A stretch of DNA of 64,000 nucleotides from Golubevia sp. BC0850 (taxonomy: Eukaryota; Basidiomycota; Exobasidiomycetes; Golubeviales; Golubeviaceae): NCBI GenBank assembly GCA_012976225.1, contig JAAVVG010000008.1:806001-870000 (forward strand), in the 5' to 3' direction. Position 1 is the first letter of the stretch. Each line of letters begins with the position of its first letter. Shown here piece by piece: positions 1-64,000 of this stretch. The position numbers and the translations under genes are program-made. The notes beneath the pieces were generated by a model. The model searched no databases, was not told where the DNA came from, and saw only the letters and a list, made by a program, of their open reading frames with translations.

Positions 1-41
1 AAATCACTAACTGATTCATCTTTCCAATCTACTTATCTCAG

Positions 42-354
42 GTTCTACATCAACGACAAGTGTACTGGTGCCGTTGTCGGACAACAGCCTTTCGGAGGAG
101 CTCGTGCTTCTGGAACCAACGACAAGGCCGGCAGCATGTCTATCTGTGAGTTCATAACCCTTCCAAAGAGCTGTGGCTCTTAGAAAAGCTCTCGATTTTG
201 TTCGACCTCCCAAGCTGACGCTCTTGCCACGTCTTCACTTCCTCCCTCCTTCCTCCCTTCCTCCCTTCCAGTCTACCGTTTCATCTCCGCCCGTACCATC
301 AAGGAGACTATGATCGACCCAACTCACTACTCATACCCATCCAACTTCGAATAG
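42..354 (+). CDS. PUT2: Delta-1-pyrroline-5-carboxylate dehydrogenase, C-terminal end (partial)
   Basis: The last two exons are visible: 42..145 and 272..354, with stop TAG at 352-354. The first exon follows an acceptor CAG at 39-41; the intron 146..271 opens GTGAG. The encoded end contains VGQQPFGGARASGTNDKAG and finishes PTHYSYPSNFE, which is the conserved C-terminal region of the mitochondrial aldehyde dehydrogenase (ALDH4A1/Put2) that oxidises P5C/glutamate semialdehyde to glutamate in proline catabolism. In the family the GGxRxSG segment lies near the cofactor and oligomer face, close to the C-terminus, so the short remaining length is normal. The N-terminal catalytic part lies outside the window. 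Identification rests on family knowledge of this tail, and there is little alternative. Confidence 0.88.
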
Positions 355-982
355 ACTTTCGAATTCTGGTTAATGAAAATTCTACTTTAGACTCTTCTCT
401 TCTCTTCTTTCTCAAAACGTCACGGCTTCGCATTCTCAATTGTAACACATCTTCGGAGTTCTGGCCGAATTAACACATCCAGATATTTCTTTTTCTCTTT
501 CTCTCTTACACCCATCTTTTCATCAGTTCTATTTCGCTCTCTTTTCTCTTCAACCATCATCTCACAATTGTAATACTTTAGCACCGCCTTGGTCTGGGGG
601 CATTAACACACCAGACAAATCTTTCTCGTTCATGACATTTCAATAGTTAAATCAACTTAGAATGACAGGTTGTTGTGCGAGTGAAAGAGGGAGCAGTAAC
701 GCTTCTCCAGAAGGAATCAAGGCTACCTTTCTGCTTTGTATTGAGAATCGGAGGAAGCTTCGAATACTGTAATTCGATCCGTTTATCTTTTTTTCGGCTT
801 CTTTTGCAAGAAACAGAAGGGGGCTGATTCGTGGAAGATCGAGAGAGACAGTTGTCCTCCCCCCTGATCTTCCACATAGAGGTTCCACAAAGAAATGCAC
901 ATGTCAAACTTGCCATTAAGGATGGCTTTTGGAAAAAAAAAAAAAAAAAAAAAAAAAGACTGAACGTACGGAATCAGCTACG
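355..982. other. Intergenic: 3' region of PUT2 and upstream region of small gene
   Basis: I see no supported gene here. Pyrimidine-rich stretches near 480-560 and an AT-rich run follow the PUT2 stop. Open frames on the minus strand at 647-916 have no recognisable product. A 25-bp A-tract ends the segment. Confidence 0.5.
933..957. repeat. Poly-A tract, 25 A
   Basis: An uninterrupted run of 25 adenines lies 26 bp upstream of the ATG at 983. Poly(dA:dT) tracts of this kind commonly sit in nucleosome-depleted fungal promoters, and that role is inferred here. It makes an upstream start that would encode a poly-lysine leader unlikely. Confidence 0.9.
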
Positions 983-1545
983 ATGAAAGCAGAAAAAGCT
1001 GGAATGTTCGGCGGTGGAAATGGTTATCAACCCTTGAATTCCGAACAGTTTGAAAGGTTGGGAGATGGAGACAACAATCATTTCGAATCTTTCGGAAATG
1101 GTGAGTGTCTATCGGTTTTTCTTCCTTCTCGGAGTGGCAGCAGCTTTTCGACCTCTCCGTCGTTGAATTGTTTTAAGGTACTGATATGCATTTTCTTCTT
1201 CCTCGACAGACTCCGACGCCTTCAACGCAGCTGGATTGCCGTTCAAGGAGAAGAAGAAGCTGCCAAGCAAACTCTCTTTCGCATCTGCAAATAACGTGAT
1301 TTCAACAAGTGGATCTCCCATGCAGAAGGCGAAGCCAAGAGCAACTTCGAAAACCAAAAGATTCATCGCCAGCGGTCTCGTATTCGATTCAAGTTCTCTC
1401 AGCCTGGTTTCTGAAGATGATGCTCAAGTTGTTTCATTTGGTCCTGGCGCTTCAAAGGCCTCGGTGAGTTCAATTCCTCTCCAACTTTCTGAGAAATCTA
1501 ATACTGACTCTCGGGTTTCCCATTTTTGCTCCTCTCCCTCAGTGA
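983..1545 (+). CDS. Small hypothetical protein, 124 aa, three exons
   Basis: Exons are 983..1100, 1210..1463 and 1543..1545. The introns open GTGAGT and end GACAG and CTCAG, and the summed frame is intact. The third exon supplies only the TGA stop, directly after the acceptor. The protein starts MKAEKAGMFGGGNGYQPLN and has a basic centre (KEKKKLPSKL, then KAKPRATSKTKRF) and an acidic/hydrophobic end (SLVSEDDAQVVSFGPG). There is no signal peptide, membrane segment or domain I recognise. The composition suggests a small soluble, partly disordered protein. Coding status rests on the clean splice junctions and coherent composition on both sides of intron 1. The start at 983 is preferred to the in-frame ATG at 929, because that one would translate the poly-A tract. 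Confidence 0.55.
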
Positions 1546-2979
1546 TCTGATTCTCTCATCGTCTGGAATTCTTCAAGATAATGAAATTTTACTAGCGATT
1601 CTTTCAAGCTAGGTACTTTTTCAAGACTGCTTCTTCCTTTCCCTTCTTTTCTTCTCGTTTCTACTTTTCTGCCCGTTTGGATTGTCTCTATTTCCATAAC
1701 TCCTATCTTCATCGATATTCTAGCGTCGTCAAAGCCAACTCAAAATCGATCTTCCTTGCCATGAGCTGTAAGCACGAGACGAAAGGAATAAGCCATGATG
1801 GATCCAGAAAAGGTTTGAATCGAACTCTAATACAGTGAGGATCTCCAGGCACTGAATCCCAAATCAACTGAAGTGTGAAGTGGGACGAGAACCTAGACGG
1901 AGGAGCTTCGAGAGCGTTGCGAAATAAAAGTAGACTTGATGAGAACTCCATCTCTCTGAACGGGAAAGGCCTCCTTTCAAACCACCGCACACCGTCCATT
2001 TCTCAAGGGAAGGCTTGGAATCAAGTATCGTGGTACAGTATGGCCGCGGTTGGTCAAAAGGTGAATGGGAAGGCCTTAGGTAAGTGGGACACAAAGACGA
2101 CGGTACTCGAAAGAGGTTTGAAAAGAGCCTTGACTAGTAAAGAAGGCGAAGTTCTGGGCGTTGAGGCCCTGAAGTGAGAGAGCTGCTTAGAAGCAAGAAG
2201 CGAAGTGTGTCGATGGCTCCAATCCAAAAACAACCCAAGCCGGCCTGGCCAAAAAGCGCGAATTCGAAAATTCAGCCTGGTCTGAAGGTGAAAGGTGGAA
2301 GAGAAAGTCAAATCCAGCCTGGCTTCAGAGGGAGAGAGGCACGTCGATTCCACTTTCCGCCTCAATGACATCCACGGAAAGAGGGGGGAAGATTGCATCC
2401 AAATGCTTTGTATGATTTGCATTATTTCTTTTCAGTCGAGGCGACGTCCAGGAGTGATACGGGGAAGAGCAAAAGTCGAATTTTGATTCCCATTGAAGGA
2501 TCCTGGCAAAAGAGAGCAGATGGCGCACAGCTACTTCGGCTGTGTGAGAATGAGGCAGGGTGGGAAGGAGACGCTCTTCTTCTTCTTTCTTCTCTTCTCC
2601 TTCTCTCCGCTCCACTCTATGATTTCGAAAACTAAAACAGTACTTCACTACTTTGAACGTTAGAATTGATAGTTGGAAGAGGAGAGGGAAAGGTGCGTGG
2701 GCTGAAATGTTGCAAGTCCTACTCTCCTTCGATCAAAGCAGATAGGATTTCTGTTAACCTCCCCTGATTGAAAGAAGGCAGAAGTCTTTTTTTAAGATTG
2801 AGAAAAGATGAGGACGGCAGCGAGAAGGAAATTGATATTACAGAAATAAAATACAAATGTTGAGAGAGAGAGGGGTGTAGCTCTATGACCAAGAAGATAG
2901 CGGCTAATCAGCTAGAAGTAAAAGTGAGGAAGCAGATTAGACATGGTTGTTCCCTAGATTCTATCTCGAACAAATTCAC
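1546..2979. other. Intergenic, no supported gene
   Basis: About 1.4 kb separates the small gene from the 3' end of DBP8. Open frames occur on both strands but none shows a coherent domain, start context or splice set. A degenerate direct repeat around CAGCCTGG occurs at about 2273-2330. DBP8 3' UTR probably occupies the right end. Confidence 0.5.
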
Positions 2980-5221
2980 TCAAACCTGGTGATCCACATC
3001 TATTTTTCGCTTCTTCTTCCCTCTCTCCTCACCGCCTTTCTTCTTCTTCTTCTTTGAATCAGACTCTAGTTCTGAATTGTTCTTCTCCAAATTCCGTTTC
3101 TTTTTCTCTCCAAATCCTTCGTCTCCCATCTCCATCGAGGCCATTCTCTTGGCCTGAGATACTTGATTTAATCTAGCAAGGACCGTCTCTTCTGGAAGCG
3201 ACAACTCTGTGAGGGTGTGGTCTTGAAGAAGGTAAGTCAGAAGTAGAGTAGAGGTAAAAGAGACGAGACATGGATAAAGTGAGATGAAATCAGCATCGTG
3301 TCTTGAGAGGAATAAGAAATCGAATCCTATCTCTACTACCACTTTCCCCATTCCATCCCCCTCTCGAAGCCCACTTTCAGACTCACTAATCTTTCCTTCA
3401 ATCCCTTTCAAAACTTCAGTATCCCTCTCAGTAACAAAACTAACGGCCCAACCCTCCTTCCCAGCTCTAGCAGTTCTACCAACTCTATGAACATAATCTT
3501 CCCAAGCGGCAGGTAAATCCCAATTAACAACCATTTTAACTTCAGGTACATCCAAACCTCTAGATCCAACATCAGTAGAAATCAAAACTCTAACCTGACC
3601 ATTTCTGAAAAGTTGAAGGTTTGAAAGTCTGACGGATTGAGAAAGACCTGAATGAAGTGAAACGCAAGAGATTGAAAGGTTCCTTAACATTCGGGTCAAA
3701 AGTGAAGCTGTGAAGGTTTTTGAAACGAAGATTATTGTAGATGGGACTCGAGTTGGATCATCTTCATCTTCATCTGAGGAATCGGATGGATCTTCGTAGA
3801 ATTTTGAGGATGAGGAATTGGAGTGAGAACCTCTACCTCCTCTTGATCCTCCTCTACCTCTACCTCTACCTCTGGTCGAAGTTGAATATTCTTTCCTTTT
3901 GACTTTAGGTCCCTTTTCACAAGGTGGATGAATTAAAAGATGATAGAGAAATGGCTCTCGAATGTGAGATGGAATGAAGAGGTATTTTTGAATGAGGGTT
4001 GAAGGTGTCGTCGTGCTGAAAAGAGTGAGAGAGAGTAAAGGAAGTGTCCCAGTTAGATTTCTTGCTTGCTTGATGTTGCTTGAACGCTGCCATCTAGGTC
4101 AGATACTCACTCTTGTTCGATTCTACAAACAACAGGTTTCAATTTGCCTTTTGCCTTATCTTCTTCCGCCGGCTCTCGATTCACTAGGGTCTCGATTTCT
4201 TCAGTCAAAGTGGCTGTGAATAGAAGTGTTTGTCTTGAGTGAGCTGGAGGCAAGATCGAGAAGAGGTAGGAAAGTTCAGGAGCGAAAGTTGGGGAGAGAA
4301 GTCTATCGGCTTCGTCCAGAACCTGGGAGAGGTCGAAGACAGATGAAGAGAAATCAAAGGAAAGAATCAGTAAGACAGAGGATAGCCGGATGATAGTGAA
4401 ATTAGCAAGAAATTCTTCTTAGAGAAAGGCAGAACGTGGAATGTCAGACCACCCTCAACCTCCCCAGGTTCATTCTCCAATCGATGAGCACAAGACCAAA
4501 TAAGATTATCCATCATCGTGATTCTCCCTCTTGCGTCAAAAAAAGAAGCGGAAGGCTCTGTACTCACCACGAATTTGCATCTGCTCAATCCAATCTCATC
4601 TCCATTACTCCTAATCAAATCGACCAATCTACCTGGAGTAGCTACAACTACATGAGGTTTCCTCTTATTGATCTCTATAGCTTGATGTTGCATGTCCATT
4701 CCACCCAGAATCAAACTGCAAACCAAATTGAAACCCAATTGATTAGCAGCTCCAATTCCAACAGCTAAGAATTGTTCATGTAATTGAACTGCCAATTCTC
4801 TTGTTGGAGTCAAAACGATTGCGAATCCACTAACAGGATCCAATGACAACTTTTGTAAGATTGGTAAAAGGAAACACAAAGTTTTACCTGAACCAGTTTG
4901 AGCTCCTCCTATAACATCTCTACCTGACAAAATTGATGGAATCGTTTGAGATTGAATTAAAGTTGGAATCGTTATTGAAAGAGATTCTAATGATTTTATT
5001 AAAGGTTTGGAAATCGAAAGTGATTGGAATGAATCATGAACTTGATTGGCAGATGGTTCAATGGCTTCAACTGAAGTTTCTCTTGTTGCTTCTGCTTCGA
5101 CTCGTTTGATTGAAGGTGGGCTTGTGATTGTACTGGCTGATTCAGTTGAATTCGATTGAGATGGCTTTTTCTGTTTCTTTAGCTTGGAAGCTGCAACTCG
5201 AGATGGCAAAGGTGAATCCAT
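2980..5221 (-). CDS. DBP8: ATP-dependent DEAD-box RNA helicase DBP8 (DDX49 family), 578 aa
   Basis: Exons on the minus strand are 5221..4568, 4322..4111, 4015..3387 and 3221..2980; the frame sums correctly. DBP8 is a nucleolar helicase needed for 40S subunit rRNA processing. Visible motifs in order are: Q-motif region with [10 protein letters not shown] (about residues 86-95), Walker A AQTGSGKT (107-114), PTRELA (139-144), LGGMD and TPGRL, VLDEAD at the junction of exons 1 and 2 (about 219-223), FTAT for motif III, then in the second RecA domain DVGSRGLD and [10 protein letters not shown]. The lysine-rich tail ([21 protein letters not shown]) is typical. Between the two helicase cores lies an RG-rich and acidic insert (RGRGRGRGG, then DEDEDDP), at the position where basidiomycete DBP8 proteins usually vary. 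It is transcribed away from family copy A, 171 bp apart. An intron-retained reading of 3386..3222 also stays open, but the spliced form fits the family better. Confidence 0.95.
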
Positions 5222-5392
5222 CCTTGTAAAGGTTGAGAAGAAAAGGTGAAGAGAGGCAAAAGTTGCACAGCCTTGTGTTCAATACCTTCATCACTTCCGA
5301 AACAGCGTTTCTTTCATTCGATTAAGAATCAAAGGACAAGCACCCTAAATTTGACCTCTGACTCACTATCACCAGCAAAAACGTTTGTCAAG
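5222..5392. promoter_or_regulatory. Short divergent promoter between DBP8 and F-box family copy A
   Basis: Only 171 bp separate the DBP8 ATG (minus) from the copy A ATG (plus). Nothing resembling a conserved factor site is obvious. A shared bidirectional promoter is inferred from distance alone. Confidence 0.5.
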
Positions 5393-7448
5393 ATGGCAAA
5401 GAGAGTCAACGAGCATTCTTCCCAATCCGAAGCACCTTCTGCCAAACGCAGTATCACTTCAGAACAACAGCAAGCTCTCAAAGTTCAAGAGGCTCAGGAT
5501 GCTTTGGATAAACTGGACTACAAGACTACAGAGGGATTGTGCACAAAGGTGAGCGAACGAGAATGAATCGGACATGTAGATTTACTTGGATTGGGTCTTC
5601 GTTCTACCTACGTTTGCTCTATCCTTTTATCCATCTTCTGACTCCGGTCCTTCCAAATCCAGGTGATCAACTCCAAATCTACTGATTCCATTCAACCGTT
5701 GCTCATCAGTAGCAAGAGTTTGGGATCAAGAGGAGAGGCTTACGAGGCAGTGAAAGATGTGGAAAAGGCGTTGGCAAAGAGAAAAGTCTTCAGGTGAGTT
5801 TGGCAAGTGGTCTGCCTCTTGGCCTCTTCTGAGTTCTCTTTAAGCAACTGTAATAACGATTTATTGACTTTCCTGTCAACTCCCAGACTCACTCCAAAGC
5901 TGGATTCGCCTACCTCAGGCTCGCAATTCACCACTTCAACCTCGCCAGAAAGCAGCAGAAGAACACTGAGGCTTCCGACCATCTCCACTTCATCGACTAC
6001 AAAGATCTAGCGAAAGAAGTTCAAGCTTCAGCAGCCAGAGGGAACAAGAGTCGCTTCAACAGAGGTTCTCCCGACCTCTTCCTCAAGCTCTTCTCTTTCG
6101 CCGACGCTCCATCTCTAATGAGATCAACTTCCGTCTCCAAGGCTTGGAAAGAGCAGATCGACGGATCCTCGGAACTATTCCGCTCATTCAATATGGCAGG
6201 GAAAGGAGAGCAGATCTGCAAAGGATTGGGGGTCTTCAGCAAGAAGTCCAGGGATTCGATGAAGAACATCACACTCGGGGTGACAGATTATCCCGATGCA
6301 TCTCTCCAAGAACGACTAAAGAATCTCCTCAAGGCATCATCCACGAGCATCAGAGTTCTCTCAATTGGTCATCAAGCAGATCTGTCCAAGCTGATAGTTG
6401 ACGTAGGAGGAGAGTGCAACAACCTGGTCGTTTTAAAATTCTACGTCGAGGGGAGTGAGAACAACTTATTCGACCCAAACAAGGAGGAGGGAGTCTTGGA
6501 ATTCTCGTCATCTTGGAAAGCCTCACTAAAGACGCCGGAATGGACATCAGGGGATGAGAACTTGGCATGCAACGATGCTCTCTTGGAACGACTTCGAGGA
6601 GCAAGAAAGGTCAACATCAGCAGCACCCAGCTCACCTCCGCCTGGGCCGTGAAGCTTCTATCATCAAATCCAAGATTGAAAGAATTACGTCTACTTACGG
6701 GAGACAGCAGCCAAGTCGATAGCATTCCACCAATGAATCTTCCCAACCTCACCCATCTCTTCCTCGGCCCTCCCCCAAGATCAACTCAAACGGGTGACTC
6801 AAGCCTCTTCTTCCAGGAACTCAACACGCCCCATCTAAGGGAGTTGCAAGTCTGCAACATCAACCCTTCAGACCTTTCTCATCTGAATCCGGAGGTTCTA
6901 CCCGAACAGCTGGTCATTGAAGATCTACCAATCACAGACGCGGCCAGCGCGAAAGGGGTCGCCTCGTCTCTTATCAACTCAATCAGAGAATGGAAGGAGC
7001 TTTGGTGGCTCACTATCCGGCTTCCCGGGTCTGCCTAAACTTGAGGCCCCTTCTACGAGCACTTAATCTCTCTTCTCACTCCTCTATCGAAGACGAGCCT
7101 TCTCTCTGGATTCAAAGACGAGGTCCCTCTTCCTAGCCTCAACTTTCTCAAGTTCGGAAATCATGGCACGTCTGTCCATTCTACAGTAATCGACGGGTCT
7201 GAATTGGCAGCTATGGTTGCTGGAAGGAATGCAGCAAGTCGTGGGCTTCCTTTCAAGGATGTTGTGCTCGCCGCTCAAGGACTATTGGAGCATGCGGATG
7301 CAGCGCCTTCAGACGAAAGACCAACTTTCGACTCACCTCAGCTTCCGGCCTGCATCGTGGGAAAATTCCCGTCAAAGCAGATCTGTCCACCAAATCTTGG
7401 CTGGAGAAGCATGTTGAGGTGGTTCTTGAGGCGAAGGAGTGGATTTGA
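5393..7448 (+). pseudogene. TPR/F-box/LRR family, copy A (least damaged, but disrupted)
   Basis: Exon 1 is 5393..5548 (52 codons, begins MAKRVNEHSSQSEAPSAKR). Exon 2 is 5663..5793. Exon 3 runs from 5887. Exons 1-3 encode TPR-like helix pairs (ALDKLDYKTTEGLCTK; SKSLGSRGEAYEAVKDVEKA; GFAYLRLAIHHFNLA). An F-box follows (PDLFLKLFSFADAPSLM, then VSKAWKEQIDGSSELFRSF), then an LRR-like solenoid with repeated leucine strands. Exon 2 has 131 nt where the intact phase needs a multiple of three, so it joins exon 3 out of frame. In exon 3 the frame meets TAA at 7036 and TGA at 7042 and then continues for 130 codons in the family pattern (PFYEHLISLLTPLS). The conserved C-terminal tail (SWLEKHVEVV, ending TGA at 7446) is readable one frame over. 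The F-box could only be made from an internal start. I infer a recently decayed host gene of Pof3/Dia2-like architecture. Confidence 0.8.
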
Positions 7449-8375
7449 TCACACTTATGCTTTGTGAGTGCGCTTTCTTCGACCAAATTGAGCAAGTGCT
7501 TCCCGGTTGATATGTTTGCTGACGATGACTCCAGAATTTCCACGCGGGAGATCTTCTCAATCTCAAACTAATTACCAAACTCGTTAATCGGTCTTGAACT
7601 CCATATATGACCTCTGCATCTTTTCCGAGCAGACTATATTGACCTGAAGAGATTGTTGGAGACGGGAGCTCCCCCACCTCCAAATCGTTAAAGACGCTCT
7701 CGTAAAGGATGAGATTCTCCGACATAGTTTTGAGTTTTGTAAGAGAATAAAAAAGAGAGTCAAGCTTGTGTAAAAAGTGGTTCAATGGATGGAATTGAGA
7801 AGGGGAAGAAGTTGGATCGATCCACGATGGATCGACCTTTCACAACTTTCGAGAAGCCAACCACCGGCAAGTCTATTCGAACCAGACTCATCCTTCAACC
7901 AAAATCCCAATGCGGAGTTCTCGAAATAGTTCTTGAGGATATTTGTGCCGTATGGAGGATCAAGGCTTTGCTGATAACGTAGTCATGAGCAAGCGAGCGA
8001 CGGTGCGACGGATCTCTTGGAGTCGACATCTTCAAATGTGAAACGGGGTGGAAGGCTGGAAGGCTACAGCATTCCAGAATGGAGATGAGCTCTTCAGTAC
8101 TGCATTTCGAAGATATGGTTCCGACAAGAGCCACAATCAAAGCAGTTTTTCTGGTCCCATAACGAGAAGGAGTGCTGCAGAATGAAAAGACTTGAGACTT
8201 GAAACAGTTCAAAGCCAGAGAGAGGCGGAGACGAAATTGAAAAAGAAAAAATCGGACAACATGGGTCGTAAAGTACTCTTGGGGGTAATGGATCAGACGT
8301 GAAGGAAAATACTGAGACTGGAACTATTGAGTGGCGACTGGACCTTTCCCTCTTTTTTTGGAACTTGATTAGACT
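7449..8375. other. Intergenic with unexplained short open frames
   Basis: Downstream of copy A, a GTGAG donor-like site lies 13 bp after the tail stop. Small open frames include a plus-strand 65-codon frame from ATG 7785 and minus-strand frames at 7372-7785 and 7895-8212. None has a family signature or convincing splice partners. The right end contains the 3' region of the membrane protein gene. Confidence 0.4.
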
Positions 8376-10971
8376 TCAACCTTGCTTTGAGGCCACGTAC
8401 GAAGCTACAGCTGGCAGCAAACTTTCTCCGTGTTCGAGACTACGATCTTGATGTATACGCAAGATTGGATTGAAAGCAGCTAGGGAGGTTTGATGGTGGG
8501 AGAGCTTGAGCGGAGGTGATGGACGAGCGCTTATTCCTAGTAGACCCAAAACAAGAACTGATACAAGGAGAGCTACCTGAGAATATTAAAATTGAATTGG
8601 ATAGTCAGCCTGTCTATAGAATAGAATGCAGGGAATTCCGAAAGAGCGAGTGCGCCGAATCTGAGATGAGACTTACCAGAAGGTACCAGGTGACGCTAGT
8701 CTTGACCACCTGCCTATATTTGAACTCCAAAGCATAAATTCTTCCCGTCCCAACAAAGTAGGGAAGGGTATATCCCGCATCAAGTCTTCCAATCATAGCC
8801 TCAAGATTGGGCATGCTGAAGTAAGAGAGATCTCCAGCACGATAGCTCTCGTTTCCGAAGCTGGAGGAGAAGGGATCTAAAATTCTATCAGGAGTATTGG
8901 AGTTTCTGTCTGCATTCAGAGAGCTAAAACAAAGGAGTGGGGTATAGAGGTTCTATCAGCACCTCCCCCCGAGTTCAGAAAAGTTCAAGTCTCACTCTTC
9001 TTTCTCACCTTGAGATTCTCGATCTAACCTAGGTACTTACCCTGCATCATTGATCTTCTTCCTTGTCTGTCTGAAGATCCAATTTGTTAGATCTGGAGGG
9101 ACCAGCCCTCCGTTTGGCTTTCCTTGACTAATTGAGCCGGAAGCGTGCAAATCATGTCCAGAACTCTTGATACCAACTGTATGAATCTCTGAAGAGGTAT
9201 TCTGACCTTTGAAGATGTAGGTCTCGATCAAAGACAGGCAAACAGCGCAGTCTGAGAGAGTAGGAGACTAACAGGTCAGCGTTGATTCCTTAAGATCACT
9301 GAGAAATCCAATCCCAGGGACTCACCCCATCTAGTTTCTCCTGTCTTGTCTGTCCAAGTAGAAGAATTCCATTTGGGACTCTCCTTGGACGTCTGAGCTA
9401 GTACGACATCAATGGAGCCTGAGCCCTATTCCAGTGGCTGAGTTTCAGAATCCATGTTGAGATGAGTGCCTCTTGCTACACCGTCAAAGGAGATGGCTGT
9501 CTTCATGAGGGGACCTATCATTCCTGGGATTGGCCAAGGTTTCTCGCTGTTGGAGAAACGTTGAGGTGAATTGGGATCTCCATATCCATTAGCAAAATCG
9601 ACCTTGTCCCAGATCGACTCTGCATCTAGATCCAAGAACAGCCCGTGAACGAGGCTTATGGGAATGAAGAAAAAGGCGTAGAGGCTGCTATCCAAGGCAA
9701 AGTTAGTTTGAAAAAAGCTTTCATTTAGAGCTAAGCATTTGACTCTCTGACCCCAGCGAGGCCAAAAGAGATCTGAGACGTCTTGATGATCAACAAAAGC
9801 TGAAGAAACGCTGTTGCTACGTAGACCCTGATTTGGATTTGGCTTGATCTGTTGGAGAAAGAGTTGACTTCAGTGGATTCCCGTCAAACTTGAGCTCAAA
9901 GCCGAAGATCAAAGTCGACTCACATCTCTGTAGGCTCCATATCCATAGCCTTCTGGCTCAAGCACTGCTATGAAAATCTCTGGAAAGTAAACAGTATGAT
10001 TATTCTCTGGATTCAATGCTTCTAAAGCAGCAGAGGGAGGGTCCGCAGGTCCATAAGGCTTGAATTCATCGACACTTTGCTCTGCTTGAGTCAGAGTTCC
10101 TAGAACGGGTTTCCAATTGGAAGACGTTTCTTGAGGAGCATATCGAACATTCAAATCAACGCAACGAGCATAGAAGAATCCGATCCCGGTAGAGAGTAAG
10201 AGTGAGAGAATGAAAAGAAGTAGGCACCAGAGTGACGCGAGATTGGAAGATGATCTCTTGCCACTGCGATAGCGAAGAACACGGAAAGCTCCCATAAGAC
10301 CAACGCTTTCAATCCAAGAGTCTAGAAGAGAGATAGAAATAGGAGAGGGCGGAGAAGAGCCATTTTGGACAGCTGCTTCGACGAGGACCGTCCATACTGC
10401 TATCTCGAAGTGAGGTTGAGCGATCTTCTGAAGTACGAAGGTGCATGAGAGACCGATAGCTCCTCCAATCATACCAACAGCCGCACGACTTGATGAAATT
10501 AGAGAAAGAATGGATCGACGAGGAGAGGCGTTTGATCAGTCCCAATGTGGATGAGGTCGAGAGATCAGTTTCAAGTTCGCTCACCTGATCGTCAAAGATT
10601 GGTGGTTAAGAGCGGTAGCTGGAATAAAGTATCCTACAGTACCGGATACAGCTGATGGAGGTGTAAAAAGAGAGATAGAGGAGGGAAAAGGTCTAGTTTC
10701 TATGAATGTGCTCAAAGACTCTTGGAGCGTACTCACCTAGAATGACCACAAGAAGCCCGAAATCAAGCCAGATTGATGAAACTCGCTGTGAATTGTAGAT
10801 GTCTTCAGGAGAAGTGGTGTGGAACAAAGGTTGATATAGAGGGACTTGACTAGAGGTGGAAGTTTCGGTAGGGAGAGCTGGACGGTGCTTAAATGTCGTT
10901 CCAAGAGAGTCTGGAGATGTCTTCAAGGGGATCGAATTTGACCGATACGACTTGGATTCTTGACCAAACAT
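8376..10971 (-). CDS. Predicted multi-pass membrane protein, 661 aa, eight exons
   Basis: Exons on the minus strand are 10971..10737, 10651..10585, 10488..9924, 9848..9482, 9418..9326, 9251..9041, 8923..8677 and 8576..8376, totalling 662 codons in frame. A cytosolic-looking N-terminus (MFGQESKSYRSNSIPL) precedes hydrophobic segments: WLDFGLLVVIL, VGMIGGAIGLSCTFVL and SLWCLLLFILSLLLSTGIGF. A large polar domain follows, with several N-x-S/T sequons (NHT, NES) and paired cysteines (DCAVC). A final membrane helix (VALLVSVLVLGLLGI) and a short basic tail end the protein. This suggests an N-terminal helical bundle, an extracellular or lumenal domain and a C-terminal anchor. I do not recognise the family. 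One junction is weak: the open frame carries TAG at 9426, which lies inside a 63-nt intron (9481..9419) with donor GTGTAG, branch-like CTCAAC and acceptor CTCAG. Removing it restores the frame exactly. Confidence 0.75.
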
Positions 10972-11263
10972 TTCGATAAAACGAATGGGAGTGATGGGTG
11001 ACGGGTGACCAGAAAGAATCCAGATTAAGATTGCCAATCGGTCAAGCTTTGAACCTCTCGATTTTCTTAGGATCGCTTCAAAATTAACATCAATTTGAAG
11101 ATTTCTATAGATCAAAGAATTAGAAAAGTGTGAAACCACATCTAGGACGTATGCAAATGACACGTTGACGAGACAACATGGCAACTTGATGGTCTTTCTG
11201 ATGGTCTTTCGTCACCCTCGACTCAGCTATATCTTCCTTCGAGAGCCACTCAAGTCGGCACAC

Positions 11264-12032
11264 CTACTGAGCCAGCTCAGAAAGTCCCATAAATAGAGGA
11301 AGAATCTCTCTTTGCCTTGACAAGCCTTGAGCAGTAGAACTAGGCAGGAGATCAGAACGCAGGGTTGAAAGACCTTCGAAGGCTTCACTTCCTTCTTGGA
11401 CTTCGAAAGGAAAGAGAACTGATATTTGATCAGCAATTTGAAGCTATGAAACAGATACGAGAGTACAAACAGAACAGAAAAGACAGCTTAAAGAAGAGAT
11501 GAGGATGCGTTAAGGAGAAATGTTGACTACCACTTTGAGCTTCCACCCTTCCACCTTGGAGGTCTTGAAATGGCGGGTCGAGAGTTCCAATTCGAAGGTT
11601 TCGAAGGTCGAGACAACATATGTTGAAGGAGTAGATTGGCCGCTGAGCTGCGAGTTCGGAGAGAACCAAGACAGCTGCAGTGAAGTGAGGATGAGCAAAG
11701 ATACGAAGAAGTTTCCTTAGTTTAAATAGTCCAACGAAAAACCAGAAATCTTGACTGAAATCACCGGCTCACCTCAGAGATCTGAGGCGTCTTGGACCTG
11801 CGGCATTTGATGTTACTATGTGACTGATGAGCGCGATGAGCGAGGGAAATCGAGTGTTCAGTTTGATGCTTGGAATGAGATCAAACCTCCCGAAGTTGGT
11901 TTCAGAGGTAGATGTCAAGACCCAGATTACTGAATTAAGGAAGGAGATCGCTTGACCATTGTTTTCGTCGGAGATAAGGCTCAGTACGTATTGTACTTCT
12001 ACAGATAGATTGGAAATGTATTGAGCATCCAA
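11264..12032 (-). CDS. Unresolved minus-strand gene or relic, several coding-looking blocks
   Basis: Three stretches look protein-coding on the minus strand. One is about 12032..11776 (SNLSVEVQYVLSLISDENN, ending before a GTGAG donor). The second is about 11675..11560 after a CTGCAG acceptor (VLVLSELAAQRPIYSF). The last is about 11408..11264 (FEVQEGSEAFEGLSTLRSD), ending with TAG at 11264-11266. The blocks have balanced composition and plausible splice borders, but I could not make the phases agree across the first junction, and no start codon is clear. It may be a gene with an unusual exon or a decaying copy. No domain is recognised. Confidence 0.35.
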
Positions 12033-12104
12033 CTCCCAAGAGCCGAGCTCTCTCCTCTCTTCTCTCTTCTCTTGCCCTCACCCTACTCCAATTACAACTG
12101 TCAG

Positions 12105-12470
12105 GGACAGCGGAAGTCTGGGCTTTGATAAAGTCGTTCGTGATTCGTTAGAATCAGTTTCCAAAGGAGCTAGCTTTCGAAAAGTCAAAGAAAGTGATGT
12201 CTAGAACAAGGGTTGGTCTCTGGTCATCAACGAAGAGAAGAACCAGAATCTCATCACTCAATGTCGATTTGGAGCGGGTGGAGACTGGTCGAACGAGTTT
12301 CCTCAAGTCGAGGCTCCGCTTGAACAAGCTTTACTTGGTGCAATTTCAATGACAACTCAAATCGCCTGGCAAACTGGACCACCAGGAGATATTTGTGACC
12401 CGAAAGGATTAAGGAAATCTCAAACTCCTCCATCTTCGATTTCTCAATCTTCAAAAAAATGTCTCTCAAT
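12105..12470 (+). pseudogene. Orphan coding-like exon with an in-frame stop
   Basis: After a good acceptor (a CT-rich run, then TGTCAG at 12101-12104) a plus-strand frame encodes GFDKVVRDSLESVSKGASF, then TAG at 12202-12204. The same frame continues as NKGWSLVINEEKNQNLITQ and on to GDWSNEFPQVEAPLEQALLG and TTQIAWQTGPPGD. The amino-acid pattern on both sides of the stop is typical of a folded protein. There is no start codon and no recognisable family. I read it as a fragment of a decayed gene. The alternative is an exon of a gene whose other exons I cannot find. Confidence 0.35.
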
Positions 12471-13268
12471 TCAATCTCAAGTTTCCAATGTCTTGTCTAT
12501 TCGTATCTCTCATTCTCTGTTCCTACGCACCGCTTCTTGGGCCTTGTACTCTCTCTACGCTCTCCTTCGAGAAATTCCGTCGCTCACATTCTTTAATCTC
12601 TTTTGTCACATTTCCATCTCCATCCCACCCCAATGCTGTCCTTTGAGTTTCGTACTTTGCTGGAATGCAACTTCCTCCACCCTCCCCAAGTCTTGTCAAC
12701 CCCCCCCCCCCCCCCCAACTTTATCTTGCAGAATAATCTCCAGTGCCTGAGAAACTTATTTCTGTAGGTCTCTCGGTATCTCCTTGTTCTACTTAGAGTC
12801 TATTTGTTTTGAACTCAATGGACAATCCTTCTCGGATCTTCGCCACCCATCGTCATAGAGTCAGTCATAGACCGAGAGTAGTTCGTAGACCAGCTGTCGA
12901 GACTATCACCTCTGGCCAACTCAGCTGAGTGAAGATGAACAACAGAACGTCGGAAGTAAGAACGGATCTTGGTGAGGTACTGAGCTGGTCAGCCATCTTT
13001 TGAGTGACAAAGGAGAAGGGGGAAAGGTTCAAGAAGACAGTCAGTAGAGTCAGCCAGAGATTGGTTCTATTATTCCTGTGTCCGAAAGGGTAAAGAAAAC
13101 TTTTCCAAAGCAAGAAAAGCTGACTGTATGCGTGGAAGAAGTGGAATCAGAACGCTTGGGAGTGGTGGGAAGAAGGAGAAGATGAAGCAGAGATGAGAAT
13201 GTTTCTTAATACTTTCTTGACTGCAAACCACCTCCTCCCGGTCATCCTGAATGTGGAATTCAGCTTAA
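12471..13268. other. Intergenic, low-complexity, with a possible F-box scrap
   Basis: The left part is pyrimidine-rich and includes the poly-C run. On the minus strand at about 13000-12905 a short frame reads VLTSDVLLFIFTQLSWPEV, which resembles the first half of an F-box, but nothing recognisable follows. The right end is the promoter region of the BRAP2 homologue. Confidence 0.4.
12700..12716. repeat. Poly-C tract, 17 C
   Basis: An uninterrupted run of 17 cytosines on the plus strand, in a pyrimidine-rich intergenic region. Such runs are prone to length error in sequencing, so the exact count is uncertain. Confidence 0.85.
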
Positions 13269-15924
13269 ATGATATCCAATTCAAGTGGATTGCAAGCATC
13301 AATCACAAATCAGAAGCGAGGTCTCATCAAATCGAAGTATCGAATTCATCTCTCACTCTATCAATCCAAAGATAAGCAACAATCATTTACATTTCCTTCT
13401 GGAGACATCTTTGGTTCTTTACCTTCACATCGAGACTCACTGGATTCTGAGGGAATTGAGAAGCTCAGAAAGGCTACTTTAGCTAGGAAAAAGAAAGCAA
13501 TTGTAAAGGAGGAACATCTCAATCGAAAGAGAGGTAAAAGTGTTGGTTCAAGAGAAGCAGCTCAAGATCCTCCTCCTTTAGATCCTAGATTTGGACCAAT
13601 TCAGATAGATTGGGCAGACAGAGTGTTTGATCAAAGTTCAAGTTCAAATCAAGAGGGAGAGGAGATGATAGACAACTCTTCTGCTGCTTCCAATCCTCCA
13701 GCTACTCCTTCTTCTCATCATCCTCAACTTTCAGCTCCAGTGGCCAAGTTTCTGAAGAAATCATCGTTCTCAATTCCAGAGAGGCCGGATCCGAGAGATT
13801 CATTCAAGACTGGTGGAACTGAGGTTTCATTCGGTATAGTTCATCTATTCAAGGATTTGGATGAGGTTAGAAGGAATGAGGACATTCAGAAGGATGGGAG
13901 CAGAGACGAAGATGGGAGCTCGAGATTGGATCAGGAGGAGTTCCCACCTTTAGGAAGAGAGAGAAGCAAGAGTGGTAGTGGCGGTGGGAATCAACCTGCA
14001 ACTTCAGGTTCAACTTCCAGATCAGATGAAGCTTCAACCTCCGCAGATCCCATTCCGCCTCAAGAAGCTCAGGAGGAAGAATCAATCATCCTAGAATCTG
14101 ATGACTCGGGATCTATCCTGGCAGTGCTAGCAGTTCCAGCTCTGATGAGTGCAAGTGACTTCTTAGCTTTCGTGGAACCTGCTCTCGATGCTATCTCTCA
14201 TGTGAGAATGTTGAGGTGAGTTGCTGCCTTCTCTTTGAGTTTTTGAAACCTGAATCTTTCTCTTTATCCCTTCATCTTTAATCGAGAAGCTGATTTTCAT
14301 TGATTCTCCAATTCACTCAATCATAGAGAACCTCAACCCAACCGATGCTTAATTCTAATCAAATTCCGAGATTCAAGAGATGCAGAAGAATTTCACAAAC
14401 TTTACGATGGGGAACTATTCAACGCTATGAATCCAGATGAAGTCTGTCAAGTGGTCTACGTCACTGAAGTCACAGTCAGTAGGAATGCCAAATTACCTTT
14501 TTCATTCTCTGCTGGAGGTGGAGAGATAGGTTGGCCTGTATTTCCATCTTTGAACTTCGTAGAGAGTGGAAGGCCAAATGGAAACCGAAATCAAGAGACT
14601 GAATCTTCAAAAGCGGAAATGATCTTGAAAGAGAAATTGATTCAAGAATTACCAACTTGTGCAGTTTGTTTAGAAAGGATGGATGAAGCTATCACTGGAC
14701 TCATGACTGTCACTTGTCAACATACTTTTCATTGTAGCTGTCTTAGTAAATGGAGTGATGGGAGGTGAGTTTCTCTCAGTCTCGATAGGTTCCTCGACTT
14801 TCGACCTTCGGCTCCTGACTTTCTTCTATTGTCTCTCCCTTCAACTCTGATTTTCAAATTCTGCAGATGTCCAGTTTGCCGATACTCTCAATCTCGACAA
14901 ATCTCGAATTCCAGGCTGCTTCAAGGTCAAGGTGGACCTTCAACTTCGAATCCAAATGATGAGGAAGGAGTGGCAACCTGTTGTACTGTCTGCAAGACGG
15001 AATCAGATCTTTGGGTTTGTTTGATCTGTGCTACTGTAGGGTGTGGAAGGTATAAGGAAGGTCATGCTAAACAGCATTATAAGGAGACCAGACATCTTTA
15101 CAGTCTTGAGGTGAGTACATATTCTTCGATGAGGTTGAATAACGACAGCATTTTCATCTGACCTTTGGTCCTTTATATTCTCTCTCATCTCTAATGTTTT
15201 TAAGCTCGAAACCCAAAGAGTCTGGGACTATGCAGGCGACGGCTACGTTCATCGACTGATTCAAAACAAAGCCGATGGGAAACTGGTCGAATTACCTTCT
15301 TCTTCATCTTTAGGAGCTCTGGCCCCAAATGCCTCGACTAGTAATGGTGGAGATGGAAACGGAGTTTCGAATACCTTTCATTCAGAGAAGATCGAAGCCA
15401 TAGGCTTGGAGTTTTCTTATCTCTTGACTTCTCAACTGGAATCTCAAAGAAGTTTCTATGAAGACAAAGTCAAAGCTTTACAACATGAACTCGCATCTTT
15501 TTCAACTCAGTCGTCATCTTCGAGGACCACTTTTGAAGCTTTGGAAAAAGCGAATTCTGACCTTTTGAAAGAAATCGGAACTTTGAAAGAAGCTAGAGAA
15601 GAAGATGGTAGAATCAAGATTCGAAATGAAAAGAAATTGGCCACTAGTTTGGATCTCATAAGAAATCTTCAGAAGGATTTGGGGAATGAAAGAAGCGTCA
15701 CCAAGGGTTTGATGGGGAATTTGGAGAGATTAAAAGAGAATGAAAGGGAAATGCAGGGGAGTGTTAAAGCATTGAAAGGAGAGATTGAAGAATTAAGGGA
15801 TCAAGTGAAAGATTTGATGTTGTTTGTTAGTGCTAGAGATCAAATCGGGGATGGTGAAGGAGCGGGAGGTGATGTTGAGATTGGATTGAGTAAAGGAGGG
15901 AAGAAGAAAGGGAAGAAGAAGTAG
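13269..15924 (+). CDS. ETP1: BRAP2/ETP1-type RING and UBP zinc-finger protein, 782 aa
   Basis: Exons are 13269..14215, 14327..14764, 14867..15110 and 15205..15924, totalling 783 codons. The order of domains matches BRCA1-associated protein 2 (yeast Etp1). A disordered Ser-rich N-terminus comes first, then a BRAP2-type RNA-recognition-like fold (RCLILIKFRDSRDAEEF, DGELFNAMNP). A RING-H2 finger starts near residue 426 (CAVCLERMDEA, CQHTFHCSCLSKW, then CPVCR across intron 2). A UBP zinc finger follows (CCTVCKTESDLWVCLICATV, CGRYKEGHAKQHY, H-rich end), then a long coiled coil (about residues 590-740) and a lysine tail (KGGKKKGKKK). In the family the RING gives E3 ligase activity and the UBP finger binds ubiquitin. 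Yeast Etp1 affects ethanol response, and human BRAP regulates Ras/MAPK signalling and nuclear import. All zinc ligands I can check are present. ATG 13269 is the first in frame. Confidence 0.93.
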
Positions 15925-17601
15925 AGCGCTTCGTTTATAGGTCGCCATGTTGTAGTTCATTCTGTATCAGTATCTCCAATTCAATTCTTGTTGACATAAC
16001 CCTTGTGAAAATCTGCTTTGAAGCAGATGACATTCCTAGTCTTGGAGAGGTCATGGGAGAACTAGTTGATGTCGATGACTATCGAGAAGAATTCGAGTTG
16101 GAGTTTTAAAGGTTGTAAGTAGCTTGTAATCTCCTCCCCTTCACACTAACTACTGATCATCTCTCTGTCCCTCTCTCTTCGATTTCAGGACTTCCTTCAT
16201 GACTTCGTTCGTCATATCATTTAATCTCTCTGAGTTAGTCCTCATTACATCTCTACTTCAAGCTCAAGTCCTCAAGTCTAATTCATTTCTTCGGCTTCAG
16301 ATTGACCTGGTTACACCTTTTAATTGTCGTCTAAAGTTTTCAATCTCTCGCCTGATTTATAGCCATCAACTTACCATCCTAGACTACATGCTGTGGTTTC
16401 AATAACTTGTCATTTCCCAGATCCCTCAGAAGCAGATTCGAAGGTGGCGATCAAGATCGATGTCACTCTTTCCTTCCTCTCTACCTCTATCACTAATCGG
16501 ATTTTGTAGTAGTGATATTGATTCAACAAGAAGAGAGAGCTAATGTTACATTGATACTGCAGGGAGTCTAGATGGGAACTTGAAAGAGGATGAGATGTTT
16601 CGATCCTTTCTGTTTCTATTTTCACTTTGATCCTTTCTTTTCTTGAAAGAGAACGTGTTTTCGAACTGATTTGAAGTTTTCAAGAGGTTGAGGTTCAAGA
16701 GGAAAGAGGGGACAGAAGGTTGGAGATTGAGAGAATGGAGGAAGGAAAGGTGAGGGATCGGCGAAGGGTGAGAGAAAGATCAGTTTACTGAGAGACAGCA
16801 CTGAAGCTAGTTTGGAAAGCAATCGATTCAAAGTTCTTTCTTGGGAAATTCTCCACAGAGAGAGAGAGAGGGGTAACTTTAGCTCAAAAGCTCAAAGGAG
16901 GTAGAGACCAGCTTCTCCTAGGTCATCGTACGTCCAGCCTCTCCCTCTCCCTGCTCACCTCTGCTGTCCACATATTTGATTAAAAACCGTCCCGTATTGG
17001 AATTGAGACCATCCGAACTAAAGCAGAAAGTATCCAGGAGCGTCCCGACTCTTTGCTGCTTCTAGACTCTTTTTTTATCTTCCTTCAAAGCATCGCAATC
17101 TTCGAGAGCAAGTAAATAGACTGATTCCTCTCTTTCGAGTCTTGACCACTTCGTTGTAGGCTGCCCTGACGGCTCTATCGATCCTTCTCTTCTCATCATC
17201 TCATCTCAGTGTCACCTCTGGTCTCTCTCTTCACCTGGCCGATTCCGACTGTTTGAGACTGACCTTTTGGATCATATTTCATCATCTGCAATTTCTCAGC
17301 CACTCTTGGTCGTCGAGTGGTATAAACGTAACCTGTTCCAGCAGTTGAGAAGAGTCTAGCGATTACGATTCTGTGAGGTGAAAGTGAATCAGAAGGAAGA
17401 GGAAGAGTTCAGCCGCTGGACTGGAAAGCCTCCCCTCTGTGAGAAAGTAGTGATCTGTTGATCTCACCTTGCTTTTGCTTTGGCTGCCATGTTTGAATCG
17501 GAGGATTGAGAATTGGACTGTGATACACTAATGATGGTTCAAAGAGGAAGATGAGTCTTTTGCATCTCCCCTTGTTGCTCTCTCCCTCAACCTCTCAAAA
17601 C
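15925..17601. other. Intergenic with a short coding-like relic at 16002-16108
   Basis: The 3' region of the BRAP2 homologue is followed by an open stretch at about 15990-16108 reading VKICFEADDIPSLGEV and on to DVDDYREEFELEF, then TAA. It is compositionally like real protein but has no start or partner exon. The remainder is pyrimidine-rich on the plus strand, has a GA run at about 16858-16871, and probably contains the upstream region of the Ran-binding gene. No RNA gene is seen. An in-frame ATG at 17551 is discussed under the next gene. Confidence 0.4.
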
Positions 17602-20347
17602 ATGTCAGCTCAAGAAGACGTGAAAGTTTCATCATCTTCATCATCCATTCCAAATTCAATTTCAGAGTCAAGCGAGATCAAAGATTCAGAAATAGAAAGT
17701 GAGACAAAGAGGAGTTCATTGGATGGAAAGAGAATCACAGCTCAGAGGCACTTGAGAGATGCAAGTGAAGGTGAGTATTAGTTATTCGACTTAGAGACAG
17801 AGCGTACTACTCGTTAAAAGTAAGGTCTGAAGATAGATCGAGAGCTATTCAGAGCTTGACAAGGCAGATGAGCCGAGTGAGAGGCTGGGAAGAGGAGGTG
17901 AGGCGGTTAGAGAACAGATAGCTCTTGTCTTGAATGGAAGCTTCCTTCTTGATGATCATGATGCGGTAGTATTAGATCTACTTATCTTTGACCTAATTTC
18001 AGTGCTCTTGCATCTCTCAGGTCGTCTCAAGGGACGCCCGTGCTGATCTCCCTTCATGTCCCTCCCCTTCTACTGCTGCAGATGAACATTCTACTCGAAA
18101 GAGGGAACGAGAGGGAAGTCTAGAGCCAAGTGGCTCTCAGGGGGATGGCAATCAAGTGAGTTCTCATCTCACTCAATCCTATCGTGACCAATGGTAGCAG
18201 AGCTGGAGGAGAGGGCCAAGAGGTAGTTAGGTTCAAGTCAGCAAAACAGAGAGAGCTGCCTTCAAGTGGATCTGCTCTCGCTATGAGATTCAATGATCGA
18301 GTTGGATCTCTATATAGCTTCCGGAATGATGACGAGCTCTCCAGATCCCGCTGAGAGAAGTTTGATTTCTGACCCACCCTCTGTTGCTCTCTCTCTCTCA
18401 CTCTCCTCCGCCTCCAGGGTTCAGCGCCACCATCAACCGAAGGAGTCCCAACCAAGAAAAACCGTTTAGGAGATGATGGCGATGATAAAGAACCAATTCC
18501 AACTTCCAACACCAATGATTCACAAGCTGAAAGAGTGGGTCATATCAGACAAAGAGTTCAAGATCTAACTTGGCAAGAACAAAAGGAAAGAGAAAAAGAA
18601 TTGGAGAAGTCTCAAGGGAACGCAATTGTACCTGAAACTTTGACTACTTCAACTGAAGCAATTACATCTGCCGAGGAAGTTTCATCAAGTCCTCCAAAGA
18701 AACAACCGACTTTTGCTTCTTTCAGTTCTTCTTCTTCATCTCCTTTCGCTTCTGCAAAGCCTTCAAAATCTGATATCTTCTCTTCTTCAACTTCAAGCGC
18801 AAGAGTTTCATTTTCAGATTCGAAAATGGTTCAAGCAGCTCCTGCTTCTTCTGGAATTAGTAATGCTAGTATGGACGATGCAACTCCAATTCCACTTCCA
18901 GCTAAACTACCCTCAACTTCTTCAACCACTCAACCTACTTTCTCATCCTTTTCCTCTACTTCTTCACCTTTTAACTCTGCTTCTCCAGCTGCTGGACCCA
19001 GCTGGTTAGGTTCTAATAGCAACAATTCAAGTTCCAACTCTAAATCAGGAGGGTTTGGTGGAATCAAGCCTAGTTCCTTAGGAGCTTCAGTCTCTTCAAA
19101 AGCAGGGATTCAAGATCCATACAACCAATCTTATGCTTCTTCGACCAGCGATTCAACTTCTAAACCTAAACCTAAAACTACTACTCCCTCTTTAGGTTTC
19201 GGTGCTTTCGCAGGCTCAAGTCCTTTTGCTTCAAAGAACAGTACGAGTCAAAATAGTCGATCATCCTCTCCAGCTAATCAATCAGAATTAGATAATGGTG
19301 CAAAGAAATCGAAGAGTGTTGGAGAGGGCCGGGAAGGAGAGGAAGCTGAAACTGAAAATAAGGGTGAAAATAGTTTCTCTCATGTCCTCAGTCAAAAAGA
19401 GAAGTCTGAAGACGAAGATTCGAAAGAGAATTCTGGATCGAATGAAAATGGATTTGTTGGTTTGGGTGGAAATAAAGGAAAGGGAAAGGAAACTGCTGCT
19501 GCTGATCGTGAGTTTTCAAAAAAGAAACCATCTATGAATCCACTTACAGAGAAGTCAAGACCGCTTTGATGTCTCGTGCTGATTTCTATCTTTCTTTCTT
19601 CAACTGGAATTTCTCGATTTTGATACCCTTTCTTCTAGTCACAACGGGAGAAGAATCTGAAAGGACAGTTCATTCTGCAAGAGCTAAATTATACGTCATG
19701 TCTTCTGATGCTAGCAACACCTGGAAGGAGAGAGGTACTGGAACTATCAGATGTAACGTTCCAAAGAAGAGTATGCTGGATAGAGGATACAGAGATGACG
19801 ATAAGAAGGGAGCTAGACTTGGTGAGTAAAGCTCAGGGTCAATTCTACAATAAAGCTCGGAATGTTTGCGCTTGCTCTTTAGTAGCATGCTAACAGTTTG
19901 ATTATTTTTCTTCTTCGACTTTTGTCCTGCTTTCGTCTTCAATTTGCATCTTCAATCCAAAAAGTGATGCGAGCAGACGGAGTTCTAAGAGTCATCCTGA
20001 ACATCGCTTTGTTCTCTGGAATGAGTTTGGAATTGGCTCAAGATAGATTCGTTAGAGTTGTGGCTCTGGAAAATGGAGACTTGGTTCATTTTGCTATCAA
20101 GGTGAGTTCTGAACAAGAAAGTGAAAGCCGGGTCGAGTCGAAAAGCTTACTGTTTCCTTAGTCGCGTCCAAGGCTTCTCTTGAAAACTCAAGTCACTGAT
20201 TCTACTTCTTGACATCCCTTTTCTTCTGTGATTTCCCGAACTCCACAGCTCAGTAACGCAGCTGCAGCAAGTGCATTCTCTTCAGCTGTATCAGCTCATA
20301 TCCCAAAAGCAGACAAACCAGCCCCTGTTGGAGATGATGTCGCATAG
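17602..20347 (+). CDS. YRB2: Nuclear Ran-binding protein with C-terminal RanBP1 domain (YRB2/RanBP3/Hba1-like), 583 aa
   Basis: Exons are 17602..17770, 18082..18155, 18418..19507, 19639..19821, 19965..20101 and 20249..20347 (584 codons). The N-terminal two thirds is disordered, very rich in Ser, Thr and Lys/Glu, with basic clusters (TRKRERE, TKKNRL) and several phenylalanine-containing SSPF and FGxF motifs (SLGFGAFAG), as in nucleoporin-like carriers. The C-terminal domain reads [44 protein letters not shown], ending [14 protein letters not shown], a RanBP1 fold. In yeast Yrb2 and its S. pombe counterpart Hba1 this arrangement supports Crm1/exportin-1 nuclear export, and that role is inferred here. 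The acceptor of exon 5 is the unusual AAAAAG. An in-frame ATG at 17551 would add 17 hydrophobic residues; I prefer 17602 (MSAQEDVKV) for a nuclear protein. Confidence 0.85.
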
Positions 20348-20700
20348 GAAACCTTTTTTGAAATAGAAGCAAGGAATAAGAGCAGGAGTCTTTGGAAATC
20401 GGGAATCAAGAAAGAGAAAGAAAGAAAGGGAAGGAGAGCGGTCTTCTCAGAGATTTTTGAACGAGCTGCAGGCAAACATGACTTTTGAATCAAGCAAGAA
20501 ATGTGGTCTATTCTCTCTGATTTGTAGCAAAAGTTAATATTAACGACACCGTTGAATTTATTACCTATGTCCTTGAGAATTCTCGACTTGAGTTGTGTGT
20601 AGAGGATCGATTCTTCTCCGAATTCCAGATCAAAGTTTCAAACGGATTGGAGATATACATGAGTGTGATACATATGTTTAAAGGATAACGAGAAAAAATA
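20348..20700. other. Convergent 3' ends
   Basis: About 350 bp between the stop codons of the Ran-binding gene (plus) and the alpha/beta hydrolase (minus). AT-rich, with likely 3' UTRs of both. No gene is seen. Confidence 0.6.
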
Positions 20701-21988
20701 TCACGAGTTGAGATGAGCGATGAGCAATTCAGCTACTCTGTCCGAATGACTCGAGACGATCATATGTCCTCCTCCTGGGATGACGTGGATCTTCATGTCT
20801 CCAGCAAAATCTGTAAATTCACGAATCGAATCAGTCAGGATCGGAGGCGAGATCACGGACTTTCTTGCTTCGGTGGCAAAACCTCTTGCCTATTTCTTAT
20901 ACTCACATTCCTTCGTCTCCATCTCAACAGCATCATCTTCATCTCCCCAAACACATTCAATTCTACCACCAAACTCTTTACAAACTTTGTTCATAGTATC
21001 AGCTTGATCGAAAATGGCACCATACTTGACTGAAGATAAGAAAGAGTGATAGAAACCTGGATGGTTTTTAGCTTGCCAGTAAACTATGGATTTCACGTCT
21101 TTTGAAACTTGAACTGGCGAGAGAAAGATGAAAGGTTTGAGAAGACTTGAAGGTAAAGATCGAAATAGTCTAGTCTTGAAGTCAGCTTTGTTAGCTGGAG
21201 TACCTCCAACTGGACAAATCAAGAAAATCTTTTCGATCCTTTCTGGGAAGTAATGGGCGAAAGTGGCGACTAGATAGGTGAAGAAATGATTTTAGTATAG
21301 ATTTGAGATGGAATCATTTAGAGGACCACTGGACCAACTACGAAGAGAGAAACCGAACTCACCAATAGGCCCGCCAAAGCTCATGCCTGCCACACTGAAT
21401 TTAGTCCAATCAGGTTTGGCAGCCAACACGAAAGCCAATTGGGCGATAAACAAAGGAACGTCATGAGGCATTTGAACCGAATCAGATCTGCCTCTGCCAT
21501 ACAGGTCATATAGCATGACCCGAAAACCAGCTTGAACGAGTTTCTCGACGACCTCTTTGAAAACTGGAGTTGGAGTCGTAATCCCATGAACTAATATAAC
21601 TTTCATTCCATTAGTAGGTCCAGTTTCATAAACTTTAACTTGCCCGTATGGCGTATCGACGTAGCTGAAAACGTTTTTGAAGAAGTCAGAAGATAAGCCT
21701 TTCAAAAAAGCAAAGATTCATGAATCTTTCTACTCACTGAGCTCCATCAAAGAAATCTTCATGATAAAGGTCATCTTCTTTGGAACCTCTTGGAGCTCTT
21801 TTGATGAGAGGATAAGAGGTAGTCTCTTTGGAACGTGGGAAGTTGGAGGGTAAAAGATAAGAGAATGCTAGCATTGAGAGAGCAGCGGCTGTGAAGATTG
21901 GAAAGGCATGACGATGAACTGGAATATCCAAAATTGAATGAGCGGTTGATGATAGAGTTGAAAGAGCTTTGTCGAAAGGAGACGACAT
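20701..21988 (-). CDS. Membrane-anchored alpha/beta-fold hydrolase, 341 aa
   Basis: Minus-strand exons are 21988..21738, 21664..21363, 21269..20907 and 20810..20701 (342 codons). One hydrophobic helix near residues 30-47 (FTAAALSMLAFSYLLP) predicts an N-terminal anchor with the catalytic domain behind it. The alpha/beta hydrolase signature is complete. The oxyanion segment is VILVHGITTPT. The nucleophile elbow is AGMSFGGPIG, with Ser at about 179. The acid is in VWGDEDDAV, and the final histidine is in PGGGHMIVSS in the last short exon. The enzyme class is a serine hydrolase of the esterase/lipase/monoacylglycerol-lipase type; the substrate is unknown. The 3' acceptor TTTACAG puts the catalytic His on a 110-nt exon, so an unspliced reading would lose the active site. 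Confidence 0.85.
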
Positions 21989-22406
21989 GGTGGATGAGGA
22001 ATAGAACGAATTTATTTCAACGAAGAACGAAGGCTGAAAGGACGAAGAAAGAGGCTGCGTGGCAACCTATAAGTACTTCGTTCCCTCAACATGATTCAGA
22101 ATCCAGGCTGTGCAGAACAATTCAAATGAATCAACTTGAGTGGGACACAGCCGAACCAAAGTTAGCAAAGAAGGAATTACCATGCATCTTCGGCAGGAGG
22201 TCCGACGACTAAACGTAAATCCAACCCTAGAAATGTCGAATCGAATCATTCCTTGAGAGCTTTACGACATTTCAAGACCTTATCAAATTGCGATACCTTT
22301 TGAAGTAGACAAAATCGTAAACAAAGCCTGGTGGTCCATCTCTCTTTACCCTTTCTTTTCTTTAATACTCTCTTAAAATTCTTTGCCATCTCCAACATTG
22401 ACTGAA
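21989..22406. other. Intergenic between hydrolase and GMF
   Basis: About 420 bp holding the hydrolase promoter and the GMF 3' region. No supported gene or site. Confidence 0.5.
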
Positions 22407-23437
22407 TCAAGCCCCAAGTTTCTCATCCAAAATTTCCTTCGTCAGTTCTCCATCTCTGATGTCCAAGACCTTAGCCACGTCAGATTGAATGCTGAAATTT
22501 GAAAGAGCTGAAGCGTAGAGAGTTGAGAGTTCCATTGAAGAGGTTTGAGGAGCCCAACTGCGGATTCGGTAGAGTTAAAAAATATGATGAAACGAGAAGG
22601 TAAAAGAGATGGAATGAAAAAAAGAGGGGGAGGATGAGTGAGAGAAGCAAGAGAGAGTGGAGAACGGCGGGATTGTTGAAGGTAAGACGCGAGGTAGGAT
22701 GATTGACTTACTAGATGATGATGAGAGGCTATCCAGTTTGAATAGAAAAGTAAGTGAGCAGAAGAAAGAGGATAGTTGATTGTTAGGAGAGGGTGGAAGG
22801 CTTCTTAACCTCGTTCGAGAAGGGAGGGAACGAAGAGAGAGTGGAGTTCTATTCAGTAGAATGCAGAGGATAAAGATACTGACGAAACTTGTCCTTCCAT
22901 CTTTGTGATTCAATTGATAGCTCATGACGATGAACCTTGGGGAGTTCTCCGGCAGTTCTGGATGATGTCAAAATGAAAGGACAGAAGCTGTCAGGGAACG
23001 GGATCGTTTATTATGAAGTCCTCTCGAAGCCTAAATCTAGAGAATTTTAAGAATTTCACGTGGCACTTGTCACTTCCGATGAACTCTCGTTGAACCAGAT
23101 TGGTAGGAACGTCTTGAGGGCAGAAAGTGTTGATCTCCTTCGCTCTTGGAAAACTCTCCAAAGTCTCACCTTCAACCAAATCTTCTGGAGTGATGCTGTC
23201 GAAAGATTCTTCTTCAAGCTGTTTAGTATGTGGATAGTCATGCAAGCATCAATTTTCAATGAGAAGAGAAGAAGAGAGGGCCCACTCAAGGGGAAGAGAG
23301 TATAGAGACGAACTGACCATTAAAAGTTTTGCCTTATCGATTTTGACGACCAGAGCTGCACTTGAAGCTTGATTTTTTCCCAACCTGAACTGTTTCAGAG
23401 ATGCTAAAAGATTTGGATCAATATCAACTGTAGACAT
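22407..23437 (-). CDS. Glia maturation factor (ADF-homology) protein, 136 aa, with a 17-nt microexon
   Basis: Minus-strand exons are 23437..23318, 23218..23170, 22957..22884, 22728..22712 and 22557..22407 (137 codons). The sequence follows GMF/Aim7 closely. It runs LLASLKQFRLGKNQASSAAL and VVKIDKAKLLM, then SFDSITPEDLVEELPENSPR, IVMSYQLNHKDGRTSF, PLIIIY, WAPQTSSMELSTLYASALS and VLDIRDGELTKEILDEKLGA. In the family the protein binds the Arp2/3 complex and debranches actin filaments at cortical patches. The 17-nt exon (PLIIIY) supplies exactly the conserved beta-strand and the two nucleotides needed to keep frame; without it the last exon is out of phase. The whole family length (about 140 aa) is matched. 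It is transcribed divergently from the oxidoreductase gene, 107 bp away. Confidence 0.92.
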
Positions 23438-23544
23438 CTTTCAAGACTAATGGTTTGGAGAAGGAGAGATGATGTCACTTAAAGTGTGTGGAGCAAGTTG
23501 TCGCGATTCCTCTTGAACTTCTCTACCCTCCTTCTAATTCAGTT
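23438..23544. promoter_or_regulatory. 107-bp bidirectional promoter between GMF and oxidoreductase genes
   Basis: The two start codons lie only 107 bp apart head to head, so 5' UTRs and promoter elements of both genes must share this segment. No clear TATA box is seen. Confidence 0.55.
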
Positions 23545-26011
23545 ATGTTGAGATCTACTCAAACTTTAGGTCGCATTGCCACTACTGGCTTCAAGTCACA
23601 AGCTCTTTCTTCTTCACTTAGAGCTGCTACCACTTCCACCAGAGCTTTCTCTTCCAAACCTACTTCTACCTCTACCTCAATTCCTGCCACTCGCCAGAAC
23701 TATTCCACCAGTGCTCCAGGTCCAGAATTTGATCCAAATGCACCAACTGCTATGGACAAACAACTTCCACCAGCTCCAGGTGACGATTTCAACGTGGTTA
23801 TCGTAGGAGCGTGAGTATCCAGTTTCAACCCTTTTGATGGGGGTAGGACGAGATACCTTCTCATTCCTCAAGCTCTACCGACCTCTCACTTTCCTTCTCT
23901 TAATCCTTTCTCATTCTTTTTGATTATATTCATTACAATTCTCAGTGGAAACATCAACGTGAGTTCTACTGACCTCTCTCACTTCAAGCTCCAGCCCCAC
24001 CATAACTGACCAGCACCTCTTCTTCTCATCACCCTCTCCCAATCGCACCTTATGTAGTTCGGTGAGTAGAATTAATTCTTTGAGAAGCTTAGGAATGCAC
24101 TCGTGGGACTTGAAAGGGAAATTTTGATGGAAAGATTGCAGAATCTGCTGGCAGGAAAGAGTTCTGGAAGTCCGAAACTCGAGCCTCTCCCTCTGGGTGG
24201 AGGGAGCACTTCAACCTTCCTTTTGAAGCAAGGTCTCATTCCCAACTTTCCTTTATCTCAATTCTCTCCGATAGGATCTGATGAAGGTCCTTGGAATCAT
24301 TCTTTCCGTCTCGAACAGTGAGTTTGGGAGCTTTGAATCCTTATCTATTCTATCTCTTTCACTTCTCCTTCTCCCTCTCCGCCCTCTTCTCGAATGAACT
24401 GCAACTGACCATGTATTCTCTTGGCTATTGTTGTTTGCTCCTTTCTGCTTTTGACCTCTCCCAGCAAGCTCGGTCCTCGTCTAAAAGTGGTAGCTCTAAT
24501 CGATCCATCAGCAGCTCGTGCCGATGCAGCTTTGACTGTCAAGCGTAACTCTTTCGTATTAAGCGCTTATAAAGACACCGTTGTCTATCCAACCTTTGAG
24601 GATTTCGTCAAGAAGATGAAGCCAGAACAATATCCAAGGTCAGTGTCTAATTTCCCACCTCACCCTCTCTCTCTCTCTCTTTTCTTTCCTAAAAGCATGC
24701 AATCCTGATTTCTCACTCCTTTTCTTTCTCTTCTTCGTGATTCATCTTTTCAACCATCAACAGAGCCATTTGGGTAGGATCTCCACCAGCTTTCAGAGGT
24801 CGTGAAGAAGCTGGAAGAGATTTGGAACAGGCTTTAATCAAATCTTTCCCTGACACTGCTCTTTTCATTGAAAAACCAGTCTCTACTGGTCCGGTTGATC
24901 AGGCTATGCAGGTTGCTAATGATTTGAAGAAATCTGGTAACTTGGTCAGTGTGGGATACATGTTGAGATATTTGAAGGTCGTTCAGAAGATGAAGTGAGT
25001 AGTTCAAATAGCATCTTCCTTTTATTTCTTCCTTTGGGGTTTTGAAACATTTTGAGAGAAAGGGTCCTCCTTAACAAAGAAGCCACTTTGTCTGATTTTG
25101 AATCTCCCCTTTTCCAGACAAATTCTGGAAGAAAACAACCTCAAAGTCATGGCCACCAACGCTCGTTACATTATGGCTTACGAACATACTGCCAAACCAG
25201 ATTGGTGGGACAAGAATCAATCTTGTGGTCCAATCGTTGAGCAAGCCACTCATTTCTGTGATCTTTCAAGATACTTTGGAGGAGAAGTTGATCTCTCAAC
25301 CGTTATGGCTCATAGTTTGGAACATTTCGAACCAGCTGGTAAATTGAGTAAAATGCCAATTGATGAAGACAAAATTCCTGAAGATCAGAGAATTCCAAGA
25401 ATCACTTGTGCTACTTGGAAGTATGAAAGTGGTGCTGTTGGGTCTTTGACTCATGCTGTTTCTCTTCAAGGTGAGTTTTGAGAAGGAGGATTTGGTGCAA
25501 GTCGGGAGTATCGTTGGCTTATATCGCCTGTAAGGCTGAGAACAGTGATTCGTATCTCGATCTAACACCACTCTCTCCTTTTCAAACCAATAGGATTCAA
25601 CTACTCTACTGAGTTGGATGTCTACGCCGATGGATACTCTCTACGTCTAGTCGACCCTTACAACGCTCCAGTCCTCTACTTCCGTAGACCAGGAGATGAC
25701 CACGAAGGTGAGTAGCTGGAAGATTCCTACCTAGAATCCAAAAGACCTTTTGCTTTGAAAGTCGATTCCATTCCCTCTCGTCTGACCTCCACTCTATCTC
25801 CCGACTCGTTCTCTTCTCCTATCATCAAACAGAGGTCGTACGATACCAAAACGATGATCCATTCTTCTCAGAAGTAGCCAACATGATCGACAACATCGAA
25901 AAGGGACCTGGTTCAGCTCCAATTCTTTCAACTTACGAAGATGCCGTCAAGACTTATGCCCTCACTTGGACTATTCGTGAAGCTTCTGAGAGAAGTCAGA
26001 AGAAGAAGTAA
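23545..26011 (+). CDS. Gfo/Idh/MocA-family NAD(P)-dependent oxidoreductase, 458 aa, with 13-nt and 4-nt microexons
   Basis: Exons are 23545..23810, 23946..23958, 24058..24061, 24275..24317, 24465..24638, 24764..24994, 25118..25470, 25594..25707 and 25833..26011 (459 codons). The N-terminus (MLRSTQTLGRIATTGF, Ser/Thr/Arg-rich with no acidic residue for about 55 residues) looks like a mitochondrial presequence. The Rossmann core starts NVVIVGAGNIN, then FG, then SDEGPWNHSF, with the glycine motif split over three tiny exons. Next come the beta-2 segment LKVVALIDPS, the catalytic-lysine motif LFIEKPVSTGP and the C-terminal Gfo/Idh domain (VSVGYMLRY, CDLSRYFGGEV). The EKP lysine is the usual catalytic residue of the family. 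The substrate (a sugar or polyol derivative) cannot be told. Every junction has GT and AG ends, and the total frame confirms the microexons. Confidence 0.88.
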
Positions 26012-26504
26012 TCAGTGATCTTGTGGTCTGATACTGCTGAAGGAACCCACTCTCATCTAGAATTCCGATTCTTTTGTCTCGCTATCTCGCTCTAACAAAA
26101 GAAGGTGGTCAATGTATAGATAAACAGTAAACAAAACCCTCTTGTTGTTCCGTCTCACACCTTTCGCGACATTCTTGTTCTCGATGATAGTTGATGGCAA
26201 TGAGGAGCAAAAGTTCTCCGTTCCGGTTGTTGGCGAAGAAGGACGTGGCAGCGAATAACAAAGGAGCCGATTGGAATGGATGGAATAGAAAGCAGAGAAG
26301 AGAATGCGAGACATGAGAAGGTCGAGTTTGAAAGGAACGCGTCGAGCTAAAGAGTACAGACTGAATGACTGTGAAGTGGGACGAACTTAGAAACAGAGAT
26401 GTAGAGAGAGAAGAGAAACGTTTACAGTTGGTTACCGATCAAGATCATAGTAACACAAATGCCAAAATAAAGGGTGGAAGAAGAAGAGACTCACCTTTAC
26501 ATCA
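26012..26504. other. Intergenic, 3' region of oxidoreductase
   Basis: About 490 bp to the tail of family copy B. No supported gene. The minus-strand copy B sequence continues leftward only as a GTGAG donor-like site about 11 bp past its tail stop. Confidence 0.5.
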
Positions 26505-27953
26505 TCAAACGCAATTGCCGATGTGAAGGTCTTCAACAATTCATTTCAGCCAAAAGATTGTGGCCTTATCTGCTTTCACAGGAATCTCAGACTTCAGGTA
26601 TCTTATCACCGAACTGGGATGAGAAGATCTGAAAGCTGGTTCCCCCTCTGAAGCGGTAGCGTCCAGAAGGTCGAGGAGTCCGTTAGCGATTGCAGCCACG
26701 TCTCCAGATGAGCAACCTGTGCTTGCAGCTTTCCTTGCTCCGACCAGTGCCGCTAGATCTGAGTCTTCGATGACTACAGATGCGTTGAGACCAAGTCGCG
26801 GTTCTACTCTGAGAAACTTCAGCCCTGGAAGTGGAATTCTCTCTCGAAAGCCGGCGCTGGTGCTCCTCCCGGGAGAGCGGCGTGAGAAGCTGTAGTAGAT
26901 GTTTGTAGAAGACGGAAGGAGTTGATGGCGGAAATGGCGGAAGAGCGACTACCAAGCACCATAGCTTCGGCAAGTCCTTGATCGAGTCGATAAGAGCGGA
27001 GGCAGCTGCTTTGGCAGAGGCGTGATCCGTGATCCGTGATTTGAAGGTCGTAGAGAAAGAGCTGCTCGAGAGAAGATGTAATGCTGAAGAAAGAAAGATC
27101 TTGGGGATTGACGCGAGCAACTTGAAGATTTCTCATTCTTGGCGTGTTGAGGTTCTTGAAAAAGAGACTCGAGTCTCCAGTTTGAGTCGATTTTGGAGGC
27201 GGATTGAGGAAGAGATAGTTGAGGTTGGGCAGATTCATTGGTTCAATGATGTTGACCAGAGTCGCCTCTTCCGTACGTAATGATACCTTCTGAAATCTTG
27301 AATTTGAAGATAGAAGCTTCAGGGCCCAGGCGGAGGTGAGCTGGGTGCTGCTGATGTTGACCTCTCTTGCTCCTCGATGCCGATCCAATAAAGCATCGTC
27401 GCATGACAAGTTCTCATCCCCTGATGTCCATTCCAGAGTAACCAGTGAATCTTTCTAGTCAGAAGGAACTTCAAGAGTCGTTTTGCCTCTGTTGGTGGGG
27501 GGGGGGGATTTTCTTTCCCTTTCTCGTGGAACTAAGCACGACCAACTCGTTGCTTTCACCGGCCACCCCATGTATCAGCTTGCAGAGATCTCCTTGATGA
27601 CCTACTGCGAGAACCTGGAGACTTTTGAATGATTTCTTGTGAGATTTCCCAGTCGTTTTTGTAGAGGAGCGTCCAGCTTGTCATCAGATTCCAGTTCCAT
27701 TCTTCGAATCGAGTCCTTGCTCCGTGCGATGAAAGCAAACCCAGGCAGAACGAACACTCAATCAAGTAATCTCCTCGATCCAATCTCGTTTGCTTGCCTT
27801 GGTACACATCTCTTCCGTAGTCTTGTAATCCAATCTGTCCAAAGCATGTTGAGCTTCCTGTAGTTTGAGGGCATGTTGCTGTTCTGAAGTGATGCTGCGT
27901 TTGGCAACTGGTGCTTCGGATTGAGATGAGTACTCGTTGGCTCTCTTGTTCAT
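26505..27953 (-). pseudogene. TPR/F-box/LRR family, copy B, F-box deleted
   Basis: The minus-strand leader exon starts at ATG 27953 (MNKRANEYSSQSEAPVAKR) and ends at DYKTTEEMCTK before a GC donor (GCAAGC). The sequence then jumps straight to the start of the LRR part (27730 onward, RIEEWNWNLM in a shifted frame). The rest of intron 1, exon 2 and the entire F-box are missing. The LRR part is recognisable (CDDALLDRHRGAREVNISST, MNLPNLNYLFLNPPPK) but broken by a G-tract (C on the coding strand), a stop near 27457 and frame changes around 27020-26700. The tail (SEIPVKADKATIFW) reaches TGA at 26505-26507. It is closest to copy E, with long stretches nearly identical at nucleotide level. It cannot make an F-box protein, and any product would be a leader or a truncated LRR. 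Confidence 0.82.
27497..27507. repeat. Poly-G tract, 11 G, inside copy B
   Basis: A run of 11 G on the plus strand. On the coding strand it is a C-run where copy E has only CCCCCC, so it is an expanded homopolymer within the decayed LRR region. Confidence 0.8.
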
Positions 27954-29272
27954 CTTGATGATTGAAAGATATCCGTTGAATCTGAGACTGCAGAGCTGAT
28001 GTAATCTGTCTGAGAGGATGTAGGGATGGGTAGAGAAGGAAGTCGGAGAGTCAGAAGGAAGAAAGCTGAAGAATCAGAATGTTGAAGAATTAGGAATTGA
28101 ATGAATAGATTAAGTTTGATCGCGATACCCACTCTCCAACAGAGATGTTCGTTCTTCAAGCCTCAAATTTGAAGCCTAGAAATGGCCTGGTTTCAGGAAA
28201 TCACTTTTGGATGAGAGTGAGGGAGGTAAGCCTATAAGATGAACTTCCAACTCTCTCTCCTAACCCCTTCCTTCCCCTCAATTTCACCAGTTAGAGCAAA
28301 ATCCAATACATACTAGCTTCCGCCTTTCAACGATACCAATCACGAAGAAAGAGTGGTCTGACAGCCACTATTCAGCTAATCAGCAGCTGGAAGAAACGGA
28401 GAAGACATGTCGAACTTGAACCACGTCGCTCTTGGAGGATTCAATCGCGCAAAATGCCGAGAATGAGAGTCGAATTTCTCAAACAAGGTTTCGATCTATT
28501 GGGAGGCAGACGTAAAGGATACAGAGGACGGAGAGAGGCAGAGGAGGAGACAATAAAGGTGAACCATGAGCAGCAGCTGGTAAGTCGCGAGAGAGCGTGA
28601 GGAGGTTAGCTCCTTAATTGATAGAGATGGAATGGGAATCAATCCAGTAGATTACCAGGATTCTGGAAAAGCAGGACTAGTTCAAATGTTGAGAGGAGGA
28701 AGGAAAGTGATGGTTGATAAGAGTTAGACCAACAGCACCTCTTCTCAATCTTCTGCCTATGTGTCGCTTCAGATAGACTTGTATCTAGCAAATTGAATCC
28801 TCTTGTCTGGAACAAAGAGCTGGCAAGGCGTTGGCATTATTTGCGCTCGAGATGTTCTGCCATGCCCTATCTCTCTCCAACAAGCGGCATGAGGATCAGC
28901 AGTCTCACTTTCACATTCCAACGCCAGTCTAATCGGTTTGATTGTGCTATTGATACCCGAAGAGATTAGTGATTACGTAGAATTGTTTGTTTTGATTGGG
29001 GTATTCAGATTCACGCTGTCGCGTCAAAAGCACGGCACACGGCAGGAGAAATGAGACTGACTTCCAATCTCGGATTGGAATGAGTCGATTTTCTCATATC
29101 TCATATAAAGGGTTTGTTGACAACGAAAGAACAAGTTTCCTCATCTTCTCGTCTACTCACTCGACTTGTCTTCTCCTCCCTCGACTTCTCTTCTCTCTTT
29201 CCGGCACACGCTCTCTCTTTGGATATCCCTCCCTTCCCCTCCCCTCCCCTCCTTAATTCGCGACTTCAAAGC
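27954..29272. other. Intergenic, upstream of copy B and of the secreted hydrolase
   Basis: About 1.3 kb. The only coding-like item is a short plus-strand frame from ATG 28454 (MPRMRVEFLKQGFDLLGGRR) that runs into a GTAAGT donor near 28580, with no downstream exon I can assign. Pyrimidine-rich sequence at 29150-29260 is the likely promoter/5' UTR of the secreted hydrolase. Confidence 0.4.
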
Positions 29273-30723
29273 ATGAAGAACCTTCTTTTGATCTCAATCG
29301 TCTCTTCTATAGTTTGCTCCACTTCAAGTTCATCAACGCCGATTTCAATTCCAGCTCAAGCAATTTCGAAACGAAGAGACTTCCCACCTTCACCTCCAGG
29401 AGCAACTTTCGAGCAATTCAAACCCTGTGACTCTTCTTCCAGAACCATTCCAGTCTTCGTTAATTCGGCCTGGACAACTGATCCTCTTCAGCCGAGCTCT
29501 GCTACCCACGCCTTCATAGTCCAACATGGCTTGGGAAGGGACTTCAACACTTGTGAGTTCCTCGATGGGAAGCAATTCTTTCTGCCAAGTTGCTGACCCA
29601 GAGTCCCCGATTTCTTTCCTCAGCTTTCTCTGACGTCTCAGATCTAATAGGTCCAAACCGAGTCCTAGTAGCTCCTAACTTCTACAAGAAATCCGACAGT
29701 TCTTTAGAATCGACGAATTGGTATCAACCTTCTATCAATTTAGGATGGAAAGAATCAAATTCTTGGGTCGGAGGTTACGATTCAGTGGATGCTGAATGTT
29801 CAACTTATGATGTCTATGATTCATTGACTTCGAATTATCTTCGAAAGGATCTTTATCCAAATCTGGAGAAACTTTACTATTTAGGACATTCAGATGGAGG
29901 TGCTTTCATTTCTCGCTATTCTTTGATATCTGAAGAAACGACAGAATTGGAGATCAGATATATTGAAGCGAATGCACCTTCTCATGCTTATTTGACGAGC
30001 AATAGGCCAAGTGATATGGATTGTTCTGGTTATGACAACTGGGAGTATGGAGTTCATGGAACGTTACCTAGATATGTTCAGGATCATTTCCGCACTTCTG
30101 AAGAGATTTTCAGGTGAGTTCTTTTCTCTGAATTCCGAAAACTCGAAACCTTTCAGTTGAAACTCTTCAAGCGATTTCCTCTGACATTCTTTTTGTGTTT
30201 CACTCTCTTTCTCAAACAGACGCTACGTCTCCAGAGATGTCGTCAGTCTCACTGGTGATCTCGATACCTACAAGAATGGACCATTTGGGGATCAGAGTTG
30301 CAAGGCCCAAAAGCAAGGAGGAGTCAATCGAAGAGATCGCAACTACGCTCAATGGGCTTACAAAAATCTTTTAGCTGGAACTAGTGAAGATGTCTCTGAT
30401 TACTATGGATACAAGGAACTCAAGACATCTCATGGAGGAGTCGAAAGCTTGGATGTTGGAACTTTTAATCATAGGAATTGTATTGGTGAGCTTGCCAGAG
30501 AGGGAGAGGTATTCTCAAAACTGGGAATGACCCCTGATCTTTGCTTCGATTTTGCTCTCCTGAACTTCTCTCGACAGTCGCTGGAGTTGGTCACTATGCT
30601 CCGGCGATGTTTGGCTCGGACTGTGGAATGGCAAGTCTGTTCTCGGATCAAATTCCAAAAGGTTCTCCTCCGGATAGACCTGACGAGAGCTACGATACCC
30701 CCATCGTCGAGATTCAGGACTGA
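29273..30723 (+). CDS. Secreted alpha/beta-hydrolase-like protein, 393 aa
   Basis: Exons are 29273..29552, 29624..30113, 30220..30485 and 30578..30723 (394 codons). A signal peptide is clear (MKNLLLISIVSSIVC) and is followed by a dibasic Kex2-type site SKRR at residues 32-35. The core shows HAFIVQHGLGRDFN (oxyanion loop), the nucleophile elbow LGHSDGGAF (Ser near residue 182) and a histidine in AGVGHYAPAMFGS. Cysteines and N-x-S/T positions suit an extracellular fold. This is an esterase-like secreted hydrolase without a named substrate. GHSDG replaces the commoner GxSxG neighbours but keeps the serine. The first upstream ATG in frame would precede the signal peptide and is not used. Confidence 0.82.
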
Positions 30724-32452
30724 TAACACTTTCCCCCAAAACTTCAATCTTCTCAAATCTTTCAATCTCTGCTTTTTGTGCACATTCTGCTTTGGATCTC
30801 ATGAACATTCGTCTTTAGTCACGTTGTTTTTCTCTAATCCTTTCATCATTCGAGAATCTGTGTTCGAGTGGAATGTCTTACATCCTTTTGAACTGAATAC
30901 TCGGTCTCCTTTGAAGATCAACCAATTTGGTGAAATCAAGCAATTGATCAAATGTACTGAGAGAGCTTCAGGAAAGTTTGAGCTCCTCTAAAGCTTTGAC
31001 TTTGAGCGACAAGCAAGGAAGATGGCGTAAAGCCCACCATCTCCTACGTATTTCGATCCCCATATAGCTTCTTGTATGAGATTCTAAATAAAATTGAATT
31101 AGGATTCTGCAAGTGCTTCAAAGCTTGGTCTGACGTCTCTCATGCTTCGCCATCAAATCCTCGTCGCCTGCGAGGCTCCCTCTGTCCTGACTGTCACCTC
31201 GTCGAGTCTTGATCTCGTCTGCTTCCTAGCAAGCACTGGGTGCCCTGCAAATATTGTGAAACTGAGAACTTGAAATGATATGAAAGAGGGGCGAAAAGAA
31301 ATATCCCTCCACTCCAAACCTCTTGCGTCTCTCCGCCCGTGTCGACCATTCCGCTTCTCAATCTCCTTTCCTCCCATTCTTCTCTTGCCTTCAGAGGCAA
31401 AATCAGATACGATCTTATCCGAGGCATCCATTCTTCTCCAGTTCACGAAAGATCAACCTCAGACCCTTCGAACTCGACTCAAGATGGGAACCAGGGGTCG
31501 CCGATCGAAGCGACAAGAATGTCTGGGAAGGATTCGCTGGAAAGCTCCCAGGGTGGCAAGAACGGAGGGAACTCAACAAGGAGAAGCCGCATCAAACAAG
31601 ATCAGGAGGTGTTCAGAGCAGTATTGAATCCCCAAGATAATGGAAAACCTCAACTTTCAAATGATCCTCCAAACGTCCAAACCTCGAATGACAAAGCACC
31701 TCCTGATCCCCCGATCTACCTTCTCACAGTCGCAGAGCTACTTCAGAAGCATGCAGAAGACTCTCAAATTCAGGCTTGGGGTCAGATCTACACCAAAGTC
31801 GAGTTCTGTGGGAGTAGTAATTTTTTAAACCGAACCGCTTTACTATACTCCCATTTTCATTTGTTCCTTACCTTCTCGATTCCAAATGTTTTTAAGTTTT
31901 GTACCAGCCTTCTTTGGAAATATAATCACTCACCACTCACCAAAATGGACTGGGAAAAGCGAAGACTTATATGATCTTCTGTAGAATAATTAAGGAGTCT
32001 GATGAAACCCAAAGTAAAGTTTTGCAGGAGAAAAAGAAAAAGATTTGAAGATTGTTCAGTGTTCAGTGCGTTCGTTCAGTGTTCAGTACGTTCCGTGTTC
32101 CCCCAACAAATTTAACTCTCTGTTTCGATTTGCTCTTTTGCTTACCCTGCCTCCCAGTCGGCAAATTCGAGAAGAGAACTTGCGAAGAGAAACGAGAAAG
32201 TTCTAAATTGATGATCGATGTAAATAAGAGCGTTCGAAAGATTGAAGAAGAAGCATCTTTGCCTTCGACACCTCGTCGCTGCCGCGTTTAGTTGATGATG
32301 AGCGATGAGCTCTGACAATGAAAAAACTTCCCTCATCCATCAGTGAAGGTTTCAAGTTCTTGACTCTTCTAACCAATCCATTCCAATCAGTGTATACTTC
32401 GTTCTTTCCTAGACTCATCGTAAAGGGAACATATTGACCACAACCTCTCAAG
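30724..32452. other. Intergenic with one uncertain open frame and a tandem duplication
   Basis: A plus-strand frame is open from about 31339 to a stop at 31972-31974, and its first ATG is 31519 (MSGKDSLESS). Its middle (IYLLTVAELLQKHAEDS) looks protein-like but its end is low quality (Phe- and Leu-rich). It may be an exon of a lost gene, and I do not call it. Immediately upstream of copy C lies a 20-bp tandem duplication (32054-32093). No homology to the upstream flanks of other family copies is seen beyond TCAAGATG at the start. Confidence 0.4.
32054..32093. repeat. 20-bp tandem duplication built from a 7-bp unit
   Basis: Two adjacent 20-bp units (32054-32073 and 32074-32093) differ at one base. 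Each starts with two copies of GTTCAGT and ends CGTTC. The four GTTCAGT copies begin at 32054, 32061, 32074 and 32081. Confidence 0.85.
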
Positions 32453-34335
32453 ATGAACAAAAGAGCCAACGAAGACAATCAATCCGAACAGGAAGCATTG
32501 CCAAACGCAGCATCACTTCAGAACAGCAACATGCTGTCAAAGTGAAGGAAGCTCAAGAGGCTCTGAACAGATTGGAATACAAGACTGCAGAAGAGCTGTG
32601 TACCAAGGTGAGTCTTGGGACTCAGATGCTGGAAGGAGAATCGACTGGCTAAGAATTAAGATTGAGTCTTCGACTCTTCGTTCTGCTCGATCCTTATCCG
32701 CTCCCTCCCTCCTTCCCGTCTCTCCCAATGCAGATGATCCATTTCAAGTCTATCGACTCTACTTAACGATTGCTGATCAGGAGCAAGAGTTTGGGATCAA
32801 GAGGAGAGCCTTGCGAGGCGGTGAAGGATGTGGAAGAGGCGCTGAGAAAGAAGAAGAATCTACAGGTCAGTACAATGAAGGTCTCTATACCCTTCGATTA
32901 GCTGTTTACTGATGAAAGGATTTTCGAACCATGATACCTCAAACCAATAGATTCATCTCAGAGCCATGTACGCCTACCTCGGACTAGCTCTTTATCACCT
33001 GGAGCTCGCGGAGCAGGGCCGCTACGACGACGTCGGAGGTGAAAGACGCCCTTCCATGGGAAGAAACTTTGAAGAATTGAGAGAAGGAATCAGCGCATTC
33101 AAGAAAAGAGAGCTCAACAGCCGTTTCGAGAGAGTTTCTCCCGACCTCTTTCTCAAACTCTTCTCCTTCGCCGACGCCCCTTCTCTCGTTCGATCAACTT
33201 CCGTCTCAAAAGCTTGGAAGGAGTCGATCGACGGATCTTCGGAGCACTTTCGTAGCTCTAGAATAGAAAGGAAAAGGAGAGCAGATATACAAGGGGCTGG
33301 AAGTCTTCGGTCGTAGGAGCAAGGATTCAATTCGAAGGGTGGAACTGGAATTCAAGAACGATAATGAGCGCGAGCTCGACGCCTCTTCAAAAGCAGCACT
33401 GCGCAAAGCCATCAAGCCATCTTCTCAACACATCAAATTTCTCTCAGTATCCCATCAAGCTGATCTCTGCGACTGGATAGTCGACGTTGGTGGAGAATGC
33501 GATGGAGTTTTGGTGCTGCGTTCTTTAAGAATAGACGAGGAAGAAGACCGTTTTAGACCCACGAAAGGGCAAATCAAATTCAAGTTTCCATCTCATTGGA
33601 AAGCACCACTCTCTCAGTTTAAATGGATGTCAGGGAGTGGGAATCTGGTATGCAAAGATGCTCTAATGGAGCGTGTTCAAGGAGCAAGTGAGGTCAAAAT
33701 CGGGAGCACCGAGCTCACTTCTGCCTGGACAGTCAAGTTACTCTCCTCGAATCCCAACCTGATTCAACTGGACCTAAAAGCGGCCGGAAATGGGGAAGTC
33801 GGGGAAATCTCATCGATGAATCTACCGAATCTAATCTACCTCTACCTGGAACCGATTCCCAAATCGAAAGCGACAGGAGACTCGAGCATTTTCTTTCAGA
33901 ACCTTGAAACACCTCAACTGGAGTTTCTCGACCTCACAGGTCTCGATCCCAAAGACCTCGCCTTCATGAAAGTAGAATCGTGCCCTGAGCAGCTCTCAAT
34001 CTGTTATCATCAAAGCAACAAGTCAGCTCACGGCGGAGCAGCCGCTTCTTTTCTCATTCGGTCAATCAAGAACTGGAAGAAGGCTAGACAGACAGCTAGC
34101 AAAAGCCATCACCTCCAAGAACACGCTGCCGAAAGTCTTCTCAGCGCTAAAGACGATTAAAACTCTAGTATGGATTCAGTTCTTGGTGGCCCAACGCCGT
34201 GCTCAGAAATCGAATGTCTCTACTCAGAGATCCCAGTCGAAGCGGACGAATCCACCAGAACTTGGCTGGAGGAGCAGGTTGTTGAACTTGAGGTAAAAAA
34301 TTGGGTACAATGCGTGGTGAGTACTCTCCCTTTTT
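32453..34335 (+). pseudogene. TPR/F-box/LRR family, copy C, disrupted
   Basis: Exon 1 is 32453..32607 (MNKRANEDNQSEQEA). A one-base loss near 32497 shifts the frame before AKRSITSEQQHA. Exon 2 is 32734..32865 and carries TAA at 32764. Exon 3 starts at 32951 and has intact TPR-like helices (AYLGLALYHLELAEQ) and an excellent F-box (SPDLFLKLFSFADAPSLV, VSKAWKESIDGSSEHF). The frame then slips near 33268 and stops at 33314-33316. The LRR part reads open from about 33275 in the new frame (DALMERVQGASEVKIGSTEL, MNLPNLIYLYLEPIPK) to about 34078. There an internal deletion joins IKNWKKA to the later QTASKSHH segment and ends at TAA 34158. The conserved tail (PCSEIECLYSEIPVEADES, TWLEEQVVELEV) follows and runs into a GTGAGT site. 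It is the only copy lacking the tail TGA. Confidence 0.82.
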
Positions 34336-34948
34336 GAATGGCTTATTGTCTATAGAATGATACGAACGCTTTTGCAGATTGGTTCTCACCCTTCCTGTTG
34401 TTTTCCTTCGGCCTTGCTCGAATCGAGGCTCGGACCAATTCCCTGGGTCACCTTTCTCAGACACAGACTCAAAGAATTCGTAGTGATGCACAAGATTCGA
34501 AGAAGTATTTACAAAGCGTGGCATACTGTATATCCTCTCTGGGCCTCTCCGCTTCAAAAGTTCATTTGACGCCCTTTAGCAATCTCAACACCAACTTTAC
34601 TTCCCTTCTGCTTTCTCTATCTCTTCTGTCGCGCTCTGATATTTTTTCCCGAGCGAACTTCTTTGAAACATCAAAGCGTTAAAGATGATGCACAAACGGA
34701 CTTCACTTCACTCGTCTTTTCCTCATTCCTGCATTCTTGACTTCCTTCGATTCTCTCTGTTTTCTGTTTTCACTGTATATCGCCTAGAGGAATAGTCAAA
34801 ATAAGGCCAAAGATGATCATGTATTGGGACTTCTCTCAAAGCAACATCCCTGAAATGAACAACTTGAAACGAACGACCGCTAGGCTATACCTTCTATTCC
34901 GGTCCCCCGGAACGTTCTCTCTCTAAGTCTCTATCTTCCATCTCAGAA
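34336..34948. other. Intergenic, promoter of epoxide-hydrolase-like gene
   Basis: About 600 bp with pyrimidine-rich plus-strand sequence. No supported gene. Sequence directly after copy C still resembles intron. Confidence 0.45.
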
Positions 34949-36501
34949 ATGACTTCGCCTCTATCTGAAAGGTTCCCTGGAACTGCACGTTTCTACGTAA
35001 CTCCATATCTTCCATCTCCTTCAGATCCTTCGGGTCCTCCAGCTGCTCGCCGCTATCATTATCATGACATCTCACCTCCATCCTCAACTCCTCAAAAAGC
35101 AACTCTCTTACTTCTACACGGCTTCCCTGACTTCTCGTATGGCTGGAGAAACGTAATTACTCCCCTAATAGTATCCGGTTATAGGTTGATCATTCCGGAT
35201 ATGCTGGGATATGGTGGTAGCTCAGCTCCAGAAGACCTGAATTCCTATTCTGCGCTTAGCATGAATGAGGACTTGAAGGGTCTGCTCGACCATGCGAGGG
35301 CTGGAGAGTCCTGTAAATATGGAAAGTGTGGGGCAGATGGAAAGGGTGGGAAGGTCGTTGTCATTGGGTGAGTACAAGGAAAGGGAAAGAGCTCACGGAA
35401 GAGTTATCTCCGGGTAAAGCGGAAGCTCGTAGATGGTCCACTCTTGACTTACTTCCTAACCATCTCTGACTTGTCTGTGACGTAGCCATGACTGGGGCTC
35501 ATTCTTGGCCTGGGTATTTGCCCGACAGGCTTCGGAGAGAGTGATGGGGGTGTCCGGAGTGTGTGTCCCATATCCAGTACCTCACAAGAAACTTTTGGAC
35601 ATCAATACCATCGTCAAACTACTGCCGAACTTTGGCTATCAAGCTTTCTTTGCCAATTCAGCCAGCACCAAGAAGATTGAGGAGAATGTGAGTCTCTTCC
35701 CTCTCACTTTCTTCCCTATGCCTTTCAGCTCCTATACCTCTTGTGATCGAGAATCCTCTTTCCTACTTTTCGAGAGCAAGGACATGGAACTGATTTCAGC
35801 TTTATCACTCTCCTCTCTCCCCTCACCTCGCAGCTTGCCCTCTTCTTCTCTTTGACCTACAGAGCTCCAGGTCTCTTCACAGGTTTAGATCCTTCGAACG
35901 ATCCCTTCGGTACACCGGTCGCTGAAAGAGATTCAACAAATTGGGTTCTACCGGGTAGACTTGAGAAGCTACTGAACAATGGGAAATTACCAAAGGAAGC
36001 AGAAATAGGTGCTTCTGTTCTGACTGATCAAGAGATGAAGGTTTATTTAAATCAATTCGAGGGAAAGAACAGGATGAATGGACCTTTGAATTGGTATAGA
36101 ACCAGGGCGATCAACTTTGAAGATGAGAAAGGTAGGTATACAAGTACATGCCAGCTTTACTTCTAAAGCTTCTGAGGAGTCGTGACCCGAGCTGACATCT
36201 CTTCTGATTTTTCACCAATCTCTTCTGCTCGGTTCTAGACTTAGCTACCCCAAATCTTCCAGCAACTCTTCCTGCTCAACTTCAAATGGCAGAGTTAGAT
36301 GCAGCTCTGCCGCTTTCTATGGGAGAATCTACTAAGAAATACGTTCCTTCGGTTAGAATGGATGTCTTGAGAGGTTGTGGCCATTGGGCAATGGCTGAAA
36401 TTCCTGGAACCGTGGTTCTTAATTTGAAAAACTGGTTGGATGAAGATGTTTGGAAGAATGAGGACAGAACTTGGTTGGAGAAATTGGGAGTCAAGTTGTA
36501 G
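34949..36501 (+). CDS. Epoxide-hydrolase-like alpha/beta hydrolase, 393 aa
   Basis: Exons are 34949..35367, 35486..35687, 35834..36131 and 36239..36501 (394 codons). Motifs match soluble epoxide hydrolases: LLLLHGFPDFSYGWRNVI (HGxP oxyanion motif), IPDMLGYGGSSAP, and the nucleophile elbow GHDWGSFLAW with Asp near residue 142, split by intron 1. The cap domain has NWYRTRAINF, whose tyrosine fits the ring-opening role, and the closing histidine is in GCGHWAM near residue 355. In the family these enzymes hydrolyse epoxides to diols through an Asp ester. No signal peptide is present, so it is probably cytosolic or peroxisomal. A relative such as a haloacetate dehalogenase-type hydrolase cannot be excluded. 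Confidence 0.88.
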
Positions 36502-36918
36502 TCGACGAGAAATGCCGAGCTGCTGTATATTTGCGTTTACGAAAATATAATGATTTTGGTTTTGAATCCTTTCAGAAAGACTTCCAATCGCTCTAAACTT
36601 TCGAGAATAGTTGGATCATTACAATTATATGAAAAATACGAGACAGATTCGACAGAATCAAACTACAGGAGGGAAGCAGTTAGTCTTGTTAGAGATCTTA
36701 ATAGCTCTTTGGAACTGGAAGATGGTATTAAGATAGACAGGAGAAAGCGGAAGTGATAAAAAGGGGAAGTCAAAAGCTAGACAGAGCAAAGGAATGAGGA
36801 AGAAGGGGGTGACGACGTGCGATGAGAAAGGAAAGCAGGAGGGCAGGAGGTCAAAGTACAGAGGATAAAGCAAGAAGAATAAATGAGAAAGAGGTTTCCG
36901 ATGTAAGTTAGAAGTTGC
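36502..36918. other. Convergent 3' ends
   Basis: About 420 bp between the epoxide-hydrolase-like gene (plus) and BRN1 (minus). No gene is seen; AT-rich, likely 3' UTRs. Confidence 0.55.
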
Positions 36919-39900
36919 CTAAGCACTTCTTCCAGCTGTGAGATCCTTGACGATGTTCAAGAACTCCAATTTACCAATGTGAAGTTCATCGTCATCGATC
37001 TCATCCTTTTCATCTTCATCATCGGGAGCACCTAATCTATCGTCGTCATCATCTTGACCAATTGGTAAACCTTTGCTTCTCATACTCTGATATAGATCTC
37101 CAAGACTTTCTTCGTCATCTCCGTCTGGAGCGATTGAACCTCTAGACTTTGCACTTGCTCTTAATTTGGCTAGAGCTTTGATCTTGGCTTTCTCAATTGA
37201 CGGACCTGTGTCGAGCTTGAGACCTTCTTCATTAGCTAGATGGAGTAGACAAATGAAACAGAAAGAAGTTGAGATTTCCTCCATTTTGTCTTTCGGGTAT
37301 GAACGACGAAGTCCAGTTAGCACTGAATTGAAAGTTCTTGAAGTCGGAGGAGTTCCATTTGGAGTATCAGGTCCGTCCTGTGAAAGAGAAGAGAAGAGAA
37401 GAAAAAGAACGAGTCGAGATCAGACACCGAGAGAGAAGCTGACTCACGTCATTCAGAAGCCTTTCAAATACTCACCTCTTCATCAGTAGTATCAGGTTCA
37501 CTCTCCGATCTTTCAATCCCCAATTCCTTCCAGATAGTCTCTTTCAACTTCTTGACGTCGACTCTCTTTGCTTTCTTGGCGTAGTTGACGAATTCAGGTC
37601 TGACTCGAGTGATAGCAGCTTGAGTTGCTTGTTCCATTTCTTCATCATCCACGTCCATTTCAGCTTCTGGGAATCCGTATACATCTCCATCTAGAGGTGG
37701 CATATCTCCTCCTCCATCAAAGTGATCGATTCCATCGTCGTGGAAGAATTGAGGATCGAACGGAGCTGGTCCGCCATTGTCTGGAAACGAGAAGGAAAGA
37801 AATCAGCAGAGATTCGGAACAATGTGAACCTCTCGCACTCACCTTCATCGTCATCGTCCATTCCCATCAACATCTGACCAGTGGGTCTAGAAGCTGCTTC
37901 AGCCCAGAACTGCTCATCAATTCCGTTAGCTTGATCAGCTCCATCTTCACCAAGTTGAATCGGGACGGCTCTAGTCTTCCTCCTTCTCATTGGAAGTTTA
38001 GCTCTTGGTTTGAGGAACAATCTCAAAAGCATCTTGGAAGAGAAGTGATGATCCTCTGGAAGTAGATGAGCGTCTGATTTTCTGTTGGCTTTGGGAAGTG
38101 AGATTGAAGTTGATGAACGTGGAGCTTCGAAGAGTTCCTTTGCTGTGATCGTAGTTTCAGATTCGAAGTCAATGAGAGTTGGCTCCTTGGTCTTCTTTTT
38201 GGTTCCAGAGGAAGCTGGTTCGTCATCTGGAGAAGGGCGTGAAGGAAAAAGAAGCGAACGCAAGATCAGAAAAAAATAGCCCTTTGGACTTCGGACCGAA
38301 TCCGAGAAGAACAGAAACGAGACTTCGATGCTCACCTTTTTTCTTCGATTCAGCATTAGCTCCGAAAGCTCCAACCCTCTTGTTCATCTTCCAATGTTCA
38401 GGTCCAGCCCAATTCTTCATCATCTTTTGATCGAAATAATCAAATACTCCTTGATTGACTTCAGTATCCTCTTCCTCATCTCCAGGTCCAGAAGGAACGT
38501 GGAGAGCAGCGAAGAGATCTCTTTGAACCGGTCTAGCTGAACTTCCAAATTCATTATTGTCTGGACCATCATCCCCTCCGCCATCGAAGAAATCGATTCC
38601 TCCGTCTTCTGGGAAGTCACCGCCATTGAAGCCTTCTCCATCATAATCATCTAATTGAGGCATATCTCCCCCCATGTCGAAATCTAAACCGGCATCCATG
38701 TTGCCGTCCCAAGAAGCACCTGAAACAGCTCTTCTACCAGATTCAAATTCAGATCCAATAGCAGCTTGCTGAGCCCAATCTGCTACGGTACCGTGCTCTT
38801 GATCCATTACGTCATCCATCTCAGCTCCGAAGAGAGTGTTGTCATCCTTTGAGAAACGGAAAGATCCGAGCGTTGGACAGATTGATCTGGATTGAAGTAG
38901 AGAAGTGATCGTTGGAGTTGAAGAATCGTCCAGATCATCAGTGAAGAAAGGTCCTGATTCTTCACCAATTCCAAACAGTTTAGCTCTGAGTTTAATTAAA
39001 TCGACTAGATCGTTAGCATTTGTGGAATTTTGATTTTGATCTTGATCTTCAGGAAGAGCGTCTTCAGCTTGAGTATCGATTTCTTGATTTTGGTCCATTC
39101 CCTTTTCTCTTTCGTCTGCTTCTTTGTCCTCAGCTACTGCAGCTCCATCACCAGCATCAAAGACTACTCTGACTTTGCTATCCACTCCTAAATGATTCAT
39201 CAATAATCCACCAGCTCCACCTTCATCGAAATCAGCCGAAGTTTTCTTGAACAGAGGATCCACTGTGAACTCTAAATCTAGCTTCTTGGTAGCGATAGCA
39301 TTGAAATTCTTTGCTAGAGTGACTTCCTTTTTGTCTTTCTTGTTCTTCTTTCTTTTCCCACCTGGACCAGAAGACATACCATCGAATCTCTGACGTTCTC
39401 CATCTCCATCTACATCTTCATCATCTTCATCTGAACCTAAATCTTCACCAGTCCCGGCTTTACGAGTTGCAGCATTGACCTCATCTCTTAATCCAGATAG
39501 AAGTTTTCCAGTTTCTACGACTACTGAATCTACTCTTGAAGTCCAGACTTTAACACATCCATCTAGAGTACAAGAAGCTTTCGTAAAGTTGATAGTTCCA
39601 TCTCCCGAGTCGGATCTGAGAAGCGACATGTCGTGGAAGTAGTCGATAAGAGCGAAAGACCAAGTGTTGGTGGCATTGATTTTCTGAGAGGGAGGAGAGG
39701 GAGGAAAGGGAGAACGTCAGCTCTAATTCCTCAATTCGCGTCCAGATGGAGTCCAAAGCCTCGTAAAATTGCTAGCACTGTCTCAATCTTCAAATTGAAG
39801 AGCATATAGACAGTTCAGAAACGCGTTGAGATGGCTTTGCGAATCTGCCCTTCCTCGAATTCCAACTCCTCTTCCCTCCTCAGCTCCACCAAGTGCTCCT

Positions 39901-40902
39901 TCCCTGAATCATACTCCCGGTACTCACATTATCAGTGGCCATTTTCATCCATTCCTCGAAAGAGGTGCTATCAACATTGATAGGTCTATCCGGAGCTCCC
40001 AACATTCCAGCTCCCATGCTCATGTCTCCAGGACCCAGCGTGACTCTACTTCTAGCCAAAGCAGAGACCTTTCCCGTCCCAGTAGTACTAATTGAAGATC
40101 CCAAATTACTGTTCCCAACTCCAACAGAAGAGTTCAAATGACTTGCACTGGCTTGATTTGGATGAATTGAGACTGATTTTGAGCTCATAGGATGACCATT
40201 CCCAGTTGAAGATCCGAGTTGTTTCATTGATGACTTGTTTGGTTGAAAATGACCTGAAACAGTTGTAATGGGTCTCGGTTTGGCTATGGCCGCAGAGGAA
40301 GGTCTGGAGGAAGGATTGAGGTTCTTGGTAGAAGTTGATTGTTTCGAACGTGCTGCTGTTGCTTCTTTAGATGGGGCAGTGGTAGAATCCGGATCGAAAG
40401 AATCTGCACTTTCATCCTCTTTCCCATTTGAAAGATCTTGATCACTTCCAGATTCATCGTCACTGTCTTGAACTACTGGTTTCTTGGTGGCTGGTCTCTT
40501 GGTGGGAGCCATGCTTGATCTGGCAGCACCACCAGCAGTACTGACGCGAGCTGTGGTTGTGGGAACTGCAGTTCTGGTTCCAGAAAGACTGCTCCTGGGA
40601 ACGGTGGTGGAACGCTTGACTGGGGCAGCTGAGGTAGGATTGGATGTTGGCTTTGAGATGGATTTGAGTCTTGAAGTTGGAGAGACTGAGGGAGAAGGAC
40701 TCTGAGAGGACCTTGTGCGAGTCAATCTGGATTTGTTTGTGAGTGAAGAAGGAGATAGAGGATCCCTTTCCGTCGTTGAGGTTTGAGTTGGACGTCGGTT
40801 GGCTGCTGCACCTGTAGAACGAGATGTACTTGAGCTGTTTGCAGAGGAAGACGTGGAGGAAGACTCGCGCGCTCTACCCGAAGAGGACGAAGTCGGTGCC
40901 AT
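36919..40902 (-). CDS. BRN1: Condensin complex kleisin subunit (BRN1/NCAPH/CND2), 1156 aa
   Basis: Minus-strand exons are 40902..39928, 39683..38336, 38226..37843, 37780..37476 and 37377..36919 (1157 codons). The kleisin bridges the SMC2/SMC4 heads in mitotic chromosome condensation. Family motifs are clear. The N-terminal SMC-contact region starts SFEEWMKMATDNKINATNTW (across intron 1) and continues FALIDYFHDMSLL, with CTLDGCVKVWTSRVDSV. Next come DPLFKKTSADFDEGGAGGLL and the acidic middle, then PTLIDFE and AVPIQLGED. The C-terminal winged-helix part has KKLKETIWKEL, TSFCFICLLHLANEEGLKL and FLNIVKDL. The first 310 residues are Ser/Thr-rich, basic and probably disordered. They contain many SP/TP sites fitting mitotic CDK control, and this extension makes the protein longer than most kleisins. 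Confidence 0.95.
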
Positions 40903-41482
40903 TCAAGGGCTTGAATTTGAATTTGATGGGAGGATGAGAGGAAAGGCAGAGATGGAGGAGAGGAAGGATGTTGAGATTGCATCTCTCCTCTCACTGAGTC
41001 GCGAAGTTGTATCACGTGGAGAGAACAACATGCTACAAGCAAAACCATGGAAAGAAGTTAAGAAGGTCGCTTCTTCTTTTTTTTGTTTTATTTCCATCTA
41101 TCTACTTTTCTATTTTGACGTAGAGTCCCGAAAAGTTACGGGGAAGGCGAGTGTTTCCATCCTCATATCCAACTCGCTCGCTTTCTCACTTTGTTTCAAG
41201 CTCTGATACAGACACTCACTCGCATTCGAAGTACGAAAGTGCATATGATTCTAGTTTTCAGAAGTAAGGCATAAAGAGAGAAAGGGGAGGAGAGAAATAG
41301 AAGATACAGAGAAAAGCGGGAAAGTCTTCCATCCTTTTGTGAGTTTTTTGCTTATGTACGAAGTACATAGTGTAAGAGAAAGCTCGAGATGAAACTTTCG
41401 TTTTGAATGATTTAGAGATGTTGAGAGATGAGAGAATCAAATTGGATAAGATCTCGAAATAAAAGAGTCCGAGAGGTCCTCT
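40903..41482. promoter_or_regulatory. BRN1 upstream region and eIF3d 3' region
   Basis: About 580 bp between the BRN1 start and the eIF3d stop (both minus). It holds the BRN1 promoter next to 40903. No specific cell-cycle site is recognised with confidence. Confidence 0.45.
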
Positions 41483-44282
41483 TTACTCTTCATCAACATC
41501 CTGTCCATCTAGACCATCAGCAGGCCAATTTGAAGGAACAGCGTAGAGACGAATAGAAGGCTGCAAAGAAAAGGGAACGAAGTTGTTTTCAAGGAAATGT
41601 CAGCTCGAGGTAGGCCAACTCTTAGGTCTGCTTTTTCTCCATCTTCGTGAGTCTCTCAGTTCAACTAACCTTATTTGGATCCTTGACCAAAACGAATTTC
41701 TCCATACTTTCCTTTGAGTTCCTAACCAAATCAACGACAGTTCTAACGATACCCCAGCCGTTTGAAAGGTTCAAGTTCATCTGAGAAGCCAATTCCTTTG
41801 GCTTATACCATTGAGTTCCAAGAATGGAATGACGAGAAGTATCACGAGGGTTAGCACGAGAAATGTATCTGTGAAGAAAAGAAATAAGAAGAAAGAAAAG
41901 GTCAGAAAGAAGTAGAAAGGCCAATGATTTCCAAATCGTAAAATAACCGCTTTGAAACTCACCCCATCTTCATACTTTCAGCTCCAGCCAAAATACTCTG
42001 AACAGCAAATCTAGCCAATTTGCAACTATTGTTCTTCATCTCAGTAGCAATGACAGCACCTCTTTGAGAGTCCAATTTAATTCTCCAATCCGGAGCTCCA
42101 CCAGCCCCTTGAGCTCTACTATCAAATTCATTTAAAGTTTTAATAGTGACGAAGCTTTTTTCATCAACTGGAGTGTCCTTATTGACTTTAGGAGGCTTCT
42201 TTCCAAATACAGTAGGAGGAGGTAAAATCGCATCAACCTCAGTTCTGACAATCAAATTAACGCTTGAATTTTCACTAGAAGATAAATCGAATTTTCTATA
42301 CCTATAACCACAAGAAGCCACTGGATCAGATTCTTCTTCCTTATTATAGAAAGGATTGGATCCATCTTTCAAAGTTCTTGATTTCTTATTCTCATCAACC
42401 ACTTGGAAAGCAAAGTTTTGATTAACATAAGTAGCTTCTAAAGACAAAGCACTTGGAGTGTTGATAGAATTTTGTTTAGCAGATGCAGCAGCTTGATCAA
42501 CGATTGAAGCCGCAGTCTTATTAGTTTCTCCTTCTTTAGTTTCTGAAATCTCCATAGGTGGATCAGAAGAATTTTCATTGACAGTTACAAAATCAAAAGA
42601 TCCTCCATCTCTTTTATCGAAGTAGAGGGAATGATTTTTCTTAGTGATGATGATATCCCAAGGATAAATTGAACGTGTTGAAGTCATTAAAACTGAAAGA
42701 ATGGCATCTGTCATGTAGATGTTTAGATTACTTGAGGATTCCTCAACTTCTGGAATTGGAGCTGGAACGGCTGGAGTTGCTTCTGAATCTTCTCCTTCTT
42801 CGACTTCAGTTAATGCTGGAGTTGCAGCGGCTGCTACTTTTGGTGGAGATGGTTTAGTAGATGGATTTGAAGATTCAATGGAAGTTGCAATTGATGAAAT
42901 GATTGGATCATCAGAAGTAGTGATATTGTAACGAACTCTATCGGATGGAACCAATGGCTTTTCAAATTTGATGGAAGAGATTCTATCGTAGGCTCGATCG
43001 TATTGGTAGAGAGTTCCGAAGGAGGAACTGGAGGAGGGGGATCACACAAATGGTAAGCGATTAAAATCTCGAGGTTTGAGAAAAGTGAAAGGAGAAAGAC
43101 AGAACTCACATTTCTTCAACTGCATCTAGATCCACGTCCAATCTTAGTTTTCCAAGACGAGTAAAATCAATCTCTTCAAGGGATTGCCAGTCTGATCCTA
43201 CTGCTACTGAAGCTTCACGGATACGTTGAGGCTGGGGAGAAAGGATAGGGAAGCAGTGTGAGTTTTAAAAGCGGAACTTTGAGCACCAGGTACAGAGGGA
43301 ACATCGACTCCGTGGGATGAAGAGTTCAGAGGAAAGATCCTTCTCGAGAAGAGAAGGCAGGAAGAAATCAAAGAAGCTCATGATCTTCCACCACTGACCC
43401 CCAATCTCCAAAGACTTCGGAACTCAGCTTTCTGATTCGACCTGATTCAACCCCATCAGCACCATGTCTTACCAACCCTCCTCTTGTCCCTCCTCATCTT
43501 CTTCTTCCTTGACTCACCTTGTCCCAATCCCTGCCACCAAATCTACCACCTCTACCCCCTCTAGCAGCCATTCCACCTCTAGGAGCTCCTCTACCTCTAC
43601 TGCTAACGTTAGGTACAGCCTGAGCTCCTCCCATAGCAGGGGCTCTAGCTACACCTGAACTTGCACCTCTACCAGTCGAAGCAGTTGAACTTGAACCACC
43701 CCTAGTACCACCTCTAGTAGATCGATTCATTCCACCAAGACTTGGACCTTTTCTAACACCACTTGAGGCAGTCTTTGCACTGTTGTCAACCACTGAGAAA
43801 GTGGCTTCATCATCTGCGTGATGGTAGGAAAAGGCTTGTCCATTGGAAGAACCTGACTTTGTTGGATGGGAAGAAGTACGAGATTCACCTTCACGACGTG
43901 AAGATGATTTCCTGGAATTGGAATCTGGTAGGACTGAGGAAGGGGAGAGAGAATTCCAATCGGCTATGCGTCCGATCTTCTCGGTCTGGGAGGGGAGGGG
44001 GAGGGGGAGAGGGAGAGGGAGAAGAAGGAGGAGAGAGGAGAGGTCAGGAAGAGATGATAAGGATTAGATGGGAGATGGAATTAAAACGGAAAAGACCAAT
44101 GGTAGATTCAAGATCAATGAAAAAGATTGACGCACCTTTGAGAAAGTAGCGAAAGGGATATCTCTGAATTCATCTGGTAATAATCTGGCTTGACTGGTTG
44201 AAGCTGAAGAGGATGAAGCAGAAGGAGAAGGTCCCCATAACTGGTTTTGATCTGGTAGACTTGGTAAACTGAAAGACGCCAT
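41483..44282 (-). CDS. Translation initiation factor eIF3 subunit d, 690 aa
   Basis: Minus-strand exons are 44282..44136, 43979..43518, 43231..43110, 43027..41963, 41868..41670 and 41560..41483 (691 codons). eIF3d (S. pombe Moe1) is the eIF3 subunit with cap-binding activity. Visible landmarks are NQLWGPSPSA and LPDEFRDIPFATFSK at the N-terminus, an Arg/Gly-rich stretch (GGRFGGRDWDK at its end), then VGSDWQSLEEIDFTRLGKL, the core NIYMTDAILSVLMTS, RSIYPWDIIITKK, LSLEATYVNQNFAF, and SCGYRYRKFDLS. WRIKLDSQRGAVIATEMKNN, SILGTQWYKPKELASQMNL and the acidic end DGQDVDEE follow. In the family, WDI and the nearby residues belong to the cap-binding core. A Ser/Glu-rich linker of about 40 residues follows the position of VRYNITTSDDP. 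The gene is divergent from VID27. Confidence 0.94.
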
Positions 44283-44805
44283 AGTCAGAATAAGTAAAGT
44301 TGGATCCAGAACAGTTGTGGGGCGGTGATGATGAACTTGGATTCCTTCTGAACTCGTCCTCTACCGCGAGGTGACAGCGCACGCCTCTTGAATGGAAGAC
44401 CTTCTCTTCCATGGGTTTCAAACTAAGGTGAAACCGGATCTTATGATGATCTACCTAGCTTTGCCATATCTTGATGGACCCTCATCGTCGTGAAGTGGCT
44501 GGTTCGAGCGTTGCCACTCACACTCTTCTCCAGACTCGGAGCTTGTCTCCCCTCCTTCGTGCCCCCCTATCGACTTGACTGAACTTCAGAGTTCTCTGGT
44601 GACTCATCGAAACCCAAGATGAATCCAACAAAGATCGGGGATGCTGCGAGCTCCTTGCGCGGATCCTCTTTACCTCTACGCGTGGAGGAGCAACACAACA
44701 GGCTGAGTTTCTTTTGGCTCTCTAACACCACACATTGTTTTAGCTCTGTTTCCTACTAACTCTCCTCCTTATAGCTCTGTGGATCTGCGATCTAAGAATT
44801 GAATC
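44283..44805. promoter_or_regulatory. Divergent promoter of eIF3d and VID27
   Basis: About 520 bp between the two start codons, less the 5' UTRs. No gene is present. A small hairpin-like GTGGC...GCCAC at about 44494-44516 is noted but not interpreted. Confidence 0.5.
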
Positions 44806-47800
44806 ATGTCATTCTTCAGCAGTCGTAAGTCAACCTTGCTCCCTTTCAATTCTCATTCTCGGATGGCTAACCTCTCTTTCTAATCTCTATCCTTCTTTAT
44901 ACGCTCAGTCTTCAACAAAATCTGGTCGAACACCTCGAACCCATCGTTAGTTCAATTACCATCAGGTTCACTTTACATCAGATCCAACACCACTTCCACT
45001 TCAGAATGCATCTTCAATGATTGTATAGCTGAAATACGCAGAACTTCAATCCCATTCGCCTATCAACTTGTAATCACAAGAGCCTATCAAGAAGGTGAAG
45101 AACCAGATACTGAAGATGATAATCTTGAACTAGATGATGAAAAGGTCTTTCTCATAGACGTAGGATTGGAATTTAGAGCTCAAGAATCAGAGGATGCTCA
45201 TTCTTTTGTTTGGAGAGATTTAGATGGGAGTGAGGAGGAATTGCTGGAATTCAGATGTGATGAGAAATTGGTCAACAAGGTCACTAGAGAAGTATTTGAA
45301 AGAGCTTTCTTACAATGTGCCTATGAGAGGAAATTCGAAAGAAGTCATGAGGAAGCTGGGGAGAAGGATTTGGAGCGGCTTAGGTGGAAAGCGTGAGTAT
45401 CGCATGGTTAAGCTTCTGTTGGGATTCTAGATGCTGAATAAGAGGAAGCCCCAGGTCTTGTTCTTGGAGAGCGAGAGGCAGGCAAGGAGGAGGAATGCAG
45501 CTTCAGAAGAGGGAATTGTAAGCTAGGATCTATAGATGCTGCGCTCCCTTCTGGAAGATGAGGCAGCTTCAGAGGTTGGAGCTTTGGTCCACTGATTAGT
45601 ACCTTCATTCGATACTGGGTTCTTGCTCCGTCAATAAGCTCATTTGGAAAGTGGCAATTCTCTCCTCTTGTTGGGGTCACTAATCTCTAACCTCCCCCCT
45701 CTATCTCTCCTCCTCTATCATCTCTCCCCATCCTACTGTCCTCTCATTCAATCTCACTTCTCAGTGACGGAACCAACATCTACCCCTCAACTCCAGCTTC
45801 AGCTCCACGTTCAACTTCTGAAGAACTCTCTTCTCAACTTGATAACCTTTCAGTTTCCGCCTCGAATTCCAAGGGTAAAGGAAAGGAAAAGTCAAAGTCT
45901 AAGTCTACCAATCCAACAAAAGTTCCAGCAGAGAATTTCTCAGCAGAACCGAAGGCAGCTCCGACTTCAGTTTTAGTTCCATCCTTACCAAATGATGAAG
46001 AACCGCAAGTGAAATTGCAAGCGGTTGGAGATTTATATCTTTATGATCAAGGGAATGGATTGTTCATGTCTCAAGAAAAAGGAGTGGAAGCTAGAGTTTT
46101 GGAGGCTGGTAGATTTCTTTGTGAGTAGGTTTTGGGTGAAATTGGAAGTTAGGAATTGAACTGAAGGGGGTATTGTAGGTAGAAGGGTTATGATTTTTTT
46201 ACCTGACCTTACTGACCTGTGGGTGTTCCCTCGAACTGCTACGAATTCAGATTGGCTATCTATCTCTTCAACTGAAAACGGTCGTACTTGGTTATCTCAA
46301 CAGCTTTCAACTTCAATGAATCTATCCTTCTCTAGAGAATCTCTCTCTGCTGTTTGGAATTATTTCGATGAGGAAGGCCATTGTTATTCTTGGTTACTCA
46401 GGTTCGATGAATTGGAGAAGTACTCTGAATTTATGGAAGGAGTCACCAGATTGATGTGGGAAGGGATGAATGAGGAGAAATGGGTCGAAGGGAAAAACGC
46501 CAAGGTGAGTTTTCTCGAATTCGAACCGAAGAGGTTTTGCTTGCTGACTTGCTTCTCTTTTTCTAACAATTGATGGATCTCACAGCCAGCGGATCAGAGA
46601 TACCTTCAACAAGCTTATGAAGAAGATTCTGAAATGATGGAGTTAGATCCTCAAGAAGAAGAAGAATTGACGGAAGAAGAACTGAAAGCGATTGAAGAAG
46701 TTGAAACCGCTGATGCTGCTGCTAAGCAACAGAAGACCAAACCAAAGTCAAGAAAATCCAAAGGAAAGAAGAAATCCAAGAAAGAAAACGCTTATCTTCT
46801 TAATGATGTAGTTGAAGAATCGGAAGAGGAGGAAGAAGTGGCTAATGAATTAGGTTTAGGGTCAGATGATGAAGTCAATCATTCTTTGAGATATGAAGAA
46901 GAAAGTGAGGAAGAGGAGGAAGAAATCGATCCGAATCAATCTAGGCAGATGCCTAGTGAAAGAGGAGATGTGAATTCTCATTTGGCTGTGGGTTATAATA
47001 AGGATAGAAGTTTCGTGGTTAGAGGTGAGAGGATTGGTGTCTTCAAACACACTGAGGATGATAAATTGGAGTTCGAAACTACTATCGAAGGGGTCAAAGG
47101 TAAAGGTGGGAAGAAATTCAAGCCTAGTAAGGTGAGTAGGCATCTTGAAAGGAGTTTTTGACCACTCTCTTGAGCTGATTTCTGTTTCCTTGCTCTCTTG
47201 TTTCACGACTTTAGATCATGCTTCACGATCAAGATTCAACTATGATTTTAGCAGATCCTTCAAATACGTCTTCACTCTTCAAAATGGATCTAGAATACGG
47301 GAAAATCGTTGATGAATGGTCAATTAATCCAGATATCGCTGTCAATACTTTCTTACCTTCAACCAAGTATTCTCAAATGACTTCAGAACAAACTTTGGTT
47401 GGAACTTCTCATAACAGCATTTTCAGAATCGATCCAAGGCTTTCTGGAAACAAATTAGTAGATGAACAATTTAAGCAATACGTTTCTAAGAATAAGTTTA
47501 ATTCTTCTGCAACTGATGGAAAAGGTAGATTGGCTATTGGAAGTGAAAAAGGTGATATTAGATTGTTTGATACTATCGGGAAGAATGCTAAGACTGGTAA
47601 GTTGTTGATTCTTTTGTTTACCTCTCGCCCTTCGCCTCCGATGACTTTAACCCCGACCTCATGACGATTTCTTCGATCAGTTCTACCGGCTCTTGGAGAT
47701 CCAATTTTGGGAGTCGACGTCACCGCTGATGGTCGTTATATCGTTGCAACTTGCAAGACTTATCTATTGGTCATCGATACTTTGATCGGAGATGGAAGGT

Positions 47801-48120
47801 ACAAAGGTTCTTTGGGATTCGACAGAAGTTTCCCTGCAGAGGCTAAACCTATCCCAAGAAGATTACAATTGAAAGCTCATCACGTTGCTTATATGGGACA
47901 GGAAGTTAGCTTCACTCCGGCTAGGTGAGTTCGTAACTTAAAGTTGAAGAAGGGCTAGAAGAGAATCAATGTTTACTGACTTGACTTTACTTTTTCCCTA
48001 CTCGAAACCCTCAGATTCAACGTTGGAGATAACGACGAGACCAGCATCGTCACTTCAAGTGGTCCTTTCGTTGTTACTTTCGATCTCAACAAGGGTGAGT
48101 TCTCTTTCCTTTTGCAAATA

Positions 48121-48152
<32 letters not shown>

Positions 48153-48475
48153 CACTCGCGTGCTCCAAAGAGGAGACTATTCTCGAGGACTTTAGATCTT
48201 TCAGAGACTGATCTCTTAACTCTTTCCTTCTGCTCCTTCTCTGCTAACCTTCTCCAGTCAAACGAGGAAACCTATCAGCCTACTCTCTTGTCAAGTTGGC
48301 CGACACTGTCGTTCAAGATCAATACGGCTACGGTTCAGAAGGTAAACGAATCGTGGTTGCAATGGCTTCTGACGTTCAAATGACGAAGAAGAATCAGCTC
48401 AAGAAACCAACTAGAGAAAGTCTGACTGCTACACCTAAAGGTAGTAGATCGAGCATCGTTGATGAGAGATATTGA
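44806..48475 (+). CDS. VID27: VID27 family protein, 860 aa, nine exons
   Basis: Exons are 44806..44824, 44909..45392, 45765..46120, 46251..46504, 46586..47131, 47215..47596, 47681..47924, 48015..48094 and 48258..48475 (861 codons). The first exon encodes only six full codons (MSFFSS). The N-terminal domain has SLYIRSNTTSTSECIFN and an FxYQLVITRAY strand. A PH-like middle follows (LYLYDQGNGLFMSQEKGVEA). An acidic/lysine block comes next (EEEELTEEELKAIEE, KSKGKKKSKKEN). The C-terminal domain is a WD-like propeller (KIMLHDQDSTMILADPS, LVGTSHNSIFRIDPRLSG, GRLAIGSEKGDIRLFD, LGVDVTADGRYIVATCKTYL). Vid27 was named from vacuole import and degradation screens in yeast. The biochemical role is not settled. 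Confidence 0.93.
48121..48147. repeat. (TC)n microsatellite in VID27 intron 8
   Basis: A 27-bp run of alternating T and C within the intron 48095..48257. It would serve as part of the intron's pyrimidine content. Confidence 0.85.
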
Positions 48476-48987
48476 TCTGAGGTGGGAGTTAAAGGAGTTT
48501 CCAACTCCAGTGTTGTGTAGGATATACCCAAAGAAGAACGGCTTTCAAATTCTTCTTTTTCTGTTCCTCGATTCCTGATCTCGAACTTTGCTTTGTATTT
48601 TGATTGATAGAATGAGGCGTTGACATGGCCAAAAAAAGTTTTTTTTCTCTGATTCTCTTTTGATATATTTGATGGTGTGGCATCTGATCACATTCAACAA
48701 ACGCCTTTGGAGATACAATGAAAAAATTATGGGCAGAACGTAAACGTCGAAGTGAAGGACAGATTCACCCCAAGACAAGAAAAGAAAGAAAGGATTCGGA
48801 TTTGGTGGGTCTTGTCAAGCTCCAGACGTAAGGAAGATGAAACGACAGCTGACAGAGGCTGCAGATAGTTCGGGTAAGAAAAAAAGCAGGCGGAATAGAT
48901 GATTGAATATCAAAAATCCCTCCAAAGGAAAAAACTTCCCTCCAAAAGAGGCAAGCCAAGAACTAACACAGGACTCACCTTTCACAA
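48476..48987. other. Intergenic, VID27 3' region to tail of copy D
   Basis: About 510 bp, AT-rich near 48590-48730. A GTGAGT site on the minus strand about 9 bp beyond the copy D tail stop shows that this region still contains the family's last intron. No other gene is supported. Confidence 0.45.
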
Positions 48988-50320
48988 TCAGACCCACTCG
49001 ACTGCCTCGAGACCTTCAACCTTCTCCTCCGGCCAAGTGATCGTAGCCTCGTCTGCTCTCACTGGAATTCTGATCTCCAGAGTGGTGATCTTCGAACATG
49101 GCTGAGGAGATCCAAACGCTGACTCCTCCCCAGAAGCCGGCGCCTCTGAAGCTTGGAGAAGACCGTTGGCGATGGATGTGACTTGTCCTGATGAGCATCC
49201 CTTCGAACATGCCATCCTGGAGCCAACCAATGCGGCTAGATCCTGACCGTCGATCACAGCAGATGCCGAGAAGACATTGTGACGTTCTAACCTGATGATC
49301 TCCAATCCTAAGAGCGGTATGCTCTCCCAAAAGTCTGCCCGAACCCCCTCCCTGGAGAGTGGGGTTAGAAGCTGGACCAGATGCTCGAAGAAGTTAGAGG
49401 AGATCGAAGATGAATAATAAAATGATAGAGTCCAGAGTTTTGACCAATCTTTGATCGATTCGATAAGGGCAGAGGCGGCTGCTTTGTCGGGAGCAGAATC
49501 TGTGATCTGAAGGTCGTAGAGGAGGAGCTCCTCGAGAGAAGACGTGGTGCAGAGGAAAGTGAGATCTTGTGGTTTGAGGCAAACAACTTCGAGATTTCTC
49601 AGTCTTGGTGCCTTGAAGTTCTTGAAGAAGAGGCTCGAGTCTCCTGTTTGAGTCGAACTGGAAGGAGGGTCGAGGGAGAGATTGTTGAGGGTGGGCAGAT
49701 TCATTAGTGGGATGCTTTCGACTTGAGTTCCTCCCTTCTAACGTAGGCATACCTTCTCTAGTGCTGAACCTGAGGAAAGAAGCTTCACAGCCCAGGCGAA
49801 AGTGAGCTCGGTGCTGCTGATGATGACCTTTCTTGCCCCTTGAAAACGTTCTAAGAGAGCATCGTTGCAGACCAGGTTCTCACTGCCTGATGTTCATTCC
49901 AGAGTATCGAGTGAAGCTTTCCAAGATGACGGGAACTCCAAGGCTTCATGGCCTTCGTCTGGCAGAAATACCATTGACTCTTCCTCCTCTCTACCAGATC
50001 TGAAAACAACCAAATTGTCGCACTCTCCTCCGACGTCGACTATCAGCTTGCAATTACATCCTTGATGGCCGATCGAGAGAGCTCGGAGAGTGCGTGAAGA
50101 GAACTTGATTGCGTTGCTGAGTCGTTCTTGGAGAGAAGCATCGAACACATCTTTGACCCCGAGTGTGATGTTCTTCATCGTTCTTCCGCAGTCTTGTAGT
50201 CGAATCTTTCCAGAACCTCTTGAGCTTCTCGAAGTTTGGGCATGTTGCTGTTCTGAAGTGATACTGCGTTTGGCAGCTGGCTCCTCGACTTGAGCGTCTT
50301 CGTTGGCTCTGTTGTTCATC
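48988..50320 (-). pseudogene. TPR/F-box/LRR family, copy D, F-box deleted
   Basis: The minus-strand leader at 50320 begins MNNRANEDAQVEEPAAKRS. A two-base loss after QQHA shifts the frame. A deletion then joins the end of the exon 1 region (DYKTAEE in the shifted frame) directly to MKNITLGVKDVFDASLQERL, so exon 2, the third TPR block and the F-box are all gone. The LRR part is well preserved (LSIGHQGCNCKLIVDVGGE, NDALLERFQGARKV, SLFFKNFKAPRLRNLEVV) but has TGA near 49897 and TAG near 49739. The final open block runs 49704..48988 and includes the tail PQPCSKITTLEIRIPVRADE, ending W-V then TGA. The N-terminal fusion frame is open for 141 codons, so a leader-LRR product without an F-box is conceivable. 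Confidence 0.82.
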
Positions 50321-51220
50321 TTGAAGTTGGAACTTGATGTTTCTTCAGAACGCAGAGAGAGAAGGCACCAATTGATAGAATGTCCTGAGAGAGATAAGTT
50401 CGAGACGAATCATTTAGCGAGTCAGCGAGTCTAACACAACAGCAGACTAACCGCCTGAAAACGGTTAAGAGACTCACCTGAAATACTGAATCTATCTACA
50501 AAGTAATGAGGTTTTCTGTTGAGGCTTCGGTCTCAAATCTGGGGTGGTGAGAGGGAAGGAAAGAAGAAAGTTCTTCTGTAGGGAAGATTAGGAAGACCGA
50601 ACCTGCACGCCTGCACCGAACCAAGATGCAATCTATGTATCAACTGCTTGAAATTTGAATCGAAATGCACATAATGTACTACCATAATGTACATGCACTC
50701 ATTTTTTTGGGTGAAATTCAATTCAAATCAAAGTCAAAAGAAACGAAAAGGAAAACTGATTGCTGACAGAACTCTATGAGCGAAATGAGATGGTAATGTA
50801 AATGGAATCATATGAGAAGAGATGAGAATGCTATGATATAAGGAATTAAAGATGATTGATGAGACAGGAAAAGGCGCGTTTGAGATGAGCAAGAAAAAGC
50901 AGATGAGAAATTGTCAAGAGCAGGCGGGAAGGCGAAAATTGGAGAGACAGAGAGAGAAACGAAAATCTTGAGATGAGTGCGATTCCCCTGTTTTTGAGAC
51001 ATGGAGAGTAATCTTGAATGAGAACTTAAAGGGAAAGCAGCAAAATGAGAGTGGGTGAGGGGCTAGGGGAACGGACAACAAACAACGAAACAAAAGGACA
51101 ATGGGAGGCTTGATCTGTCAAAACGGAGACTGAGATTGGAGAGAAGATAAAGAAAGAGACAAGGAAAAGAGAGTGAAAAGAGACAGAGAATTGAAGATAG
51201 AAAGAGTGTGTTGTTGCAGT
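50321..51220. other. Intergenic, 5' flank of copy D and 3' region of the Ser-rich gene
   Basis: About 900 bp with no supported gene. The part next to 51220 is purine-rich on the plus strand and is probably the 3' UTR of the long gene. Confidence 0.45.
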
Positions 51221-54200
51221 TTAGTTCTTCTGTTGACCCGACTTGAAGACCTGAAAAGATTCTGCATCCTGTCTTAAATCGACCTTGCTTCCTCTACCAG
51301 TGATTTTCATCTTTTGACCCAAAGACTTCAATCTAGCCCCAAAACTTCTAGAATTCTTCAAAGTATGAAAACTCTCTCCAATTCCACTTTCTCTATTTGA
51401 AGGCTGATTCAAAGTTTCTTGTTTGAAGTCTGAGTTGAAATAAGCTAAACCATCAATAGATTTAGTAGAGCGCATTTTTAGGAAACTTCTGGTCTTGGCT
51501 CTTGGTTTTGGGTTTGACTTCAAAGTAGGTCTTGGAGTAGTTGTGGCAGGAAGATTTGAAGGAGATGAAACTTTTTGAAGAGTTGGGAAGACGATCTTTT
51601 CTTCTGAAGTTTGAGTTGAGTCAAAACCAGTCTGAATGGCAATTGATCTGCGAACTAATTGGTTTTTACGATTAGATCTAGGTTCGAAAATGTTTACTGG
51701 AGCTGAAGGTGAGGAAGTTTCGTAGAAAGTTGATCTGTTAGATTCGACCTGAGAACTTGAGATTCCATTAAGGTAGTTAAGACTTTTAGAATGTTTGAGT
51801 TGATTTTTTTCATTTCTCTTGATACCTTCCAGGTCTCTTCTATCATTTCTGACACCAAGTGAACTCTGGTTCTCATTCTCATTTCTAACTCCACCGAAAT
51901 AACCATCTGTTAATGACTTCAATATCTCTCTAGTCTTGGACTTTGATTTACTAGAAGATAAAGTTCTAGCTCTTTGATACTGATTTCTCAATTGAGATCT
52001 ACTACTTGATCTAGAAGAGAGTTTTGAAGTTGACTTTGGAGTTGAAGGTGAAGGTGCAGAAGAAGGTTTTGAAGTCGAAGAAGTCTTTCTACCTTTAGTA
52101 TTGATTTTCAAAGGTTCCGATTTTTCGTTCCCATTCTTCAACTTCTCGTCTTTGGAATCTCCCAAACTGACCAATCTCAAATCCAGTTCAACAGCTTTAA
52201 AGTCTAACCCCATCAAACTTTCCAAAGCCCCATCTCTATTCATTTGCATCTTCTTAGCTTCAAATTGTTGAATCTCTTCTCTCCAAGCAGAACCAGAGTT
52301 GGTATAATAAGCTCTCAAATTCTGACTAGATTTGACATTCTTGAGAGTACGAGATTCTTCAGATTTAGAAACTGCTTGAAGAGAAAAAGACAACAAGAAG
52401 TCAGGTCCAGCAGAATGATGTTTCCTTTCTAAAGTCTTCCTTTTGTCTTGTCTTCTCCTTCTCAAAGTATGTTGAAGCTCTTCCTTTTCTTTCTCCTTCT
52501 CCTTCTCCTTCTCCTTCTCCTTCTCCTTCTCCTTCTCATCTTCTTGAGCCCCCTCTTCTTGTATTCCGGCCTCTTTTCCAGAAACCACTGAAAGAGGTCT
52601 AGGCATTCTAAGAACTTTCATTTCTCTTCCATCACCATTTCTTCTGTCAGAGAATTCTCTTCTTAAACCTCTTTGATTCTCTTCAGTTTTAGAACTCCAG
52701 GAAGGAGAAGTATGGTAACTCAACGAACTTCTCTTTCCAGAAGAAGATCCACTTGTACTTCCGATCGAGATAGAGTTGACCGAGTTTCTAGAGATGGAAT
52801 TCTTCGAGCTTAACTCTTCGCTTTCCAAAATCTTAGAACTTCTTCTTTGATTGGTACTTTCAACAGGTACCGTGACTATTGGTTTCAGGTTCAAGACCTT
52901 TGACTTGGGAGTTCTAGGAGCTTCGTCTCCATCGGGGTCTGAAGTTTCTTCTGTATTCTTTGGAATGGATGATGTAGACGAAGTCCTTCTCAATCTAGAT
53001 TTGGGGATGTTGGGTTTTGGAGCTGCACTTGATTCCTTAGAGCTGGAGATAGTGATTCTGGAATTGTTTGAGGAAGCCAATGATTTCTCTGATCCGTATT
53101 CACTTGTTGGATGGAATAGAATTGGAGAGGTCGGAGTCTTGGGAGTGATGGGTGAAGAGAATGAGTCTTCTACATCTGAACTCGACTCTGAAAGTTGAAG
53201 ATTCTGAGCTTGAGGTACTTCTTTCGTTGGAGTTGAAGTCGAAGTGGAGGTTGAAGTCTTGATTTGAGGTTGACGAATCGGAGGACTAGGGAAAGTAGGT
53301 ATGACAATCCTTCTAGCAAAAGGATCAGGTTCATCAAAAGAAGCTCTCAATGCTCTAGTTCTCTCAAATCCATTTATATTTCCTTCATTTCCAGCCCCAA
53401 AGTAATCTCCATCTAACAAATTCTCTGATCTAGACTTCTTAAGGAGACCGTTGACGGGTCTTTGAGGTTTAGGATGACTTGGAGTCTTGGGAGAAGTCGC
53501 TGGTCTTTTAACTTTGATATTTGGAGAAGTATTAGATCTGGGAGAAGTCAATGGTCTAGAAGATCTACTTGTAGGAGAGACTTGAGGTTTGAACTTGTTG
53601 ACAGTCGGAGAAGAGGGTTTTGAAGAACCACCGTTTGAAATCGATGACCAGAATTCATAAATCGAAGAAGCAGTACTTGAACGTTTTTGAGAGGAAACTT
53701 GACTTGAAAACTCGCTTTCCAAGTCCGTAGAACCAATACTTGACATACTCAGGTTCAAAGGATTGAATGACTTCTTGAACCTTCTACGAGTTGGAGAGTT
53801 TGGAGTTGGAGGCTGAGGTTGAAAAGGAGAGCCCAAACTTTCATTACTAAACTTGGGAGACATAGATTGTAAAGGAGAGATATAACCAGATCTATAAATG
53901 GGCTCGATGTCGATGTCCATCAGAGGTGAACTTGAATTCGAGTTGAAAGGTCTAGAGATTTCCATTTCTTTTTCTTCTTCTTCTTTCGAAGAGTCTCCAT
54001 TTCCAACCATCAGGCTCTTAAAGTTAGAGAAGCTTAGTTTTCTAAACGGAGAGTTCCTACCATTACTATAATCATGACTCTTCGAATGATTTTGAGATGT
54101 AACAGGAGATTCAACTTCATCTCTAAATTCAACTCCTTCACTTCTTTTTGAACTTCTCTGATTCTGTTTCTGATTCCCATAATCCCAGCTACTAGAAGCA

Positions 54201-55696
54201 GAAGAAGAAGCTAGAGATTGATCAAAAGAACTTGGAGTTGAAGGAGTTTGTCCCCTACTAAGAGATTCCGCCTCTGCATCTTCAATTTCATCATCTTCAA
54301 AAGAATTGAAAGTAGAATTTCTATGAGCTGAAACCTCTTTTGGAAGTTTCAAAGTTTTTCTCTTGAGGTTTTCACCGTCGAAGGTAGATCTTCCGATAAT
54401 AGAAATTCTCTCTTCTTCCCTTTCATCATCATTAAAGTAAGCTTCCAAAGAATCGTCAGAACTAAACATGGACTTTGATCTCAAATCTCTTTGACTAGTG
54501 TTGACTATGATTCCAAGATCCAATCCTAACCCTAATCCTTCACCTACACCTTCTCGAGATCTAATTGTCGAAAGCTCTGAATTTCGGTTAGAGGAACCTG
54601 GAAGTTGAGTCTCAAAACTTCTAGGAGATGTCTGAAAGGAATTTGAAGAAAGTCTTGATGATTGAGAGTGAAGAAGATTGGATTGATTGGGAATCGGATA
54701 AACTGCAACTTGAGTTAGATTACTATCTTCAGAGGTTTTCTCTCTCCTATCACCCACTTGTAGATGTTGATTCCTGACGGACTCTTCTAATTCTACTTTC
54801 AAGGTCTTTGGATTTCTTTTCAAAGTACCTTGATCTAGGAATTGAGAGCCTGAGTCTTTTCTTTTGCTTCTACTTCTTTCAACCTTCTTGCCTTGCTCTT
54901 TTGTTTTCGAGTTGGATGAGTCAGGTAGGTTTTCTAGGAGGCTAGAGCTTGAAATCGAGGTTGATTTGTCTTCTTGAGAACCTTTAACCCCTTCTCTACG
55001 ATCAGCGTCGTCTCTTCTCCCTCCACCTTGTTGTTCTTCTTCTTCTTCCTCATCTCCGCCAAAGTAAAATCCATCATCATTTCTATAGAGTTCAGGATCA
55101 ATTCCACCTCCATAAGCCAAACCGCTTGAATCTAAACCGTCTGTCTCTTCAAACTGTCTTCCAATTCTGGATCTCTCGTTTCTAAACCCTCCACTTTCTT
55201 CCAAGTCTCCTTCTTCTAATTGAGGATCACCTTCTGTTAAAGTTCTATCCTCCAAGTTTCTAAGGTATGAGCTAATCCTCTTAGCAGAAATCCTACCAAC
55301 CGGTAAATCGAAAGACCCTCTATCTTCAACATAATCATCTTCATCGGTACTAATGAACTCTTCTGACCATCTATTTCCATCTCCGGTTATCTCAACCTGA
55401 GCATTTGAAGAATTCAAAGATCTTACATGATTTGAAGGAGAAGTTAAAGAAGGTTGAGTTCCGGATGAGGAGGTGACATGTTCATCTTTTGACTCTTCTT
55501 TCATCTTCAATTTCAACTTTACAACGTTTGAGTTTAGAATACTCGACTTTCTGGAAAGATGAGGGAATTGAGTCTTGGAAGTTGTTGAAGAAATTGAGCA
55601 ACTTGGAGCGTGAGAGAGAAATTGTGGATGTTGAATTGAGTCTGAGGAATCTGATAAATCGTGTTTTGAAATTGGGAATGGAATACTTGAAGACAT
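51221..55696 (-). CDS. Large Ser-rich, mostly disordered protein, 1491 aa, single exon
   Basis: One uninterrupted minus-strand frame starts at ATG 55696 (MSSSIPFPISKHDLSD) and ends at 51221; an upstream extension would need a GTG start. Serine, asparagine, proline and charged residues dominate, and there is no signal peptide or membrane helix. Notable parts are the acidic segment FYFGGDEEEEEEQ, SP-rich clusters near the middle (SPTSRSSRPLTSPRSNTSPN), and a pure Glu/Lys dipeptide run encoded by a 6-bp CTCCTT tandem at about 52490-52537. A more ordered stretch reads LRAYYTNSGSAWREEIQQF and FKAVELDLRLVSLGD, and the basic tail has SFGARLKSLGQKMKITG. Many SP and RxxS sites suggest a kinase-regulated scaffold, for example at the cell cortex; this is inference only. 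I do not recognise the family. Confidence 0.85.
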   Translation of the reverse strand: MSSSIPFPISKHDLSDSSDSIQHPQFLSHAPSCSISSTTSKTQFPHLSRKSSILNSNVVKLKLKMKEESKDEHVTSSSGTQPSLTSPSNHVRSLNSSNAQVEITGDGNRWSEEFISTDEDDYVEDRGSFDLPVGRISAKRISSYLRNLEDRTLTEGDPQLEEGDLEESGGFRNERSRIGRQFEETDGLDSSGLAYGGGIDPELYRNDDGFYFGGDEEEEEEQQGGGRRDDADRREGVKGSQEDKSTSISSSSLLENLPDSSNSKTKEQGKKVERSRSKRKDSGSQFLDQGTLKRNPKTLKVELEESVRNQHLQVGDRREKTSEDSNLTQVAVYPIPNQSNLLHSQSSRLSSNSFQTSPRSFETQLPGSSNRNSELSTIRSREGVGEGLGLGLDLGIIVNTSQRDLRSKSMFSSDDSLEAYFNDDEREEERISIIGRSTFDGENLKRKTLKLPKEVSAHRNSTFNSFEDDEIEDAEAESLSRGQTPSTPSSFDQSLASSSASSSWDYGNQKQNQRSSKRSEGVEFRDEVESPVTSQNHSKSHDYSNGRNSPFRKLSFSNFKSLMVGNGDSSKEEEEKEMEISRPFNSNSSSPLMDIDIEPIYRSGYISPLQSMSPKFSNESLGSPFQPQPPTPNSPTRRRFKKSFNPLNLSMSSIGSTDLESEFSSQVSSQKRSSTASSIYEFWSSISNGGSSKPSSPTVNKFKPQVSPTSRSSRPLTSPRSNTSPNIKVKRPATSPKTPSHPKPQRPVNGLLKKSRSENLLDGDYFGAGNEGNINGFERTRALRASFDEPDPFARRIVIPTFPSPPIRQPQIKTSTSTSTSTPTKEVPQAQNLQLSESSSDVEDSFSSPITPKTPTSPILFHPTSEYGSEKSLASSNNSRITISSSKESSAAPKPNIPKSRLRRTSSTSSIPKNTEETSDPDGDEAPRTPKSKVLNLKPIVTVPVESTNQRRSSKILESEELSSKNSISRNSVNSISIGSTSGSSSGKRSSLSYHTSPSWSSKTEENQRGLRREFSDRRNGDGREMKVLRMPRPLSVVSGKEAGIQEEGAQEDEKEKEKEKEKEKEKEKEKEELQHTLRRRRQDKRKTLERKHHSAGPDFLLSFSLQAVSKSEESRTLKNVKSSQNLRAYYTNSGSAWREEIQQFEAKKMQMNRDGALESLMGLDFKAVELDLRLVSLGDSKDEKLKNGNEKSEPLKINTKGRKTSSTSKPSSAPSPSTPKSTSKLSSRSSSRSQLRNQYQRARTLSSSKSKSKTREILKSLTDGYFGGVRNENENQSSLGVRNDRRDLEGIKRNEKNQLKHSKSLNYLNGISSSQVESNRSTFYETSSPSAPVNIFEPRSNRKNQLVRRSIAIQTGFDSTQTSEEKIVFPTLQKVSSPSNLPATTTPRPTLKSNPKPRAKTRSFLKMRSTKSIDGLAYFNSDFKQETLNQPSNRESGIGESFHTLKNSRSFGARLKSLGQKMKITGRGSKVDLRQDAESFQVFKSGQQKN
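52490..52537. repeat. 6-bp tandem repeat encoding Glu-Lys dipeptides
   Basis: CTCCTT units repeated about eight times on the plus strand encode alternating Lys and Glu in the Ser-rich protein. The perfect unit conservation marks a length-variable coding minisatellite. Confidence 0.85.
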
Positions 55697-56524
55697 TCTA
55701 GTTTTGGTATGTGGGGAGAAAGAGAAGTAGGGATCTTGTTGAAAGTTGAAAAGTAGTGTAGAGTAGGGTGCGGATGAAGAATGACTGAGCCAAAGGTCGA
55801 TGCGCACTTGGCAACCGACTCTCTGATCTCAGCTGAAATTCTCTTCTGACGAAAAGAGTGGAAAAAAAGTGAAGAAAGAGTCTGGAAAAGAGAGTCAGAT
55901 CTCTTAAAAGAGAGAAGATGGGAAGATTTGGAGTGAATGTTACAGAAGAACGAGGAAGGGCGAAGAACGAATCTTGCCAAATCGATCTCACGAGGTGCTT
56001 TTTCAAATTCTGAAAAGTAGTTCATGCTTTTCATCCCCGAAGCGTTTTCCCAGCTCAAATCGCGGAGAGGTCCAACTCCGATTATTGATCATTGTTATCC
56101 CTTCTTTTCCCAAAGGCAGAGGGGGGTCTTTCCTTCCCTCCTACCAATCCGTTTTCCAAACAACTTTTGCTAACGAATTTAAGCCAAGATTACCCCTTCT
56201 AACGGAATCTACAAAACTGGTTCTAGAAAACACGTTGTTTCTCAACTCAGCAGTCCCGAGAAAGGTCGCGTATCGATCCCGTGTGTGGTCATGCGGTACA
56301 AGTTTAACGGTCTAGACGTTAATCTGTCGACGGGACTGCTCTTTCTACTTCCGGCAATCTCTTTCTCAGAATGAAAGCACTCAAGGAAGAAACGTTGGGG
56401 TCAAAGAAAGGCTACAAAAAGGTGGGCTTCAGATGATTTCTTTTCCCCCCTCCTTATCCTCATCAAACTTGATCTACTCTCTCCTCACTCCTCTTCAAGA
56501 ACTCCCTCCTATCTCAATTTCAAG
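55697..56524. other. Divergent intergenic region with an inverted repeat
   Basis: About 830 bp between the start codons of the Ser-rich gene (minus) and the WSC gene (plus). It includes the promoters of both and a 10-bp perfect inverted repeat at 56249-56258 and 56331-56340. No coding exon is supported. Confidence 0.45.
56249..56340. repeat. 10-bp perfect inverted repeat with 72-bp spacer
   Basis: AGCAGTCCCG at 56249-56258 is answered by CGGGACTGCT at 56331-56340. The arms could close a stem around the spacer. The spacer lacks tRNA D-, anticodon and T-arm patterns, so I do not call it a tRNA. Confidence 0.65.
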
Positions 56525-57958
56525 ATGTTACTCGCTTCAACTCTTCTCTTCGCTCTATCAGCATCAGCTTCTCCACTTTTGGAAACTCGTCAAGCTTCGA
56601 CTAGATTCTCACCTGCCGGTGGTAACAAGGCCAATTGGGAGGTGAGTTAATCTTCTCCAACCTTTCTAACTCTCCGATACTAACCTAAATCCTCTCACTT
56701 TCTTCCCAGACTCTCGGATGTGCCATGGACAAATATCCAGATGCCAGAATCCTAACTTCTGGATATACTGAATCATCAAAGATGACGATTGGAACCTGTC
56801 TCAACTATTGCTCTTCTCAAGGAACTCATCTAGCAGGTTTAGAAAACGGAAATCAATGTTTCTGTGGAGCTGATTTCAGAAATGGTGGATCTATCCAGAC
56901 CAACAGTACCTCTCTTCCTGGAAAATGTACTTCCAACGCCAATGGAAACTCGAACCAGAGCGGAGGTGGAGCCAATTCACTTCTAGTTTTCCAATCTAAA
57001 GTCAATCCTATTCCAACTCAACCCCGAGTCAATAACACTTCCTTCGCAGGTTGTTATCCAGACGCAGAGAACAAAAGGTTACTTCCAAACTCAATTCAAG
57101 TCAGTGGTGCTATGACTAATCAAAAATGTTTGACAGCTTGTACTGCTAAAGGTTATGATCTTTGTGGAACTGAATTTAGAAATCAATGCTTTGGAGGGAA
57201 TTCTCAGAACATTCCAATGCCCAAGATGTTGGATTCTACTAGATGCGAGTACTCTTGTGAAGGCGATACTGCACAAGTCTGTGGTGGCGCTGGAGCTTTG
57301 TCGTGAGTATTAAGGTCTTCCTTTTGCTTTTGATTTTAATTTTGATTTTTTGGTTTTCATCATTGATAGAAAACTGACCTTCCTAACAATCTTTCTCCCC
57401 AATGTTTTGCACGCCACACAGAATCTACCTCACTCAACCTGCTCCAGCTCCATCAGCTCCATCAGCTCCATCTCCAATCGTAGTTAATGGAACTAGAACT
57501 TACAACTACAAAGGATGCTACACGTGAGTATAAAAATCTTTGTTTTCCTAACACCATCTCCTCCATCTCCTCATCTGACCCTGTCTCTTCCATTGCAACT
57601 TCTCTCAACAGTGATCGTTCCGACTCTCAAGGAAGGGCTTTAACCGGAAGATACTCTTCAAGTTCCAAGAACACTAACGAAGCTTGTGTTACCACTTGTT
57701 CAAACAACGGATTCAAATATGCTGGTGAGTTGAACTTGAGATTGGTATTTGTCAACTTGATTCTCCAAGCTGACCTCTCCTCTCTCCTCTCCTCTCCATC
57801 TACCAGCCACCGAAAATGGTAACGAATGTCGCTGTGGAAACTCACTAGCCAGTTTCAGTAAAAACACTGCTACCTGTGATGTCACTTGTCCTGGTAATTC
57901 AACCACCTCATGCGGTGGTTCTAACTACGCCATGACTCTTTATCAACTCCAAGCTTAA
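56525..57958 (+). CDS. Secreted protein with three WSC domains, 358 aa
   Basis: Exons are 56525..56641, 56710..57302, 57422..57523, 57612..57724 and 57807..57958 (359 codons). A signal peptide is clear (MLLASTLLFALSASASP). Three WSC cysteine domains follow. The first has LGCAMDKYPDARIL, CLNYCSSQGTHLAGLENG and QCFCGADF. The second has AGCYPDAENKRLL, CLTACTAKGYDLCGTE, CEYSCEGDTAQVCGGAGAL. The third has YKGCYTDRSDSQGRAL, CVTTCSNNGFKYAATENGNE, CRCGNS and CPGNSTTSCGG. A proline/alanine/serine linker (PAPAPSAPSAPS) separates domains two and three. WSC domains bind carbohydrate. With no transmembrane helix or GPI signal at the end (YQLQA), this is probably a secreted glucan- or wall-binding protein rather than a Wsc stress sensor. 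Several N-x-S/T glycosylation sites are present. Confidence 0.92.
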
Positions 57959-58008
57959 TGAGTCGATTCAAATCGGATTCCAAGGACGTTTCTCCCTCTC
58001 TCTCTTCT

Positions 58009-58046
<38 letters not shown>

Positions 58047-58460
58047 TTCATGTCTCTCGGTCATACCTCAAGAAGCTGAAATAAAGCTTGTCACCTGCGC
58101 TCTCAACTTCTCCCCAAATTTCATCCTCTGATCTAAAAAGTGTTATCTCACATCACCTCATTTTCTTTGCTCTTTCCTTCATTCTTGTCTATTAGAACCT
58201 CTCTGCGAAATCTTCTTCTTAACTTTTATCAGTCTTTTGACTTTCCTTTTCTGCTTCTTTAGTTGGACTGGAATCAATTAGATGCTGTTGGAACATGGAT
58301 GGTTTTGGAAGCAAGAAGCCTCTTCCTTTCTTCCTTCCTCTGACCATCTTGACTTTTCACCCAAAATTGTTCAAACGTTCAATCTTCAGCAATCCTCAAA
58401 GAAGTTACAGGGAAATTCGTCCTTCTTTAACCTTTACTAATCACAGCACAGCTTATCATA
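57959..58460. other. Intergenic between the WSC gene and copy E
   Basis: About 500 bp, starting with the WSC 3' UTR and a long CT microsatellite. No supported gene. Confidence 0.5.
58012..58043. repeat. (TC)n microsatellite, 32 bp
   Basis: Alternating T and C, uninterrupted for 32 bp, about 50 bp after the WSC gene stop. Confidence 0.85.
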
Positions 58461-60534
58461 ATGACAAAGAGAGCCAACGAAGATACTCAATCCGAACAGG
58501 AACCATCTGCCAAACGCAGCATCGCTTCAGAACAGCAACATGCTACAAACTGAAGGAAGCTCAAGATGCTTTGAACAGATTGGATTACAAGACAGCAGAG
58601 GAGTTGTGTACCAAGGCGAGTTACTTCACCACGCTGCTTTTCGAGAATGTATTGGCTGAGAAGAAGTCTTCCTTCGTTCTAAAGTCTCCCTGCTGGCCTG
58701 CTGCTCATTCTTATCCTCCTCGTCCTTTTCCCTTTTTTGCTTCAGATGATCGACTCAAAACCTGATTCAATTGAATCGTTATTGATGAGAAGCAAGAGTC
58801 TAGGATCAAGAGGAGAAGTTCACGAGGCTGCGAAGGATGTTGAGCAGGCACAGCAAAAGAAGAGGAATCTACAGGTGAGTTCAAGTGAAGGTTCTTCTTT
58901 GTTCTTGCTCGCTTCTTCCTAGCTCTCAACTGAAACATCATTCTGCGGACCTTGATCCCTCAAATCATCAGACTCATCTCAGAGCGGTGTGCCCCTACCT
59001 CGGACTAGCTCTTCATCACTTGGAACTTGCGGAACAGGACTACTACGACGACGACGACGAGAGCGAAGACCGCCCCTCCCTGGAAGTAACCTTCAAAGAT
59101 TTGAAAGAAGGAATCAAGTCACTCAAGGCCAGAGAGCTCAAGAGCCGTTTCGAGATCCCGACCTCTTTCTCAAACTCTTCTCCTTCTGTGATGCTCCTTC
59201 TCTCGTCAAAGCGACTGCAGTCTCGAAGGCTTGGAATCAATCTCTCCTTGGCTCATTGGAACTCTTCCGTAACTTCAAGATGGAAGGAAACGGAGAGCGA
59301 ATCTGCAAAGGACTGAAGATCTTCAGTCAACGGAGCAAGGTCTCAATTCGAAAAACGGAACTGGAATCTGATGACAAGCTGGACGCTCCTCTACAAAAAC
59401 GACTGGGAAATCTCATCAAGAAATCATCCAAGAGTCTCCAGGTTCTCGCAGTAGGTCATCAAGGAGATCTCTGCAAGTTGATACATGATGTGGCTGGTGA
59501 AAGCAACGAGTGAGTCGTGCCAAGTTCCACGAGAGAGAAAAGGGGAGTCCTGCCCCCCAACAGAGGCAAAACGACCCTTGAATTCCCGTCCAACTGGAAA
59601 GATTCACTGGTTACTCTGGAATGGACATCAGGAGAGGAGAATCTGGCATGTAACGATGCTCTCTTGGAACGTCTTCGAGGAGCAAGGGAGGTCGACATCA
59701 GCAGCACCGAGCTCAGTTCGACCTGGATCGTCAAGCTTCTGTCGTCAAACTCAAGACTAGATAGTGTGTCTTTATCGCATGGAGTAACTCAAGTCGACAA
59801 CATTCCACCGATGAACCTGCCCAACCTCAGCTATCTATTCCTCGATCCGCCTCCAAAATCAACTCAATCTGGAGACTCGAGCCTCTTCTTCAAGAACCTC
59901 AACCCACCAAGACTGAGAACTCCTGAAGTCGATCGCTTGAGAACACAAGATCTCTCTTTCCTCAGCACCACGTCTCCTCTCGAAGAACTCTTTCTCTACG
60001 ACCTTCAAATCACGAATCACGCCTCTGCCAAAGCAGCCGCGTCTGCTCTCATTGAATCGATCAAAGATTGGCCAAAGCTTTGCAATCTAAAACACCACTT
60101 TCCGGGACCTACTCCATCCACCTTTTATGAGCAACTAGTTCAGCTTCTAACTCCACTCTCCAGGGAGGGAATTCGAGCAGGCTTTCGAGAAAGAATGCCG
60201 CTACCAGGTCTGCGGTCTCTCACACTAGAACCGGATCCGGATACAGATTCCAACCAATCCACGGAAATTGACAGTGCAGATCTAGCAGCACTGGTGCGAG
60301 CAAGGAAGGCGGCAAACTCGAGTCAGTCGTCTGGAAACGTAATGGCAATCGCCAAAGGACTCCTCGATACTTTGGACTCGAGCCCTTCGGAAGGAGAACC
60401 AGCTGTCAAATAACCTCAATCCTCCTCTGAAATCGAAGACTTGGAATTGCAAACGCCGGTGAGAGGGGGTGCAGCCATGAAATCTTGGCTGCAGGAGAAC
60501 GTCGCAGATCTCAAGGTGCAGGCATGGGTTTGAT
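58461..60534 (+). pseudogene. TPR/F-box/LRR family, copy E, disrupted
   Basis: Exon 1 is 58461..58615 (MTKRANEDTQSEQEPSAKR). One base is missing after EQQHA, so the frame hits TGA, and the donor is GC (GCGAGT). Exon 2 is 58746..58874 (MIDSKPDSIESLLMRSKSLG) and is intact. Exon 3 starts at 58972 (THLRAVCPYLGLALHHLELA). A frame change near 59150 separates the TPR block from the F-box (DPDLFLKLFSFCDAPSLV, VSKAWNQSLLGSLELFRNF). TGA at 59511 and TAA at 60411 interrupt the LRR and tail parts, which are otherwise open for 296 codons (NDALLERLRGAREVDISSTE, SLFFKNLNPPRLRTPEV). The tail (SWLQENVADLKVQAWV) ends TGA 60532-60534, then a GTGAGT donor. It has the fullest length of the five copies and is closest to copy B. 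Confidence 0.82.
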
Positions 60535-61125
60535 CCTCGGAAGGGTGAGTCTACAGTCTTCCGATAACGCCTTCGACCCTTTCATTCTAGCAACCAATGG
60601 ATATTGACGTCTCCTCTTTTTTAAATTGCCCATCTCCAGAAGCAATCCCACCTCAATCTTCATTCAAGTACCTCTCTTCTTCCCTCTTTCCAAAATTTTC
60701 TTTAATCATTACCTTCAAACCCTCGTATTTCCAAGCAACCGCACTCTCGACACGTCTCAGCCTTCTTCGAAAGTCTTCTTCCTTCATCAGACCTTCTCCT
60801 ACATCAAGTACCGCTTTGTAATAGTGCCTCACACTCCAAAAAACCAAAAGTTGAAGAGAGTCGGACTTCTCAATTGTTCATAGAGTACAACAATTGTCAA
60901 TGACCAATCATCAAACGCATTGCTCTCTTTTTCTATACCTTTGCTTGATGTGCCTCTACGCTGGAAGTGGGAGCCAGTACCATACTTGGGGGCGTGATAC
61001 AATTCTAGTTCCGGGCTGTAAGAGTCAGTTTTGCGACAGAGATCTATGGAAAGGGAGGTGAGAGAGAGGGAGAGGTAGGTTCAAAGCACTCAGACGACCT
61101 AAATAAGAGCTGACAAAACTCACAT
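60535..61125. other. Intergenic, last intron of copy E and 3' region of the F-box gene
   Basis: About 590 bp. The left part begins with a GTGAGT that corresponds to the family's post-stop intron. A pyrimidine-rich stretch at 60600-60800 follows. No gene is supported. Confidence 0.45.
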
Positions 61126-62328
61126 CTAGCAACGTATCTCAATGAGATTATGATCGTCATCAACATCTACTATTTCTAAACCATTCTTTTTGAGCTCAGC
61201 GAGTTGACTAGATTCGAATCGACCAAGGGGCATGACGAGCTTCCGAAGCGAGACCGCTTCAATCCCATCGACCTCCTTCCGAATCGTTGCTTCCGATTTC
61301 CTTCTCATAAGGGCTGTTATCAGAGCCGAAGTTGAAGAAGCCTGCTTGAGAGAGTTCTCCTCCACCCTCAAAGTCTCCAGACGAGGGCACCTTTCCTCCA
61401 GTCCTTCCCAAGCTTCGCAGACATCATCCTGGCCGTCGCAGAGCCAGAGTTCTTGAACGGACCGAGGCAATCCACCGAGAGTCCACCTGGAGTATCGTTC
61501 GAGAACTAGTATGTGAAGGTTGGGGCAGTCGATCCAGGATGGAAACTCCAGCCCATCGCAGCTCAATTCTAGGACTTGGAGTGACAGGAGGGATAGGGGT
61601 TCGAGTAGCTCCGTTTCTCCGGTCTTTTCACAAAGGGATAGCTTCAGATGAATTAAAGATTGAGAGAATGAGTTGAGAATCGATAAAGCTTCGTGCGGGT
61701 AGTAGGTAGAAGCAGAAGCGAAAGACGCAACTGAGCTGAAGGTATCTTGATAGAATCCAACCCATTCCTGACTCGAGAGTCGCTCTATCCATAGAATTTG
61801 AGGTCCTGTACTCCTGACCCGAAGAGCGCTTTTGTCAGCTGGCTTTCTGTTGAGAAGTCGACATCGTGAGATGTTGACCGGGACGACGACAAGTTCCCTA
61901 AGATTGGGCATCCTACAGGCCAGCTGAAGTATCTTGATGATTGCTTGGTCTGGAAAATACGTCTTGATAGATATGTCGACTAGAGATTCAGAGGACCGGC
62001 CTATCACGTTGAGGAGATGGCGAACATTTCCTGCTGCTTCCAACTTCTTCGTTTCGATCGAAACCCTTTTGAGACTGCTGCAGGACTTTTCGTCGAAAAG
62101 ATCTAGCAGAAAATTTGACCAGTTCGGGTGATTGTCGTTTTCTTGATGAAATTCGAAGATCCTCCAGAGCGATGGGTGAGCTTCTAGCATCTCAAACCAC
62201 GATTTGCACACACTTCTCGACTTGAGGATGTGGAGTGAGTAGAGATTCGAGATTACCAGATATAGAAGCTCTGGAGCGAGCTTAGAAGTCAAGTTCTGAT
62301 CCTGCTTTGTTGAAAGACTGGCGGGCAT
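61126..62328 (-). CDS. F-box and leucine-rich protein, 400 aa (intact, unrelated to copies A-E)
   Basis: A single minus-strand exon starts at ATG 62328 (MPASLSTKQDQNLTSKLAPE) and ends with TAG at 61126-61128. An F-box occupies about residues 16-55: KLAPELLYLVISNLYSLHIL, SRSVCKSWFEMLEAHPSLWR. This is the standard Skp1-binding module of SCF ubiquitin ligases. The remainder has leucine-rich strands in LRR-like spacing (LRELVVVPVNISRCRLLN, SLLSLQVLELSCDGLEF, LHILVLERYSRWTLGGL, CPRLETLRVEENSLKQ). The target is unknown. An in-frame ATG at 62373 would add 15 hydrophobic residues; I prefer 62328. It differs from copies A-E in having no TPR leader and no introns, and in being intact. Confidence 0.85.
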   Translation of the reverse strand: MPASLSTKQDQNLTSKLAPELLYLVISNLYSLHILKSRSVCKSWFEMLEAHPSLWRIFEFHQENDNHPNWSNFLLDLFDEKSCSSLKRVSIETKKLEAAGNVRHLLNVIGRSSESLVDISIKTYFPDQAIIKILQLACRMPNLRELVVVPVNISRCRLLNRKPADKSALRVRSTGPQILWIERLSSQEWVGFYQDTFSSVASFASASTYYPHEALSILNSFSQSLIHLKLSLCEKTGETELLEPLSLLSLQVLELSCDGLEFPSWIDCPNLHILVLERYSRWTLGGLPRSVQELWLCDGQDDVCEAWEGLEERCPRLETLRVEENSLKQASSTSALITALMRRKSEATIRKEVDGIEAVSLRKLVMPLGRFESSQLAELKKNGLEIVDVDDDHNLIEIRC

Positions 62329-63421
62329 GACTGAAAAGAGAGAAAGACAGGGGAACAGAGGTCCTGTGAGCATCTCTGATGCCCGAATCTCCTGTTAAAG
62401 AACTCACTCAATTCAATAATGAAACCAAGTGTGCCCAAAGTTCCGATGTCTTTGGTGGTGGAAGGACTGGCGCCGTTTCAAGTCTAGAAGGCAAGGGATG
62501 AAAGGCCGAAAGTCAGCTGAAGCGCCGCAGAGTTTCGCTTGATCACATTGACTCCCTCACCTTCCAAGGGAGCTTAGTATCTTCCTAGAAATATGGTTTG
62601 GGAAGAGAAAGAAGAACAAAGGTAGAGAGATCTTTTAAAGTCTCGGAGAGGGACCCTCCCGGTCTGGAACCGGTAAGGTCGGAAGGTGAAGGAGAGACGT
62701 TTGATTCTCAAAATCTTGTCAAGTGAAACGTGACTAGGAGCAGAAATACTGAGAGGGTGCGGGTGAGAGATGGAGTGGAACCGTGCTGAAAGTACCTTCA
62801 GTAGACAAACGCTAGCGTTAATCAATTCGAATAAATATACTCTTGTCTCTGGTTTTGTCTCGAGCTAAATTGAGTTCATGGTCGGTATATATGCTCGTTT
62901 CACTCGCAAAGATGGAAGGTCACACATCGAAGAAAGGAAACAATGAGGTGAGATATCCTTCATCAAGATTATATATCATCAACGAAACTGAGACGGAAAC
63001 GCACGATTAGTTTGATTTCGAGAGTTAAGTTAAGAGAACTACAGAGAGAAGTGTGAGTGAGAATCTGAGATACAGAGAGAGAATAGGATCTACAGTATAA
63101 GTTCTTAAAATTCTTGAAGAAGAACGTGAGATGGGAGCGAGGAGAATGGCTTGAAATTGGAAAGTCGACGGAAGTTGAGGTGCGAGAAAAAGAACGTGAA
63201 TTCTGAATGTGACGATGGCGTTGTTTCGCATTGAAGAAGAAGAGGAGAATGATCGCATCAAAGAAAAGGTGACGAAAGGGAGAGAAAAGAGGAGAGAAAA
63301 GAGGAGAGAAAAGTGCAGAATGACCCGCTTTCTTGAGCTCTAAGGTTACAACATGACTGATCTTGACGAAGGAAGGTGACGATATAGAGAGTTAGAAGTG
63401 AAAGCGAGAATAAGGGATTTG
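62329..63421. other. Intergenic, no supported gene
   Basis: About 1.1 kb: the promoter of the F-box gene on the left and the 3' region of the terminal gene on the right. Open frames on the minus strand (62574-62825, 63025-63521) lack features. Confidence 0.5.
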
Positions 63422-64000
63422 TTAAGCAGTTCCAGCGTCGATCAGACCACCCAGCAAAGCAGTTGAGAGTTTCGCTAGGGTGAGTCGCTTCTCGTCGTCC
63501 AGAGAAACGAAGGCACCGCAATCCAGGAGAGAAGCATAACCACTCTCTTCAAGGAAAGCGATGGGACCACCTCTCTTTGCAGTCTCGACCAACTGAGCGG
63601 CAAAGACTGGCTCCGAGACTCCGATGTGAGCGATTGTCTGGACGGCTTCAAGGATGTGAGCAGACTGAGAGTTGACGAAGACCTCTCGCATACCTGGAGC
63701 TAGTGATTCATAGCTGGGAAGAGAGAAGATAAGAAAATGAGATGTTGAATCAGTGGGGCTGTCGATTTGATGCAAGGTCACAATAATACTCACAGAATCG
63801 ACACGATCGCAGGAGCTTCGATGGCAGAATCCGCCAAAAATCTGTAGAGCAGCAATCTCTCGGCATCTGATTCCGCATACTGTAGGAGACTTGCGGCTAA
63901 AGTGACTACCAGCAAAGCGATCTTGTTCTCAGGGGCGTTGAGATGTTGATAGAGACTGTTCTGACCTTGTTTCCTTTCCAGAACGGCTGTCTCGCAAACC
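63422..64000 (-). CDS. C-terminal part of an unrecognised helical protein (partial)
   Basis: Two minus-strand exons are visible: from beyond 64000 to 63794, and 63713..63422, stop TAA at 63422-63424. The intron opens GTGAGT and ends TTCCCAG. The product is alpha-helical with alternating leucines (NKIALLVVTLAASLLQYAES, LLLYRFLADSAIEAP, AHILEAVQTIAHIGVSE, LTLAKLSTALLGGLID), resembling an ARM/HEAT-type solenoid end. No signature allows a name. The gene continues outside the window. Confidence 0.7.

Follow-up and report, generated by a model that had tools for sequence, protein, structure and literature searches.

F-box families turn over fast, and recent work has assigned some of their members a role as antidotes in selfish elements. 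The evolution of the plant F-box superfamily is read as birth-and-death. In fission yeast the F-box protein Pof3 carries TPR, F-box and LRR parts in that order. Dia2 of Saccharomyces cerevisiae has TPR and LRR parts as well; through its TPR domain it binds Ctf4 and Mrc1 and thereby promotes the ubiquitylation of CMG (PMC11405719). The plant superfamily is described as large and lineage-specific with many pseudogenes, a pattern termed genomic drift (PMC3030570). In Caenorhabditis, 78.4% of ksl genes (439 of 560) lie on one chromosome, and a solenoid of the KSS/ksl F-box proteins is likened by the authors to the LRR domain; the phrase ‘gene conversion’ has no occurrence in the accessible text of that paper (PMC12680543). 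Gene conversion in Caenorhabditis paralogues is the topic of a separate study, which mentions F-box once (PMC3966223). The wtf genes of Schizosaccharomyces pombe, finally, are strongly enriched on chromosome 3 and show pervasive non-allelic gene conversion, and nine of the 25 reference genes are named as likely pseudogenes (PMC6526906). The titles and opening lines of abstracts listed from open-licence papers gave no account, for any fungus, of a family such as the one described here.

The window, a stretch of 64,000 nucleotides from Golubevia sp. BC0850, lies on a contig of 995 kb (C63) that makes up 3.9% of the genome. A first-pass annotation had placed in it five related genes, A to E, and we recovered all five at the same places and on the same strands (table 1), with a relatedness beyond chance (tblastn E-values down to 4e-105). 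The proposed shared leader and LRR-like body were confirmed by alignment, the body having 46–58% protein identity to copy A in the main tblastn matches, and two introns occupy matching places in the alignment of copies A, C and E. Repeats of 60–315 nt were found among the window copies, and copy D has an exactly identical run of 181 bp in common with a copy at 894 kb of the contig. The copies do sit singly and in both orientations among unrelated genes: the ORFs around them match DEAD-box helicase, BRAP2, Cnd2, eIF3d, VID27, WSC and abhydrolase domains. A tandem cluster is ruled out by the spacing of the copies.

Table 1. Family copies in the window, their lesions and a neighbouring F-box ORF. 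Lesions are called against the undamaged member L014.
Feature	Position	Strand	Remarks
Copy A, damaged TPR/F-box/LRR gene	5393..7445	+	alignment to L014; domain borders by eye
Copy A, exon 1	5393-5548	+	
Copy A, exon 2	5663-5793	+	
Copy A, exon 3	from 5887	+	
Copy A, F-box	~6067-6180	+	borders by eye
Copy A, LRR-like body	~6190-7035	+	borders by eye
Copy A, stops	7036 (TAA), 7042 (TGA)	+	
Copy A, frameshifts	near 5774, 7336	+	
Copy B, damaged	26508..27953	-	leader exon fused to LRR-like body; TPR and F-box (L014 residues 73-206) missing
Copy B, stops	27764, 27457, 26543	-	plus 5 frameshifts
Copy C, damaged	32453..34307	+	three exons and both introns; residues 469-541 missing
Copy C, stops	near 32764, 33264, 34158	+	
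Copy C, frameshifts	near 32495, 33257	+	
Copy D, damaged	48991..50319	-	TPR and F-box (L014 residues 49-221) missing
Copy D, stops	49896, 49740	-	plus 2 frameshifts
Copy E, damaged	58461..60530	+	three exons
Copy E, F-box	~59154-59270	+	by eye
Copy E, stops	59511, 60411	+	
Copy E, frameshifts	near 58545, 58616, 59152	+	
Open single-frame F-box ORF, 422 aa	61129..62394	-	different F-box family; non-member, for comparison

None of the five is intact: every one of them carries in-frame stops and frameshifts relative to L014. The stops are also directly readable in the translated sequence. When each locus was compared with its closest relative instead, copy C had two stops and copy E two frameshifts, with the other counts unchanged. 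The TPR, F-box, LRR order attributed to all five is limited to A, C and E, because B and D are without the TPR and F-box parts.

The family is large in this genome: a search yielded 110 matches, which merged into 75 loci, 69 of them at an E-value of 1e-10 or better. C63 holds 32 of the 75 loci where 2.9 would be expected, the loci being mutually dependent. Most of the 50 loci examined align across nearly all of L014 and are interrupted by phase-0 introns following codons 52 and 96. The protein of an undamaged copy has approximately 600–620 residues and combines a TPR-like, an F-box and an LRR-like part. A downstream splice donor is present in 16 of 18 copies inspected. In the tree, the C63 copies fall within one clade of 33 tips, including two outsiders, which subdivides by position on the contig. 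An origin as spliced retrocopies is unlikely since the introns are retained at corresponding places. In many compared pairs, homology ends between −1 and −143 and soon past the stop codon, but these borders vary, reaching +384 for the copies at 164 and 326 kb, approximately −250 for that at 235 kb and its partner at 704 kb of C6, and at least −774 for a C12/C2 pair. An unsystematic look at the compared pairs identified no terminal repeat at the gene borders, and a mobile element with ends there is conceivable.

Decay extends well beyond the window. On C63, 29 of the 31 loci examined are damaged and two are undamaged; on other contigs the figure is 17 or 18 of 19, depending on the comparison used. 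One could ask whether the lesions are sequencing errors and the identical tracts described below a misjoined repeat family, as a few lesions are present in almost all copies and the controls are imperfect. Stops occur in 39 of 73 family matches of at least 100 bits; by the same search measure, with introns read through, they also occur in 2 of 15 HSP70 matches (9 of 35 overall) and 5 of 20 Cpn60/TCP1 matches (9 of 33 overall). Several observations speak against such an artefact. The long neighbouring ORFs are open, and the window and the loci examined contain no N. Within identical tracts, separate copies carry the same lesions: stop 32 in the copies at 16 and 32 kb, stop 228 in those at 73, 80, 118 and 135 kb, and stops 266 and 305 in those at 944 and 968 kb. 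The tracts are internal to the homologous unit, and the sequence to either side of the unit is mostly unrelated, so that two false joins per pair would probably be needed. We consider an assembly or consensus error quite improbable. RIP-like damage was also rejected: in nine trios, C-to-T changes were at 3.8% at CpG and 3.5% elsewhere, G-to-A changes at 4.8% and 4.0%, and C before A had the lowest rate (2.7%).

The identical tracts were unexpected. Exact runs of at least 100 bp, the longest of 1,986 bp, occur in 18 of the 465 pairs of C63 copies; they include introns and lesions and lie beside clearly diverged sequence. The copies at 16 and 32 kb, for example, are identical from approximately −108 to +942 and mostly 55–80% identical beyond, and the pairs at 118/135, 944/968, 963/984 and 894/920 kb have mosaic profiles of a similar kind. 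In pairs at 73–94% identity the exact runs reach 1,406 bp; in 200 simulations at a uniform 94% identity, the longest run was 179 bp. Tract-sharing copies on the contig are 5–62 kb apart in either orientation. Shared runs drop with distance, 17 of the 18 pairs lying within 60 kb (permutation mean 2.7, with 0 of 5000 permutations giving as many). Among the loci examined, no run of this length links C63 to another contig and one links two other contigs. Undamaged members take part: L014, at 164 kb, has a 365 bp exact run in common with two broken copies (118 and 135 kb), and L011, at 963 kb, one of 1,003 bp with the broken L010. These patterns are best read as the outcome of recent ectopic gene conversion, although for the copies at 73 and 80 kb (98.6% identical) a recent duplication of the whole unit would be an equally good explanation.

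Domain assignments vary in strength, the TPR and F-box being backed by profiles, though weakly so in individual members. In A1, at E-values up to 1, F-box-like was matched in all five members (best 3e-5) and F-box in four of the five (best 1.2e-5), while the match of copy A (E 0.0015) and the F-box-like match of L014 (E 0.27) fall below the curated Pfam cut-offs. So does the best Pfam match of L014 (E 0.0019, residues 10–98), which is to the N-terminal model of a glycosyl hydrolase and unrelated. Pfam TPR scores are likewise below cut-off, and LRR_4 was matched only at E 0.24–0.95. Against the PDB, the family profile matched two F-boxes, that of GID2 at E 2e-4 and that of FBXL2 at E 0.001. Over residues approximately 13–125 it also matched TPR regions, those of SPAG1 and DNAJC3 at E 0.004 and, more weakly, those of TOM70, SGT and PP5 (E 0.1 to 1.2). 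Structure prediction, put forward as a check on both folds, gave no support in copy A exon 3: the model was poor (mean pLDDT 55, and below 55 in the F-box and TPR part), with alternating strands and helices modelled at pLDDT 85–93 over residues approximately 281–380. A fold search with this poor model gave no match reaching E 0.001, the best being 8iah_Y (E 0.0024), followed by weak matches to D3 and COI1 (E 0.04–0.05). The dN/dS ratio is below 1 in every region and lowest in the F-box (0.17–0.23) and TPR (0.23–0.25) parts, compared with 0.34–0.51 in the LRR, which makes it likely that its members served as SCF-type adaptors over most of the family's history. The genome has a strong Skp1 match on C11 (E 4.5e-19) and a weak one on C8 (E 7.6e-4), both over cut-off.

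An expanded Pof3/Dia2-like family of SCF adaptors had been proposed; a large TPR/F-box/LRR family stands, but kinship with Pof3 and Dia2 beyond domain order is no more than putative. Ordinary paralogues from replisome disassembly, decaying after a burst of duplication, would share that order, and the role of the Dia2 TPR domain in CMG ubiquitylation (PMC11405719) would suit them. We regard this origin as very unlikely, given some 70 copies, 32 of them on C63, with a fast turnover unlike that of a conserved single-function gene. Dia2 was also absent from the PDB matches up to E 10 in two sequence searches of a PDB copy that may lack a Dia2 chain.

We favour, with a probability of roughly 0.7, a contig-bound birth-and-death family of SCF-type adaptors, mostly broken and rewritten by recent ectopic gene conversion. 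Gene-sized units of N-terminal TPR-like helices, F-box and LRR-like body would have spread along one chromosome, most copies since having broken, and conversion between neighbouring copies would rewrite tracts of a few hundred to approximately two thousand bases. Undamaged copies may bind Skp1 by the F-box and a target by the LRR and/or TPR part, with the faster-evolving LRR as the putative recognition face. The turnover might reflect targets that change or disappear, and not a housekeeping role.

Genetic conflict could conceivably lie behind such turnover. The copies would then be, or have been, antidotes, drivers or immune-like adaptors against fast-changing selfish or foreign proteins, and exchange with damaged neighbours would reshuffle the recognition parts of working genes. 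The concentration of mostly broken copies on one contig, tracts in either orientation, the exact runs in L014 and L011 and a dN/dS lower in the F-box than in the LRR fit this idea, as do the wtf (PMC6526906) and ksl (PMC12680543) parallels. A dN/dS below 1 throughout counts against it, as does the position of STE3 on C62 and of homeodomain matches on C61 and C4, which leaves C63 unsupported as a mating-type chromosome. On balance, we think it unlikely. A more specific version, in which approximately thirty mostly broken copies form an F-box recognition archive on one chromosome whose tracts are shuttled over short distances by ectopic conversion into very few working genes, giving new target specificities in conflict (antidote, driver or intracellular immunity), seems rather doubtful.

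The decay of the family, its concentration on one contig and its shared tracts are features that went unnoticed in the first-pass annotation. They make it a natural system for studying the effect of ectopic recombination on recognition genes, and raise the question of conflict systems built on F-box proteins in fungi. They also carry a warning, as gene counts in such a genome could give dozens of genes where few work.

Compared with Pof3 of S. pombe and Dia2 of S. cerevisiae, SCF adaptors with the same TPR, F-box, LRR order, the family has as many as 75 loci, most of them broken and with a concentration on C63. It differs from the plant F-box superfamily, as that is described, in that damage affects more than 90% of the copies examined on C63 and shared tracts are contig-limited. 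The KSS/ksl family, to which the nematode KSS antidotes belong, is alike in its fast-evolving F-box proteins with an LRR-like solenoid, mostly on one chromosome (PMC12680543), but belongs to a different lineage, and the family here has no known toxin partner. In genomic behaviour the family resembles wtf, with enrichment on one chromosome, many damaged members and non-allelic gene conversion (PMC6526906). Its product, a TPR/F-box/LRR protein, is unlike that of the wtf meiotic drivers, which work by poison and antidote. Apparent non-allelic exchange and enrichment were both found on C63, a contig that may not be a whole chromosome.

The first-pass annotation had described a TPR/F-box/LRR gene present as five copies scattered over 55 kb, and took them for an expansion of Pof3/Dia2-like genes. 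A tblastn search with pieces of copy A recovered the other four at the places and on the strands proposed; comparing the window with itself linked the copies through repeats of 60-315 nt. Exon structure and damage were determined by reading the sequence and by a custom spliced protein-to-DNA alignment. The proposed domain layout held for copies A, C and E on the plus strand, each with three exons and two introns, but not for B and D on the minus strand, where the TPR exons and F-box are gone and the leader exon is joined straight to the LRR-like body. Since the junctions differ, B and D probably underwent two separate deletions. In-frame stops and frameshifts damage all five copies. The adjoining ORFs are open, with matches to DEAD-box helicase, BRAP2, Cnd2, eIF3d, VID27, WSC and abhydrolase domains among the 20 window ORFs scanned; long reading frames thus do remain intact in the window.

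Features of the window (C63:806001-870000), identical tracts between copies on its contig (C63; kb positions on C63, signed offsets in bases) and other F-box copies. Lesions are relative to L014, an undamaged copy at 164 kb of C63, unless stated.
Feature	Position	Strand	Observation
Copy A	5393-7445	+	2 stops, 2 frameshifts
Copy B	27953-26508	-	3 stops, 5 frameshifts
Copy C	32453-34307	+	3 stops, 2 frameshifts (2 stops against closest relative)
Copy D	50319-48991	-	2 stops, 2 frameshifts
Copy E	58461-60530	+	2 stops, 3 frameshifts (2 frameshifts against closest relative)
Open frame	51224-55828	-	1535 residues; no Pfam match at E 0.01
Open F-box ORF adjoining E	61129-62394	-	422 aa; different family
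16/32 kb	about -108 to +942		identical; beyond, mostly 55-80%
118/135 kb	-121 to about +1229		identical
944/968 kb	-70 to +1280		identical
963/984 kb	+432 to +1407		identical
894/920 kb	+588 to +1413		identical
73/80 kb	almost whole gene		identical
F-box gene L004	C8:219085-222219
Copy of L004	C8:266143-267508		97%, about 46 kb off
F-box pair, C9	443773/468763	-/+	equal scores, same number and kind of stops
F-box pair, C7	432225/518462	-/+	equal scores, same number and kind of stops
F-box pair, C4	399121/468348	-/-	nearly equal (40.5 and 43.3 bits)

The proposal of an expanded family was borne out by 75 loci in the 25.77 Mb genome (64 contigs), obtained by merging matches by strand and distance, but fared less well in the window, where every copy is damaged and two lack the F-box. 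Exon 3 of copy A has at least 110 matches genome-wide, a lower bound from 107 of 164 candidates scored. In six loci every match is at E 1e-10 or weaker, and two members of this group, at C10:427 kb and C56:9 kb, match the second F-box family as well, that of the ORF adjoining copy E, so the safer count is 69. C63 (995 kb, 3.9% of the genome) carries 32 of the 75 loci, against 2.9 expected. Fifty loci were examined. They comprise 31 on C63, where a 366-bp fragment (961 kb) was set aside, and 19 of 43 on other contigs, for the most part the stronger matches. Most align nearly full length, the two introns following codons 52 and 96; one or both introns are absent from the alignment in exceptions that include B, D, a 396-kb fragment, L061, L068 and L069. 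A midpoint-rooted tree of the 50 codon-aligned proteins, which is only approximate because copies exchange sequence, places the C63 copies in one 33-tip clade (support 0.79) with two outsiders (C6:704 kb and C20:199 kb), divided by contig position into 16-396 kb and 604-984 kb. Adjacent C63 copies switch orientation 23 of 30 times (one-sided P 0.0026), perhaps through deletion of direct neighbours. The genome has one STE3 receptor gene, on C62, matched as two adjoining pieces, while C61 and C4 carry homeodomain matches; these are consistent with a basidiomycete.

Undamaged copies predict proteins of approximately 600-620 residues, with a leader, TPR-like helices, F-box, LRR-like body and C-terminal tail; two KR-type basic clusters in the leader are possibly a nuclear signal. 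A profile of four members plus exon 3 of A matched, in the expected order, TPR regions (SPAG1 and DNAJC3, E 0.004; TOM70, SGT and PP5 more weakly) and then F-boxes (GID2, E 2e-4; FBXL2, E 0.001). Pfam at E <= 1 gave F-box-like in 5/5 (best 3e-5), with only E 0.27 for L014, whose top match was an unrelated glycosyl-hydrolase model (E 0.0019, under its cut-off). The predicted structure of A's exon 3, put together from nine window pieces, did not support the F-box and TPR (mean pLDDT 55). In its better-modelled part, about residues 281-380, strands and helices alternate, and this poor model matched 8iah_Y best (E 0.0024) and, at E 0.04-0.05, two F-box/LRR proteins, D3 and COI1. Selection was estimated in each half of C63 (14 and 16 copies, leaving out 12 pairs with long identical tracts). 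The F-box (0.17-0.23) and TPR (0.23-0.25) had the lowest dN/dS; values elsewhere were 0.28-0.33 (leader), 0.34-0.51 (LRR), 0.38 (tail) and 0.51-0.57 (linker ahead of the F-box). On these ratios the predicted adaptor end was retained and the presumed recognition end has changed more; no region reaches 1 within the C63 halves, so positive selection is not demonstrated there. A recent inter-contig pair, L059 (C12:570 kb) and L060 (C2:539 kb), has a dN/dS of 1.15 (dN 0.128, dS 0.111) and differs in reading frame near the C-terminus. A splice donor, GTGAGT, lies about 6-15 nt past the aligned C-terminus in 16 of 18 copies (absent at 118 and 135 kb), which suggests that the 3' untranslated region contains an intron.

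Profiles of 11 copy pairs in 75-bp windows revealed sharp identity mosaics, introns included where a tract spans them. Recent unit-sized duplication would explain the 73/80 identity equally well. Flanks of most compared pairs are unrelated beyond about -150 and soon past the stop codon. Similarity extends further for 164/326 kb (to about +384), 235 kb/C6:704 (to about -250) and the C12/C2 pair, and 73/80 has an 81-bp patch (85%) some 540 bases downstream. Exact runs of at least 100 bp join 19 of the 1225 pairs of the 50 loci, 18 of them within C63, the longest being 1986, 1406, 1393, 1103 (two pairs), 1091, 1003 and 834 bp; simulated uniform divergence at 94% identity gave no run longer than 179 bp (200 simulations). 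None of these runs joins C63 to another contig, and the sole one off C63 (257 bp, C12 with C2) has similar flanks as well. Seventeen of the 18 C63 pairs, which are non-independent as several have a copy in common, lie within 60 kb (permutation mean 2.7; 0/5000 as many); the other is 62 kb apart. Runs shorten with distance (Spearman -0.62), and eight pairs have the same orientation and ten the opposite. Common tracts contain stop 32 (16/32 kb), stop 228 (73, 80, 118 and 135 kb) and stops 266 and 305 (944/968), so copies have broken sequence in common too. Undamaged L014 has a 365-bp exact run with the broken 118- and 135-kb copies, and undamaged L011 a 1,003-bp run with broken L010. The process may be wider than this family, as the L004 copy on C8 matches a gene-sized part of the query only (1359-2725 of 3135 bases). 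The inverted C9 and C7 pairs look as if recently exchanged or duplicated.

In-frame stops occur in 27/31 C63 loci and 15/19 elsewhere, some lesion calls at distant loci (35-45% identity) possibly being alignment errors. Lesion-free loci are L014 and L011 (963 kb) among the 31, and L056 (C2) among the 19; L059, whose 3' end lies outside the sequence seen, is so by one of two comparisons only. Stops recur across copies at tryptophan codons 305, 314, 348 and 466 (L014 numbering); most relatives read TGG there and the affected copies TGA or TAG, through repeated mutation or through exchange. Decayed F-box genes seem to be widespread in the genome of Golubevia sp. BC0850, given stops in 44 of 100 matches to the ORF adjoining copy E and in 14 of 150 scored F-box-like domains. 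The concentration on C63, unlike decay, belongs to the TPR/F-box/LRR family: that ORF is itself the only one of its matches there. Among matches of at least 100 bits, stops are present in 39/73 for the family, 2/15 for HSP70 and 5/20 for Cpn60/TCP1, with introns read through, which may add stops to the two controls. The stops in these imperfect controls lend some weight to the alternative that the lesions are sequencing errors and the identical tracts misjoins of the assembly, an explanation that we regard as improbable.

We favour instead, at roughly 70%, a family whose working members would be putative SCF substrate adaptors and whose copies would spread along one chromosome, break and swap tracts with near neighbours; both judgements reflect controls that are not fully clean. 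A role in genetic conflict has a low probability. The nearest parallel in genome behaviour is the wtf genes (PMC6526906), and in product and chromosome bias the KSS/ksl F-box proteins (PMC12680543).
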